A stretch of DNA of 64,000 nt, taken from assembly GCA_902728285.1 (NCBI GenBank), contig CACVBU010000600.1, forward strand, positions 3,299,101 through 3,363,100, written 5' to 3'. Positions 1 through 64,000 of the stretch are shown here, piece after piece; the stretch's first letter is position 1, and each line of letters starts with the position of its first letter. The stretch is from Clytia hemisphaerica. Taxonomy: Eukaryota > Cnidaria > Hydrozoa > Leptothecata > Clytiidae. The notes under the pieces are model-generated. The model did not search any database, was not told the DNA's origin, and was given only the letters and a program-made list of their open reading frames with translations. Both the position numbers and the translations under genes were made by a program.

Positions 1-829
1 TAAAGCTGATTGCATACTGAGAGAGGACTTAAAATGACCTTAGTTGTATAATGGAAGTGTTCGACATTCAGGGTCATCATACTCAATATGTTTGAGGCTT
101 TTTTAAAACATGAGCAAATGCGAGCGAAGCGAGCACCAAATTTTTCTATCAAGATGGATAGTGGAGAGCCAATTATAATGATATTGAAATGCGAGCGAAG
201 CGAACACGAAATTTTAACCAGACGAGTACAAAAATACAACCACCTATAAATCATTTTGCATATTTATAAAAACTTTTTAAAACCTAGAAATCAGAAACAT
301 ATTATATCTTCTGAGAATGAGAATTTTCGGAAAGACGATCCTTAAGAACTGCGATTATTGGTCGTGCTTCTCTATTGGAAGTGCGAAAAAATAGATTTTT
401 GTTTGGCTGCATATGTTTAAGATTAATTGACGCGAGCGAAGCGAGCTAAAAATTAATATAGAGCTTAAATTTGACCAAAAAGTAAAATGGCACCTTGAAG
501 AGAAAGAGGGAGAATTACATGCTAAAGGGCAATTACTTCAAAAAACTTCAAAAACTTCCTTCTTTTGACATTCTACCCCATGCCGCCACGCTACTGTTAT
601 TCAGTTTCATTTTGATAAAGTATAAAATCAAATACTTGATAATATAGAAACTACTTAAAGGATAAGTGTTGAATCTACATGCGATGGTGGAGGAAACAAT
701 TCTTCTTCTTCGCTTCTCTCACTCTTATCTTCGAGGGCCAACCATGGTTTGGCCCGAGGAAATTTTTTTTTGAAAGTTAGAGCACTAGATTGCCTTGAAC
801 AGCACTTAGAAAAATTAAAAAAGGATTCC
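1..829. other. Non-coding AT-rich flank with scattered GCGAGCGAAGCGAGC words
   Basis: I see no gene here. The only structure is a near-palindromic word, GCGAGCGAAGCGAGC or one-base variants, at about 120, 190 and 430. The same word recurs near 9551 and 10197. It is GC-rich in an AT-rich setting, which suggests short repeat-element debris rather than coding sequence. Confidence 0.5.
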
Positions 830-1040
830 AATGGCTATTTTCCGTCACCGACAGGGAAAAAAATTCCGAAATATCGTCAATTATTTTGTGCTATTCCGCA
901 GTAACGTTTAAATTTTACCCAAAATTCTGTCACCGGTACTGAAAGAAATTCCGTCATACCGTCTAATTTTTTGTAAAATTCCGTCACTCCGGAAGAAAAA
1001 GTGGTCGATTCCGCTCCTCCGCCAACCGTGAACCCCCCCT
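830..1040. repeat. Word array, ATTCCGTCA/ACCG type
   Basis: About eight imperfect copies of ATTCCGTCA(CCG) or ATTCCGTCATACCG lie within roughly 200 bases, ending at a C-run near 1032. The style matches the ATACCG arrays at 8270-8360 and 10300-10480: short word plus terminal homopolymeric G/C run. An open frame on the minus strand here is only a by-product of the repeat. Confidence 0.55.
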
Positions 1041-3042
1041 TTATGTACGTTGTATTGAGGAGATCTTGTTTGGCTTGCGATAGGTTCCAATTTTGGCAGG
1101 GATAAGTGAGCCTGCTGCGTACTTAGTGAATAAGGAATTTGATTCGTGTCTTGAACCTTTTTAAGTGGGGTATTGTCGATTGAGATAATGAATTTTAGGT
1201 ATTCATTATCAAAGATCATTGTTCCTGTTTTACCATTGTTTATGTTCAACCTCAAACCGCGTATAACTAGATGACATCATCATGAATTTCAGAGTATATA
1301 ATGGAAGTGCCACAAACTACGAAACTTATTATAGGTATACCGTCGTTCCCTTTAAAGTATATTTTTTTTATTTTTGCAGTCGCCGAAGTAAGAAGAAATG
1401 TCCGGAATGCCAACACCCATTCGCTGACCTCCCAAAACATTTAAGGAATGAGCATGGTTGGTCACGGACGAGCTCCATCAGTGCTGTGGGCATGTTTGGA
1501 ATGAGAAAAAGGAAAGAAAAGAAAACGGCTACGAAATACAAACACTATACAAAAATCTGTCCATTTCCCGATTGTAAGGGCACCAACAAAAACCCCGGTG
1601 AACACTTGCGAGGCAAAAAACATGGGTTCAAAAAAAGTGATGAGAACTACAAACGAATGATCAAGTTGTTCCAAAATTATGACCCGGCTATTCAGGAAAA
1701 TAATTACAAATATGGTTCGCCGATGAAATCTGCCGGTATTGTTTTGAAGAAAAAAACAATCAAAGCCACTCGGGCTAATGATAACATTGTAGTATTGGAG
1801 GACGATGGTTCCGATGCCGATGGTTCCGATGACGAATCTTACCGAAATTGCCTAGAAGATATCCCTGAAGTGCAAGACGAAGACGAAGACGAATACGAAG
1901 AAAAGAACGACAAAGAACAAATACTAGACGAGGAATTGTATTCTGATGAGTCGTCTGATGAAAATCGCGATGATTCTCTACATCAGTTGATAACACTTTT
2001 CGAAAACCACATGGTTGGTCCTTATCGTGGCCGGAAAGAAAAATCTGTTAAAACGGTTTCAGGGGATGTAAAAAGGGCCTTGCGAGTCATGGATGTTAAG
2101 AGCGAAAAAGACTTATCGTCAATGATTGACAACGATGAACGCCTCTTAAAATATGTTGACTATTGCCGAAGAAAGAAGCATTTGCCTGGGACAATTAAGA
2201 CTTATTTAGGTTCGCTAATGGACTTTATGCAGTTTCTTGCGCAATGTAAACATCACAAGCTTAATGTTATTAATATTGTCCGAACCGAAAAACTTTTAGC
2301 TCAGTGGAAGAAAAAATACAATAAAGGAGATAGACTCCAGGCCCATAAAAGAAAGGCGGACGATCGCCATATGATTATCACACGAGACCAAGTCGCCAAA
2401 TACGATGAGGGTGTACATAAAGCTAAGGCAATGAGTGTATTCGCTTCATTCAAAGAGAATCCGGAAAAAATCTCAAAAGATCAGAACTGACTGTTGTCCG
2501 GGAATATTTCATGGTGGAAATTGCATTAGCAAATGGCCACCGTAGTGGAGTGTCTGTCTACATGAAAATGTCAGAATACGAAGGGTGCTATTTTGATGAA
2601 GGCTTCTTAAAGATACCTGTGTGGGACCACAAGACGGTGGAAACTTACGGAGCTGCCCCTGTCCACATGAGAATGGAGACATATGAAAATCTAAAGATTT
2701 ATGTTGACTACATGCGACCTAAATTAAATCCGACTTGTAGTGAGGTATTAGTAACATGGGGAAAAGGGCCTATACAAGACTCTGACCCATCGAAAGCCAT
2801 TCACAAAGTGTGGTCGAAATGGTAATTTTGAAGGACGAAACCTTCCGAAAAGATTAACTATGAATCACGTGAGAAAATCAATTTCAACAAGATCAAGACA
2901 AGAGAAAAACCCTCATCTCAAAGAAATAGCTGCTTTAATGGCCCACAGCGTAAAAACGGCAGACATGCACTACGATGTTTTCGAACGTGAACACGCCTGC
3001 ACTGTTGGAGCCATAGAAGTCGAAAAATTGTTTCGAGGTAAC

Positions 3043-3301
3043 TACTCTTTTGTCCTTAATTTTAGGGGGGTCTAATAAACGGGAGGGGTGGGTACTCCAG
3101 GAGAAAATACATAAAATGGGGGTGTCTTAAAAAGTGATATTGGGATGATTTTCCTTAGAAGACCTAGGAAAATGAAGGTTTTCCACTTCTTCAGAAATTT
3201 ACCATGAAATGGGGGGGGGGTCATTACAAAATAATTTTGGGGGTGAAAAAATGGAAAAAATGGAAAATAACCCTCCCCTTACAATTAGGTACAAAAGAGT
3301 A
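3043..3301. mobile_element. TIR element in intron 1, G-run type
   Basis: Ends TACTCTTTTGTCCTTAATTT (left) and the inverted TACTCTTTTGTACCTAATTG (right) form terminal repeats, both followed inward by a G-run. The interior repeats ATAAA(A/C)(T)GGGGG-type words. It starts four bases after the donor GT of the recombinase intron and shares its right TA with the next element. The ends resemble the element at 48675-48988. Confidence 0.6.
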
Positions 3302-3435
3302 CACGCTTTTTTATAAGAATAACAGGGTGAGATTTCAGAGTTATAACAATAGGCCTTTTGTTTAGAACAATAGAAAAATAAGAATAATGCTCACCCTCAA
3401 CCAAAGTACACTATTCTTATAAAAAAAAGCGTGTA
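3300..3435. mobile_element. 136 bp TIR element, TACACGC family
   Basis: Left end TACACGCTTTTTTATAAGAA and right end TTCTTATAAAAAAAAGCGTG+TA are near-perfect inverted repeats. Both ends carry TA, as expected for a TA target duplication. Relatives with the same ends but other interiors are at 4040, 28910, 37331 and 49219. It abuts the preceding element, sharing the TA at 3300-3301, so it inserted at that element's edge. Confidence 0.7.
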
Positions 3436-3451
3436 TGTGATTGAATTTGCT

Positions 3452-3662
3452 TATTAAGGGAACTAATTTTGGGGGGAATTTAATCCGTCTGAAAATTTAA
3501 CCTTAAAATGGCGTAAAAACAGCAAAAAAGTAGCGAAAACCACCTTTAAAGGGTTCATATTTTCAAAAAGTTTAATTTGGCGGATGACGGAAAAAAAAAC
3601 CTTTAGCGAGAACTTAATTCGGCGGATTTTGGCCAAATCCTCCAAAATTAGTTCCCAAGGTA
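3452..3662. mobile_element. TIR element, GGGAACTAATTTTGG type
   Basis: TTAAGGGAACTAATTTTGG on the left and its inverse, CCAAAATTAGTTCCCAAGGTA, truncated by a base or two, on the right. The interior repeats AATTTAAT(C/T)(C/T)G-type and GGCGGAT words. It belongs with the elements at 13930, 20481 and 38455. It is the third element in the 764 bp first intron of the recombinase gene. Confidence 0.55.
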
Positions 3663-4039
3663 TACGTTAAGGAATTCCATTAATTTTATTGCGCCTTTTA
3701 TTTTCCGGCACTCCTTAAAACTCCACCCCCTTCCCCTGATTCAAGACATAATTTTAGAGGAGAGGCTTGTTTCTAGTTTTCGAAGTGTTTTTTCATTATA
3801 GGTAAAGGCGACTCGGAAAATACCGCGGTAACAACACCAACAAAAAGAAAAAAGTGGTCTCAAAACGAAGAGTCGACCTTGGTCGAGGCAATAGAGTCCG
3901 GGACACCTGTCAAGGAAATAGATGTTGAAGCAAGTCCGCGTCAAATAAGGGACAAAATTAGACGGATAAAGAAGTTTTCTACCAGTCCTGTTGGTAGTTC
4001 AGGAGTCCAATCTCCTTCAAGTCCCCTCTGTCATGTAAG

Positions 4040-4301
4040 TACAAGTTTTTTTTTTATATAAGGAACCTTAACTTTGCTCTGAGCCTGGAGTTCCTTATTT
4101 TTACAGAAAATTTCAGCCTCAAAGTTCCTTTTGAGTTCCTTATTTACATAGCTAGTTCAAGTGAAAACTCTTACTTTTACTGTTCCTTAGAACTTGTTTT
4201 CTTATTCTTAGCCTGAGCAGTTCCTTAACAATTCCTTATTTTTTGGACTACTTTCAGCCTCGAGTTCCTTATAAACGTGTTCCTTATAAAAAAAACGTGT
4301 A
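4040..4301. mobile_element. 262 bp TIR element with GTTCCTTA word
   Basis: Left end TACAAGTTTTTTTTTTATAT followed by AAGGAAC; right end GTTCCTTATAAAAAAAACGT then GTA. The interior contains about eight copies of GTTCCTTA or AGTTCCTTAT, the same word as the inner edge of the terminal repeat. It begins five bases after the donor of recombinase intron 2 (GT at 4035). Confidence 0.65.
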
Positions 4302-4442
4302 CCTTGGTATATATTAGTAATGGAAAGAGTAGATTCGTAATGAATCAGGGGCTATCAAACCCATTCGGCATTCAAATTCGGCTAACTTTATTGGATTAAT
4401 TCTAGTGAAAGCAAATGAAAAAAATAGGCATATTTTGGGATG

Positions 4443-4561
4443 AGCTGGAGTTTTTACAAGATGCTTAACTGATTGGTTATCTTTAAACAATAGGGATGAC
4501 GCGTTCTTTAGAAAAAGTAATAAAATCGTTTGTCTCAACATTTAACGTAAAAACTCCAGCT
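4443..4561. mobile_element. 119 bp MITE, CTGGAGTTTTTAC family
   Basis: Ends AGCTGGAGTTTTTAC and GTAAAAACTCCAGCT are perfect 15 bp inverted repeats. Another member with GAGATGGAGTTTTTAC ends lies at 28297-28442. Both share an interior ACGCGT(T/C)-(N)-TTTA patch in opposite orientation. There is no coding capacity. Confidence 0.7.
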
Positions 4562-4616
4562 TGACCCCATATTTTATGCTCACATAGTATTGACAACCAT
4601 TTTTTTGCAGAAAAAG

Positions 4617-4920
4617 TACAGTAGACTCTCCATAACTCGAAAACCCAAAGGGGAAAGCAAACTTTTTTTCTAATTCATGGAGCACGAGTTGGTAGGAATT
4701 TTATCATCGACAATTTATTGATTGAGGAAAGAATGGTAAGGCCCAAAACCTAGGTATAATCAAACCAAAGACGTATGTAGTTAAAGGCATTGCAAATTCT
4801 AGTCACTATGTCAGAAAATTCGAGTTTTAGAGAGAAAATACTCCAAGTTTTTTAAAAGAGTTTGTTAGGAAATTTTCACCGTGCCAACCCATTTGGTCGA
4901 GTTATGGAGAGTCTGCTCTA
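4617..4920. mobile_element. pogo/Tigger-like MITE in intron 2
   Basis: Left TACAGTAGACTCTCCATAAC and right inverse TAGAGCAGACTCTCCATAAC, each continuing CTCGA. The TA flanks and CAGT-like start suit the Tc1/mariner/pogo group. TCGAGTT-like words recur inside (near 4690, 4820, 4898). A related short element is at 46075-46217. There is no transposase inside. Confidence 0.6.
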
Positions 4921-5099
4921 CCTTAATATGTACAGGCTTTCCCCGTGCTTTACTATAGAGAGGTAATATGTTTTGTTTGCTGTTTTGAATTGTTTGAATT
5001 TCGTGTCGGCTAATGGTGATTAAAAGATGAAAGAAATTTTACAGGACACTGTAGTACTATTCAAGGTCCAAGATCTGATATCAACACGTAACGCTACAA

Positions 5100-5400
5100 A
5101 TGTAGGTAGGAATCTGGCCGAAGAGAGGCAAATTTTTTGCCGACCTAGGTCTGTTTTTAGGTCGGTAATGCCGATCTGAGCCTTACTCTAGGTCAGCAAA
5201 CTGCATATAGCTATGGCAATGTTTTGTTTTATATTTGTAAGTCAAGATCAAGGTATGGTCGGCTGCCGAGAGAATCAATAGTGAACTGCCGACCATACAC
5301 AACCTTTGGTCGTCTTTTAGGTCGGCACTGCCGATTCCCGACATGAAATTCGAAGGCTGTGTAAATGCTGACTTTAAGGGGCAAGAACCCCCAAAACCAC
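5100..5400. repeat. AGGTCGGYA/TGCCGA word region in intron 2
   Basis: Words such as GCCGACCTAGG, AGGTCGGTAATGCCGA, ACTGCCGACC and AGGTCGGCACTGCCGA recur in both orientations at 5135-5345. This is the pattern expected of an element built from one palindromic word. I could not fix its ends. Confidence 0.45.
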
Positions 5401-5970
5401 TCCAAAATCCTTGTTTTCAAGTTTGGTCTAAAAGGACTTCTGGTTTATTGGCTTCATCTTGGGGCATTTTTGTCAGTAGAGAACTTTCCCGCTGCACACT
5501 GTCACAATGTGCACAATGATTAAGAAGGTGTTTCAGTTAAATATGTGACCTTGTAATTGTCCTCAGGAAACAAAACTCCGCAGATTTGTTCATCGATCTT
5601 TATGAAAAAGCCCGATGGTTTGGTGACTTTTTCCTGGTAACTACGGGACCAGTTTCGGACGCTTTTTTTTGAAAAATTTGCCATCAGTAATTTATTTCAT
5701 TAATGTATTCTATTTTTTTTTAGGAGGAAGGAACACGGTGCAGTTTATGGTCGTTGAGGGACATAGCTGATTTACGAAAATTTTGTCAGCCCTTCATCGA
5801 GAAAAAAAAGAGGATGAATGATGAATCTATTTCAATTCTCGGTGCCCGTATTTGCGAGAAATTCACTCTTGCGCAAATCCGCACAAGGGTAGCCTATGAG
5901 AGGACATTACCTCATTGGGCTTTTTTGAAGAAACGAAAGTAACATTTTTTAGTTGTGTTTACCTTTGCAG

Positions 5971-6202
5971 TTAGGGAGTTTACGAAATCAGGACGGCAAC
6001 ACGACGACGACAGTAAAGTGAAACAAAAGCCAGTATTCCCAGTTGGAAAAATTTTGCTTGCACAAGATTCCCCATTAGAGTAGCTTTTTTATTTTGTCGA
6101 TATGAGAGAGAATTTTTTATAATTTTTCTAACCGGGAATACTGGCTTTTGTTTCACTCTATAGTCGTCGTCGTGTTGCCGGTTTGAATTTGTAAACCCCC
6201 TA
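5971..6202. mobile_element. Long-TIR element just past the recombinase stop
   Basis: About 75 bp at the left (TTAGGGAGTTTACGAAATCA...) is repeated inverted at the right (...AATTTGTAAACCCCCTAG) with few differences. The CGACGACGAC core and the stretch through AAGCCAGTATTCCC match almost exactly. The loop is about 80 bp. It begins roughly 30 bases after the stop codon of the recombinase gene. Confidence 0.65.
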
Positions 6203-6239
6203 GTCTTTTGGGAGGCGCTCTACCTCGTTTTTTTCGTTC

Positions 6240-6644
6240 TACCTTATTGGTACTAATTTTTGCGCGTACCAATTAGAGAATCATCGCGATTTTCATCAGA
6301 CGACTCATCAGAATACAATTCCTCGTCTAGTATTTGTTCTTTGTCTTTCTTTTCTTCGTCTTCGTCTTCGTCTTCGTCTTGCACTTCAGGCCTTTGTGCG
6401 CAAAAATTAATACCGATAATTGGAAGACGATTTCGTAAAATTTGGTTTGGACACTGAAATGGGTGAAAATTACTATAAAATATACTAAAAAGTTGTGATT
6501 TTTCACAAAATATTCTTTTTGTTAAATTTGGCGGGGATTTAATTTTGCGAATTTTGTTAAAATTCGCCAAATTCGCCAAATTTAATCCCCGCCAAAAATA
6601 ATCCACTTAAGGTAATACGCGCGAAAATTAGTCCCAATAAGGTA
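6240..6644. mobile_element. 405 bp TIR element carrying a recombinase exon fragment
   Basis: Left TACCTTATTGGTACTAATTT and the right end inverted, TACCTTATTGGGACTAATTT, match at 25 of 27 positions, with TA at both edges. Bases 6275-6390 are an inverted copy of about 116 bp of recombinase block 1 (about 1864-1979, the acidic tract). An internal pair resembling the terminal repeats (near 6398-6424) suggests the fragment sits in its own smaller element. A second palindrome, GGCGGGGATTTAAT, lies at 6530-6595. Confidence 0.65.
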
Positions 6645-8090
6645 TTGTTTCTCTTTATCGATTACCTGTTTATCGCGTCTTTTGTTTTCTACTCATCTTT
6701 CTTTTTGCACTGGAGCATGGCCAGTCTCTTGGGTAATTAAGAAATTTAGACACGATTTTCATAGCTTGATAAAAAAATATTCTGTGATTCTGTGTAGCAT
6801 CTTTTAGGAAAAGAGTTGTGTATGACTTTTATATCAAAACGTGCTTTTGTACTTGGATTTTCGACTCTGGATAATTTAAATTCTTGTTATTCATCGATTC
6901 AGTCTTATTTCCGAGGCAGCGTTTTGTGATCTTGTTTGATCCGAGCCGTGGTTAGGTTCGAGCCTGGTGTGATGCTCTTTTATACCGTATTGCGTGTGCT
7001 ATATGCAGTTTCTGGTCTAGGATTTAGCCAATGTGTGTACAGCCCTTTGGCTGTGGCGTTTCCCTGTTTGGAATTTTAGTTATAATTAGGATATTTTTTA
7101 AGTCAACTTTGTAACTTTTATTCTTAGTCAAGAGAAGAATGTCAAAAATGTTAAAGACACGTAATACTGCTTCAGTATAGCCTTATGTCTCGACCTTTTA
7201 GTATGTGGGAATTAGCTCAAAAAAGGGCCTTAACCTTGAACAAAATAGTATGTGGCTGAAATTTGGCACAGTGGTCCCTTTGGGGTTATAGATGCACCAG
7301 AAAAAAAGCGCAATCAATTGGATAAGTTTTGGACCCTTTTTTGGGTCAATGTCCCATGACGTCATTTTTCAGTACAAAATCCCTAAAAATGATTTTCAAA
7401 AAGCCTTCAAAAATAAAATTAACCCTATTCATTGGAAAGGCATGAAAGATTAGATGACGAAAATGGGGTTATTTGTCAATTTTGGTTCACTTAGGCCCGA
7501 GAAATTGCCCGAAAACCCCTAAAATCTGCCATTTTTGTCGATTACGTCATCAATCATACATGAAGTTTAACTTTTTGGAACCAGGATTAAGAGGTGCGTC
7601 TCGATGAGAACTATCAGGAAATGGTATGGGTAGTAGTGTTTCGATCACGAGATATTTAGATTTTTATTTTCGCAAATGGGGCAAAATTTGCTGAGTCAGC
7701 AAAAATCGATGATATTAAAACTCAAAATTTTATCTATATAGTTAGTAGCTAGAGGGTTTTTGGTGACGTCAATGGATTTAATTGCCCCAAAAAAGTACAC
7801 AGTTTTTAACTTCACTTTTTTTAAATTGGTGTGACTGTAACCACCCACTTTCAAGATCCCGGATTTTAAAAGGATCGACCAGCCCAAAATCTTTCAAGCG
7901 GTCACAAACCAAAATTTTCAAAATGCAGTAAAGGAGGGCTAATACAAGGTTTTATATACCACTACTAATTCTGCTGTTCTATAAGTAAGTGTTAGGAAGT
8001 TGACTTTTCCTAATTAAAGGTCAGTCAAATCAGCCAACCTGCATATTTTCAGAGTAGTATAAAACAAGGTTTATCCAAAATAATTGGTGT
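6645..8090. other. No gene seen; A/T-rich, non-coding
   Basis: I see no exon-like segment with supporting splice sites in this 1.4 kb. Phrases such as GAAATTTGGCACAGTGG near 7258 recur near 55975 as AAATTTTGCACAGTGA, so part of it is probably old interspersed repeat. A short minus-strand frame at 7696-7887 has no recognisable motif. Confidence 0.4.
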
Positions 8091-8215
8091 GATGGCGTGA
8101 AATCGCGTTATGGTGTGATGGCGTGAAATCGCGTTATGGTGTGATCGTGAAGTTAAGCAAATCTAAGCGTAGATCGTGAAATCTAATGTCTTGGTGTGAT
8201 ACCTAACCTTGTTGT
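8090..8215. repeat. GGTGTGATGGCGTGAAATCG word array
   Basis: Three near-identical copies of a 30-base unit containing TGGTGTGATGGCGTGAAATC. Related words recur at 13560-13735, in the other two tandem units, at 21840-21900 and, as GCGTGAATGCGTGAA, at 22395-22720. Confidence 0.6.
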
Positions 8216-8465
8216 ATAAAGATTTGCTGTGCTTTCTAATTCAAGGCCATTTTAGCTAATCTAGATGGGGGGGGTTTCAGGGGTCTTAAATACCGTCATA
8301 CCGACAAAATTTTGGGTCAAATACCGTAATACCGTCGGTGAAGGAAGCCTAATACCGATACCGATATTATATTTATGTTTTTTTTCGAAAATAATGAATT
8401 TTCAGTTATCAAATCTATTGTGTAGTAACAAATTAGAAACTGTACAAACAAGTCTTGTACTTTAT

Positions 8466-8580
8466 GAGCCCCCCCCCCCCAGTCAACCCTCAATTCAGGT
8501 ATTCACGCACAGATTTTTGCCAATCCACGTATTCACGCGCGAAAAAACCATTTTCACGTTCACGCACCAATCTTGCTTTT
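8466..8580. repeat. C-run + TTCACGCA word element
   Basis: A run of ten C is followed by AGTCAACCC and then ATTCACGCACAG, ATTCACGCGCG and TTCACGTTCACGCACC. C-run plus AG plus GCGTGAA/TTCACGC words recurs at 13550, 16824, 20099, 22381 and 60891. Confidence 0.5.
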
Positions 8581-8654
8581 ACATCTTTGGTTAAACGATT
8601 GTGACCTTATTAGGCTAAATTTAACCTTTTTATATGGTCTCTTTTAAACAGATT

Positions 8655-8835
8655 GACCTAATCTTATACCATAGATATATAAAAGCGCGTAGCAATAAGT
8701 TTGAGCTTCCTACTCCCCCAAAGAAGGACATAATGAAGGAATTTATGTTCCAGGTAACCTTAACCGCCGACCGGGTGCCGTGGGCGCTAGTAACTAACCA
8801 GCGCTACGCGCTTTTATATATCTATGCTTATACCA
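8655..8835. repeat. Inverted repeat around TATAAAAGCGCGTAG
   Basis: TATACCATAGATATATAAAA followed by GCGCGTAG at 8666-8694 is matched inverted at 8803-8835 (CTACGCGC then TTTTATATATCTATGCTTAT). The arms enclose about 110 bases. It looks like a small palindromic element; the open frame over it is incidental. Confidence 0.5.
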
Positions 8836-9009
8836 AAGATTCTCGCCAATATATAAAGTTTTTTGCTTGTTTTGTGACCTTATTCTCGATATCGTCGAAT
8901 TTTTAAGGCCTCTTTTACAGCTATTTGAGCTTTCATAAAGCAATATTTTAGGTCTGCCGTGCCAAAGTTACTTGCTTGTTACTGGAGGCAAATGCAAAAT
9001 TAAGCCTTT

Positions 9010-10915
9010 CCCCCAATAATTTCTTCCTCGCAGACCTGCAATCCGTGCCATAATATATTTGCACTTTTGGCTAATTTACCATTTTTCGAAAATTGAAGTT
9101 CGAGCGAGAATGTCAATTTCAGGCCCTCAACTTGATTCCATCGATTATTTCGATCTGGGAGGGATTTATTGGCTTCTAGGCTATACTTCAAGCCCTACTG
9201 GACCATTTTTAAACTTTTTGATCCTCAGATCCTAAGGTCCTAAGTCTTAAGTCTAGCGTTAAAACTCAGAGTTAAAACTCTACCCTTCGAACCTACTTTA
9301 GAGCACTTACAAATCGATTGTGGTTTCAAAACACCCCGGTGAATTTCCCTTTTGTGCCAAGTATTTTGTCCCTGATTGTGTAAGATGTCTTTTATATTGA
9401 GAATTAATTTAAAATCGAGGTTTGGGGCCAATCATAGACTGTAGACCGTAGACTTCAACACAGGCTTCATAGAGGTGGTGCTGTGGTGTGACTAGAGGAC
9501 GCGAATTCTAAAGTTTAACCCCTCCGTATGGGAGGAAAGAAAATAAAATGGAAAATAAGAACGCGAGCGAAGCAAGGGCGAAAAATTTTCGACAATTTTC
9601 GCTCTCCTTTGTTATTGAAAAACGGCCTTAATACGCTATTGTTAGCCAAGTATGCCTTCACAATGTTTGATTTTATTTAACACTGACCATTTGTTGGCAA
9701 AAATATGGTACGGCGAGCGACGTACCTGCCGTACCCGGTGCGGCGTTTCAAGAGTTTCGCCCAAGAAAAAATTTAAAATTTAGAATGCCTAGATTGCCTG
9801 AAAACTCATCATGATGTGAATGACGTGCATCATGATGTGAATTATTTTTTAATCGTTCGATGCTGCACAAGATGTTTTTAGAACTACCTACTTTTACTAA
9901 TTATCGAAGCAGTAAATACCGCCTTTACTGTCTCTCTAAGTTACTGCAGTATCAGTGTATTGTATTGTAGTAGCAATATAAGTGAATACGGAGAGACGAC
10001 CATTATCATTTAGTGCTGACGGAGAAATTTTATCTAGACTCATTCGTTGGATGCAGTATTTGCATCACAAAAGTTGTCATTAAAAAAATGCGCCCGCAGA
10101 AAAAAAACTTATTTGTTTAGGTAGATATCGTAAAGTTTTGCTTATTTTGAATAACCTCACCATGACAATAAGTCAATAGGACATCCAAGATTGTGCGAGC
10201 GAAGCGAGCAAGAAAATTTTACTTGTTAAATAGTGGAATAGACATATCTTTTTTGAACAATTTTCTGCATGAAACTCGTGCAGAAACTAAAAGGTAAATA
10301 GTTTTATACCGAAATACCGTTTTTTATTGATAAAAATATCGAAATACCGACAAAAAAACAGGCAATTTACCGATACCGGTAGAAAATGAAATACCGTAAT
10401 CCCGTCGTTTTTTTTTCGTAATACCGATTTACCGGTGGTAAAGAGGCCCAATACCGTCGTACCGTAAAAGTGAAACCCCCCCCCCCTAGATAGCCGGTCA
10501 GCTGGGCAAAATTTTCCTCCTTTCCTCTCTGGAGAGGGAGTAACCCTAAGGTGATTTTTTGGTATCCTTAGACATCCTAGTTATGGAAAGAGTCGGTCGA
10601 CCAGATCAAATTGGTAGCTTAATATGATTTTCAGGCCCTAATTAGCTACAATACTGGCCATAATATTTGGGACGAAAGGGGAATTCCCATGAAATTTTAA
10701 AACCACAATTGATTTAACAGTGCTTTAACTTAGGGTCGGATTGTAGACTTTTAACTCTGAGTTTTAACATTAGACTTAAAGCTTAGGAGCTTAGAATCTC
10801 AGGATCCAAAAGTTCAAAAATGGTCCAATAAGGCTGAGAATATAGCCTGGAAGGCAATAAACCCCTCCCTCCCGTTTTTCAGAAATTGAAGTTCGGGCGA
10901 GAATGTCAATTCCGG
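9010..10915. repeat. Widely spaced inverted repeat (arms ~9010-9440 and ~10590-10915)
   Basis: The arm with GGGAGGGATTTATTGGC, GACCATTTTTAAAC and GAGTTTTAAC is found inverted at 10690-10885 (AATGGTCCAATAAGGC, CAATAAACCCCTCCCTCCC), as is the CCCTTTTGTGCCAAGTATTT segment near 9350 against 10655-10685. Similarity is imperfect, so the duplication is not recent. The right arm lies outside the G-run element at 8263-10492. Confidence 0.5.
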
Positions 10916-10985
10916 GCTATCCGTTTAATTTAATCGAATAGCCCGAAATCGACATTCTCGCCCGAACTTTAATTTCTGAAAAACG
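10873..10985. repeat. Hairpin at the left edge of the tandem array
   Basis: A 48-base arm ending with CGGGCTAT is followed by a short A/T loop and its near-perfect inverse beginning ATAGCCCG. The right arm includes GAACTTTAATTTCTGAAAAA, the start of the first tandem unit. The left breakpoint of the array therefore falls inside a hairpin arm. Confidence 0.65.
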
Positions 10986-11514
10986 GTGAAATACCCAAAA
11001 TTCCCAATATATTTTGACCAGCATTGTAGGTGGGACTTCCAGGCTTTTTTTATGTCTTAACGTTATTTCTCCAGTTCTTCTATCATCTTTTTGGGCACAA
11101 GGCTTACGCTTAACGAGGCATTAAAGATTCAAAACTTTCAAGTTATAGGCAGTATAGCGCTGCTCGATTCACCATTTCGAATTTAAATCTTACTCTCACC
11201 AAACTACGCGGTGTTTAGATGATAACCTTTTTAAACAAAAATTAAGAACGTTTGGAGGCTTTATTAAAATGTTCTTATTTAAAAACGTCGAAATGTCGAT
11301 ATTATGCTTCTCGGATCTTCTAAAAATATCTGTAGTGCAAAAACTCGCTGACGCCATATGAGTCGCGGTCACGCATATTAGTGTTGGGATATTAGATATA
11401 TTACTTGTGTTTGTAACATATTTTATGTTTTATCGTTTAGATACAAACAACATTCTTAACTAAATATATAATAAAACAGATTAAGAACTAACAGAACTTG
11501 TTCAATCAGTGTCC

Positions 11515-12210
11515 AAATCACGGAGATCGAGTCCGGTGTCCCTGCTGATAACGTTCGGGAACGTAAATTTTCTCGATCTTTGAGCCACTAGCTTGGGTTT
11601 CCACAACAACAAGGAAGAAATAATCTGAGAGGATGCACGAGGTAAGTGGCCCGAAAGCTGGACGCGCTAAGCTTTCAAGATCAATAAGACAAGAGACCAA
11701 GTCTCCAAACCATAGAGTAGAATAGGCTCAACATAGGTTTTAAAGACCTTGACTTTAAGTTGGAAGGTTAAGAACTCAGATGACCAAACAAATTTACTGA
11801 GTTTATTACATGCACTCAAAGCAAGTACCTTTGCGTACCTTGAAATCCTTCTCAGATGAAATATAGGAGTAAAACTCTTTTGAGTTTAATTCCAGACACA
11901 GTTTTGATTTCAGCTAGGGATCGTTAATATTGATTGTAAAGTACTCGGTTTTTAGTTCATTGAGATAAAGACCAACACAATTGACTCTAAGGCATCGAGA
12001 CGTTTTTGCGCATCTGGTTAATGCAATATCGTCAGCAAAATCGGTGTCGGTGAGATGTTTAGCAGGGTAACCTGGATCCAGCCTACATTCGAGAAGGAAA
12101 CCACAGTTTGAAATTTGGATTTCACAGTTTGAGACACGCGTAATGTGTAATCTACGATTAAGATGAATAGAATTTGTGCAAGAGTATCACCCTGCAAGAT
12201 AGCATATGAA
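11515..12210 (-). pseudogene. LINE reverse transcriptase remnant, tandem unit 1
   Basis: Read on the minus strand, DTDFADDIALTRCAKTSRCL (12024-12045 region) is the YADD-type catalytic core of non-LTR reverse transcriptase. It is followed downstream by VKVFKTYVEPILLYGL (about 11707-11760), the conserved stretch after the thumb in many LINEs. Stops and frame changes separate the two. Copies with the same order lie in units 2 and 3. Confidence 0.75.
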
Positions 12211-12331
12211 GGAAAAATTCCTTTAATTTAAAATAAAATACTACAAAACTACAGCGATTTTCGACAATAAAGTGATTAATATCGCCACTAGTGGATGGAA
12301 AGTTATTGCTATAAGATGGAATAAGAGTAAA

Positions 12332-12689
12332 TACTTTAATCGTAGAAATTTTAGCGAGACTAATTTAGCGTTTTAGCGAGTTTTCCCTATTTTCGCTAAA
12401 ATAAATCTCGCTTAAACACGCCGAATCGACAGGTTGCTAAAATTTATCCGCGCAAAGTTTCTGGTTAAATTGCCTTGATACATTTTTATCAATAGGAAGG
12501 GTTTCAGTGCAATGAAATGCTAGAAAACGAATTCATTCAATAATGTAATACGAGTATTCGCTAAAATTTATCCACGCAAAATTTTTTGAAATCGTGATTC
12601 GCTAAAGTAAATCCAAACAAAATCAAGATTTTCCTGACTCGCCAATATACGCTAAAATTAGTGTCGCTAAAATTTCTACGATTAAAGTA
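12332..12689. mobile_element. 358 bp TIR element, TACTTTAATCG family (unit 1)
   Basis: Ends TACTTTAATCGTAGAAATTT and the same sequence inverted, about 40 bp of matching terminal repeat, TA at both edges. The interior repeats CGCTAAAATTTATCC(G/A)CGC words that copy the inner terminal sequence TTTTAGCGA. It sits between the first and second ~110 bp sub-repeats and splits them. The two other copies are at 15609-15963 and 18884-19240. Confidence 0.75.
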
Positions 12690-13549
12690 TATAATAGCAC
12701 ATGATGGAAAGATTGCTTAAAAATATACACTACAAAAATACAGCGATTTTCAACACTAAAGTGATTAACATCGCCACTAGTGGATGAAAGATTATCGCTA
12801 TAAAATGGAATAAGAGTAAATATATGGCACATGATGGAAAAATTGCTTTAAAAATAAAATACTACAAAAACTACAGCGATTTTCGACACTAATGTGATAA
12901 ACATCGCCACTAGTAGATGGAAAATTATCAACGTCAACAGAAAATGAAACAGAGACTGTAAACGTTGGCCCTGCAGGGTAAGGGCGTCACTGACTGACAT
13001 AGCAATGATTAATATAGACTTAGGGGTATAGTCAGATTTTGCAAATTTTCCAATTTTGGACTGTATTTCTGTTTAGTCAGGGTCCAAAAATCAAGCAAGC
13101 TAAATTTGCTAAATAATTGTCAGAAAGTAGTCTCCGAAGGGGCCACTTTTGACCTCCGGGGCAGTATGCCCTGAATTTTCAAATTTTCAAAATATTAGAT
13201 AGACAATTTTCGTACCTGAAAAGTTAAGAATACTTGCAAATACCCTTTCATCATGTATCTCGCTAATTTGATCCATTTGATATACTCTTCGTAAATGAGA
13301 CATATTTGAAATGACTTAGTTGCAAACTATATTACCTCCAAAATCTTATCTTATTGACTTTATTCTATGCGATTAGGAAACAACAAATTTCTACTATCTA
13401 TTTTATTCCTCCTCGCTGAGCCTTCACGCCGTTACGGTTCCTTGTTTATTTACATCATCACTTTAAAACTACTCTCTATGAGCCTCACAAGCTTCTGAGC
13501 GGTGTTAATTTATATCCTATCACACTACTCGCATCATATTGAGAGGACC

Positions 13550-13745
13550 CCCAGCGATTGGTGTGATGGCGTGATCGGAGGTTTTTACGGCGTGATGGCT
13601 TGAAAATCCAAAAAATGCCATGATTGCGTGAAATCGAGTTCTGGTTTGATCGTAAAATTAAGCAAATCTAGGCGTGATGGGGTGAAATGTACTGTTCAGG
13701 GTAATCGTGAAATCTAATGTCTTGGTTTGATACATAGCCTTGTTT
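13550..13745. repeat. ACCCCCAGCG + GTGTGATGGCGTGA word patch (unit 1)
   Basis: Short C-run then AGCGATTGGTGTGATGGCGT and further GCGTGATGG, GCGTGAAATCG words. The same patch is at 16824-17015 and 20098-20285. It shows the C-run/AGCG border also seen at 22381 and 60891. Confidence 0.55.
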
Positions 13746-13929
13746 TATAGATACTTACTGTGCTTTCTAATCCAAGGCCATTTTAGCCAAGCTATAAGGC
13801 CCTAATTTAGAAATATTCTTTGGGTCCGTCGGCTCAAACCATGGTGGGACCTCCTTAGATGCTTTATTGCTCAACCCTTTATATTTATTTTGTTATGGGC
13901 AAGAGGATTTTTAAAACATTTCATATAGC

Positions 13930-14113
13930 TACCTTAAAGGAAGAAATTTTGGCGGGAATTTAATTTGGCGGTTGCTGAAAAATTTAACCTTTAAATGGCG
14001 TAAAAACAGCTAAAGAATAGCAAAAACCACCTTTAAAGGGGACACATTTTCAAAAAGTTTAATTTGGCGGGAATTTAAATTGGCGGATGGCGGAAAAAAG
14101 ACATTTTTGCGGG
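13930..14113. mobile_element. Left part of TACCTTAAAGG element, cut at the unit junction
   Basis: Starts TACCTTAAAGGAAGAAAT and continues with GGCGGGAATTTAATTTGGCG words, but stops at GCGGGAACTT, where unit 2 begins. The complete version is at 20481-20743. The same truncation is at 17204-17387. The tandem junction therefore lies inside this element. Confidence 0.7.
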
Positions 14114-14664
14114 AACTTTAATTTCTGAAAAACGGTGAAATACCCAAAATTCCCAATATATTTTGACCAGCATTGTAGGTGGGACTTCCAGGCTTTTTTT
14201 ATGTCTTAACGTTATTTCTCCAGTTCTTCTATCATCTTTTTGGGCACAAGGCTTACGCTTAACGAGGCATTAAAGATTCAAAACTTTCAAGTTATAGGCA
14301 GTATAGCGCTGCTCGATTCACCATTTCGAATTTAAATCTTACTCTCACCAAACTACGCGGTGTTTAGATGATAACCTTTTTAAACAAAAATTAAGAACGT
14401 TTGGAGGCTTTATTAAAATGTTCTTATTTAAAAACGTCGAAATGTCGATATTATGCTTCTCGGATCTTCTAAAAATATCTGTAGTGCAAAAACTCGCTGA
14501 CGCCATATGAGTCGCGGTCACGCATATTAGTGTTGGGATATTAGATATATTACTTGTGTTTGTAACATATTTTATGTTTTATCGTTTAGATACAAACAAC
14601 ATTCTTAACTAAATATATAATAAAACAGATTAAGAACTAACAGAACTTGTTCAATCAGTGTCCA

Positions 14665-15490
14665 AATCACGGAGATCGAGTCCGGTGTCCCTGCTGATAA
14701 CGTTCGGGAACGTAAATTTTCTCGATCTTTTGAGCCACTAGCTTTGGTTTCCACAACAACAAGGAAGAAATAATCTGAGAGGATGCCAGGCTCGGATACA
14801 GGAGGTAGGCTATCTTATTCATAGAGAGTAATTAGTTTATATATAAGGTAATACGATAATAAAGTGCACTCTCCTCCATTGGTTATAGCCTCCCTCTGTA
14901 TCCGAGCCTGGATGCACGAGGTAAGTGGCCCGAAAGCTGGACGCGCTAAGCTTTCAAGATCAATAAGACAAGAGACCAAGTCTCCAAACCATAGAGTAGA
15001 ATAGGCTCAACATAAGTTTTAAAGACCTTGACTTTAAGTTGGAAGGTTAAGAACTCAGATGACCAACAAATTTACTGAGTTATTACATGCACTCAAAGCA
15101 AGTACCTTTGCGTACCTTGAAATCCTTCTCAGATGAAATATAGGAGTAAAACTCTTTTGAGTTTAATTCCAGACACAGTTTTGATTTCAGCTAGGGATCG
15201 TTAATATTGATTGTAAAGTACTCGGTTTTTAGTTCATTGAGATAAAGACCAACACAATTGACTCTAAGGCATCGAGACGTTTTTGCGCATCTGGTTAATG
15301 CAATATCGTCAGCAAAATCGGTGTCGGTGAGATGTTTAGCAGGGTAACCTGGATCCAGCCTACATTCGAGAAGGAAACCACAGTTTGAAATTTGGATTTC
15401 ACAGTTTGAGACACGCGTAATGTGTAATCTACGATTAAGATGAATAGAATTTGTGCAAGAGTATCACCCTGCAAGATAGCATATGAAGGA
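14665..15490 (-). pseudogene. LINE reverse transcriptase remnant, tandem unit 2
   Basis: Same FADDIAL core (near 15303-15320) and YVEPILLYGL (near 14982) as in unit 1, with the 126 bp element at 14786-14911 inserted downstream of the reverse transcriptase core. Single-base losses in homopolymers relative to units 1 and 3 are visible (for example near 15064 and 15081). Confidence 0.7.
14786..14911. mobile_element. 126 bp MITE with 3 bp target duplication (unit 2)
   Basis: Ends CCAGGCTCGGATACAG and CTGTATCCGAGCCTGG are perfect 16 bp inverted repeats. The empty site is preserved in unit 1 (GAGAGGATGCACGAG), so the insertion and its ATG duplication (14783-14785, 14912-14914) can be read directly. 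A 3 bp duplication suits PIF/Harbinger or CACTA-like transposases, though ATG is not the usual TWA. Confidence 0.85.
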
Positions 15491-15608
15491 AAAATTCCTT
15501 TAATTTAAAATAAAATACTACAAAACTACAGCGATTTTCGACAATAAAGTGATTAATATCGCCACTAGTGGATGGAAAGTTATTGCTATAAGATGGAATA
15601 AGAGTAAA

Positions 15609-15963
15609 TACTTTAATCGTAGAAATTTTAGCGAGACTAATTTAGCGTTTTAGCGAGTTTTCCCTATTTTCGCTAAAATAAATCTCGCTTAAACACGCCG
15701 AATCGACAGGTTGCTAAAATTTATCCGCGCAAAGTTTCTGGTTAAATTGCCTTGATACATTTTTATCAATAGGAAGGGTTTCAGTGCAATGAAATGCTAG
15801 AAAACGAATTCATCAATAATGTAATACGAGTATTCGCTAAAATTTATCCACGCAAAATTTTTTGAAATCGTGATTCGCTAAAGTAAATCCAAACAAAATC
15901 AAGATTTTCCTGACTCGCCAATATACGCTAAAATTAGTGTCGCTAAAATTTACGATTAAAGTA
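15609..15963. mobile_element. TACTTTAATCG-family TIR element (unit 2)
   Basis: Second copy of the element at 12332-12689, with a few small deletions near the right end (TTTACG for TTTCTACG). Confidence 0.75.
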
Positions 15964-17939
15964 TATAATAGCACATGATGGAAAGATTGCTTAAAAATAT
16001 ACACTACAAAAATACAGCGATTTTCAACACTAAAGTGATTAACATCGCCACTAGTGGATGAAAGATTATCGCTATAAAATGGAATAAGAGTAAATATATG
16101 GCACATGATGGAAAAATTGCTTTAAAAATAAAATACTACAAAAACTACAGCGATTTTCGACACTAATGTGATAAACATCGCCACTAGTAGATGGAAAATT
16201 ATCAACGTCAACAGAAAATGAAACAGAGACTGTAAACGTTGGCCCTGCAGGGTAAGGGCGTCACTGACTGACATAGCAATGATTAATATAGACTTAGGGG
16301 TATAGTCAGATTTTGCAAATTTTCCAATTTTGGACTGTATTTCTGTTTAGTCAGGGTCCAAAAATCAAGCAAGCTAAATTTGCTAAATAATTGTCAGAAA
16401 GTAGTCTCCGAAGGGGCCACTTTTGACCTCCGGGGCAGTATGCCCTGAATTTTCAAATTTTCAAAATATTAGATAGACAATTTTCGTACCTGAAAAGTTA
16501 AGAATACTTGCAAATACCCTTTCATCATGTATCTCGCTAATTTGATCCATTTGATATACTCTTCGTAAATGAGACATATTTGAAATGACTTAGTTGCAAA
16601 CTATATTACCTCCAAAATCTTATCTTATTGACTTTATTCTATGCGATTAGGAAACAACAAATTTCTACTATCTATTTTATTCCTCCTCGCTGAGCCTTCA
16701 CGCCGTTACGGTTCCTTGTTTATTTACATCATCACTTTAAAACTACTCTCTATGAGCCTCACAAGCTTCTGAGCGGTGTTAATTTATATCCTATCACACT
16801 ACTCGCATCATATTGAGAGGACCCCCAGCGATTGGTGTGATGGCGTGATCGGAGGTTTTTACGGCGTGATGGCTTGAAAATCCAAAAAATGCCATGATTG
16901 CGTGAAATCGAGTTCTGGTTTGATCGTAAAATTAAGCAAATCTAGGCGTGATGGGGTGAAATGTACTGTTCAGGGTAATCGTGAAATCTAATGTCTTGGT
17001 TTGATACATAGCCTTGTTTTATAGATACTTACTGTGCTTTCTAATCCAAGGCCATTTTAGCCAAGCTATAAGGCCCTAATTTAGAAATATTCTTTGGGTC
17101 CGTCGGCTCAAACCATGGTGGGACCTCCTTAGATGCTTTATTGCTCAACCCTTTATATTTATTTTGTTATGGGCAAGAGGATTTTTAAAACATTTCATAT
17201 AGCTACCTTAAAGGAAGAAATTTTGGCGGGAATTTAATTTGGCGGTTGCTGAAAAATTTAACCTTTAAATGGCGTAAAAACAGCTAAAGAATAGCAAAAA
17301 CCACCTTTAAAGGGGACACATTTTCAAAAAGTTTAATTTGGCGGGAATTTAAATTGGCGGATGGCGGAAAAAAGACATTTTTGCGGGAACTTTAATTTCT
17401 GAAAAACGGTGAAATACCCAAAATTCCCAATATATTTTGACCAGCATTGTAGGTGGGACTTCCAGGCTTTTTTTATGTCTTAACGTTATTTCTCCAGTTC
17501 TTCTATCATCTTTTTGGGCACAAGGCTTACGCTTAACGAGGCATTAAAGATTCAAAACTTTCAAGTTATAGGCAGTATAGCGCTGCTCGATTCACCATTT
17601 CGAATTTAAATCTTACTCTCACCAAACTACGCGGTGTTTAGATGATAACCTTTTTAAACAAAAATTAAGAACGTTTGGAGGCTTTATTAAAATGTTCTTA
17701 TTTAAAAACGTCGAAATGTCGATATTATGCTTCTCGGATCTTCTAAAAATATCTGTAGTGCAAAAACTCGCTGACGCCATATGAGTCGCGGTCACGCATA
17801 TTAGTGTTGGGATATTAGATATATTACTTGTGTTTGTAACATATTTTATGTTTTATCGTTTAGATACAAACAACATTCTTAACTAAATATATAATAAAAC
17901 AGATTAAGAACTAACAGAACTTGTTCAATCAGTGTCCAA

Positions 17940-18765
17940 ATCACGGAGATCGAGTCCGGTGTCCCTGCTGATAACGTTCGGGAACGTAAATTTTCTCGAT
18001 CTTTGAGCCACTAGCTTTGGTTTCCACAACAACAAGGAAGAAATAATCTGAGAGGATGCCAGGCTCGGATACAGGAGGTAGGCTATCTTATTCATAGAGA
18101 GTAATTAGTTTATATATAAGGTAATACGATAATAAAGTGCACTCTCCTCCATTGGTTATAGCCTCCCTCTGTATCCGAGCCTGGATGCACGAGGTAAGTG
18201 GCCCGAAAGCTGGACGCGCTAAGCTTTCAAGATCAATAAGACAAGAGACCAAGTCTCCAAACCATAGAGTAGAATAGGCTCAACATAAGTTTTAAAGACC
18301 TTGACTTTAAGTTGGAAGGTTAAGAACTCAGATGACCAAACAAATTTACTGAGTTTATTACATGCACTCAAAGCAAGTACCTTTGCGTACCTTGAAATCC
18401 TTCTCAGATGAAATATAGGAGTAAAACTCTTTTGAGTTTAATTCCAGACACAGTTTTGATTTCAGCTAGGGATCGTTAATATTGATTGTAAAGTACTCGG
18501 TTTTTAGTTCATTGAGATAAAGACCAACACAATTGACTCTAAGGCATCGAGACGTTTTTGCGCATCTGGTTAATGCAATATCGTCAGCAAAATCGGTGTC
18601 GGTGAGATGTTTAGCAGGGTAACCTGGATCCAGCCTACATTCGAGAAGGAAACCACAGTTTGAAATTTGGATTTCACAGTTTGAGACACGCGTAATGTGT
18701 AATCTACGATTAAGATGAATAGAATTTGTGCAAGAGTATCACCCTGCAAGATAGCATATGAAGGA
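17940..18765 (-). pseudogene. LINE reverse transcriptase remnant, tandem unit 3
   Basis: Third copy of the reverse transcriptase remnant: YVEPILLYGL near 18255 and FADDIAL near 18578, minus strand. It also carries the 126 bp MITE. Confidence 0.7.
18059..18184. mobile_element. 126 bp MITE (unit 3)
   Basis: Same insertion, same site and same ATG duplication as at 14786-14911. Its presence in units 2 and 3 but not 1 orders the events. Confidence 0.85.
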
Positions 18766-18883
18766 AAAATTCCTTTAATTTAAAATAAAATACTACAAAA
18801 CTACAGCGATTTTCGACAATAAAGTGATTAATATCGCCACTAGTGGATGGAAAGTTATTGCTATAAGATGGAATAAGAGTAAA

Positions 18884-19240
18884 TACTTTAATCGTAGAAA
18901 TTTAGCGAGACTAATTTAGCGTTTTAGCGAGTTTTCCCTATTTTCGCTAAAATAAATCTCGCTTAAACACGCCGAATCGACAGGTTGCTAAAATTTATCC
19001 GCGCAAAGTTTCTGGTTAAATTGCCTTGATACATTTTTATCAATAGGAAGGGTTTCAGTGCAATGAAATGCTAGAAAACGAATTCATTCAATAATGTAAT
19101 ACGAGTATTCGCTAAAATTTATCCACGCAAAATTTTTTGAAATCGTGATTCGCTAAAGTAAATCCAAACAAAATCAAGATTTTCCTGACTCGCCAATATA
19201 CGCTAAAATTAGTGTCGCTAAAATTTCTACGATTAAAGTA
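18884..19240. mobile_element. TACTTTAATCG-family TIR element (unit 3)
   Basis: Third copy of the 0.36 kb element with TACTTTAATCGTAGAAATTT ends, TA at both edges. Confidence 0.75.
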
Positions 19241-20480
19241 TATAATAGCACATGATGGAAAGATTGCTTAAAAATATACACTACAAAAATACAGCGATTT
19301 TCAACACTAAAGTGATTAACATCGCCACTAGTGGATGAAAGATTATCGCTATAAAATGGAATAAGAGTAAATATATGGCACATGATGGAAAAATTGCTTT
19401 AAAAATAAAATACTACAAAAACTACAGCGATTTTCGACACTAATGTGATAAACATCGCCACTAGTAGATGGAAAATTATCAACGTCAACAGAAAATGAAA
19501 CAGAGACTGTAAACGTTGGCCCTGCAGGGTAAGGGCGTCACTGACTGACATAGCAATGATTAATATAGACTTAGGGGTATAGTCAGATTTTGCAAATTTT
19601 CCAATTTTGGACTGTATTTCTGTTTAGTCAGGGTCCAAAAATCAAGCAAGCTAAATTTGCTAAATAATTGTCAGAAAGTAGTCTCCGAAGGGGCCACTTT
19701 TGACCTCCGGGGCAGTATGCCCTGAATTTTCAAATTTTCAAAATATTAGATAGACAATTTTCGTACCTGAAAAGTTAAGAATACTTGCAAATACCCTTTC
19801 ATCATGTATCTCGCTAATTTGATCCATTTGATATACTCTTCGTAAATGAGACATATTTGAAATGACTTAGTTGCAAACTATATTACCTCCAAAAATCTTA
19901 TCTTATTGACTTTATTCTATGCGATTAGGAAACAACAAATTTCTACTATCTATTTTATTCCTCCTCGCTGAGCCTTCACGCCGTTACGGTTCCTTGTTTA
20001 TTTACATCATCACTTTAAAACTACTCTCTATGAGCCTCACAAGCTTCTGAGCGGTGTTAATTTATATCCTATCACACTACTCGCATCATATTGAGAGGAC
20101 CCCCAGCGATTGGTGTGATGGCGTGATCGGAGGTTTTTACGGCGTGATGGCTTGAAAATCCAAAAAATGCCATGATTGCGTGAAATCGAGTTCTGGTTTG
20201 ATCGTAAAATTAAGCAAATCTAGGCGTGATGGGGTGAAATGTACTGTTCAGGGTAATCGTGAAATCTAATGTCTTGGTTGATACATAGCCTTGTTTTATA
20301 GATACTTACTGTGCTTTCTAATCCAAGGCCATTTTAGCCAAGCTATAAGGCCCTAATTTAGAAATATTCTTTGGGTCCGTCGGCTCAAACCATGGTGGGA
20401 CCTCCTTAGATGCTTTATTGCTCAACCCTTTATATTTATTTTGTTATGGGCAAGAGGATTTTTAAAACATTTCATATAGC

Positions 20481-20743
20481 TACCTTAAAGGAAGAAATTT
20501 TGGCGGGAATTTAATTTGGCGGTTGCTGAAAAATTTAACCTTTAAATGGCGTAAAAACAGCTAAAGAATAGCAAAAACCACCTTTAAAGGGGACACATTT
20601 TCAAAAAGTTTAATTTGGCGGGAATTTAATTTGGCGGATGGCGGAAAAAAGACATTTTTGCGGGAACTTAATTTGGCGGATTTCGGCCAAATCCGCCAAA
20701 TCCGCCAAATTTTCTTTCCGCCGAAATTTCTTCCTTTAAGGTA
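20481..20743. mobile_element. 263 bp TACCTTAAAGG TIR element, complete
   Basis: Ends TACCTTAAAGGAAGAAAT(TTTGGCGG) and the same inverted, 25 of 26 matches, TA at both edges. The interior is almost entirely the words GGCGGGAATTTAATTTGGCG and CCAAATCCGCCAAATCCGCC. The right breakpoint of the tandem array (GCGGGAACTT, ~20664) lies within it. Confidence 0.8.
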
Positions 20744-22375
20744 TATTGCTTCAAATTTTGATGATCCAATATCGCGGCGCTGCTTCACCAACTTGAATAT
20801 AAATCTTTCTCGGCTAGGTGGTGTTTTATTTTATATGATAGCGCTTTTGAACCGGCCTTAGTTACCGGCCTGCTATTTTTTACTTAGCCTGTCCCAAACC
20901 CGCACAGCGGGACGATTTTCAAAAAAATCTTGCCGTGTGTGGGTTTGTAACGGTTATATGGTTTTCATGTGTTGTATCTAGAGTTATTAGAGACAATGGA
21001 GTGTTTGAAAACTTTTCTTTGTTTATGAAATGTTATTTCATAATTACATGCATTTTTGTTGAAAACAATTAACGTGAGAATCAACTTTTATATGTGTCAT
21101 AAAAAGCTAAAAATAGTTAAACTTGTTGTAAATTAATGTCCCAAGAGAATTTAATTGGCTTTCTTTTGCAGATGGCAATAAAAATTTTGCACTTCACTTC
21201 TTCACTTAGAGGCTTTTTGAAAACACGCTTGCACACGAAATCTATCTAAACGTAACAAACCCTACTATCGTCAGCTACATAAAGAAGTAGGGTTTGGTAC
21301 AGGCTATTTTTTACTTAGAAAGTTCATTTCCGCCAAGATTTTATCCTCCTCCTTTTATCGGCCCTCCTTAGAAACTAAATTCCATACGAAAAGTCCATTT
21401 TAAGGAAATATGGTATCATTGTTTACCATCGATTTCCAAAACCTGATGCTTCAGTTTCAGGCGTTTTAAAATTTAGAAAGATTTTAAAAGGCAATTCCAA
21501 AAACCTTCAATAAAAGGTCTCAGGAGTTTTTTCATCAATATGATAAAAACATTGTCTCTCTTCTTGTGCCCCAGCCAGTTTTTCCATTGTGCTCCAGCCA
21601 GTTTTTCCATTGTTCAGCGAGGACAGATTTTCAACTGGGTTGGCCTTCCCAGTGGCCAGGATCCCAACGGATCATACGGTCGTAAAGCATGGAAACAGCC
21701 CTTACTTACTAATTGCTTTAAGTGTGACATAAACGTAACGTTAACTGTAACATTAATCGATTTCGATTGAATTTCGGGCGTGAAAGTTTGATTTTCAGGC
21801 ATGAAAATCTAATTTTTTTCGTGAAAATCTAATTTTTCTGGCGTGATGGCTTGAAATCGCGAAAAGATTGGCGTGATGGCATGAATTTTGGGGTTGCGTG
21901 GTCAAATGAGCACGAACAACATTTTTAATGTATACTTAAATTGACATCCATTAGATTTTACCCTGATTTTACGATTCTGTCAATATTTTAGTCAGTATAA
22001 AATAAGGCTCATACACCTTTCCCAAATTGTTTGGTAATTTTCGAAGGTCTTCAAACCATATTGAAAACTATATATTTGTATTCCTCCTATAAAGACAAGT
22101 GCATGCTGAAAATTTGAGCTCAAAAGCTTTTTTCTATCAATTTTCATGATTGTTTTTGTTCACGGTGAAATCCCTTATAAAAACTAAAACATACAGCCCG
22201 GCCTCGTTTCCATGTAATTCTATTGTTTATAAAGAAATTTCAAATCAAAATAACTCAAGAACCGGAAGTGCTTTTTTCATAATTCTTTTTTTGTTTGTTT
22301 AGTTTTGCGACATACAATTTTATGAAACTAAATAGAAACATTCAAACATTAAAACAAAAAAGTCAAAAAGCCTAA
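20744..22375. other. No gene seen; scattered repeat words
   Basis: No exon with credible borders. There is a GTGATGG/GCGTGATGGCATGAA patch at 21835-21900, a CCAGCCAGTTTTTCCATTGT direct repeat of about 30 bp at 21570-21615, and an imperfect inverted repeat AAACCCGCACAGCGGG/GCCGTGTGTGGGTTTGT near 20890-20950. Open frames at 20561-20861 and 21540-21802 have no recognised motif. Confidence 0.4.
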
Positions 22376-22740
22376 ATGGGCCCCCCCCCCAGCGGTTTGC
22401 GTGATTGCGTGAATGGGCATTTTCGGTTGCGTGAATGCGTGAAAATTGAAAAAAAAATGCGTGAATGCGTGAATTGAAAAAACTTGCGTGAACGTGAAAA
22501 TGTACTTTTTAATTGCGTGAATGCGTGAATCTGGGCTATTTTGTGCGTGAATACCTGAATTTTCCCTTTTTTCCACCGATTATGTGCAGTTTTCCCGATT
22601 TTCCAATGTTTCCCCGATTTTTCCCAAAAAATTTTCCGATTTCTGAAAAATCGGGTTATTGCGTGAAACTCGAGGAAAATTTGCGTGAATGCGTGAATTT
22701 CGAAAAAAAATTTCGAAAAAAAATTGCCTCCTAAATAACA
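22376..22740. mobile_element. C-run/AGCGG element filled with GCGTGAATGCGTGAA
   Basis: TGGGCCCCCCCCCCAGCGG is followed by at least ten copies of GCGTGAATGCGTGAA or TTGCGTGAA, then AATTTCGAAAAAAAAT. An inverted relative is at 60888-61030. Several open frames on both strands are products of the word repeat. Confidence 0.6.
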
Positions 22741-23500
22741 ATTCGGGAAAGGTGTATTCATTCATCGCTCTAAAACCACTCTCTCAGAACCTCGCTAGCT
22801 TCTGATTGGGTGCCAACTTTTAATCGTTTATATCACAAACATCATATTGAACATGATGAAATATTTTGGTGTAATTAAGCTGCTGAAATTACTCAACAAA
22901 ATACCAACTTAATTTAGTTGGTATTACTTAGCATTTTATGGCTATTATTTAAAAACCAGCTTTTAGATAAGTTACCGTCTTCGAATACGAAGTCGTGTTG
23001 GAGTGAACTAGTGAACGGAGAGGGTAGCAAAGCTACTTTTCGTTTTTACAGCTTATACACCGGCGAGCTAAGGTTGAACCGCCCCCCCCCCTCACCACCA
23101 AATAATAAATAAATGAATTGTACTATACATGCATATAGGAGTTCAAATACGAAAAAATCGAAACGAACAAAAGAATTGTCTTTCACTTTACCTCCAAGCT
23201 CTGGTGGAAATAAGTATCCCGAAATTCAGCGAAATCACATAGCTTGAATATTCCAAAATCACCTCTCAAAATCAACCCTCACCTAACAGGTTCAGTCAAG
23301 CAATGAGACCAAAACCATCTGATCGACATCGACAAGGAGGAAATTAAAAAAACTGAAGGCGCTCAAACAAAAAAATTCACATATTTACCGCCTGGCTCAA
23401 AAAGAGCAATCAATCTACAATCAGGATTAAAAACTCGTTGAAGTTACTTTAATAGGATTAAATTTCGCCAGATTAAATTTCACGAGCCAAAAAAGTCGCG
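22741..23500. other. No gene seen
   Basis: Non-coding. Contains a short palindrome ATACCAACTTAATTTAGTTG then GTAT near 22901-22925 and a C-run at 23080. A GGATTAAATTTCGCCAG/GATTTAATTTCCCAG pair at 23455-23525 resembles the GGCGGAATTTAAT elements. Confidence 0.4.
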
Positions 23501-23504
23501 ATAT

Positions 23505-23925
23505 TTTTTGGATTTAATTTCCCAGAGTTTTTAGCCTCATTTTGTCACTAACACTCGTACCTAGTGCCCAAAAACAAAAAGTAATAAAAAAACACCCCAG
23601 GGGGATTCAGTGTACAAGTGTACCAAATTTCAGCCCAGACCGATGATTTTTGGACTCTCTGAAGTTTTAGCCTCGTTTTGATGCCAAAACTGGTCCCCAG
23701 GCCCTAAAAATCACAATCTTTAAAAAATGAAAAAGAACATCCCCAGGTATTCAGCCAAGGAAAAAGTGTATCAGATTTCAGCTCAATTCGAAAATTCAAA
23801 GGCTCCCCAGGCTGCACCAAAGTTTTAGCCTCGTTTTGGTGCAAAAACCCGTTCCCAGGGCCACAAAAATCAAAATTTTCAAAAAACAATAAGGTAGATA
23901 CTCCTAGATATTTCCCAAGAAACTA
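23505..23925. repeat. About three degenerate tandem units (~150 bp)
   Basis: GTTTTTAGCCTCATTTTG, GTTTTAGCCTCGTTTTGATG and GTTTTAGCCTCGTTTTGGTG recur at about 23524, 23664 and 23822, each followed by C(A/G)AAAAC...CCCAGG...C(A/T)AAAAATCA. It is a degenerate tandem array. I see no coding sense. Confidence 0.6.
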
Positions 23926-24099
23926 GTCTTGGCTTGAATTATGTGTCAAAGTATGTACTCTATCCATTTATCTTCCTAGATGGCAAAGAAAGACTAAAGT
24001 CTCTTGCCTGCCAACTAAGCGGTCCTATTGCCACGGCTATAGACGGGGTTAAAATTTAAAAAGCAGAACAGGAATAGGCAAAAACAGCGTCATTATTAA

Positions 24100-24265
24100 A
24101 ATGGTGACACTTCTTGTGAATAAAGTGACAATATTACGGCATCTGTGTTAAAAGGTGACAACCGTGTTAAAAGGTGACAACCGTGTTAATAAGGTGAGTT
24201 GCGACTTTCTAATACGGTAACAAGGTGACTATCGCGATAAAAAGGTGTCTCGTAAAAATTCCTAA
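24100..24265. repeat. AAAAGGTGACAACC word patch
   Basis: GTGTTAAAAGGTGACAACC occurs twice exactly, with variants GTGAATAAAGTGACAA, GTTAATAAGGTGAGTTG, GGTAACAAGGTGACTATC and GATAAAAAGGTGTCTC. Another region made of one short word. Confidence 0.55.
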
Positions 24266-24379
24266 CCTTTTCACAGCAAAAAGAGCAAATACATTTCGTT
24301 CAAATGCAGTGCCGTGAAAAAACTCATTATTCTAAAAATAATAATAATGTATACAAGTTCAAGGCACACGAGGGCCTCT

Positions 24380-27015
24380 GAGAACCGAATCTTGATTACA
24401 ATTGTCTTGTCTCGAATCTTTTCGGATGTTTTTTCCAAGCTTCGTTGAGTCTTTCTTTAAAGATTTTGACAGTCGTTGCCTCTACAACGTATCTTGGTAA
24501 TCTATTCCAGTTTGGTATACTCCTGTAAAAGAACGAGTTGGTTTGTGCGTCTCGGAATCCATCTTTACCAAAATTTGGTATCAGCTCATCATTCTGTCTC
24601 CTGTTCGGACGTGTTCGAGTCGATAATTTACTTGGAAGAGTATTTTTATCGTAGTAGTGGAGATGTTTGTATACTTGGACCATATCACAAAAGAGTCTCC
24701 TGAATTCAAGCGTGGGGAGGTCAAGTATGCGCAAGCGTTCTTCAAAGGACATATCTTTGCCGGTAGGCACGAAGTCTTGTGGCGCGTCTTTGTACACCCT
24801 GATCAAATTAACATATTTTTGAAGTTTAGGTGACCGTCGGTATGGATACTCCAAGCATACTCCAAGTACGGACGGACAAACGAAGTATATAGTACTAGGA
24901 AGATGGATGGATTCAGATGTTCAAAGCTCCTGTTAATCACTCCTAGTATTGAATTTGCCTTCTTTACCTGCTTTGCAATATGCTCTTCGAATGTAAGTTC
25001 TGAGTCGATCACAATCCCAAGATCTTTCTCTTCAAAAACATGTTCAAGCTGATTTCCATCCAAACAATATGGATAGGCATGTTTGATGTCAGAGAATTTG
25101 CCAATAGTTAGTACGTGACATTTGTCGGGATGGAAATTTAATAACCATTCTTTCGACCACTTGACTAGCGCGTCTATATCCTGTTGGATGGAAATAGAGT
25201 CTTCGATAGTGTTGACCTCTTGGAAGATTTTGGTGTCATCAGCAAAAAGGAGTATAAATGATGATATCACTCTTTCAGGAAGATCGTTGATGTAAAGAAC
25301 GAACAATAACGGTCCAAGGACACTACCCTTGGGATACCACTAACCACGTGATCCGTTGTCGAAAATGATTTATTTACTTTCACTGATTGGGTTCGTCCAT
25401 TTAAAAATGATTTTACCCAAAACATTATCGGACCATCTATGCCGTATGCTAATAGTTTCTTGAATAAACGACGATGAGGTACAGTGTCAAAGGCCTTTTC
25501 CCTCCGATGTACTTTCACAGCACGTATCCAAGTAATACAACAGTTGCGTAACGGTGGATCGATTTTTGATAAAACCATATTGCTTGTTCGATAAAAGATG
25601 TTGATCAAGATGCTCCATAATATGCTTTCTCACTATTGAATCCATCAGTTTGCATACTATTGATGTCAAGCTTACAGGTCGATAATTTACTGCAAGATTT
25701 TGAGCACCTTTGTTCTTATATATGGATATTACGTGAGCTTCTTTCCAATCCTTTGGTAGAGACCCTTCCTTTAATGATGGGTTCATTATTACTGCAAGTG
25801 GTTCAGAGACGTAGTCAGATAACGACAGTAGCATCTTAGGATGTATTCCATCAGGACCAAATGATTTATTTTGATTTAGATGTTTTATTTCGATCTGGAT
25901 CATTTCTTTTGTTGTATGGATTTCATCCGATTACGGACTCAGTTCTTTTCTCGAAGTCCGGTAGCTCCCCAGGAGGCTCTCTTGTGAAAACACTGCAGAA
26001 TTGACGTTGAAGTATACAGTATTCGCCTTTTCATGGTCTTCATGTTTCAAAGAATTTTTGTCATTTGGTGCCTCAAGTAATGATGATACCGTACTGGAAG
26101 ATTTCATTTTGCTCCTGACATGTGACCAGAAAACTTTTGGTTTTGTTTTTGAATTGTTGCAGATTTTCCGTTCGTAATTTCTATGGGCTTGTGTCATCAT
26201 TTTCGTCACTCGGTTGCGTACACGGGTGTATTTCACGCGATTCTCGTCTTTCTCTCGCGGCGATGATTTCATCCATTTTCTATGTAGACGCTTTTTCTTT
26301 GCTATTTCAGTTCTGAGATCTTTTGGAATAGGAATTCTTCCTCTCTTTCTCCAACCCTCGCCTCCAATCGTTTTGAGCGGGATGAAACGGTTTGCAATTC
26401 GCTTACTATATTCTTGAAAACTTGCCAAAGTTCCTCGACTGATTTGTCATTAGCCGCATCTAGAAAAATCGTTTGCCAGTTACCTGTTTCAAGATCTTGC
26501 TTCATTGCTTCAAAATCAGCATTATCATAATTGTACCTTTCCGATGTGGGCTTTACATATGCATTGCACTTTATGCTAAAGGTCAGGGAACTGTGATCGC
26601 TTTTACCCAATGGACTGAGATATTCCAGATTTTGTGTTTGGTTGGCTTCTCCTGTTAGAATGAGATCAACCAAAGATGGTTCATCGGTTCCACGGCATCG
26701 TGTTGGTTCATCTACGTTCGGATGGAGGAAAGAGTCGCGGAGAGTATCTAAGTACTTCTCTTCTTTTCTTTCTTCCTGATGTTTTGTCGTCCAATTTTCC
26801 CAGTTAATTGTTGGAAAGTTGAAATCCCCTACAAAGCATTTATGGGAATATTTTTTGATGGATGAAATATCGTAAATGAGCTTATTAAGTCTGATGTTGT
26901 TTTCATTCGACATGTTACTGCTGGTAGGGCTGCGGTACATGCATGCAAAAACGTGTAAGTCATTACCACTTAGGCTCATCCTCGTCAGTATCTCACTGAG
27001 TAATTTCAAAATGAT
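24380..27015 (-). pseudogene. Non-LTR retrotransposon (CR1/L2-like), 5'-truncated, frameshifted
   Basis: On the minus strand, from high to low coordinates: the C-terminal half of an endonuclease/exonuclease/phosphatase domain (26302-27009; GDFNFPTINW, LVDLILT, KSDHSSLTF), a Lys/Arg-rich linker (25931-26428), then reverse transcriptase in pieces: FGPDGIHPKML and VNYRPVSLTS (25487-25903), KAFDTVPHRRL and a worn GIPRVVSL (25267-25608), FADDTKIF and NFHPDKCHVL (24803-25306), and the C-terminal FRRLFCDMVQVYKHLH...SFFYRSIPNWNRLP (24396-24854). One strand and domain order fit a LINE. At least four frame changes and an in-frame stop near 25932 make it inactive. An ATT-rich stretch near 24335-24350 may be the 3' end. 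The clade is inferred from motif style only. Confidence 0.9.
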
Positions 27016-28065
27016 TCCAGCCTAATTTATATCCAACGTTGACGCTCTTATAAACTTCCACTGGCACGAGATGAATATTCTGAGTACAAATGGGCACACA
27101 AACTGCTTTGACCAGAAGTTCGTTACAATCTAGATTGAGAAGATTTTGCTTAGCAGTTAAGGGCTCTGTAATAAGCTTTAGTCAAAAGATTGTGGGCTAT
27201 CTTACTGTTAAACATTCAAATGAGAAGCGGTACTTGAATTAGATAATATAAAACTATTAAATATCGAGTCTGCCTATTCTTGGTTCAGATAATGACCTAA
27301 TTCGGAGAATAGTTTCAGTTTTGTGAGAGGCTTTGTTACATAGATTTTGAACATGAAGATAAAATTATAAAGCACTGTCTATGGTTATACCAGGAAGTTT
27401 AACATTTTCAGAAGATTTAAGTTTAAAATTTCCTATGTCAAGAGATATTATTTGTGTTTATAACATAACATCTGATTTATAACATCTGAAACTTCTCCAG
27501 GTTCGAGAGTTTTGTTCAAATCACGATTTGTAAGTCTAAATTCAAAGCTTCATGACTTCTTGCAAAGAAGAAGCGCATTCGTGAAGAGTATTATCATCGG
27601 CGAAGTTACATAGGCCATCTTAATTCATAAAGCAAAACAAACCATTGACAAAACATTGAAATGGACCTAAAATAGATCCTTGCGGCACTTAAAGGTAGCC
27701 AATTACTTTAAGATTGTCCCACTTTAACGCAGAGGATACAAGAAAAATGCTAAATTGTTTCGAGATTAGTTTTTCAAAGATTTTAGCCGGAGAAGCGAGT
27801 AGTTATCCTTGTCGTGCTTGATATTATTTTTATGGAATGGAACTATATCAGCCTGCTTCAAGCTATCAGAAAAATGTTGAATTTCAATACTGTGGTTGAA
27901 ACACGCTGTCAATTTAGAAGCACAAACAAATTTTGCTAGCTTTATGATCTTTAAGTTCAAAACTGACTGACTTAGAGGGGAATCGTTCAGGTGATTTATT
28001 ACATTTTGAGCATTTCTTTTACTAGGGGAAGCATATTGGGGGGGGGGTGTTGAGATTGACAAGTG
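27016..28065 (-). pseudogene. Second LINE remnant, reverse transcriptase to C-terminus
   Basis: Minus strand: SDSLKQADIVPFHKNN then DKDNYSLLRL (27766-27900), VPQGSILGP (about 27672-27698), FADDNTLHEC (about 27575-27605), ELGHYLNQEQ-like (near 27290) and VPVEVYKSVNVGYKLGW (about 27020-27070). These are the standard steps of a LINE polymerase and its C-terminal region. Many stops interrupt it. It meets the truncated endonuclease end of the neighbouring LINE at about 27010, so one probably inserted into or next to the other. Confidence 0.75.
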
Positions 28066-28144
28066 CTTTGATTTTGAAATTTTAACCAGTGGTAGATATG
28101 GATAATTGAAGATGATTTACAAAATTGTGGTTCGGCCACTGTCT

Positions 28145-28909
28145 AGTTGGTATTTTACAGACAAGAATGTAAACTTGATCAAAATCATGTAATGACTGAT
28201 TGAATCGTTCGATTTGACTTGAAATTTTCACCAGTGATAGATATTGACCATCTGAGACAGTGTGCAAAATTTCAATGGAGTCACGTGAGCGGGGACGAGA
28301 TGGAGTTTTTACAAGCTCTTATTTGATTTGTTTGGTCGTTAACCAGTAATAAAACAATTTTCTTACTTTTTCTTAAGAACGCGTCATTTTTATTACATCA
28401 AATGACCAATTATTATAGTATCTTAATAAAAACTCCATCTCATCTGCGTGAGCGGTTGGTTTTTTACAGACCAGTCCATTTTTACTTAAAATTGCTCCCT
28501 TTCAGCATAACCACTCGTCCGATTTTGCTGAATTTTTGGCTGTAAGCTTGTATTATCAATACCTAACATGGCACTTGTCAAAATTTCAAGTTAATAGCAT
28601 TTTCTAATCACTAGTTACAGTATCAGGGCTGTTTAGGCAAAAAAAGGGCAATTTTAGGCCAGTCTGTAAAATACACGATACCAACAGGTGGTAAAAAATC
28701 GACCCTCTACCACTAAAATACATGTCACGTGGAGTTGCCACACAAAATTTTCGCAAAAAAAAGTTAGAGGGGGATCCTATTTTCAGTATTTTCAATGAAT
28801 GATGACGTCGTCAGGTGACGATGACGTCATTAATAATGTCGAAATCTTTACCAAAGATGCCAATTCATATTTGGTGCACACTTGCAAAATTTCAAGTCAA
28901 TCGGATGAA
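28145..28909. repeat. Dispersed non-coding repeat, copy 1
   Basis: Shares with 37780-38450 an ordered series of segments: GTTGGTATTTTACAG, AGTGTGCAAAATTTC, CACTTTCAGCATAACCAC-like, CGATTTTGCTGA, TTGGCTGTAAG, GTAAAATACACGATACCA, GTTGCC/TTACC CACAAA and TTGCAAAATT(T/C)CAAGT. A MITE (28297-28442) interrupts this copy and a TA-type element caps it at 28910. Confidence 0.65.
28297..28442. mobile_element. 146 bp MITE, second CTGGAGTTTTTAC-family member
   Basis: Ends GAGATGGAGTTTTTAC and inverse AAAAACTCCATCTC, related to 4443-4561 in ends and interior. The second dispersed repeat copy lacks it, which shows an empty site near 38033. Confidence 0.65.
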
Positions 28910-29253
28910 TACACGCTTTTTTTATAAGAATGGTGTAAATCCATTTCATAATGGATATTCTTAACTTGTTTGGGAAAATCATCCTAAAATATTCTTACAG
29001 CATATTCTTAGGTTAGGATCCTAATTCATACTAGATTTAACATTTAGTACATACGTCTCAAGCATAAAATGACACTTTTGTAAAAGGAGTGAGCCTAACT
29101 TGGGGGTAATTTATAATTGAAAATGCTCTTATAATGGCATTCTTAGCTTTAGTAGCAAAATTCCATGATGGTGATATTCTTCTCTATTAGTTGTTTGGCC
29201 ATTTTTATCATGGACATTCTTATAAAGTGTATTCTAATAAAAAAAAGCATGTA
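28910..29253. mobile_element. 344 bp TACACGC-family element with ATTCTTA word
   Basis: Left TACACGCTTTTTTTATAAGAA(T), right ATTCTAATAAAAAAAAGCATGTA, TA at both edges. The interior repeats ATATTCTTA, GCATTCTTAG and ACATTCTTATAA about seven times; the word equals the inner edge of the terminal repeat. Confidence 0.65.
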
Positions 29254-29504
29254 TCTCAAAAGTTATACTCACTTATATCGAGATAAGGTGCGATCATCCT
29301 TAATAAGCTGAATTCGCTCATCAGCAAAATTGTCCTTATTTGAAAAGAGGGGCTTAAAAATGTCCCACAGGTCTTTATTTTGGGTAATTTTTGATGAAGA
29401 AAGATTTCTTGGCTTTCCTATTCATATTGACGACAAAGTTCCTCTGGCGATTATCACGAGCAACATCATTGGGATCTTTTGTATTGTTTGCTATTAGTAG
29501 GCCT

Positions 29505-30065
29505 GATTGGTGTAATTATCGTGCAATTTTGAAACAAAGCACCAAATTCGGATCAGACATGCCTAATACCCTATGGATTGATATTATAGAAGCGCGGCCC
29601 AGAAACAGGCCAAATCCAATAATAGAATCTGTAAGCTCTAAAAAAACTTTAAAACTATATAAAAGACTTTTAAACGAGCATGGTCGATTTCTGTACTGAA
29701 CGGGAGTGATTTGATGAAGAAGTGGTGGTTTCCCCCTCATTTTGGTCATAAATCGCTTATAAAATGGCACTTCTACATCAAATAACTCCCCCGTTCAGTA
29801 CAGAAATCGGTCATACTTTTTAAAAGTCTTATATATAGTTTTTCGAGAGCTTTCAGATTCTATAATTGGTTTTGGCCTAAAATGATTTTGAAACTTCCAT
29901 AGAAATTGGGCCCTTGGGCTCTAGCCTAGGTTTTCAATAAATGGGTCCAAAAAGAAGGGGGACCCTTAATATTTTTCTGGGCAGCCCTTCTAATATCAAT
30001 CCATAGGGTATTAGGCATGTCTGGTCCAAATTTGGTGCTTTCTTCCAATTTTGTTTTTGATGTTT
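29505..30065. repeat. Foldback: long inverted repeat with hairpin centre
   Basis: Bases about 29510-29730 recur inverted at about 29785-29885 and 29985-30060 (for example AATACCCTATGGATTGATAT against ATATCAATCCATAGGGTATT, and CGGGAGTGATTTGATG against CATCAAATAACTCCC). Frames on both strands over the arms (29391-29770, 29934-30326) are side effects. A 100-base segment separates the two matching parts of the right arm. Confidence 0.65.
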
Positions 30066-30491
30066 TTTTTTACGAACCGGGCCTACTATATGTTTTTTAA
30101 GTTTTAATCGAAGCATAACAGCTTTCCTGAGTTCTTTCGCCGTCACGTGATGGTTATATATCAAATTAACGGCCTTGTCCTTAATGGTACATGCAAACAA
30201 AAACTGTTGATAAAATCTCCGCAGAAAATCCCTACAAACCGCTTTTTTCGGGACATTTCCGGATTTAACGAACAGAAAAATCATTTTCTCTATATTGTCA
30301 ATTTTGGAATTTTCATTTTGTATCATTGTGCGAAAGATTATGAAAATATGTAGAGTACAACTGGAAAAATCTTAAGAAAACCCGTTTAACGCCGATTTTA
30401 AGAATCATGTTGCTCGATTTATGCATTTATATGTAATGATAGATTTAATTAAGGGATATAACTTGTTTCCCTTTTTTTATCATGATCATAC

Positions 30492-33400
30492 CTTGTGGGG
30501 CTGCATTAGCCTTATTCTGTTTCAGTTTTTCATCACTATCAACTGGTATTGATTGTGATGCAGGTGTGGAAGGAGCAGAAATTTTAACTTGAGTAGATGT
30601 TCTTAGTGGAGTAGGTGTCTTTTCAGTTTTTTTGCGACTTTGAAGTTCACTAACCAAGTCCTTGCCTTTGGGTCAACAATTTTAATAGTACGCTTTTTTG
30701 GGACACTTTTCGGAGTTCGTTGAATTGTTGTATGATGAGCCTGTTGTGGCAGCATTGTTTGATAGACATACCTTTATTGTTGATGCTACTGGTGCTGTTG
30801 CAGATTGTTTTGCTGCACATTTTGTTGCATTTGTTGTGCTTGAAGTTGGACTTGAGGTTGAAAAGGGGTTCCACCTAAGAATAGAAAAAAAACTCAAGCT
30901 ATTATCAAAAAGCAGAAGTTGGTTCTGACCGCATGTTAGCAAGGCCAGTCTTAGCCGTGCGTTAGTATTTATCAATAACAATTACATCAAAAACTGTTTT
31001 AAAAGGACTTTAACTAATTGATTGAGCTGTTAAAATGACGCTCTTGAAATGGCCGCTAAATCAACTGGACTTAGCCGTCTTTTTGCAAATTTTTACAACC
31101 ACGACTTACTGACCCTTAAAAGACTGACTAAATTCTAAAATCTTTCAGAGTCACATTCTGGTTGAATCGTTTTATAAGAATTTTTTGATGTAATCGTTAC
31201 TAACAAACACTTGTGAAGGTAATGACCGGTCAAATCAACAGCCATGAGCGTCTTCAAGTGACTGTGAGCACTTACAAGCAAGCAGGACCATTTAAAATAA
31301 AATTTTCTAGAAGGTCTGATCTAAAACAAAAGTTTGTTTGCTACTAGGCTGCTTGTAATACTGCACCAAGACTGGTCTGATTTTTAGTTACTACAAATTA
31401 CTTAGGGAGTCGCACTACTTTACCTTCAGAGAATAAATTTTCACGAAACCTGATTTTTGCTTTTTTCAGTTTTTCAGCAAAACCGCAATTAGTACCACAA
31501 ATTTAGCCATTTTTCGTCACAAAACTTTTAAAATTCGTAGGAAAATAAAGAAATGTGTCAAAAATAGGGAAGAAACCTGAAAATTCTCTCTTTTTGTTAT
31601 TCAATCATACCTTGTTGTAGGGCGTAAACTTGTGGGGTTGGCGGATAGCCAGGCTGCTGTGGACGATAAACTTGTCGGAATTGTTGAGTATGATAGTTTG
31701 GACTGCTTCCATAAACATTTTGATTGTAATTTTGAATATAACCTTGTTGGTGCATTACATCTTGCTGTTGCATTTGTACATATTGTTGATTTTGATATTG
31801 CATTCGAGGTCCATTTGGGTAACCTCCTCTAATTTGCATAGTATTATTTGGAAAATTATACAATCCACCTCTAACAGGCACAGCACCAGCCTGCATGATT
31901 TGATTTGAATCGAATACGTACTGAAATAAAATTTTAAGGGATAGTTAAAATTTTTTGATAGGGCACTTTTCTTTGAAGAATCACTAAATGAATAAAAACT
32001 GGGGTGCAGACTTAACAACCCAAAATCACTAAGTAGTTTCAATAGTAACATTTTTCTTTAAAAAGGGGTTTGAAGCAATAAGCAAGCTAAATTTCTTATC
32101 ACTATTAGTTGTCTGTAAAGTTTCATTGCTGACACCATTCAGAAAGAATATCTAGAATGTCAGTTCCTCTAGAAGAAAAATAAACAAAATTTAATAACCA
32201 CAATTGGAAAAAAACCTTAAACCTTAGTCTGTCTTGATTTAGACTTTTTAGCCTACTTCTGACTGAACTTTGCTTTTTAGTGTTTTTCTTTTATAATTAT
32301 TTTGATGGCGACAAGTCCAGCGAAGTAGACAAGATGATATTGCTAATTTGAATTTTTTTCACTCTCGTTTTCAAATGTTATATGAAAATAATAAAAAAAA
32401 TCATGAATATTGCCCTTATGTATTACAATGAAGTGAATACAGTCGCTCTCATATTGTTTTCTGACGAGCCACCAGAACCGTTGGAAAACCAACGGATCTG
32501 GCGAGACTCGAACTCACAACCATGCCATTCGCGGGCATTAAAAAATGTAATAATAAAAATACAAAAAATACAACCAAGCTTTGAAAACCTTGAAAACAAT
32601 TGATCACTTGGTCATTGTTTTCTGTTTGTTTTCACCAAAAGGGGACTGGGTCTAGTGGTCTGGATTTACTACCAGCTCAAGCAAAGCTAAAAAATGGAGT
32701 CTGCCAAATTACACCAGGCCACTTATCAGCGCAATCCAGTTTATCAAAAAGCTATAATTGGCTATAGTGATTGGGAAAATAAAATTTGGAAGTCAAGGAA
32801 TAAAAAATAACAATAAAAACCAAAATGAGAAAAAACATACCTGGGGTCTCGGTTGATATGATCCTCGGATTGGTTTATCTATAAAAAGATCACAATCAAT
32901 TTTATAATGTTGACAAATACTATCAAAACTGAGTGTAATCAATGATTACACTCAAGGATTTTAATGAGGCAATTTGACTGCTGATTTGCTATTAGGTCAA
33001 ATAAAGATTGAAAATATATGTAGGTCAACTATTTAGACATATATATAATAGTGTTACAGTGGATCCAATAAGTCATACCTTTTTGTCTGTTCGACGAAAG
33101 ATATAATAGCCGGTCGGTTCCGTACCTAGTAGAAATGGTGTTGTTTTAAACGCCTTTCTTAATAAAAATCCAGAAAAATCTTAGCTAAGCCAGCCCAAGT
33201 TCCTAAAACTATATTGCTATTGAAAAACAGCTAAAATAATACCTCTCTTATGATAAGAAAACATGCGTGTAGTCCAAATGAATTTCGGAATGTTTGGGTT
33301 ATTATTAAACCAGAGAAAAGAAATAAGTCAAATATAAAATGGTCTACTGTGCTTGTTTTGGTTCTTCATATTGACCTGCCAGCTGGTGTAACATTGCCCT

Positions 33401-33786
33401 TAAAAGCAACAAATGACATTGAAAATAGTGGATTTGAGACTTGAAGACTCTCAATATGGAGAACCTTTATCTAAACCTGTACGTTATCTAAAAACAAAAT
33501 CTTTCTTTGTAGAGAAAGCACCCAAACTAAGTCCCTGAGGAATGGACTTTTTAGCGACTTATTGGAGGGCGTAAAAGAAAAGGAAGCTTCATAAAACTTG
33601 GTGGTCAATACCTCATATCGTAAGTTGATTCATCAGCATTTCTCAAACCCTTCTCATCTATCAAAGATTGCGGTATCACAACAGCATTGTCTTTGCAAAC
33701 ATCAGTTTTGTCTTCTACGTGTTTATGGTCAACTAATAGCTTAATTGCTTCCGTCAAGTTTGAGTTAGCTATAGGAATGGCGTCAC
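30492..33786 (-). pseudogene. eIF4G-like gene, N-terminal exons only, with in-frame stops
   Basis: Five exons in matching phase on the minus strand: 33786-33612, 33125-33079, 32878-32841, 31920-31611 and 30874-30492. The fourth encodes a Gln/Asn/Tyr-rich, Pro-containing stretch (YVQMQQQDVMHQQGYIQNYN). The last carries more Gln repeats and then KKRTIKIVDP followed, after a one-base shift, by GKDLVSELQS. This matches the short conserved block of eIF4G (KTIRIRDPNQGGKDITEEI in vertebrates) that follows its PABP-binding region. In the last exon the frame meets TAG (30788-30786) and TAA (30776-30774), both at positions where Gln codons would fit, and a shift near 30666. The 4E-binding, MIF4G and MA3 parts are absent from the window. 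A YGTDRLL stretch at the exon 1/2 junction fits the eIF4E-binding pattern but is out of the usual order. Likely a partial or dying copy. The first exon could instead belong to the NTPase gene upstream. Confidence 0.6.
32470..32565 (-). mobile_element. tRNA-derived SINE fragment (B-box region)
   Basis: Minus strand GTTGTGAGTTCGAGTCTCGCC matches a pol III B box with a T-arm-like context. The preceding part (ATGGCATG) could be anticodon-arm residue. It lies in an intron of the eIF4G-like gene. No acceptable full tRNA fold or A box could be placed, so it is probably a truncated SINE. Confidence 0.35.
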
Positions 33787-33940
33787 CTATAAAAAAAAAT
33801 TAAGAAATCAGGCGGGTTTATTGATCTTAACTTTATTTCGTATAATTATGCAAGAGTTACAATGAAAAAGGGGACAATGTCAAGACGAACCTAAATATCA
33901 AAATCGCGTTTCGCTACCAGAAATCCTCACAAATTCAGTA

Positions 33941-36728
33941 TTATTCTTTAAAAACCCAAATAAGTGCTGCTTTTTTAGAATCTGAAAGAAATGGCATACT
34001 CGTTCTATGTCTTTTAACTGACACGATGTATAATTTTGTGCGTGACCGTGATAATGCTTCACCAAACATCTGTCTTCCATAAATATCACTCAAATCCCAC
34101 AAAACCAAAACCTATCGGAGAAAAAATTATTATCTTAAAATCGAAATGGATCGACATCAAATTACCTTTAAGGAAACTATTTTGGGCGTAAGCTTACGCT
34201 AAGCAGCTAAAATCTTAATAAACAGTTATACCATCTCATTTTAAAACCTTTGGGTAACTTTCTTGCTCTGTCACCTGGTGACATTAGCTGGTAAATTTCC
34301 CGGTGGGAGAACAAGTAGGTATTTGTGATCATGAAAATAAGCATATTTCTAACTTTCACTTGGTTACATATCATTTTGCTGTAATTTTATGCTTCACTTA
34401 TATTTATAAGTATGTCTGGTTTAGGGATGGGAAGGGGAAATAAGAATTTTTTTAAGAAATTCACGTTTATACATACCTCGTCATTTTCCATTCCTCGACA
34501 ACATCTGCAGTCTGTAAGAAGAACTGGAACTTCGTTCTCCCAACTGTAGAGGATAACTTCCTTGTCAGATGTACTTTTTGCAGGTTGTCCTCGTATGTTG
34601 TCTGTATACTCGATATATTTAGTACCTGCTACTTGTAGGGCTAATCGGGCGAATGGCAACAGGTCCCTTGAATTGCATATCAGCATCAATTTCTTATCTT
34701 TATTCTTTCCTCTTTTGTTCTTTAATACAAAAGTATTCAACAAATGAACTATCATTTTGATACTCGTTATATTCAATTCTTCAAGTTGCAATAGCAAGGG
34801 AGTTTCCCCTTTCCGTCTAACACCACTTGTTACACCCTTTGGATAGACAAATTTCGAGATCATCGTAGCACCTGTTCTTTCAGAGTATTGACACAACTCA
34901 TCAATCCGAAGGGTTGGTACTTCCATGGAATTTCTATCTGTATCCATCTCAACATGCGTACCCTCGTCAACTTGATCTTTGCTTGATTTCATATTTAACG
35001 TCATTGGAATTGAAGCTTTTCCTTTTGACTCAATTTCGTTGTTGGTTGATTTTATAGGAATATCATATACAGCTTCCTGCTCTTCAACCTTTTTCAGTGA
35101 TAAAGAAACGGATTGGCAGATACTCCAGGTATAACGCATGGTATTAAACAGCTCAAACTCCTTCATACCAAGATCCTCCAGGCAATTAGCTGATTGCTCC
35201 TTTTTCATATCTTCTCTTTGAATTATGCGGTTCTTCTGACAACTTTGTACAGCAATTGTGATTTGGCAATTTTTGAAGAACCTGCCCTCCAGAAGCTGTC
35301 TTATCTGCTTCGCTTCTTTATTGTTAAGCTCTTCAGTATCATATTCATCGAGAATGATATGTAGCTTCTTGCCCTTACACCTGCTTTCTATCATTTCCAA
35401 TGATTCTCGAAGAGGCAATATGTTCGTACTGCCTCTCTCAAGGGTTAGGTCAGCGACATTCAAACAAACTATATCACCTGGTATGGTTTGACAAAATCTT
35501 TCCATTTGTACTTGAAGTAGTGAATATTCTTCGTACCCTAGGTAAACAGTGGTAATATCCTTCTCTTCCACTGATCTTTGAATCAATTCATTGACAATAA
35601 CACTTTTACCTGATCCATAGGGTCCTAAAGGTAAAATGAAAAGGAAATATTTAAAAAATTGTGTATATTCAAAATAGTGATTTCGATACGAGTGAAATGC
35701 CCTGTTTTGAAAAGTTGAAAGAATAAAAAGAAAATAAGTATTTATAATTGAGGTTTTAGAAACAAGATCCTATTTAAAAAGACTATTGGAAGGGGGACTT
35801 ATGAAAAATAAACTACCTTTCACTAATTTATGTCGAGCTTTGTCTAACAAGACGTCAATCTGTGCTCTGTTCATGATCTTCTTACAGAACACTTCTTCAT
35901 CTTTGGCAAAAAGAGTTGGAAAATTATCATCTATCAATGCTTCGAGAAGGATCGATCGTGCAGAAATTTCGAATATGCTTTGTTGGTCAGCTTCCTCAAG
36001 GTCATTAGCTATTTGCCCCAAGAATTCCTCAATTTTATCCCACCAAGTTTGAGATTCGTAGACAAAGTCCGAAAATAACATGAATGGTAAGCTATCTTGA
36101 CAATGTAGGGACTTCTCGACGTCTTCTTTTTTGTGATGAACAGCCGCAATGACATTGATAATAGCAAATCTTTTGACTTGAAAAAGATCTTCGTGCAACG
36201 CGAGATACGATTTGAGGTTTTCATCTGCTCTGAAGATCAGCTGATGGAGGCTTTCTCTTTCAGATCCTGGTAATGTCATTAGGACTACTGCAGGGTATGA
36301 GGGTGGATAAAATATCATTAAATTGCCATCCAGAGACAGATATCGAAACTGCTCTTCGATACATTTTTTCTTTACACCCAGTGTCTTCTCCAAATGTTTT
36401 CTGGCATTGAAAGAAGACAACAGATGGAACTTTCCAGGGAGTTTCTCCCCGATAGCCATGAATTTCTTCGCTAAAACACTTCTAAAGGACTGTGGTTCCA
36501 TTGTATTCAAATAAGGAAGGACGATGTCTTCATCAGGAAAATTGTTGTTGACATATTTAGCACTGTCAATGCTTTGCAATGATCGTTTTTCCTGACCAGC
36601 ACCAGTTTGGAATCGTATGACTTTCTTCTTATTTGGCAAAACATTTTCTTGATACGAGTCTTCAGAATAACCAAGAGGATGTGTTTTTACAGATACCAAA
36701 TTATACATAGACAATGAGTGTGACTGGT
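33941..36728 (-). CDS. P-loop NTPase with SF1-helicase-like C-terminus (5' end not found)
   Basis: Three exons on the minus strand with consistent phases: 36728-35817, 35624-34477 and 34111-33941 (stop TAA). The first exon (about 300 codons) has no domain I can name with confidence; its last part, MNRAQIDVLLDKARHKLVK, looks like the Q-motif lead-in of an SF1 NTPase. The splice joins it exactly to GPYGSGKSVIVNELIQRS, a Walker A loop. Then KLHIILDEYDTEEL is Walker B, TIAVQSCQKNR may be motif III, and CRCCRGMENDE|VLVLWDLS and FGEALSRSRTKLYIVS resemble motifs V and VI. Genes of this build are, to my memory, frequent and unnamed in cnidarians and molluscs. An upstream exon is needed because the first block starts at an acceptor and has no convincing start Met. 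A DNA or RNA substrate is not shown. It lies head to tail with the eIF4G-like remnant. Confidence 0.65.
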
Positions 36729-36860
36729 CTGAAATGAGAAGAAAAAACAACCAAAGCTTTTAAAGTTGTCGTATCACTTTTCAATATTTTAAAAAGCAAC
36801 TGTCTCTGGGATGGAGAGAATAAACAATATACCTCTCAATCAAACCCTCATTCGCACACT

Positions 36861-37785
36861 TACGATTAACAAAGCGCATGGTTATGATGACATCTCTATA
36901 CAGATTATTAAAATCTGTGATGAGTCTTTGGTTAACTCTTATGAATCTATCAATATTTTTTAGATTTTTGCATATTTCCAACGGAAAATAATAAACTGGG
37001 AAAAAGCAAATGTTGTTCCTGTATACAAAAACGAAGGGGATAAGAGCGTGGTAAAAAGTTATTGGCTAGTGTCTATTCTGCCTATTTTTGGAAAAATCTT
37101 TGAAAAATGCATCTTTGACTCCGTCTACACCTATTTCGAATAAAAAACAATCTTTTCACAAATTCCCGGTCTTGTTACCGCAAGGGTGACTCTTGTGTGT
37201 CACAGCTGTTATCCATAACACACGACATCATGAATGGTTTGGATGTTGATCCATCCCTAGATACTTGAGGAGTATTTGATATTTATAAAGCCTTTGACAG
37301 AGTTTGGCACGATGGTTTAATTTTCAAACTTGAATTTCAGCCTCAGATGTTCTTATTGACGTTCTTAATTTGAAAACAAATTAACTTCAAAATTCGAAAC
37401 ACTGCAATAACTGCAACTTCTTTTTTTGAATTTTAAATGATTATGTCTCAATTTTTATCTTCGCCTCTCTTTTCCAAGGCTGGGTATGTTCTTAAGATGT
37501 TCTTACTTTTTTGCCCAATTTCAGCCTTACTGTTCTTATAAATTGGGTTCTTATAAAAGAAAAACGTGTATGGTGTTTTTGGCTTCTATTCCTTCTTTTA
37601 TTAATCCAGAATTTTGTTCACGGGAGATCAAAGTGGGTTGTTCTTGATGGTCAAGCTTCTGCTTGGACGGAAGTTTTGGCCGGTGTACCTCAAGGAACTA
37701 TTCTCGGCCCCCTCTTTTACATCAACGACCTCCCTGAAGGAATCATTTCCATGATCAAAAAGACTCATCCTGGTTGGTATTTTAC
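36861..37785 (+). pseudogene. Third LINE remnant, reverse transcriptase, plus strand
   Basis: NKAHGYDDISIQIIKICDES, then ANVVPVYKN and SILPIFGKIFEKC (36865-37130), GVFDIYKAFDRVWHDG-like (37265-37315) and, after an interruption, VLDGQASAWTEVLAGVPQG then TILGPLFYINDLPEGIIS (37630-37755). This is the finger-palm order of a LINE polymerase. The frame is broken several times. A word-type TIR element (37331-37570) sits inside the gene between AFDRVWHDG and VPQG. Confidence 0.8.
37331..37570. mobile_element. TACACGC-family element inside the LINE, TGTTCTTA word
   Basis: Right end GTTCTTATAAAAGAAAAACG then TGTA matches the family ends; the left end is lost. The interior carries six copies of (A/G)TGTTCTTA. 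The polymerase reading frame stops before and resumes after it, so it inserted into an existing LINE. Confidence 0.6.
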
Positions 37786-38450
37786 AGTCCAAACTGCAAA
37801 TATAGCAAAATTAGGTATTGAAAGATTGGCTCGTTCGTTTTGACTGAAATTTGTTTATGAAGGCTTGTTTGTCAAATGAAAGATACTGTAGCAGAAGATT
37901 TGTTCTCATAAGTATTCGGCACTTTGCAGACAGGTCGGTAAAATGCATGTCGGCCCTTGCTGGAATTCAGGGAACTAGTGAGCTTTTCACTTGAAATGTC
38001 CACGAGTGTGCAAAATTTCGGTTCACTCGCGTGCATGGTTGATATTTTACAGACTGGTACGTTTTTGCCTAAAATGCTCACTTTCAGCATAACCACGGTC
38101 TGATTTTGCTGAAATTTTGGCTGTAAGATGGGATCATAAATGTCAAATTTACATTTCAATGGCATTTTTCAATCCTTAGATTCAGTAACCTAGGGCAGAT
38201 TGAAGCAAAAAGGCAATTTTGATCAGTCTGTAAAATACACGATACCAGCAAGTGGCAAAAAAATAAATCCTGCGCGAAGAAAATGCATGTAACGTGGAGT
38301 TACCTCACAAAGTTTTAGCAGAAAAATTCCAAAAAAAAATGACGTTATCAGGTGAAAATCACGTCATAAATGACGTCAAATCTTTCACCAAAGCTGAACA
38401 TTTATATTTGGTACATACTTGCAAAATTCCAAGTTAATCGGATAAACATT
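37786..38450. repeat. Dispersed non-coding repeat, copy 2
   Basis: Homologous to 28145-28909 in the same order and orientation, without the MITE present there. It follows directly on the third LINE, so it may be that LINE's 3' part; the first copy also lies near a LINE. Confidence 0.6.
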
Positions 38451-38454
38451 TTAA

Positions 38455-38548
38455 TACCTTAAGGGAACTTATTTCGGTGAAAACTAATTTTAGCGAATTT
38501 GATGAATTTAGACAAAATTCGCCAAAATTAGTTCCCGCCAAAGGGATA
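38455..38548. mobile_element. Short TACCTTAAGGGAAC element
   Basis: TACCTTAAGGGAACTTATTT then ACTAATTTTAGCG, matched inverted by CGCCAAAATTAGTTCCCGCC. It is the smallest member of the TACCTTAAGG group here. The right edge is unclear. Confidence 0.5.
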
Positions 38549-38925
38549 ATCCAATACTACGCAAATCAAAATATTATGGTCACGTGTCTGGGATTTGATT
38601 GGTCGAGCGCGATAAAAGTTTATAATTTGATTGGTCGAACGGGATTTTCACTTTCGTTTTCGTAATCTAAACAAACCGAAAAATACTTTGCGACATAAAA
38701 AAGTTCGAAGTTGGGAGGGGAATGAAAAAATCTTCGTGTAATTTCTTCTGTCTTTTATCATACTTTATATATGAAGGAAATTTTCTGTTTTGCTATGCCA
38801 AAATTGATTCACAAATGTAAATACTACAGAGTTTTTCTATACACAAAGAGATTGTGAGATGAGAAGATATAAACAGTTCTTTTTTGTTTTCCTGTGTTCT
38901 GTGTGTTTCATCAAGAGCAGATGAA
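38549..38925. other. No gene seen
   Basis: Non-coding. GATTTGATTGGTCGA occurs twice with variation (38594, 38629). No splice-supported exon. Confidence 0.4.
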
Positions 38926-39175
38926 CCAGATCGAGTCAGTGTACTGGCCCATAGCCGGTGGGGTGGTGTATTTTTTAGATGAAATTGAGTTAGTATAGTG
39001 TACTAAAAGGGTGGTCCTCTGAGAAAAATACAATGAAAAAGTTAGTACAGTGTACTAAAAGGGTGGTCCTCTGAGAAAAATACAATGAAAAAGTTAGTAC
39101 ACTGTACTAAAAAGGGTGGTGTTCTGAATTGATACACACTGAGAAGTTAGTACATTGTACTAATTTCAGTGGTAA
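38926..39175. repeat. GTTAGTACAGTGTACTAAAA word array, copy 1
   Basis: Four units of about 55-60 bp, each with the palindrome TTAGTACAGTGTACTAA (or TATAGTGTACTAA) followed by AAGGGTGGT. The left border AGTCAGTGTACTGGCCCATA matches, inverted, the right border of the array at 59945-60362. Confidence 0.7.
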
Positions 39176-39600
39176 AAACACACAAACCCAGTGAATTCCC
39201 ATGTATATTTGGCCTAATTTGCCAGGTCCAAGCTGGTCCGAGACCTTCAAGTCAAGGCTGGTTAAGCTATACAAATTGGTACACTGATTTTCTCCCAATG
39301 TTTCCTGTACATGATTGGATTTGTTTCAGAGTCGCAGCATGCGTAAGTGGAGACCGGCCTTAATTCCAATCTTGTTTACGTTTTCTTTAAGGCCCTATCT
39401 ACATTATGGCAACAACAAGAATTTGAATGTGTAAACGTTCGAATCGAAGCTTTCAAGTTTTATAAAAACAAATCCGCTCTATTGTTTTATGTTAGTAACC
39501 TTGTTGGATTGATGTTAATTGAAAAAAAATCTGTATATAAGTGAAATCACCGGGGGGAGGGGGTGAAAACGAACGTACGGTCGGCCAAAAATCAGGTCTC
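39176..39600. other. No gene seen
   Basis: Non-coding except incidental frames. Ends in a G-rich tract (CCGGGGGGAGGGGG at 39550) that may border the next word array. Confidence 0.35.
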
Positions 39601-39805
39601 TAAAATCGGTCCCTTACAGTGCAGGAAAAATTTGGCTGAAGATCGACCCTTATAGTGTAATTTTTCGAAATTTTTTGCCCCCAAAATCTTTTGAAATTTC
39701 TCAAATTTTACCTCAAAATATGGTTTTTTATAAAATTTTACACCCTTACAGTGCACTTTTTCCCACTTGCTCACAAATCAACCCTTACAGTGCACTTTCC
39801 AAAGT
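39601..39805. repeat. CCCTTACAGTGCACTTTTT word patch
   Basis: TCCCTTACAGTGCA, CCCTTATAGTG, CCCTTACAGTGCACTTTTTC and CCCTTACAGTGCACTTTCC recur within 200 bases. The word is related to the TACAGTGTACT palindrome of the neighbouring array. Confidence 0.6.
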
Positions 39806-40096
39806 CCAAAAATATTTGATAAAAGATTTTCCATTTCAGTTTGTGTACAATGTTATTAAGTCTTTTATTTTTATTTTTCAAAAAAGAAAAACTGCTACAG
39901 CTTGACAGACAACCAGAAATTAAGTCACAAGAAGGGAAATAACTCAAAGTTGGTTTTGAGTGTTTTGACGTGCTAATTTCAGCTAATTTCACTGTATTTG
40001 ATTGACTTTGCTTTGTCTGTTTCGTGTTTGTACTATATAAGGATTCAAGTATTTTAATATTCAAATCTTTCCTTTTATATAATTTGGTGCTTTTCT

Positions 40097-40920
40097 ATGA
40101 CGCGCCTTATGTTGCAAAAATATATCATCTTGGCTTTCATTAAAATTAGCTTTCGCTTCGATCAAAATGAAATTCTCGCTTAGATAAAAGTCAATTTTCT
40201 CGCTTAGATAAACTCACTTTTTTCGCTTAGATAAACTCAATTTTTTTCGCTTAGATAAACTCACTTTTTTCGCTTAGATAAACTAATTTTTTTCGCTCAG
40301 ATAAAAGTCAATTTTCTCGCTTAGATAAACTCACTTTTTTCGCTTAGATAAACTAATGTTTCTCGCTTAGATAAAAGTCAATTTTCTCGCTTAGATAAAC
40401 TCACTTTTTTCGCTTAGATAAACTCACTTTTTTTCGCTTAGATAAACTCACTTTTTTCGCTTAGATAAACTAATGTTTTTCGCTTAGATAAAAGTCAATT
40501 TTCTCGCTTAGATAAACTCACTTTTTTCGCTTAGATAAACTCACTCTTTTTCGCTTAGATAAACTCACTTTTTTCGCTTAGATAAATTCACTTTTTTCGC
40601 TTAGATAAACTAATTTTTTTCGCTCAGATAAAAGTCAATTTTCTCGCTTAGATAAACTCACTTTTTTCGCTTAGATAAACTAATGTTTTTCGCTTAGATA
40701 AAAGTCAATTTTCTCGCTTAGATAAACTCACTTTTTTCGCTTAGATAAACTCACTTTTTTTCGCTTAGATAAACTTATTTTTTCGCTTAGATAAACTCAT
40801 TTTTTCGCTTAGATAAACTCACTTTTTTCGCTTAGATAAACTCACTTTCTTTCGCTTAGATAAATTCACATTTTTTCGCTTAGATAAACTCAGTTCTTCG
40901 CTCAGTTAAACTCACTTTTT
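40097..40920. repeat. Minisatellite TTTTTTCGCTTAGATAAACTCAC
   Basis: About thirty units of 23-25 bp, with variants ending AAACTAATG or AAAAGTCAATT that alternate in a higher-order pattern. The left flank TATGACGCGCCTTATGTTGC through GCTTTCGCTTCGATCAAAAT is repeated inverted at 59790-59872 beside the same minisatellite. No coding sense in any frame. Confidence 0.85.
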
Positions 40921-41060
40921 CTGGTAATGTCTAAGAAATCAAACCACCCCCGGGCCCTTTTATCACGAGTGTGATTAATTACGAGGCACGACCCACGAGG
41001 GCACGAGGGCACGGGACGCACGTAATTAATCACACTCTTTTATCACATATCAGGTTATTC
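40820..41060. repeat. 241 bp direct repeat, left copy
   Basis: Covers the last minisatellite units, ATGTCTAAGAAATC and an inverted pair GAGTGTGATTAATTACG/CGTAATTAATCACACTC around ACGAGGGCACGAGGGCACGG. I found no difference from 42661-42901, which lies exactly 1841 bases on. Confidence 0.8.
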
Positions 41061-42660
41061 GAGCTGTGAAGACAAAGTTTTTTTTTAATACAAGATCTTG
41101 TAGAAAAACGCTCGCAAAGTAGATATTTTTCACATTTTGGATTCGTTTGGCTTAGAGGAGGTTGCGGATCATGTCTGATTTGCTTTTTCAGAAAAATTGT
41201 GAGAAATGAAAGGCGGAACGATTATGTCAGTAGGGAACTTTGCGATAGCTTGCTAACTCAACTAGATTTTCCTTGCAACTGTACCTAACTGACGTACGGG
41301 TCAGATCAGTGAGGGCAATTTTTCAGTCCCTTTTGATAACATTTTCATACTTTATGATAAAGACAAAAGACCCCGAGATACCAGGCTCTTTTAAACCACA
41401 AACGAGAAAACCTTTTATCGTTTATACTCCTTCTCTCATGGAAAAATATCTCCAGATTATCTTTCAAGGATGAAGAGTGAACCGTCCCTATTTTTCATTT
41501 TTTTAAATGAACAGCATAAAAGTTTAAAGAAACAATTTTATTATGAAGCAAGATGGAGCACACTCATTGGATTTTAAATTTAGCACGAGTTGTTGCGATA
41601 AACAGACTGTACCTTTAAAAGGTTGGTGAGTTCAGTCAAAACACAGATTTGATCTTCAGCGTCACGCTTCACCTTGTCTTCACCTTGACTCAATAGATGA
41701 GTCAAATTGAAACAACTCTCGCAAACAAACTCTCTGGTAGTTTTTCTTAACTTCAGAAAAGAAAATACCCTATTATGGCACACAAATTGAGTGTTTATTA
41801 CCTAGGAATAGGGCCCATAGAAATTCTTCAAACGGAGAAAAGTTTCATTCCATTTGTGATAAAAAAAGCTGGGCGATTTTATTCATTCATGCCAGCTGTA
41901 ATTCTGAAATATTAAACGACAAACTTACCCTTTTTTGCAAGACTTCATCGTTCCTGACACACACAGCAAACAAGCCAAGAATGGATCACTATTACTGGAA
42001 GTAAATATTCTAACTTCTTTATCGCAAACTGTACTGTAGTGTCAAGAGTAATAAGTTTGGAATCGAATCTAAAACATTTCCTCTCCAACTCCTCCAGGTC
42101 CAAAGCAAATTTTGAGTATTTGGATCAAGTGAAACATTTGCATCAGGGCTATGGGTTTACTTACTTGGAATACTATTCACCCTCCCCAAAGATTTAGACT
42201 TTCTCAAAGTCTTTGCCTTAATTTATTCTCCAATCCACAACAAAATATCCAGCCAAATATTTTTGTCTAGCACTAGCAGCACAGCAGAACTTCAGCAACT
42301 GACTGCACTCGAGAAAAAAAACAGCTTTACAGTACCTATTCTTCTATTAATAGATCCCATATTTCGGATCAACCAGGATAGATATATAACAAAAAAACTT
42401 TTTTTAATCAGTTTGATCATCCTGTCATCACGTCCCTATCTCACTTTATTTTTTTCATTCGAAATTCTTTTGTTTTGATTCGAATTCTGTGTTATTTTTC
42501 TTTCTTTCGTGACGTAATTGTGTTCTGCGTTTTAAAAACAAAATTCGATTGACTATTTTCGAATGTTTTGCAATGCAGCGCCTTCCGATTGGAAACCCCA
42601 ACCTCGTCCTCAGAGGTTAATATTTTCTCTTTGAAAACTTGACCTCTGATACTCAGGGTA
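41061..42660. other. Segment between the 241 bp direct repeats
   Basis: One exon-like segment (41750-41613, minus) is listed separately. Otherwise I see no coding sequence. The segment is the body of a possible 1841 bp partial tandem duplication unit. Confidence 0.4.
41613..41750 (-). CDS. Isolated exon, possible zinc-associated Cys motif
   Basis: Bounded by acceptor TTTTCTGAAG and donor AAG|GTACAG, 138 bases, open in one frame for 46 codons. It encodes FVCESCFNLTHLLSQGEDKV and then a predicted coiled stretch. CxxCF followed by a charged helix resembles the lead-in of zf-AD-type domains in invertebrate zinc-finger proteins, but only one Cys pair is present. No partner exons were recognised. 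Confidence 0.35.
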
Positions 42661-42901
42661 CACTTTTTTCGCTTAGATAAACTCACTTTCTTTCGCTTAG
42701 ATAAATTCACATTTTTTCGCTTAGATAAACTCAGTTCTTCGCTCAGTTAAACTCACTTTTTCTGGTAATGTCTAAGAAATCAAACCACCCCCGGGCCCTT
42801 TTATCACGAGTGTGATTAATTACGAGGCACGACCCACGAGGGCACGAGGGCACGGGACGCACGTAATTAATCACACTCTTTTATCACATATCAGGTTATT
42901 C
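42661..42901. repeat. 241 bp direct repeat, right copy
   Basis: Same sequence as 40820-41060, including two and a half minisatellite units at its left edge that have no array before them. That fits a copy made from the left locus. Confidence 0.8.
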
Positions 42902-44362
42902 TGTCGCTAAGATTGTTTTGGAGTCATTACATAATATGAGAGCAAGAAAAAGTAGACTGGAAGTCTAAACTTTAAAAACTCCTATATCAGGATTAGAAAC
43001 AAGGCTAGTCTTACCTCTTTTATCTTAGATGCTTAGATAAACTGACTCATCGCTTTAATAAACTATAAAACATTCAACACTTTTGGCTAAACTTTACTTT
43101 TTTGATGACTTTGATGACTCTGAGCACAGAAAAGTAGACTAGGAGCAATTGGCAATCCCTCGGCACTTTCTAATTAAGAGCAATTTTTTGCCGTCTTCAT
43201 GGAAACTTCAAAATTCTGCTGAAAAAGGCACGTACAAATTAGTGCGAAAGACTGCCTATCATTGAATTTGAAACCCCGAAGGGTGAGACTGGAATCTCTT
43301 GAATGGGAAATGATACCAGTTATTTCCCATCTGAAACGCGCTCCCCGCATGGTTTTCACACAAACGATGGATTGAAAATAAAATATATCACAAGATTTCG
43401 AAAATCTGCTACTCAAAAACAAAGAAGCCATTTTTAATTCAATCCGCCGGAAATATTGAAGGTTTAAGTTTTTCTTGCCTGGGAAAGGTTGAAGATTCTA
43501 CTCTAGCCCTTCGGGATTTAAACTCAATGCTGCCAATATAAAGCGGTCAACTTCACGCTCATGGTTTCAATCAAATTTATGCGTAATGATCAGACTGGAA
43601 AAGTCTAAATGGAGCCGAGTTTAAACAACCAAATATCACAAAATGAATTGACATGAAGCATCTTACAGTTCGATGGATTAAATTTATTCTGTAAGATAAA
43701 TAAACAAGATAACGCGAACAAAGTTTTACAATGAAGGCTCTTGTTCCTAGAAGCCTTTAGATAGAAGAAACAGGAGCTTCTATTTTTAGGCGTTGATAAA
43801 CACAAACGTAAGCTTAAAAAATGAAAGATAAATATAGGAAGTTGTTAGCACAAAATGCAATCAAATGATAAAACAATAGTGGTGACACATAAAAAATTTC
43901 TAACCTAAGCATAACAAAAAGGAAAAAACTTTCTGATCAAGTATTCCTTCCTCGTTGATTGTATACGGTATACAGCCGAAAAATTTCCATTTTCAGGAGG
44001 TTCAAAATGTCCAAGTAGTTAAAAGCTGGAATAATACAATGTCCCAGATAAAATATGTATCGTGTAATAACGCATGGACAAAAAATGATTGGGAAAATGA
44101 CTAAAACACCCTAAAAATGAACAAAAAAGACAATTCGTGGTATTCACGACGTTTACTTTACCTAAATCTTTAAAATGGTAAAATAAAATAAAACAAGCAA
44201 CATGCTGAATGGACCTACCTGTTGATCAAAATCAGATAAAAGTAGGTGTTCTACATTTTACTATTGGTATTGAGCAAACACAATAAGTTTTAGAACAATG
44301 AAAAACGTCTGATTTATTTTCTTTTATCATTGTGTAACTTGGTCGTCTTTGTTTGAAAACTT
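42902..44362. other. No gene seen
   Basis: A/T-rich non-coding sequence. Frames at 43174-43431 and 43605-43805 lack motifs and splice support. Confidence 0.4.
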
Positions 44363-45440
44363 TATGACGAAAAAAAATTTTCCGAGAAAAATTACTTCAA
44401 CCACATTTTAAAGTACCTTGCACTCTATCTTTCTGCCAAAAATCAGGAAAAACTAATGAAGCAATTTTGCACCAAGTCCAAAAAACCTTATTTTTAGGTA
44501 GTTTTTGGCCCAAATTTACCCCAATTTTTTTTTTCAAAATCGGGCTCCGTCACTTTTCAGGCATTGCTATTTTGTATCATTGTGCAAAAATGAAAAAAAA
44601 ATAAGGAGCCGATCCCGAGAAAAGCTGCTAACAGGAAAATGGTAAAAGGGAATTTCCCCAAAAAACGAAAATCCGTATTTTACGACGAAAAAAAATTTTC
44701 CGAGAAAAATTACCTCAGCCACATTTTAGGGTACCTTGCACTCTATCTTTCTGCCAAAAATCAGGAAAAACTAATGAAGCAATTTTGAACAAAGTCCAAA
44801 AAACCTTATTTTTAGGTAGTTTTTGGCCCAAATTTGCCCCCCAAAATTTTTTTCAAAAATCGGGCTCCGTCACTTTTCAGGCATTGCTATTTTGTATCAT
44901 TGTGCAAAAAATTAAAAACAACTAATGAGCCAATCCCGAGAAAAGCTGCTAACAGGAAAATGGGAAAAGGGAATTTCCCCAAAAAAGCGAAAATCCGTAT
45001 TTATTTGACGACGAAAAAAAATTTTCCGAGAAAAATTACTTCAGTCACATTTTAGGGTACCTTGCACTCTATCTTTCTGCCAAAAATCAGGAAAAACTAA
45101 TGAAGCAATTTTGCACCAAGTCCAAAAAACCTTATTTTTAGGTAGTTTTTGGCCCAAATTTGCGAAAATCCGTATTTGACGACGAAAAAAAAATTTTCCG
45201 AGAAAAATTACTTCAGCCACATTTTAGGGTACCTTGCACTCTATCTTTCGGCCAAAAATCAGGAAAACTAATGAAGCAATTTTGCACAAAGTCCAAAAAA
45301 CCTTATTTTTAGGTAGTTTTTGGCCCAAATTTGCCCCCCAAAAATTTTTTTCAAAAATCGGGCTCCGTCACTTTTCAGGCATTGCCATTTTGTATCATTG
45401 TGCAAAAAATTAAAAAAAACTAATGAGCCATTCCCGAGAA
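44363..45440. repeat. Four-unit tandem repeat (~320 bp unit)
   Basis: Units begin GACGAAAAAAAATTTTCCGA at about 44364, 44683, 45008 and 45181. The full unit runs through GTACCTTGCACTCTATCTTT, AAAAACCTTATTTTTAGGTA and TCACTTTTCAGGCATTGC(T/C)A. The third unit lacks its last ~150 bases. Frames on both strands are repeat artefacts. Confidence 0.85.
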
Positions 45441-45542
45441 AAGCTTGTAACAGACGAACGGACAACGGTCAAATTAAAGGACCTCCCGGTAGGTCCAATA
45501 ATATCGTCCTACCAACATAAATAAGATAAATCTAATATCTAA

Positions 45543-46006
45543 TACCTTAAGGGAAGAAATTTCCGCGAGAAGAAATTTTCGCGGAAGAAATTTTCGCGGA
45601 ATTTAATTTCGCGAATTTGGGCGTGATTCGCGAAATTAAATTCCGCGAAGCACACCAAAATTGTTAAATCGCGAAATTAAATTCCGCGAAATTCGATTTT
45701 TTTTCTTCTTCTTTTATTTTGTTGTTTTTGACCAGGTATTACCAAAAAAGATGGACACAATTGATTTTTAAGCATTATAACGTGTATTTTTTATGAAATA
45801 TAAACAAATATAAACAACTCCGTTATGCTTAAAAGTTAATCTAAGTTGATAAATTCTTCTCAATCGCGAAATTAAATTCCGTGAAACTTTTAAAATCGGC
45901 TCATTCGCGAAATTAAATTCCGCGAAATTTGCCATTTTGAAACTCTGATTCGCGAAATTAAATTCCGCGAAAATTTCTTCTCGCGAAAATTTCTTCCCTT
46001 AAGGTA
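45543..46006. mobile_element. 464 bp TACCTTAAGGGAAGAAAT element, strongest of its family
   Basis: Ends TACCTTAAGGGAAGAAATTT inverted at the right with no mismatch, TA at both edges. The interior is largely copies of the palindrome-like word TCGCGAAATTAAATTCCGCG (seven or so), in one orientation after the centre. No coding capacity. Confidence 0.8.
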
Positions 46007-46074
46007 TCTAAGTCTCGTTTCCAAAAATTTTGGCAGTCGGAAACTTTCAAGTCGGAAAGGATGACGTAATAAAA

Positions 46075-46217
46075 TACAGAGTCTCCATAACTTGAACCTA
46101 CATAACTCCTTAACTTAAACGATTCTTTTGATACCTTCCGAACAAATTCAGGCTATTTTCAGTCTCCTTAACTCGAGCGAAGTCTTTGAGAATTCGATTT
46201 ATGGAGACTTCATTGTA
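46075..46217. mobile_element. 143 bp pogo-like MITE
   Basis: Left TACAGAGTCTCCATAACTTG; right end inverse begins TACAATGAAGTCTCCATAAA. TA at both edges. AACTCCTTAACTT and CTTAACTCGAG words repeat inside. A relative is at 4617-4920. Confidence 0.6.
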
Positions 46218-46545
46218 TCGTTGGAAAAATGATTCTTAGCATACAATTTACAGACGCATAAATTTAGATATACAGTAGAATAAAATCATGAGTTTTCAGT
46301 TTCATTTTCAAATTTTTTGTGAATTGTAAAAATCATCTCTGACAATTATTATTTCAACGACACATCGTTTTCTACAAAAGGATGTTTTTTTCTTTGAGAG
46401 CAATCTATGAAAACGCTCCGATTGCCAGGATTTCTGGATCAGACTTTCTTCTTTTTTACAATTATATACAGCCGTTAAAAAATCTGGTCCTAAGTTACAA
46501 AGGTTAAAAACATATGTACACTTTTACATAAATCAATGTGTGTGG

Positions 46546-49500
46546 TTAGTGTTTCATTGGAGTGATAGGCGAACCGGGGACTAAGCCAACCCCTGGAATA
46601 TGCAACCAAACTTCTTGATGCTTCTCAATTTTATGTGGATCCAAAACAAATTTCTTTACGAGGGTTTGAATGCCCTGGCTAAAATCTTCTTTCGAATACG
46701 AACTCAGCTCATCGATAGAAGAACAGAAACCCAACCGCATCTCTTGCTTTTTGACCACAATTTTGTATAAGTCCTCTGACAGAGAGGCATTGTGCTCCGA
46801 TCGAACACTCGGTGGGATCAACATAAATCCACTGACAAGTGTTTTTTCGACACCGTATGGGATTTGCAATTTTTGTCTCAGCATCTTATTTAACGTGATT
46901 CGGGAGAGTTCTTCAGGGGTGTAGTCCTTGAATTCGAATCTTTCCTTAATCCTTCTTCGCACACCACGGTTTACTTTTTCCAAAAATTTATCCATATCTT
47001 TTGGGTATCCAGCAAAAATGAACACTGGGTATAGATCTTTTTGACCACTTGGAGGAGGGTTCATGTACCTCATTATGGTCTCAATTGCTTCGTTGGAGTG
47101 AGTCGATGGATCGGTTTCTTTATTTGGCACTAATTGGTATGCTTCATCTATAAACATAAGCTTGCCGAAGGCAGATTCGATGACTTTTTTGCAGTCTTTG
47201 GCAGTTGCAGAAACGTACCCAGAGACAATATTTTCCTTCTGAACTTCAACAATGTCCGGAGATTCCAGAACTCCGAGCTCGTGTAGTATACCTGAAGTTA
47301 AAAGGTAAAAAAAATATTCATCTATAGTGTTCGCAAACAACAAATATAGTCCGTTCATTTTCAATTTCTTTAAACTATCAAATACAGTGAAATTTTAGGG
47401 TTTAAAAAAGAACCATTATCCACATGATGTGAACGGAATATATATCAGTCAACTCCAAATTTCAATTTGAGAATATACCGTTTAAGTAAAAACATACTTG
47501 CTAAACATCTGGCGATCATCGTTTTTCCAGTACCAGGATTACCGCTCAAAATCATGTGCATATTGGATACCATTTCACCACGTGTTAAAGAGCCAATGTT
47601 ATTTTTTCGTTTAAGGTCTTGCATCAGTGTATGATGAGCCCATTCAAAAATATGTTGCTTTAATTCATCTTGACCTTCAATCAGGGAAAGTTGAGCATTG
47701 AGCTTTTCAATTATTCTGTCGAATTCTGATAAATAAAATAAATCGAAATAGATGAAATACAGCACCAACCTGACTTTTCAAATGAGAGATAATTATAGCA
47801 AAATGCAAAATGCAACAGAGGAACAAATTAAAGATCCGATATATGTAATGAAAAAGTAATTAGAAGCTTTAGTCTAGGGATAACAATTTGACTCATTTTC
47901 TCATGAAACAAAAAAATTCAAATGAATAAATACCTCCTTGTAAGCTTCCATCATTTGAGCGTTTAAGCTGAAAGAATAAAAATAAGAAGTTAAGTTTCTT
48001 TTCTAATCAAGTTGACAAACCCCTCAGCTAGATAATTGACTTGAGGAAAATGTTATTATTAAGATAACATAAAGTGATGACCTTTACAATCATTTTTCGA
48101 GCAGTCATAGACATATTTTCACTTACTGAAGTCTCACTACTTTGGATAGCCTTTTTTGTTGAGAGTCTGAAATGAAATGAGAAATACCATCTTCATAAGA
48201 TTTTGAATTCAACTATTAAACAAAGCCCGAATAAAAATTATTTGTAGCCTGATTAATGCTCGCAATGGTCTGTTTTTCTCAATTCGATGCCTTCTGGTCA
48301 AAGCTAAGATTTATGACAAGGAATTAACTTCAAACTTTACCTTTTAAACAAAAATTGGCCAAAAACTTCAATTGAATCTATGTTTGGTTCATCTTTTAAA
48401 GTCTCTACAGTATTAGCACCATCGTTATCATCTGGTTTTGAATCAGCATACACCACAAATACTATGAAATATAACAAGTCAGATCTCAGACTTGTTAGCC
48501 TAAGTACAAAACTCAAATGGTAATTGGCTAAACAAAATTTCTCTACAAATAAAACTATTGAAGGGTTGTTTTACCAAGAGAGATCTTTGCAGATATGAAG
48601 TTTTGACAGTAAAGTTAGAGTATTAGAAACATAATACAACAATTTAATCGCTTGGTTGCTGAAATTAGAATGCGTACTCTTAGGTGCCAAATAAACGGGG
48701 GGTTCGAATAAACGGGGGGGGGGTGGAAAAAATTTTCAAATCAAATAAACGGGGGGGGACCTAATTACCGGGGGGGGTTGGAAAATGGACTTTTAAAAAC
48801 CCTAAAAAGGGTCAAAATAGACCAAATTTAGGCTTTTTAGAGTAAAACAAGAAACTTTCCTTTTGGGAGCTGGGAATTTTTTCAAAAATTGATAAACGGG
48901 GGGTCCTAATAACGTCCGGGGGGTTGGAAAAAAATCGAAAAATTAACAAGCGGGGGGGGGGGGGCCGTTTATTTGGCACCTAAGAGTACATACAAATATT
49001 AGTAAATATACCTTTTTGACATAATGGAAGCTTTTTGTTTACGAAATCCTTCAATGACATCTCAGCAGTATGAACACTCCCATTCGCATACACTTTGCTG
49101 AATAATTTAAAAAATGCAACGATGAAGAGTCACAAACATAACAGAAAAACAAAAAATAGAACCCCATTGTAAGATCTATTAAATTTGAAAACAGATCGAT
49201 CCTCACTTAGTAAGTATTTACATGTTTTTTTTTTTATAAACATAACGCTTATAAGCATATGAAGGCTCAGATTTGCAGAATTCCTAAGCATAACATGAGC
49301 ATATATGTCAGCCTGAAATATTTTTCAAGTGGTCATTTTTATCTGTTTTTGTTTCATTTTTATCTGGTTTGGTAGAGGCCAAGTAAAAAATAAGACATTC
49401 CACGGCTAGCTGCATTCCACTGCTCCCAAAATCTGAACAAATTTTTTTACAAAATTTCTGAATTCATTAAAAAACTTGGCACAGGGTGAATCATAAGCAT

Positions 49501-52500
49501 AATTCTTAAGCATATAATAAGCATAAACTATGCCTGGATTCTTTGAGAACTTAAGCATACACGAGCCTGACCAAGGGGCATACACTTGCTTATAAAAAAA
49601 AAACATGTACTAAAATTAAAAGGAAAATCCAAAAAGCATTTGAAGACATGATATTGAGCCTTACACAAATTTGTTTCTTTTATGACGTAGGGCTATGATA
49701 TGTTTATCTTCACAAATTGCAACAACAGCGGTGAGGGAAAGTACTCCTTTGGAAAAATCTTTCGTATCGTGAAGATTTATTTTTTTGATTTCGTCTACAA
49801 GCACAAGTTTCGATGAATCCTAGGTTAAAAAGAGACAATATTAGCATTCACAAAAACACTCCCTTAAATTTTCGAAGGAATAGAGGAATGGCAACAAGTT
49901 TACCAAGGGTATTTGTAGTCTGAAATTGATATAACTTAAAAAAATGCAATAAAAAGTTTTCTCAAAATATACAAGATTGATCACTCTCTGAAAAAATCCT
50001 ATCAAAATAAGCAGACATTCTCAAACAATCAACATATAGTCCTGTAGAATTTCAACAAAAAAGGGTCTTAGGTGGGAAAATATTAGATAAAGACATAAAT
50101 ATTATATACCATTGAAAAGGAAATTTTATGTACAGTAGATTAAGAAAAATAGTATCATCTGGAAGCTCTCAAAAAATAAGGATTAGATATATATTACGAG
50201 TATAGGTGAATTTTGTACTTAACTCGAAATATCAAGCCTCGAAGTTGTGAAAAATTGCTTAAAAAGTCCCAAAAAGGAAATTCTACAGGACTAATAAGGG
50301 ACTTTCCTGTGGTACCCTGGGGTGGAAAAAAATCGAAAAATTTACAAGCAAGGGCAGGCAAGGGGGTGTCTATTTGGCATTTGAGTGTATGTCTTACTTA
50401 CTTTGAATTCAAGAAAAAGAACTTCTGGAAGCTTCCGAAAGAATTTTCTTGCGTAAACGCTTTCACCTAAGTAAAGAAGTGTAATATCATTCTAAATGCT
50501 GTAAGTACTAGTAGCATATCTATCTACCATTTTCACTAGTACTCTCTCACCTCATACACAATGGATTGAATTGGGTCAGTCACTGACAGGCTACTTGACA
50601 TTCATAGAATGCAGAGGGGTCAAGCTCCCAGCATTTTTCAGGGGAGCTAGCGAAAATTGCCACCAGCTATATCTTAAAAACCTTTTTCGTAGAGGTGTCA
50701 AGACCTTCCACATGGCATAGATTTTTAACATGATTTAAAATTCATTGAAACTGATCAGCTCTGCTCTCAATCTGATCACACAACTATAAGCCCCCACCCT
50801 AAAAGCTAGTCCCCTGTATTTTTTGAAAAATACAGCCAAACCAAGCAAAAATGGTTTAGCCCATTCTAGGAATATGTCTACCTTATTCCCTCACGGTGCA
50901 CGGGTTGCCCCAGGCAAAGAAGGTACATTATCTTGCCAAGTGTATCACAACATCACCTAAGAATCAAACCCTGACCTCCTGGAAGGCAGTCATGCTACTA
51001 AACCGCTACACATTTCACATATCTAAGAACACATACCTTTCTGAATAGTATATTTTTCATCATCATATGGGAACTTGCATTCGTTTCTCTCCATAAACGT
51101 GTTCAGTAAATCTTTGATATTTACTTCTTTATCGTCAAACTTGATCGTTTCAATATCTAATTAAAAAAAAACACTCATTTTTTCCGAATGACCTGGTCCA
51201 ATGGCAAGCATCCACTAATCACAGTTTTTCAGTACGTTTAGAAAAATTATCAAATTTCAAATTTGTAAAAATTTGACGTTTCAAATAGCATGTGCATATT
51301 TTTCTTCTAGATAGGGTTCCAAATTTGTAATTGAAAACAATATAACAAGATGACAGCAATTATGTGTATTAGGTTCTTTCAGAACTTTTAAACTCGTGAT
51401 CTAATAATAACTTAAAAATATTTTGCAAGAAATAATTAAACTTACCAATATCAGGAACGTGTTCAAAACCGTTTTCACCAAGGTATTCAGTAACCAGTTC
51501 AGAGGATAAGATTGGAAGGAAGAAAAATTGTGACCATGTCTTAAAAAGAAAAAAAATCTTTAAAAAATCCACTATTTGTCTTTTAGTGAGATGAGTAGAG
51601 GACTTTTTTCATTGACTTTTGTGTAAATGGTTTGTTGCTGTGAAGGTTTAGATTTTCATAAAACAGGAAAATTTCATTTCGCACAAGAAACAATTGTAGT
51701 CTGATAGAATTAAAATTTGACCTTGAAAAAATTTCTGCACTATTTTTCTTGGTGCAAACAAGACCCCAATACGATGTAGAACAACATATCCAAAGCCTCA
51801 CTCTGAGGCCCTTAGGTAGGGACCGCACGAGACGGGGGTAAATAGATTGAACTCGACCAAATTCTTGATCTCAAGATCTAGGCCACTTCAAATCATGGAG
51901 TAAAGTTTGTAGGCATTCTTATCATAAAAGATATCTCCTGAAAAATTTTCAAGTCTTAAACTTTATTATCTAGGAAATTAGGGCAATTTTCCCAATTATT
52001 TCCAGCAAAAATGATTTTCCAAAAGGTATTTGATTAAAAAATATTAAATCTGAATAGGTAGTAAGTTACTAACCTCACTATCAAGATCTCGTAGTGCATT
52101 TAGTAAAACTTTGAAAGTGTCACCAACAGAAAAGTTAGGATGGAGACGCAGGACAGTTGCTAATTCACTTAAAGCCATATTCCAACAACTCTTGAGGTTT
52201 TCGTTCTCAAAAAGTATCATCACCTGCAAAACACATACAAAAAGCATAATTGTCTTTAATCAAACTCAACAAAGATCCTCAAGACAATGATCTACCTGAT
52301 GAGTTTTTGGTTGACCTAAATGGAAGTGGGGTTATCAGCAACACAAGAATGTTTTTATTTGGAGTACCAACTTTTGACAAGTCTTTGAAAGCCACTGCAT
52401 CAAAAATAAATTCAGGGTCTGTTGAAACGTGTTTAATTTTTCTGTCTCTCCCTTCTCGTCTAACATAAATATGATTAAACCCACTTTCGTTTTTATAAGT

Positions 52501-52869
52501 GAGTTTTTTTTTTTCTGTTTTTAAATAAGTGAATATTTTTGTTTTCACCTCAGCTTGGTCCATATCAGTAAACAGTTGTATCTTTCCACTACAAATGCAT
52601 TTTAGTTCATTTTCTAATATAAAATTGTCCGTTTCACGATCTAATTTCTTATAAATATCAATTCCAGGATATTGGAAATATGTGACAGTAAAACTCAGTC
52701 GCTGACGGTTTGAAGAAGCAGTTGTTGTTGACTTCTTTTTGGTTGACTTCTTTTCTTTTCCACTTTTTTTGGTGTTGTAAACTCTACCTGGATTGTACCG
52801 GTTGGTGTTGTCTCCAAGGCTACCAAGAATAGATCTTACTTCTGTGGTCTCATTACCGTGTCTATCCAT
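46546..52869 (-). CDS. Twelve-exon gene: USP-like region fused to CbxX/SpoVK-type AAA ATPase
   Basis: Minus-strand exons: 52869-~52345, 52223-52074, 51539-51446, 51156-51037, 50466-50402, 49819-49665, 49097-49012, 48461-48341, 48166-48127, 47967-47934, 47725-47498 and 47291-46546 (stop). Phases match at all junctions; only the first donor (weak GTGTTG) is uncertain. The ATG at 52869 opens a Lys/Ser/Thr-rich N-terminus. The middle exons give LPEVLFLEF, LSLTAVVAICEDKHIIALRH and KFVKVYANGSV, which resemble the late core of USP deubiquitinases (LP..L.L.. and GHY box), without clear catalytic residues. The C-terminal exons form an AAA module: GNPGTGKT (Walker A), LMFIDEAYQL (Walker B), FIFAGYPKDMDKFLE, then RGVRRRIKERFEFKDYTPEEL, as in CbxX/CfqX. 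It is intact by sequence. Introns hold at least four mobile elements. The biological role is unknown. Confidence 0.8.
48675..48988. mobile_element. 314 bp TACTCTTAGGTGCC element with AATAAACGGGGGG word
   Basis: TACTCTTAGGTGCCAAATAA at the left and the same inverted at the right, TA at both edges. The interior is AATAAACGGGGGG and variants (ATTACCGGGGGGG, GATAAACGGGGGG, TAACAAGCGGGGGG). It lies in the intron between the 49097-49012 and 48461-48341 exons. A decayed relative is at 50215-50390 and ends similar to these bound the element at 3043. Confidence 0.75.
49219..49609. mobile_element. 391 bp TACACGC-family element with TAAGCATA word
   Basis: Left TACATGTTTTTTTTTTTATA, right TTGCTTATAAAAAAAAAACA then TGTA. 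The interior repeats (T)AAGCATA at least eight times, in both orientations relative to TTATAAGCATA. It lies in the intron between the 49819-49665 and 49097-49012 exons. Confidence 0.65.
50215..50390. mobile_element. Decayed relative of the AATAAACGGGGGG element
   Basis: The right part GGGGGTGTCTATTTGGCATT then TGAGTGTA matches the right end of 48675-48988 with several changes, and GGTGGAAAAAAATCGAAAAA is shared. The left end (GTACTTAACTCG) is only weakly similar. It lies next to the 50466-50402 exon. Confidence 0.45.
50800..51012 (-). mobile_element. tRNA-derived SINE in an intron
   Basis: Minus strand: TAGCGGTTTAGTAGCATGAC is an A-box-like start and GGTCAGGGTTTGATTCTTAG a B box about 32 bases later, as in a tRNA. 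A non-tRNA body follows with GCACCGTGAGGGAATAAGGT. The head fits a tRNA-like 5' region with D-arm and anticodon-arm remnants. No poly-A tail is clear. Confidence 0.6.
51817..52010. mobile_element. Partial hAT-type TAGGGACCGC element
   Basis: TAGGGACCGCACGAGACGGG starts a segment that resembles, in reverse orientation, the right end of the nested element at 57396-58380, including GCATTCTTATCAT(A/T)AAA. No right end was found. It is intronic in the USP-like/AAA gene. Confidence 0.5.
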
Positions 52870-53823
52870 TGTTGAGTCTACTATTTATGTCTACAAATAA
52901 AAAATGAGAAATTTATTATCAAATACATACAGCAGAGATGAGTTATTAAAAAGTTTGTTTGCATTACTTTATTTTTCATAGCAAATAAACCAATAAATAA
53001 AAAATTACATTCTTGATCTTCATTTAGGTCAAAATGGTGCGCCATGTTTTTCAGAGAAGAAGTTATTCACTGATATCTTAGACATGGTTTTTTCTAGTAT
53101 GTTTGTTCCCCTTGATTGTGAGTAAAAAATTGCTGTCCTCTCCCTTTTTTAGTCCCCTTTCAAGGTTTGAAAAATGACACACCTGACTTGAAATTCCTTT
53201 TTTCTACATTAAAATATTTCTAATTTACTACCTAAACAGTAAAATAATGCTTCTGAAATTTAGGTGGTAAGAATTGTTTGCAAGTCCTTTTTAGGCGAAG
53301 GCTAGACAATCAATATTCTCTCCTGTAATTTTTGCATTGCAAACCCCTGAGAAATTGCACAATGTAGCCACTCGATTTACCTGCAATTTTCTTTCAATGC
53401 AGTATTTTATTGCAGAAAATAATTCAAGAGTTTTGCAATACAATGGATCTGATCTATTTTGTTGCAACCCTTGCAACTTTTTTTCTACAAAAGAGAGGGA
53501 CTATTCTTTGCTTTTATTTTCTTTGTTTATCTTATTTTTGAGAATTGTTTTGATAGTTACTTTTCCCTCTTATTTTTGAAAATATTGATTAATTTTTAGA
53601 CAACACAAACTTCAAGTGCGGTGCGTACAATGCAAAAGTTACAAGCAATATTGCTTCAGTGTAGCCTTAAGCTTAACTTTACTAAACTTTTTTTCACACT
53701 TATCATTTTGCAACTGATCCCTAAACTTGTCTTATGTATAATCATTTAAATTTTAATTAATTATTTCCGAAACTCTCCTTTTAACTTCTTGGAAACATGC
53801 AATACCATGGTTCCCATCATCAT
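52870..53823. other. Space between the AAA gene and the integrase; no gene seen
   Basis: Holds the presumed promoter or 5' UTR of the USP-like/AAA gene and the 3' flank of the integrase, both minus-strand genes. TTGCAA-rich short words recur around 53330-53480. No clear TATA or initiator element can be claimed. Confidence 0.4.
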
Positions 53824-54930
53824 TTAAAGGACTGAATTCACTTTTTTTGTTTCCAAAATATCTACATGGTTCGTCAACATAACATCATGCAGTTCAACTG
53901 TTGTCACATCATCCGGCATGCAATTGAGGTTGGACGAAACATCAACTCCAAACAAATCATCATGTGTATCTGCGTAAAACCTCCTGACACCTCTTTGTGC
54001 TTGTTTCTCACTATCAATCATGCCCAAGGTCCAAAGCTGGTATGGTGTTTGATTTGATTCTGTTGACAGTTTATGGTGGTTCCACCCTTCTTGGAATTCA
54101 TCTAACGATTTTTGAATCCTAGGCACGTAAACAAAATGCAAAACAAAACGGTCAACATCATTATCCTTGCGAAGACATCCAATTTCTTCCATGAATTTGA
54201 AGAGGTCAATAAAATATACTAATACACAGTGTGTAGTATCATAATGCAACCTCTCTATCCTTTGATTGTGGACTGATTTTCCTTGAATGTATGCTCCCTC
54301 GTATCCTTGCTTCTCTCTCATGTATCGCATTATTTGAACATTTTCACCACCTCTGTCTCCTCTAACACGTGCTGGTATGCCATAAGCAGCTACTCCTTTC
54401 AAAAACCCTTTCAAAGCAGTTCTTGAATAATTATTGGTGGCACAGAGAAGAGATGTCACCATCCTGGAAAAACCATCAATACACGCATGAATTACAAAAT
54501 CCCATCTGATAAGTTTATGCAAACCATCGTTGTGCCAGAGGCTATTTGGGCCTGGTACACTGTAAACCCATCTTGGATTGCGTTGTAACCATCTTTTTAC
54601 AGTGTTGATAGGATCCACTCTATGGATACTTGCTCTTACTCTCCATCTTTGTAGATGGTATCCTCTGCTTCTCAATATACCACAAACCATTTTCTCCCCT
54701 ATTAATGGGCGACTTTGTTTGATTTCAGCTACTTCAGTATCCAATTGTTCATCCCTTAAATCTGAGTATTTGAGTGTGACATTAAACCCCTCTGCTTTCA
54801 TTTTTCTCCACAGAGTTGTACGGTCAATACCAAAGATTTTAGCAATGGTTGATAAATTGAAGTGACAATCTCTCAGTGACTCCAGCACGTTAAAGTCTAT
54901 TTTATAAGGCTGGTCGCCCAGGAAGGCCAT
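53824..54930 (-). CDS. DDE integrase core-domain protein
   Basis: 368 codons on the minus strand. The N-terminal helix-turn-helix is HFNLSTIAKIFGIDRTTLWR. The integrase core has catalytic-type residues in LWHNDGLHKLIRW (first Asp), RVRGDRGGEN (second Asp) and SVHNQRIERLHYD (Glu). The C-terminal part with EGWNHHKLSTESNQTPYQLW is typical of the single-exon rve-type genes that are frequent in corals, other cnidarians and fishes. The apparent ATG at 54930 is probably internal, because the upstream frame ends in GLPGRP, which in this family leads straight into this domain. No inverted repeats or long terminal repeats were seen beside it. Host-gene or transposon status is undecided. Confidence 0.85.
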   Translation of the reverse strand: MAFLGDQPYKIDFNVLESLRDCHFNLSTIAKIFGIDRTTLWRKMKAEGFNVTLKYSDLRDEQLDTEVAEIKQSRPLIGEKMVCGILRSRGYHLQRWRVRASIHRVDPINTVKRWLQRNPRWVYSVPGPNSLWHNDGLHKLIRWDFVIHACIDGFSRMVTSLLCATNNYSRTALKGFLKGVAAYGIPARVRGDRGGENVQIMRYMREKQGYEGAYIQGKSVHNQRIERLHYDTTHCVLVYFIDLFKFMEEIGCLRKDNDVDRFVLHFVYVPRIQKSLDEFQEGWNHHKLSTESNQTPYQLWTLGMIDSEKQAQRGVRRFYADTHDDLFGVDVSSNLNCMPDDVTTVELHDVMLTNHVDILETKKVNSVL

Positions 54931-55270
54931 TATTATGAACAGGTATTAACTTCAAATTTGTAGAATTTCCAACTTTTATTCTATTTTCAGCACTTTCTTC
55001 ATGTTTTTCTTCCCAAATCATAACCAAATTATCAATATGGGGGGCTATTCTGACGAGCTTATCAAAAGTTTCCTGATTGAACGTTTGTTTAATTGAGTTT
55101 TTTATTGAGCATATAAGCTTGATTGAGTTTCTCAGACATTTTATTCTTAGAAGCATATATTTTGCTACTTTCTTGTTGGCATCTTTGTACCTTCTATCAC
55201 TTTCATCCATAAGTTTTGAGATGTGTTTTAACAAATCATTTAAACCTGAATTGTTTAAATCAAAATCCAT
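54902..55270 (-). CDS. N-terminal region of the integrase protein, separate frame
   Basis: 122 codons from ATG at 55270, overlapping the integrase frame by 29 bases. It is helical and basic with several Lys/Arg pairs (DESDRRYKDANKKVAKYMLL), and ends HNNGLPGRPAL. GLPGRP is the usual spacer before the helix-turn-helix of this integrase family, so the two frames were probably one protein. A single-base change at about 54905-54912 would join them; an assembly error or programmed frameshifting are alternatives. Confidence 0.65.
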   Translation of the reverse strand: MDFDLNNSGLNDLLKHISKLMDESDRRYKDANKKVAKYMLLRIKCLRNSIKLICSIKNSIKQTFNQETFDKLVRIAPHIDNLVMIWEEKHEESAENRIKVGNSTNLKLIPVHNNGLPGRPAL

Positions 55271-57006
55271 GTTTACTTTAATCGAAAGACTAAAAATGAT
55301 TAAATAAAGAAATTATCAGAAATGAATACTTTTTTTAAAAACTAGATAGAAAAAACATATTTCAGAATCGTTCCAGGTATATACACTTTTGTGGCAGAAA
55401 ATAGGTATTTTTCACTCTGAAAGTTACATAGCTGCTGATTGACACAATTTTAAGAAGCCAGAAAAAATTCTCCTGGTTTTTCTAGGAGATAAAATTATTA
55501 AAATTTGTTGAAACACCTAGCATACAGGATAAATCTAGTTTCAAACAAGGATTCTGCCCTTATAATTTTCTTATTTTTTCTACGATTACTACAATTTTAA
55601 GCCAGATAGGGGTTCGGTTATTATCAGTAGGGTCACCAGGGTTTAAGCTCTAGAGACAATCGGGTTGAGCGCCTTTTTTGAGGCACCAGTAGGGTTAGGA
55701 GTAACATGATTAGAAGAATATAGGACTGAAGGCCCTTTTGGGGCCACCAGTTGTTGGGAGTTGTCCCTTTGTAAAGAGATCTGTCATTTCATTAATTTCA
55801 AAAATTGTCCCCCCTGCAGATTTTTTCTCCGGTGCTCAAAACTATTTGAAAATGCTTAAAAAATTTTTGACTTCTCCTAAAATTATATTAGGGAAAAAAA
55901 ACAAAAAAATCAGCCGCAAAATTCTTAAAAATACATCACCATAAAAACTGATCTACTGAGAGTTATGGGCTGAAATTTTGCACAGTGACTTACTTTCAGA
56001 TGCAGATTAAGATAGCATAATTGTTTTTTCCATAATGAGGCTATCTCAAGATGGCGTCTGAACAGGTGGGACCGATAAGTTGTTTTGACTGTTTAGGCCA
56101 AAACCAGTCAATTTTGGGTAGAAAATTGTTTGAAATGAACTTTTTTTGTTTATTTTCTTATTCTTTATGATAATATGAATCTCTATACAAAATTTCCGCT
56201 TTCTAGCTTGATTCAACTAGAAGTAAGATAAGAGAATGTACTGAAAAATTAAGCAAAATGAGCCACAGCTCTGCTGCCATCTTGAAAAAAATCAAAATTT
56301 CAAAAAATTGGACTTTTTTTTAGTTTCTATGACCTTTTTCCTGATAGAATAAAAAAAAAACTAAAAAATGCTTTTCCAGTCTGATTTTATCACAATTTAA
56401 AGATAACATCTATTTTGCTAATTTTTCAGAATTTTTAGGGACTTTTGCGCCTTTTTTAAACTTATACCTGACGTTATCACGTGATTGTTCATTTTTTGAA
56501 AAAAATGTTTTATGTGGTTCCTTCCAAACATAACGAAGTATCTTTGTGCAAAATTTCATTCAAAAAGGTCCAGCCAATCTCTGGAAATATTTATTTAAGG
56601 GGGGGGGCAATTTTTGGTCCTGCCAAAATCCAAAAAAGTCTGGTCCAAGTAGGGTTAAAAGTCTACATAAGGGACCCTGACCAGCGGCACGTCCCTGTAC
56701 CCAATTTTGCCTAAGTGTCCCCTCCCCCGTCGATTGGCATTTTAGTAAAATTGGGCCCAGAAAGTCAGACATTAAAAGAAGAGAAAATGAAGAGAGAGGG
56801 CAGAATGGTTGTTTGAAACTAGAATTTTCCTCGCAGTTTGAAAAAAACCTCACATTGGAAGTTGCCCATAACCCAATTTTTCACTTTCCCAACTTTCTAT
56901 GCAAAATGGCCAATGAGAAAAGGATTAGTTGTTGCAGCCTTTCCTGAACTTTGTATTTTAAGGACCAAACAGGTCATTCATTTGAGGGCTATGCATGTTA
57001 GCCTCC
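55271..57006. other. No gene seen; CACCAGTAGGGTTA-type words
   Basis: AGTAGGGTCACCAGGG, GGCACCAGTAGGGTTAGGAG and GGCCACCAGTTGTTGG recur at 55628-55760 and GTAGGGTTA again at 56649. A G-run at 56597 and a C-rich end near 56720 (AATTTTGCCTAAGTGTCCCC) may bound another element. No exon with good borders. Confidence 0.4.
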
Positions 57007-57012
57007 ACTGAT

Positions 57013-58574
57013 CAAGGCGTAGTTAATCGATATAATCGATAATCTTGAATAATCGATAAATAATCGATAAGTAATTGATGGATTAGATATCGATTAACCG
57101 ATAGAATCGTGAGGTAATCGATACTAAAGATTTTTTCAAAGCTCGATTATTTATCGATCAATTTTGTCATTTATTGTTTACCGATTATAGATCGATTATA
57201 CTTCGATTAAATTAAGTATCGATTAAAAATTGATTGGCTATTGATCACAGCTGTCGATCACGATCGATATAATCGATAACGATACATGAGTGAAGATAAG
57301 TAAATAATTGATAAGTAATCAATGCACGAACGATAAGTAATCGTCGATTGTTAACAATCAATACATGATTGATAAGTAATCGATAGGTTGTATGTTAGGG
57401 ACCGCAATGATTTTTTCAAATTGTTTTTAGCGCATTGAAACCATGCTCATTGGAAAGAGCATCAAAAAAGAAAAAAAATGAGGGGTCATTCATCAAAATC
57501 GGCCAAGCCGTTCTCGAGATATGAAATTTTCTATCTCCTGAAAATGACCCTTTTTATGGAACGATTTTCGAGGATTTTTGTAAAAATCATAGTTAAATAA
57601 GTTTAAAAGTGAAAATCCGGGGGTTATGTCGAAAAATACATTTTTTGCAATAACTTTACTTCTATTAATGCTATAACATTGAAACTTGGCACGAAGGTTC
57701 TCAAGACAAAGTTTTAATTTTTTATCAATTTTTTTTTTCAAAATTCTCGTTTGCCGTACGAATGAATCGAAAATATCCTGTATGCCGGAGAGCTGGCAGA
57801 TTGTCACTCTCCGTGGACTTTGAACTTTCGAATTGTAAACAAACACGCGCTCGACAATTCTGTAGAATTTCTCGAATACCAATAAACTTTGAGCCAAAAA
57901 AGACAGCAGAGCGCGGTTGAAAATGTTAATTTTTATTAACAAAGAATATGTAAAAAAGGTTGAAATTTCATATTATCTTTGTCTTAATGCCGGGGAGGAC
58001 AGCTAAAGCCCTCAAAAGTGGCTTTTTCCCAGAAAAAACTGAATAATCTTTTGTAGGATTTGATTGGGTCAATGAGACAAAAAAAACAAACACCGCTGAT
58101 CTCTTCCAGTTCCAAAAATGTATAACATCATGGGGGTTTGAGGACGCGCTCACCTGTCTAAATCCAATTTTCTGTTGGTAGGTCGTCTGCCATTCAAAAT
58201 TTTACAAAATTGCTCATATTTTCATAAAAAATAAAGTTATGGCCACCAAACTTTTACAGGACATTTATTTAATGATAAGAATGCTTCTAAAACTTATCCC
58301 ATGGTTATAGGTAGTCTAAAACCTAAAAACAACATTTTGGTCGATTCCAACCATTTTACCCCCGTCTTTCGCGGTCCCTATGTATGTAGTCCATATGTGA
58401 TCGATAAGTAATCGATAGCTTGGAAATAATCGATTGCTGATTGATACTCAAGATTTTTTGAAGGTCTGATTACCTATCGATTCTATGGGTTAATCGATAT
58501 CTAATCCATCGATTACTTATCGATAATTTATCGACTACTCAAGATTATCGATTATATCGATTAACTACGCCTGG
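57013..58574. mobile_element. 1.56 kb hAT-type element built of ATCGATAAGTAATCGAT words
   Basis: About 100 bp terminal inverted repeats start CAAGGCGTAGTTAATCG (left) and, inverted, CCAGGCGTAGTTAATCG (right). A YARNG-like start and flanking ACTGAT (57007-57012 and 58575-58580) suit hAT elements, although six rather than eight bases match. The terminal regions are mostly ATCGATAA, AATCGATA and GTAATCGAT words. No transposase; the centre is taken up by the nested element. Confidence 0.75.
57396..58380. mobile_element. 0.98 kb element nested in the ATCGATAA element
   Basis: Starts TAGGGACCGC and ends GCGGTCCCTA, flanked by TGTATGT on both sides (57389-57395, 58381-58387). A YARNG start and a 7-8 bp duplication suit hAT. 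The outer word repeat (ATCGATAAGTAATCGATA) resumes on the far side. Frames within it (57493-57942, 57968-58153) have no transposase motif. Confidence 0.7.
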
Positions 58575-58580
58575 ACTGAT

Positions 58581-59470
58581 GCAAGTTACCCGACTTCACG
58601 GTAGGGACCTGCGATATTTACAGCACCTTCAGTTTTCAGACAAAAGAAGAAAAACAAAATTAAATATTTTGAGTACAATTTATTTTTGAATACATATATT
58701 TTCTTTTGACGCACGCCTCTCTCCAAAACTTAGGCAGGCACTTTAGAGAAAGACCCATACATACCATGTAGCTCTTTTTGGTAACCAATTAAATTCCTCA
58801 GTAATCTAAGTTCTTTTTTCTGCAATATTCAATTACCTCTTAATCCAAAGTGGTTGCCTTTTTATTAAATTCTAGATTTTATTATATTTAGATAGATTTT
58901 ATTTTATTACCATTTTATTTTACATTCAGGAAATTGTACGTATGTACCCTCTGAATTATTGAATAGAAATAGAAATAGAAATGAGTTCGCAGAGGGCTGA
59001 GTGACCTCTCACAAAAATCATTCATATCAACCCTCTTGTATGAAAATATAAACCTTATTCCTTGCAATGAAATAGAACACTAACCATACTGCCATACAAA
59101 AGATGCCTTTTGAGAGAAGTTCAAATCTTAATGCTGCAGCAAAATGGAACATCGGTAAGAAGCTAAAAAACTTACCACTTCTCCTTACCCAATACCTCTA
59201 AAAACAGTGAACTATCCTCATAAATTTTCGACTGCACGTGGTCGAAATAAATCTTTGAGTGATCACATACAAAATATACAAAATACTGACCGATGACCAG
59301 CTAAGGCTGAACCAAACGCTAGTTCATTATTGAGACCTGTTGTTTCAGTCTGTAAATTTTATTATTCCTAGCAACAGTGTCAACAAAACTCGGCTAGAAA
59401 GTTAAAGGTTACGTCATATAAAAAGAGATTTGACCAATCGTTTTCACTAGATTTATTTCAGTGGTTGAAT
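58581..59470. other. No gene seen
   Basis: Non-coding A/T-rich flank. TAGGGACCTGCG near 58604 resembles the end of the nested hAT-type element. AATAGAAATAGAAATAGAAATG near 58961 is a short microsatellite. Confidence 0.4.
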
Positions 59471-59474
59471 ATGA

Positions 59475-59875
59475 ATTTTATCAAAGCGAAAAAAGTAGGT
59501 TTATCTAAGCGAGAAAGTTGACTTTTATCTAAGCGAAAAAAAGTAGGTTTATCTAAGCGAGAAAATTGACTTTTATCTAAGCGAAAAAAGTGAGTTTATC
59601 TAAGCGAAAAAAAGTGAGTTTATCTAAGCGAAAAAGTGAGTTTATCTAAGCGAGAAAATTGACTTTTATCTAAGCGAAAAAAATTATTTTATCTAAGCGA
59701 AAAAAGTGAGTTTATCTAAGCGAAAAAAAGTGAGTTTATCAAAGCGAGAAAAATGAGTTTTATCTAAGCGGAAAAGTATTCCATTACTGAGCGAGAATTT
59801 CATTTTGATCGAAGCGAAAGCTAATTTATTGAAAGCCAAAATGATATAGTTTTGCAACATAAGGCGCGTCATACT
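59475..59875. repeat. Minisatellite TCTAAGCGAAAAAAGTGAGT, inverted relative of 40097-40920
   Basis: About thirteen units of GTTTATCTAAGCGAAAAA(A/G) in the opposite orientation to the array at 40 kb. The inner flank GCGAGAATTTCATTTTGATC through GCAACATAAGGCGCGTCATA is the inverse of 40097-40190. The two arrays thus share one border. Confidence 0.8.
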
Positions 59876-59944
59876 TTTCCTAGCAAAATGCTTCAAAACC
59901 TTTGTATATGGTGGCAATTAAACTTATCTGGCTAAGAAGAAATT

Positions 59945-60362
59945 AGAACAGTGCACTATAAGGGGGGGGGTTTCTAAACTTATCTGATCGAAAAAACAGC
60001 TAGTACAGTGTACTAAAAGGGTAGTATCAAAAATCCGGTCATGGAGAAGTCAGTACAGTGTACTGAAAGGGTGGTAATAAAAATCTAGTTGTGGAAAAAC
60101 GTCAGTACAGTGTACTAAAAGGGTGGTATCAAAGCTCCGGCTGTGGAAGAAAGTTAGTACAGTGTACTAAAAGGGTGGTGTCAAAGCCCCGACCGTGAAA
60201 AAAAGTTAGTACAGTGTACTAAAAGGGTGGTGTCAAAGCCCCGACCGTGAAAAAAAGTTAGTACAGTGTACTAAAAAGGGTGGTGGTCTAATTTTTTGGA
60301 AAAAAATCCAAAAATCAAGTTAGTACCCTATGGTCCAGTACACTGACTTGGTACCCCCCCCC
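59945..60362. repeat. GTTAGTACAGTGTACTAAAA word array, copy 2
   Basis: Six units of about 60 bp, each with (G)TTAGTACAGTGTACTAAAA then GGGTGGT; two successive units (from about 60155 to 60280) are almost identical. G-run near 59960 and C-run at 60352 form inverted borders. Related to 38926-39175. Confidence 0.75.
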
Positions 60363-60887
60363 CTGGATGAACAAAATAACAAATTGTAAAGCATAAAGCA
60401 TTTTTTGAAAAAAATAACATCACATTACAAAATTCCTGTACATACATTTGGATTTTTAAACTATATAAAGTATTTACAAATTCTTTATGGCTTCACTTTT
60501 ATCAAGAGTGATGCAAAAGTATTTGAATAATAATATGACCTCCTCTTTGAAGTTGCATTCCAAAATATCTCTTTCCATTCAAAAAAAAATTCTCAATTAA
60601 AGCACCCTCAGAATTTTTCACACAGTAGCACTTCATAGGGAAAAAAGTTGCCTAGTAAATAACATTTTATCAAAACTGTTGGTGAAAAAATACTTCCTTT
60701 TTTAGCAGAAAATGTTTTTAATATCTTATAATTTCATCATTGAGTATATGTATTTATCGTCACTTCATACAACATCAGTCACAATATTCCACATTCACTC
60801 AAGTTAACAACGTAAATAAAGTGTAAACAGTTCTTCTTACAGCAGCATATCCATACCACTGTAAAAAATGCAGCTATGTCCATCCAT
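60363..60887. other. No gene seen
   Basis: A/T-rich non-coding sequence between two repeat arrays. No recognisable features. Confidence 0.4.
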
Positions 60888-61035
60888 GAGGCCCCCCCAG
60901 CGGACCCAAATTTCACGCATTCACGCAAAAAATTTTCGCAATTCACGCATTCACGCAAGTTTTTCTCGAAATTCACGCAAACCCAATTTTTTGGGAAATC
61001 GGGGAAATCTTTCGGAAAAAATCGGGAAAAATGTC
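60888..61035. repeat. C-run + TTCACGCATTCACGC element
   Basis: GGCCCCCCCAGCGGACCC is followed by TTCACGCATTCACGCAAA twice and further TTCACGCA words, then GGGAAATCGGGGAAATC. It is a shortened relative of 22376-22740 with the words inverted relative to the C-run. Confidence 0.55.
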
Positions 61036-61114
61036 AAAAATAGAGGTCAACCCTTCATGTCTTCTTACATATAGTGCGTGAAAGATGTTATCGAGTTATG
61101 TCAGTTATCCTTTT

Positions 61115-63065
61115 CTCCCTTTTGATCCATGATCCTATTCTCCTTTTGATCCTTGATCCTATTCTCCTTTTGATCCTTGATCCTATTCTTCTTTTGATCC
61201 TTGATCCTATTCTTCTTCTGATCCTTGATCCTATTCTTCTTTTGATCCTTGATCCTATTCTCCTTTTGATCCATGATCCTATTCTTCTTTTGATCCGTGA
61301 TCCTATTCTTCTTTTGATCCGTGATCCTATTCTCCTTTTGATCCGTGATCCTATTCTCCTTTTGATCCGTGATCCTATTCTTCTTTTGATCCTTGATCCT
61401 ATTCTCCTTTTGATCCATGATCCTATTCTTCTTCCGATCCTTGATCCTATTCTTCTTTTGATCCATGATCCTATTCTTCTTTTGATCCGTGATCCTATTC
61501 TCCTTTTGATCCGTGATCCTATTCTTCTTCTGATCCGTGATCCTATTCTCCTTTTGATCCTTGATCCTATTCTTCTTCTGATCCTTGATCCTATTCTTCT
61601 TTTGATCCTAGATCCTATTCTTCTTTTGATCCTTGATCCTATTCTCCTTTTGATCCGTGATCCTATTCTTCTTCTGATCCTTGATCCTATTCTTCTTCTG
61701 ATCCGTGATCCTATTCTCCTTTTGATCCGTGATCCTATTCTTCTTTTGATCCCTGATCCTATTCTTCTTTTGATCCTTGATCCTATTCTCCTTTTGATCC
61801 GTGATCCTATTCTTCTTCTGATCCTTGATCCTGATTCGATCTTTGATCCCTGATCCTATTCTCCTTTTGATCCGTGATCCTATTCTTCTTTTGATCCGTG
61901 ATCCTATTCTTCTTCTGATCCTTGATCCTATTCTTCTTTTGATCCGTGATCCTATTCTTCTTTTGATCCGTGATCCTATTCTTCTTTTGATCCTTGATCC
62001 TATTCTTCTTCTGATCCGTGATCCTTTCTTCTTTTGATCCTTGATCCTATTCTTCTTTTGATCCGTGATCCTATTCTTCTTTTGATCCTTGATCCTATTC
62101 TTCTTCTGATCCTTGATCCTATTCTCTTTTGATCCGTGATCCTATCTTCCCTTTTGATCCTTGATCCTATTCTTCTTCTGATCCTTGATCCTATTCTTCT
62201 TCTGATCCGTGATCCTATCTTCCTTTTGATCCGTGATGATCCTATTCTTCTTTGATCCTGATCCTATTCTTCTTTTGATCCTTGATCCTATTCTCCTTTT
62301 GATCCGTTGATCCTATCCTATTCTTCTTCTGATCCTTGATCCCTATTCTTCTTTTGATCCGTGATCCTATTCTTCTTTTGATCCGTTTATCCTTGATCCT
62401 ATTCTTCTTTTGATCCTTGATCCTATTCTTCTTTTGATCCGATCCTGATCCTATCCTATTCTTCTTTTGATCCGATCCTTGATCCTATTCTCCTTTCTGA
62501 TCCTTGATCCTATTCTCCTTTTGATCCTTTGATCCTCCTATTCTTCTTCTTTTGATCCTTGATCCTATTCTTCTTTTGATCCTTGATCCTATTCTTCTTC
62601 TGATCCTTGATCCTATTCTCCTTTTGATCCTTGATCCTATTCTTCTTCTGATCCTTGATCCTATTCCTTTGATCCTGATCCTATTCTTCTTTTGATCCTT
62701 GATCCTATTCTTCTTTTGATCCGTGATCCTATTCTGATCCTTTTGATCCGTGATCCTATTCGATCCTTTTGATCCTTGATCCTATTCTTCTTTTGATCCT
62801 TGATCCTATTCTTCTTTTGATCCTTGATCCTATTCTTCTTCTGATCCTTGATCCTATTCTCCTTTTGATCCGTGATCCTATTCTCCTTTTGATCCTTGAT
62901 CCTATTCTTCTTTTGATCCATGATCCTATTCTTCTTCTGATCCTTGATCCTATTCTCCTTTTGATCCGTGATCCTATTCTTCTTCTGAACCTTGATCCTA
63001 TTCTCCTTTTGATCCGTGATCCTATTCTTCTTTTGATCCTTGATCCTGATTTTCTCCTTTTTGTG
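61115..63065. repeat. 24 bp minisatellite with GATCC(T)TGATCCTATTCT, ~80 units
   Basis: Units follow TTGATCC(N)TGATCCTATTCT with C/T at two or three sites. The first third is phased perfectly enough to stay open on both strands: LLLI(L/R/H)DPI on plus, DQKKNRI(K/T/M) on minus. Later units have small indels (from about 62130) that break both frames. There is no start context, splice signal or neighbour to support a protein. Two GATC sites per unit. Confidence 0.9.
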
Positions 63066-63332
63066 ATCCATTTCGTATTGGTCCCCTTTTTAGGTTCTAC
63101 GCATTCATAAATTCGATATATGCAACTACCAGTCATATTTAAATGGATCATTATATTTAGTGATCCTTTCTGTTCTGATTGGCTCACGGATTTTTATCAT
63201 CAGCTCGAATTTGGGCCATTTTTTCCCTTTATGCATGATGCACATTGTTTTATGATATTCTTGTGCTGTGGGAAAGCGTGCATTGCTTATCGGAATTACT
63301 GTTTTTATTTGAGACTGAATATTGTTTGAGAA
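63066..63332. other. Flank of the minisatellite; no gene seen
   Basis: Unique-looking sequence with an open frame (63120-63329) lacking any motif I know. Confidence 0.35.
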
Positions 63333-63514
63333 ATGAATATTAATAAAATCTCGTACCCATTAAAAATTGAAGATGGGGTCATCAAGTCCAAGGAGGGGTT
63401 AGAGCTCACCAATTATGAGCCTCGAATTATCGGTGTAGTACGGGACTACTCGAGTATGAAAGGGTTCGTGATGAACCACCATCCGAAGGATTGTAGTGAT
63501 CCAGAGTATAAAAG
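63333..63514 (+). CDS. Possible first exon, unknown protein
   Basis: ATG at 63333 opens a frame reading MNINKISYPLKIEDGVIKSK and later EPRIIGVVRDYSSMKGFVMN, with ordinary amino-acid balance. A donor-like AAAAG|GTATAT closes it at about 63514. A following segment (about 63575-63760) is also open (IVVVCILELMPIADMPELYL) but its acceptor phase does not match this donor. Not recognised. Confidence 0.3.
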
Positions 63515-64000
63515 GTATATTTTTATTCATTTTCACCTTTCCCTGGTTCCTATTTTACTAAAAAATTGCTAAAAACAAGGCATCGTAGTCGTTTGCATTC
63601 TGGAACTGATGCCTATTGCTGACATGCCTGAATTATACTTGAAGTGGTTTTGTCTCTGGCGAAGTCAAATGCGAAATGGGAGCGACGACGACGCGAAAAA
63701 GGGGTATCGATTCCTAGGAATTCAAAGGAGAGTTATGAATGAAAGTTTATTGAGAAATACTGATACTGAAATTTCTGACGTCATGTTTTGTCTTCCCCTC
63801 TTTTTTCGTCCACAAATTATAATGTAATGTAAACAAAGAAACGTTCGAATCTTGTTCGAATCTTTAGACGGGAGTAATTGAGCTTTATTTATATGTTACT
63901 TTCGATACCCTTGTATAGAAAAAATAAACTTCATTTCACTGTAACCTTTTATAATAAGAATAAGTATTTCTTATCAAAGGAAGAAATTTTTTCTTTATAT
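63515..64000. other. Right edge; possible start of a TACCTTAAAGG-type element
   Basis: An open segment at 63575-63830 (plus) is unassigned. CAAAGGAAGAAATTTTTTC at 63976-63994 resembles the left end of the TACCTTAAAGGAAGAAAT family, cut by the window end. Confidence 0.3.

Follow-up and report, generated by a model that had tools for sequence, protein, structure and literature searches.

Group-A elements of the Clytia hemisphaerica genome, defined by the end type TACAYGYTTTT...ATAAG, are probably TA-inserting, non-autonomous transposons carrying site arrays for a multi-site transposase or accessory protein, in which geometry is kept while specificity drifts. The sampled copies display insertion at TA, numerous end copies, a common spacing of words (the ruler), two end types and a concerted difference in the word between families.

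Elements of the window

The window is the entire 64,000-nucleotide stretch analysed. A sequence-only reading had reported at least a dozen elements here with terminal inverted repeats (TIRs), each filled with its own private word; the count comes to about 11. The principal intervals are as follows.

3300..3435, plus strand: A1, short group-A MITE, word TAAGAATA, null in the shuffle tests
4040..4301, minus strand: A2, group-A MITE, word TAAGGAAC (GTTCCTTA), family F3/GAAC, identified by words and TIRs
28910..29253, minus strand: A3, group-A MITE, word TAAGAATA/G, second motif ATGATG-like, family F1/AATR
37331..37570, minus strand: A4, group-A MITE remnant, word TAAGAACA, one TIR missing
49219..49609, plus strand: A5, group-A MITE, word TAAGCATA, second motif AGGCT, family F5/CATA
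6240..6644, unstranded: B2, group B, end TACCTTATTGG, words GGCG/AATTTAAT
12332..12689, unstranded: B3, group B, end TACTTTAATCG, word TTCGCTAAAATTTATCC
20481..20743, unstranded: B4, group B, end TACCTTAAAGG, word AATTTAATTTGGCGG
45543..46006, unstranded: B7, group B, word TTCGCGAAATTAAATTCCGCGAA
3043..3301, unstranded: C1, group C, no significant word
48675..48988, unstranded: C2, group C, end TACTCTTAGGT, word AATAAACGGGGGG
57013..58574, unstranded: D1, TIRs of about 105 bp built of ATCGAT words

A4 had been described as an element with TIRs, but one of the two is missing; the element starting at 3043 has TIRs but no significant word. A2 has 40 scored genomic matches, 39 of them besides the window's own, at 94-100% identity. 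B3 is part of a tandem triplication, with further copies near 15609 and 18884, and the neighbouring repeat unit holds a near-empty homolog; in both B3 and B7 the words of each half are separated by 41 bp. A further copy of C2 lies in locus L101. D1 is flanked by a 6-bp direct repeat, ACTGAT (57007-57012 and 58575-58580), and belongs to a different group whose target is not TA. Among side observations, A1 and the end of C1 have a target TA in common, the flanks of A4 read by eye like a LINE reverse transcriptase, and those of B7 show by eye a longer match, TATCTAA.

Word enrichment was assessed with exact 8-mers on both strands of 18 intervals, with the arms removed and 400 dinucleotide shuffles (floor p = 0.0025). 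The floor was reached by A2, A3, A4, A5, B4, B7, D1 and E1 (22012-22756), and B3 gave p = 0.042; B6 (0.052), A1 (0.08), B2 (0.11) and C2 (0.14) lay above significance, and B1, C1, P, G and F (0.7-1.0) had no enriched word. Applied to this genome, the test errs somewhat on the liberal side, since p ≤ 0.01 also arose in 9 of 143 other 250-bp windows (100 shuffles each). Matching of 12-mers with as many as 2 mismatches allowed (60 shuffles; floor p = 0.016) covered 16 intervals, all but E1 and B6, with D1 cut to 450 bp; A2, A5, B2, B3, B4, B7 and D1 passed at 0.016 and C2 at 0.049, and A3 (0.34) and A4 (0.20) failed. Word enrichment is thus partly confirmed: all nine intervals originally named, and likewise B2 and E1, passed at least one test (p values uncorrected for the use of two tests), and 7 of the 18 showed no significant word by either test (A1, B1, C1, P, G, F) or by the single test applied (B6).

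The word was also said to copy the inner edge of the element's own TIR. It does so in both arms of A2, B3, B4, D1 and C2 (for C2, the top word concerned is one of five tied words) and in one arm of B7, but in neither arm of A3, A4 or A5, where the TIRs carry the element's word altered at one or two bases. Privacy of the word was likewise confirmed in part: TAAGGAAC occurs seven times in A2, TAAGAACA four times in A4 and TAAGCATA six times in A5, each being absent from the window's remaining group-A elements; TAAGAATA, on the other hand, is common to A1 and A3. E1 was set aside as a word element, TGCGTGAA being absent from its arms; its TGCGTGAA block matches sequence near 8492-8566 and 60907-61033, and because this block is missing from the arms and matches elsewhere in the window, E1 may be nested.

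Abundance, target site and coding capacity of group A

Exact group-A ends number 8,742 genome-wide, against none for the reversed pattern, and a second group-A end pattern occurs 6,226 times, against 4 in its control. Empty homologs with TA at the junction were found for five group-A elements (three AATR, two CATA), indicating that group A inserts at TA. The elements are short (40 of the 43 listed measure 121-440 bp), noncoding, bounded by TIRs and present in high copy number, as MITEs are, and TA lies at both junctions, as in Tc1/mariner-type MITEs. Termini of the TA..TA type with a 6-bp duplication were rejected for group A, in which the flanks mismatch and the empty sites show TA; the same arrangement was considered and dropped for group B, where the flank match of B7 remains.

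A search for an autonomous element with the same ends yielded none: the outer group-A end is absent from the 13 loci fetched (of 115 DDE_3 matches), no ORF exceeds 112 aa in the one long group-A element studied (1,906 bp), and the lone group-A ends examined supplied no partner. A scan of the viral collection with the group-A end likewise gave no match. Next to the gene, loci L130 and L131 carry a sequence that partly resembles the end, ACATGTTATTTATAAG, with neither TA nor ruler words, and L020 is a MITE interrupted by another insertion.

A common ruler in group-A ends

In one end type, the word (W) lies at offsets 0, 15, 46-48 and 57-59, and in some families again near 96; in the other, inverted W lies at 0, 32-33, 66 and 77-78. 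The sample comprised 138 distinct ends, 123 of them with one of four common suffixes, mostly from the first listed contigs and including many copies of few families. Of these 123, 52 have the word (up to 1 mismatch) at 15±1, 49 have the inverted word at 31-34, 22 have neither and none has both; displaced controls gave 0 and 0. Exact-match offsets agree within 2 bp across the four words wherever the listing threshold was reached; for the CAT word, offsets 59 and 66 fell below it, and the CAT consensus has a W3-W4 distance of 11. This distance is 11 in seven of eight left-module families and 13 in the other, W2-W3 is 31-33, and W1-W2 of 14-16 was the criterion by which the eight were selected and carries no evidential weight. 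A second motif, Z, follows W2, W4, W7 and W8 by 10-13 bp.

The repeated words are real, but the interior is not simply filled with them, as had been proposed; in group A, the apparent filling is two end modules of about 100 bp brought together, with a variable middle. In the 1,906-bp element, for example, TAAGCAT occurs at 20-68 and 1804-1882 only. That the enrichment reflects chance or low-complexity bias is scarcely credible: the seven intervals with no significant word and the 9 of 143 control windows speak for it, but eight intervals lie at the floor p, and the reversed-end control and displaced offsets gave zero. For group A, this explanation is already refuted.

The ruler also bears on the proposal that the inner TIR edge spreads inward by a copy process, be it gene conversion, template switching or tandem duplication. 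Tandem copying does occur in B7, where the inner part of the TIR is present in tandem copies (45552-45613 and 45966-45996), and in B4, where the words are 16 bp apart, and the terminal word arrays of the 19.8-kb element described below point the same way. However, the same offsets recur in families with different words, which separate copying would not recreate, and the strand pattern differing between the two ends is not predicted. In addition, the flanks of group-A words agree no better than small AT-rich samples do (column frequency 0.45-0.55, from 4-9 copies of words preselected at ≤1 mismatch). With a ruler common to the families, the copy process is weakened and appears unlikely. Of the two mechanisms originally offered, co-evolution of binding sites fits better than inward spreading, which does not predict shared spacing.

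Concerted word change between families

Group-A words have a common TAAG core, and only the letters after TAAG change, identically in every copy. Between F3 and each of F1, F4, F5 and F10, two of the three suffix positions differ, and all 4 copies show the identical change, while TAAG differs at 0-1 of 16 positions and the spacers at 5-14 of 25; for F3/F10, 8 of 12 suffix positions have changed and 5 of 25 spacer positions. In a rough simulation, the probability of this outcome under independent divergence was about 5e-6 to 5e-5. The four pairs have F3 in common and are not independent; taken together with the A-to-C change that separates F1 from the CAT families, they imply at least two concerted changes.

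Genomic copies follow the same pattern. The AACA-family (13 elements) averages 6.15 copies of TAAGAACA and none of TAAGGAAC, the GAAC-family (5 elements) 6.8 of TAAGGAAC and none of TAAGAACA, and AATR (10 elements) 4.4 and 2.8 of its own two words; as these bins were set by word count and length, the own-word means arise partly by construction, but the near absence of other words and the mean pairwise identities (0.85-0.96) do not. Words are also shared between families: AAT by F1 and F7 (with different Z), AAC by F2 and F8, and CAT by F4, F5 and F10. Among the matches listed, and with exceptions, outer ends co-vary with the word, TACACGC being mostly found with AAT, TACACGT with AAC/GAAC and TACATG with CAT. 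Replacement of the word while the outer ends stay, as first suggested, accordingly holds across families, genomic copies included, with the qualification that TAAG is kept and the ends co-vary.

Could the families simply have diverged from one ancestral element, as old lineages whose spacing was inherited under no special constraint? In-register spacer identity between families is 0.38-0.61, against 0.27-0.28 in shuffled sequence (p 0.0005-0.06; positions include Z), although gapped comparison of AACA and GAAC spacers with motifs masked found no similarity (0.593 vs 0.578±0.045). The homology in register shows that the group-A families share descent, so that some of the fixed spacing may be inherited and not due to constraint. 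For word identity, however, ordinary divergence is contradicted by the same two changes in four word copies, at the simulated probability given above. Some of the spacing may nonetheless be due to it; as a full explanation, it is very unlikely.

Proposed mechanism

In the preferred reading, a typical group-A element would be little beyond two subterminal, putative protein-binding modules. W and Z would be half-sites for the DNA-binding domains of the element family's transposase, or of an accessory protein encoded by that family. Several subunits would come together in a synaptic complex, the geometry of which would set the W/Z spacing, while the catalytic core would handle the outer TACAYG end and the TA. 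Should the binding domain change its specificity, only copies in which all words match would keep moving; hence all words, the TIR copy included, would change together while order and spacing stay. Two points are inferences here: the identification of the binding protein as the transposase, and selection for matching as the driver of the change. On thin evidence, the same principle may extend to groups B, C and D in other superfamilies.

A more specific version is tentative, and the odds are somewhat against it: a fixed transpososome architecture, with about a dozen near-fixed W/Z positions, in which both half-sites (W as AAC, GAAC, AAT or CAT; Z as AGGCT, ATGATG or AGGGTGA) were exchanged in a concerted way within one genome, in the case of W on at least two occasions. 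Such swaps were perhaps driven by escape from titration by the transposon's own many MITEs.

The words might instead bind a host factor acting in transcription, replication, chromatin or silencing. Repeated short words serve as replication iterons in other elements, and no transposase has been linked to group-A ends. Against this, the word is part of the inner TIR as well, and it differs among families within one genome, a pattern that one host factor alone would leave unexplained; this alternative is highly improbable.

The 19.8-kb element

B7, C2, A5 and D1 are enclosed by a larger element.

40096..59873, unstranded: 19.8-kb element, termini TATGACGCGCC...GGCGCGTCATA, exact 6-bp repeat CTTTTC on both sides
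53824..54945, minus strand: integrase/transposase ORF (PF24764 rva_4, E=6.7e-74) inside the element
46546..47777, minus strand: AAA ATPase gene pieces (CbbX/EccA-like) inside the element

Long word arrays of TTCGCTTAGATAAACT lie near both ends. The integrase ORF also has a weak match to the retroviral integrase core, and a scan of the viral collection with this integrase gave no match; the two AAA ATPase ORFs probably form one gene. IS3EU/GingerRoot elements have TA..TA termini, a 6-bp duplication and an integrase-like transposase in the available text of their description (PMC10045372), and the 19.8-kb element, with its TATGACG...CGTCATA termini and CTTTTC duplication, resembles them, the likeness being confined to the termini, the 6-bp duplication and the Pfam match PF24764. 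It differs in its length, its word arrays near the ends and its AAA gene.

Relation to known systems

Group A resembles MITEs of the IS630/Tc1/mariner (Stowaway) type in its TA target, short TIRs, high copy number and lack of coding capacity. Some IS630/Tc1/mariner members carry a few inner direct repeats, but the type is not defined by repeated subterminal words set on a ruler. Assignment to hAT was rejected, as hAT elements make 8-bp duplications and group-A junctions show TA. Nevertheless, the hAT element Herves has asymmetric left and right ends and a transposase that requires a short (8-bp) subterminal motif, according to the available text (PMC3143072), and in both the motif and the asymmetry group A is similar. 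The coral CMITE families, as far as the available text describes them (PMC2872659), likewise share an internal region among several MITE families; in those families, conservation is higher in the interior than in the TIRs, whereas group A keeps its outer ends, core and spacing and varies the letters of the word.

The closest parallel is with CACTA elements (En/Spm, Tgm). In soybean, the available text of one report (PMC2613891) describes conserved 13-bp TIRs and subterminal motifs that diverge between families, retain a partly common portion and are recognised by an element-encoded protein. The sequence-only reading knew of no group in which words are swapped while ends are kept; CACTA elements are one (PMC2613891), and group A shares with them conserved short ends and family-specific subterminal repeats. 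Group A was nonetheless rejected as CACTA, having TACAYG termini and a TA target rather than CACTA termini and a 3-bp target duplication. It differs further in that its word is also part of the inner TIR and in its shared ruler, a feature that the available part of the soybean report does not describe for CACTA (PMC2613891).

Significance

Inferences about the co-evolution of transposon ends with transposase specificity usually draw on a few elements. This genome offers several families with the same scaffold, different words and thousands of end copies, and once autonomous partners are known, the order of changes, their rate and their link to binding-domain residues could be directly readable. 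The ruler, in turn, predicts the layout of subunits in the synaptic complex. If the concerted swap of half-sites is true, these ends would record a multimeric DNA-binding system changing its code with its geometry unchanged. In the copies examined, the group-A pattern has the look of a record in which transposons evolved in step with the proteins that bind their DNA.

Enrichment of Words Within the Window

The window represents 64 kb of a 417-Mb assembly in 951 contigs; it is AT-rich, and transposable elements are abundant in it. The sequence-only reading had proposed that at least a dozen elements here are each largely filled with a private short word, four of them sharing their outer ends. 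With the terminal inverted repeat (TIR) arms cut out and the top interior 8-mer compared with dinucleotide shuffles, the lowest attainable p, 0.0025, was obtained for 8 of the 18 intervals, and p = 0.042 for a ninth. A second test, employing 12-mers with up to two mismatches in 16 intervals, added B2 (6240-6644) and C2 (48675-48988) and confirmed B3 (12332-12689); A3 (28910-29253) and A4 (37331-37570) failed it. No enriched word was found in elements A1, B1, C1, P, G, and F by either shuffle test, and B6, tested once, gave p = 0.052. Among control windows, 9 of 143 had p ≤ 0.01. All nine examples named in the sequence-only reading were significant in at least one of the two tests.

Genomic Copies and Insertion Target of Group A

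Group A consists of short, TA-inserting, MITE-like elements with TACAYG outer ends. For its member A2 (4040-4301), 40 genomic matches were scored, its own copy included. The end pattern TACACGYTTTTTTN{0,4}ATAAGNANN occurs 8,742 times in the genome and 0 times when read backwards; for a second end pattern, with TACATG permitted, the counts are 6,226 versus 4. Sampled ends came mainly from the first listed contigs, a non-random sample, and the sampled elements were binned by word and length. The bins AACA, GAAC, and AATR hold 13, 5, and 10 elements, with mean pairwise identities of 0.854, 0.959, and 0.870, respectively. Elements of each bin carry multiple copies of their own word, which follows in part from the binning itself, and the other words are nearly absent. 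Ten elements fell outside these bins as “other,” and a mixed bin (mean identity, 0.70) took five short elements. Word-blind clustering by interior similarity separated AATR, the short elements, and CATA, and joined AACA and GAAC via a composite locus.

Empty sites were sought by joining element flanks around a single TA and comparing them with all sampled DNA, a total of 167 queries in which both strands and loci that overlap are included. An element-free homolog with TA at the junction was found for five group-A elements (loci L010, L064, L078, L100, and L121), and L010 has a second, more distant homolog with GA at the junction. L006 and L050 gave hits inside themselves, which are left out of this count.

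Fixed Positions of the Repeated Word

Copies of the repeated TAAG-core word, W, occupy fixed offsets from the TIR word. Same-strand copies lie at 15, 48 (46 for suffix AAC), and 59 (57 for AAC), with AAT and GAA also at 96-97, while the other end type carries inverted copies at 32-33, 66, and 77-78; the CAT word reached the listing threshold at 15, 48, 33, and 78 only. From 138 distinct sampled ends, 15 with other suffixes were left out; the remaining 123, being many copies of few families and therefore not independent, showed the first pattern in 52 cases, the second in 49, both in 0, and neither in 22. When the offsets were shifted by 5 or 10 bp, both patterns scored 0. The left module, i.e., the end bearing same-strand copies, was studied in those ends that have a second word at 14-16, a selection of 49 out of 152; the families recovered are F1-F5, F7, F8, F10, the short F6, and F9, represented by a single sequence. 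The middle segment between the two end modules varies in length. For example, in a 1,906-bp element TAAGCAT stands at 20, 35, 68, 1804, and 1849 and, in inverted orientation, at 1882; two stray CAAGCAT lie in between.

A second motif accompanies the word. In AACA and GAAC, AGGCT follows 10-13 bp after W2, W4, W7, and W8; the corresponding slots are occupied by ATGATG-like sequence in AATR and AGGCT-like sequence in CATA, each in one or the other orientation, and by AGGGTGA in F7. No published description of the fixed word offsets was found in literature judged by titles and abstract openings.

Concerted Differences in the Word

Families F1, F3, F4, F5, and F10 (the last a single sequence) share identical left spacing and were compared; the remaining left-module families, with slightly different spacing, were omitted. 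Any two of them have at most one difference in the 16 TAAG sites, and over the ten pairs the spacers show 5-16 differences in 25 sites. F3 differs from each of the others at 8 of 12 suffix-letter sites, two suffix positions showing the identical change in 4/4 copies. F1 differs from the CAT families at 4 of 12 suffix sites, 4/4 copies alike, and F4, F5, and F10 have one common word. The clearest pair is F3 versus F10, in which the words have changed at a spacer identity of 80%. Independent divergence, in a rough simulation of 200,000 draws, gave two fully concerted positions at p of about 5e-6 to 5e-5. At least two concerted word changes are implied.

Other Elements of the Window

Group B words share, by eye, a GCG-box / AATTTAAT layout. 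B3 and B7 (45543-46006), whose words differ, have 41-bp word spacing in both halves, and in B4 (20481-20743) it is 42 bp (20623/20665); this spacing of about 41 bp is drawn from two or three elements within the window.

B3 word pairs, 41 bp apart: 12392/12433 and 12557/12598
B7 word pairs, 41 bp apart: 45627/45668 and 45863/45904
Large element, 19.8 kb: 40096-59873, matching termini TATGACGCGCCTTATG, exact 6-bp repeat CTTTTC

B3 lies in a tandem repeat, and in the adjacent repeat copy its site is nearly empty, with a 3-base difference. A unit of ~3.27 kb, with B3 and B4 copies, is tandemly triplicated at 11631-20674 (99.7% identical). B1 (3453-3663) and B4 are 79% identical over most of their length, and both TIR arms differ alike (GAACTAAT versus GAAGAAAT), a concerted end change in group B. 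C1 (3043-3301) and A1 adjoin at 3298-3301 with one TA common to both, and one may therefore have inserted into the other's target site. D1 (57013-58574) was placed in a different group because of its 6-bp repeat, ACTGAT.

The 19.8-kb element has TTCGCTTAGATAAACT arrays close to both ends and contains an integrase ORF and a CbbX/EccA-like AAA ATPase gene. Its TA..TA termini and 6-bp duplication match those described for IS3EU/GingerRoot (PMC10045372), and we consider it an IS3EU-like transposon. A 52-bp repeat, AGTTAGTACAGTGTACTAAAAGGGTGGT, flanks it on both sides in the same orientation (38988-39163 and 60002-60284), and a 24-bp minisatellite, ATCCTATTCTTCTTTTGATCCTTG, spans 61107-63055 in about 80 copies.

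Putative Role of the Word

No transposase with group-A ends was found, the outer end being present in 0 of 13 retrieved DDE_3 loci (115 DDE_3 matches in all). DDE_3 transposase genes occur at L124-L128, L132, and L134 (contigs C254, C248, C491, C625, C907, C564, and C224), several of them tandemly arrayed at intervals of mostly 4.0-4.4 kb. A divergent Rep-like ORF adjoins them; three were scanned, with weak matches under the cut-off to PF23343, PF00799, and PF00519, and the rest were judged by eye. Units at L124-L128 contain a palindrome of 100-256 bp with 74-95% self-complementarity.

The Herves transposase relies on a subterminal 8-bp motif (PMC3143072), and CACTA elements, whose general layout is described in PMC8978399, have subterminal motifs that diverge and ends that are conserved (PMC2613891). 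Words that form part of the TIRs, recur at set distances, vary from family to family within one genome, and change together have the properties expected of binding sites for the family's own transposase or an accessory protein.
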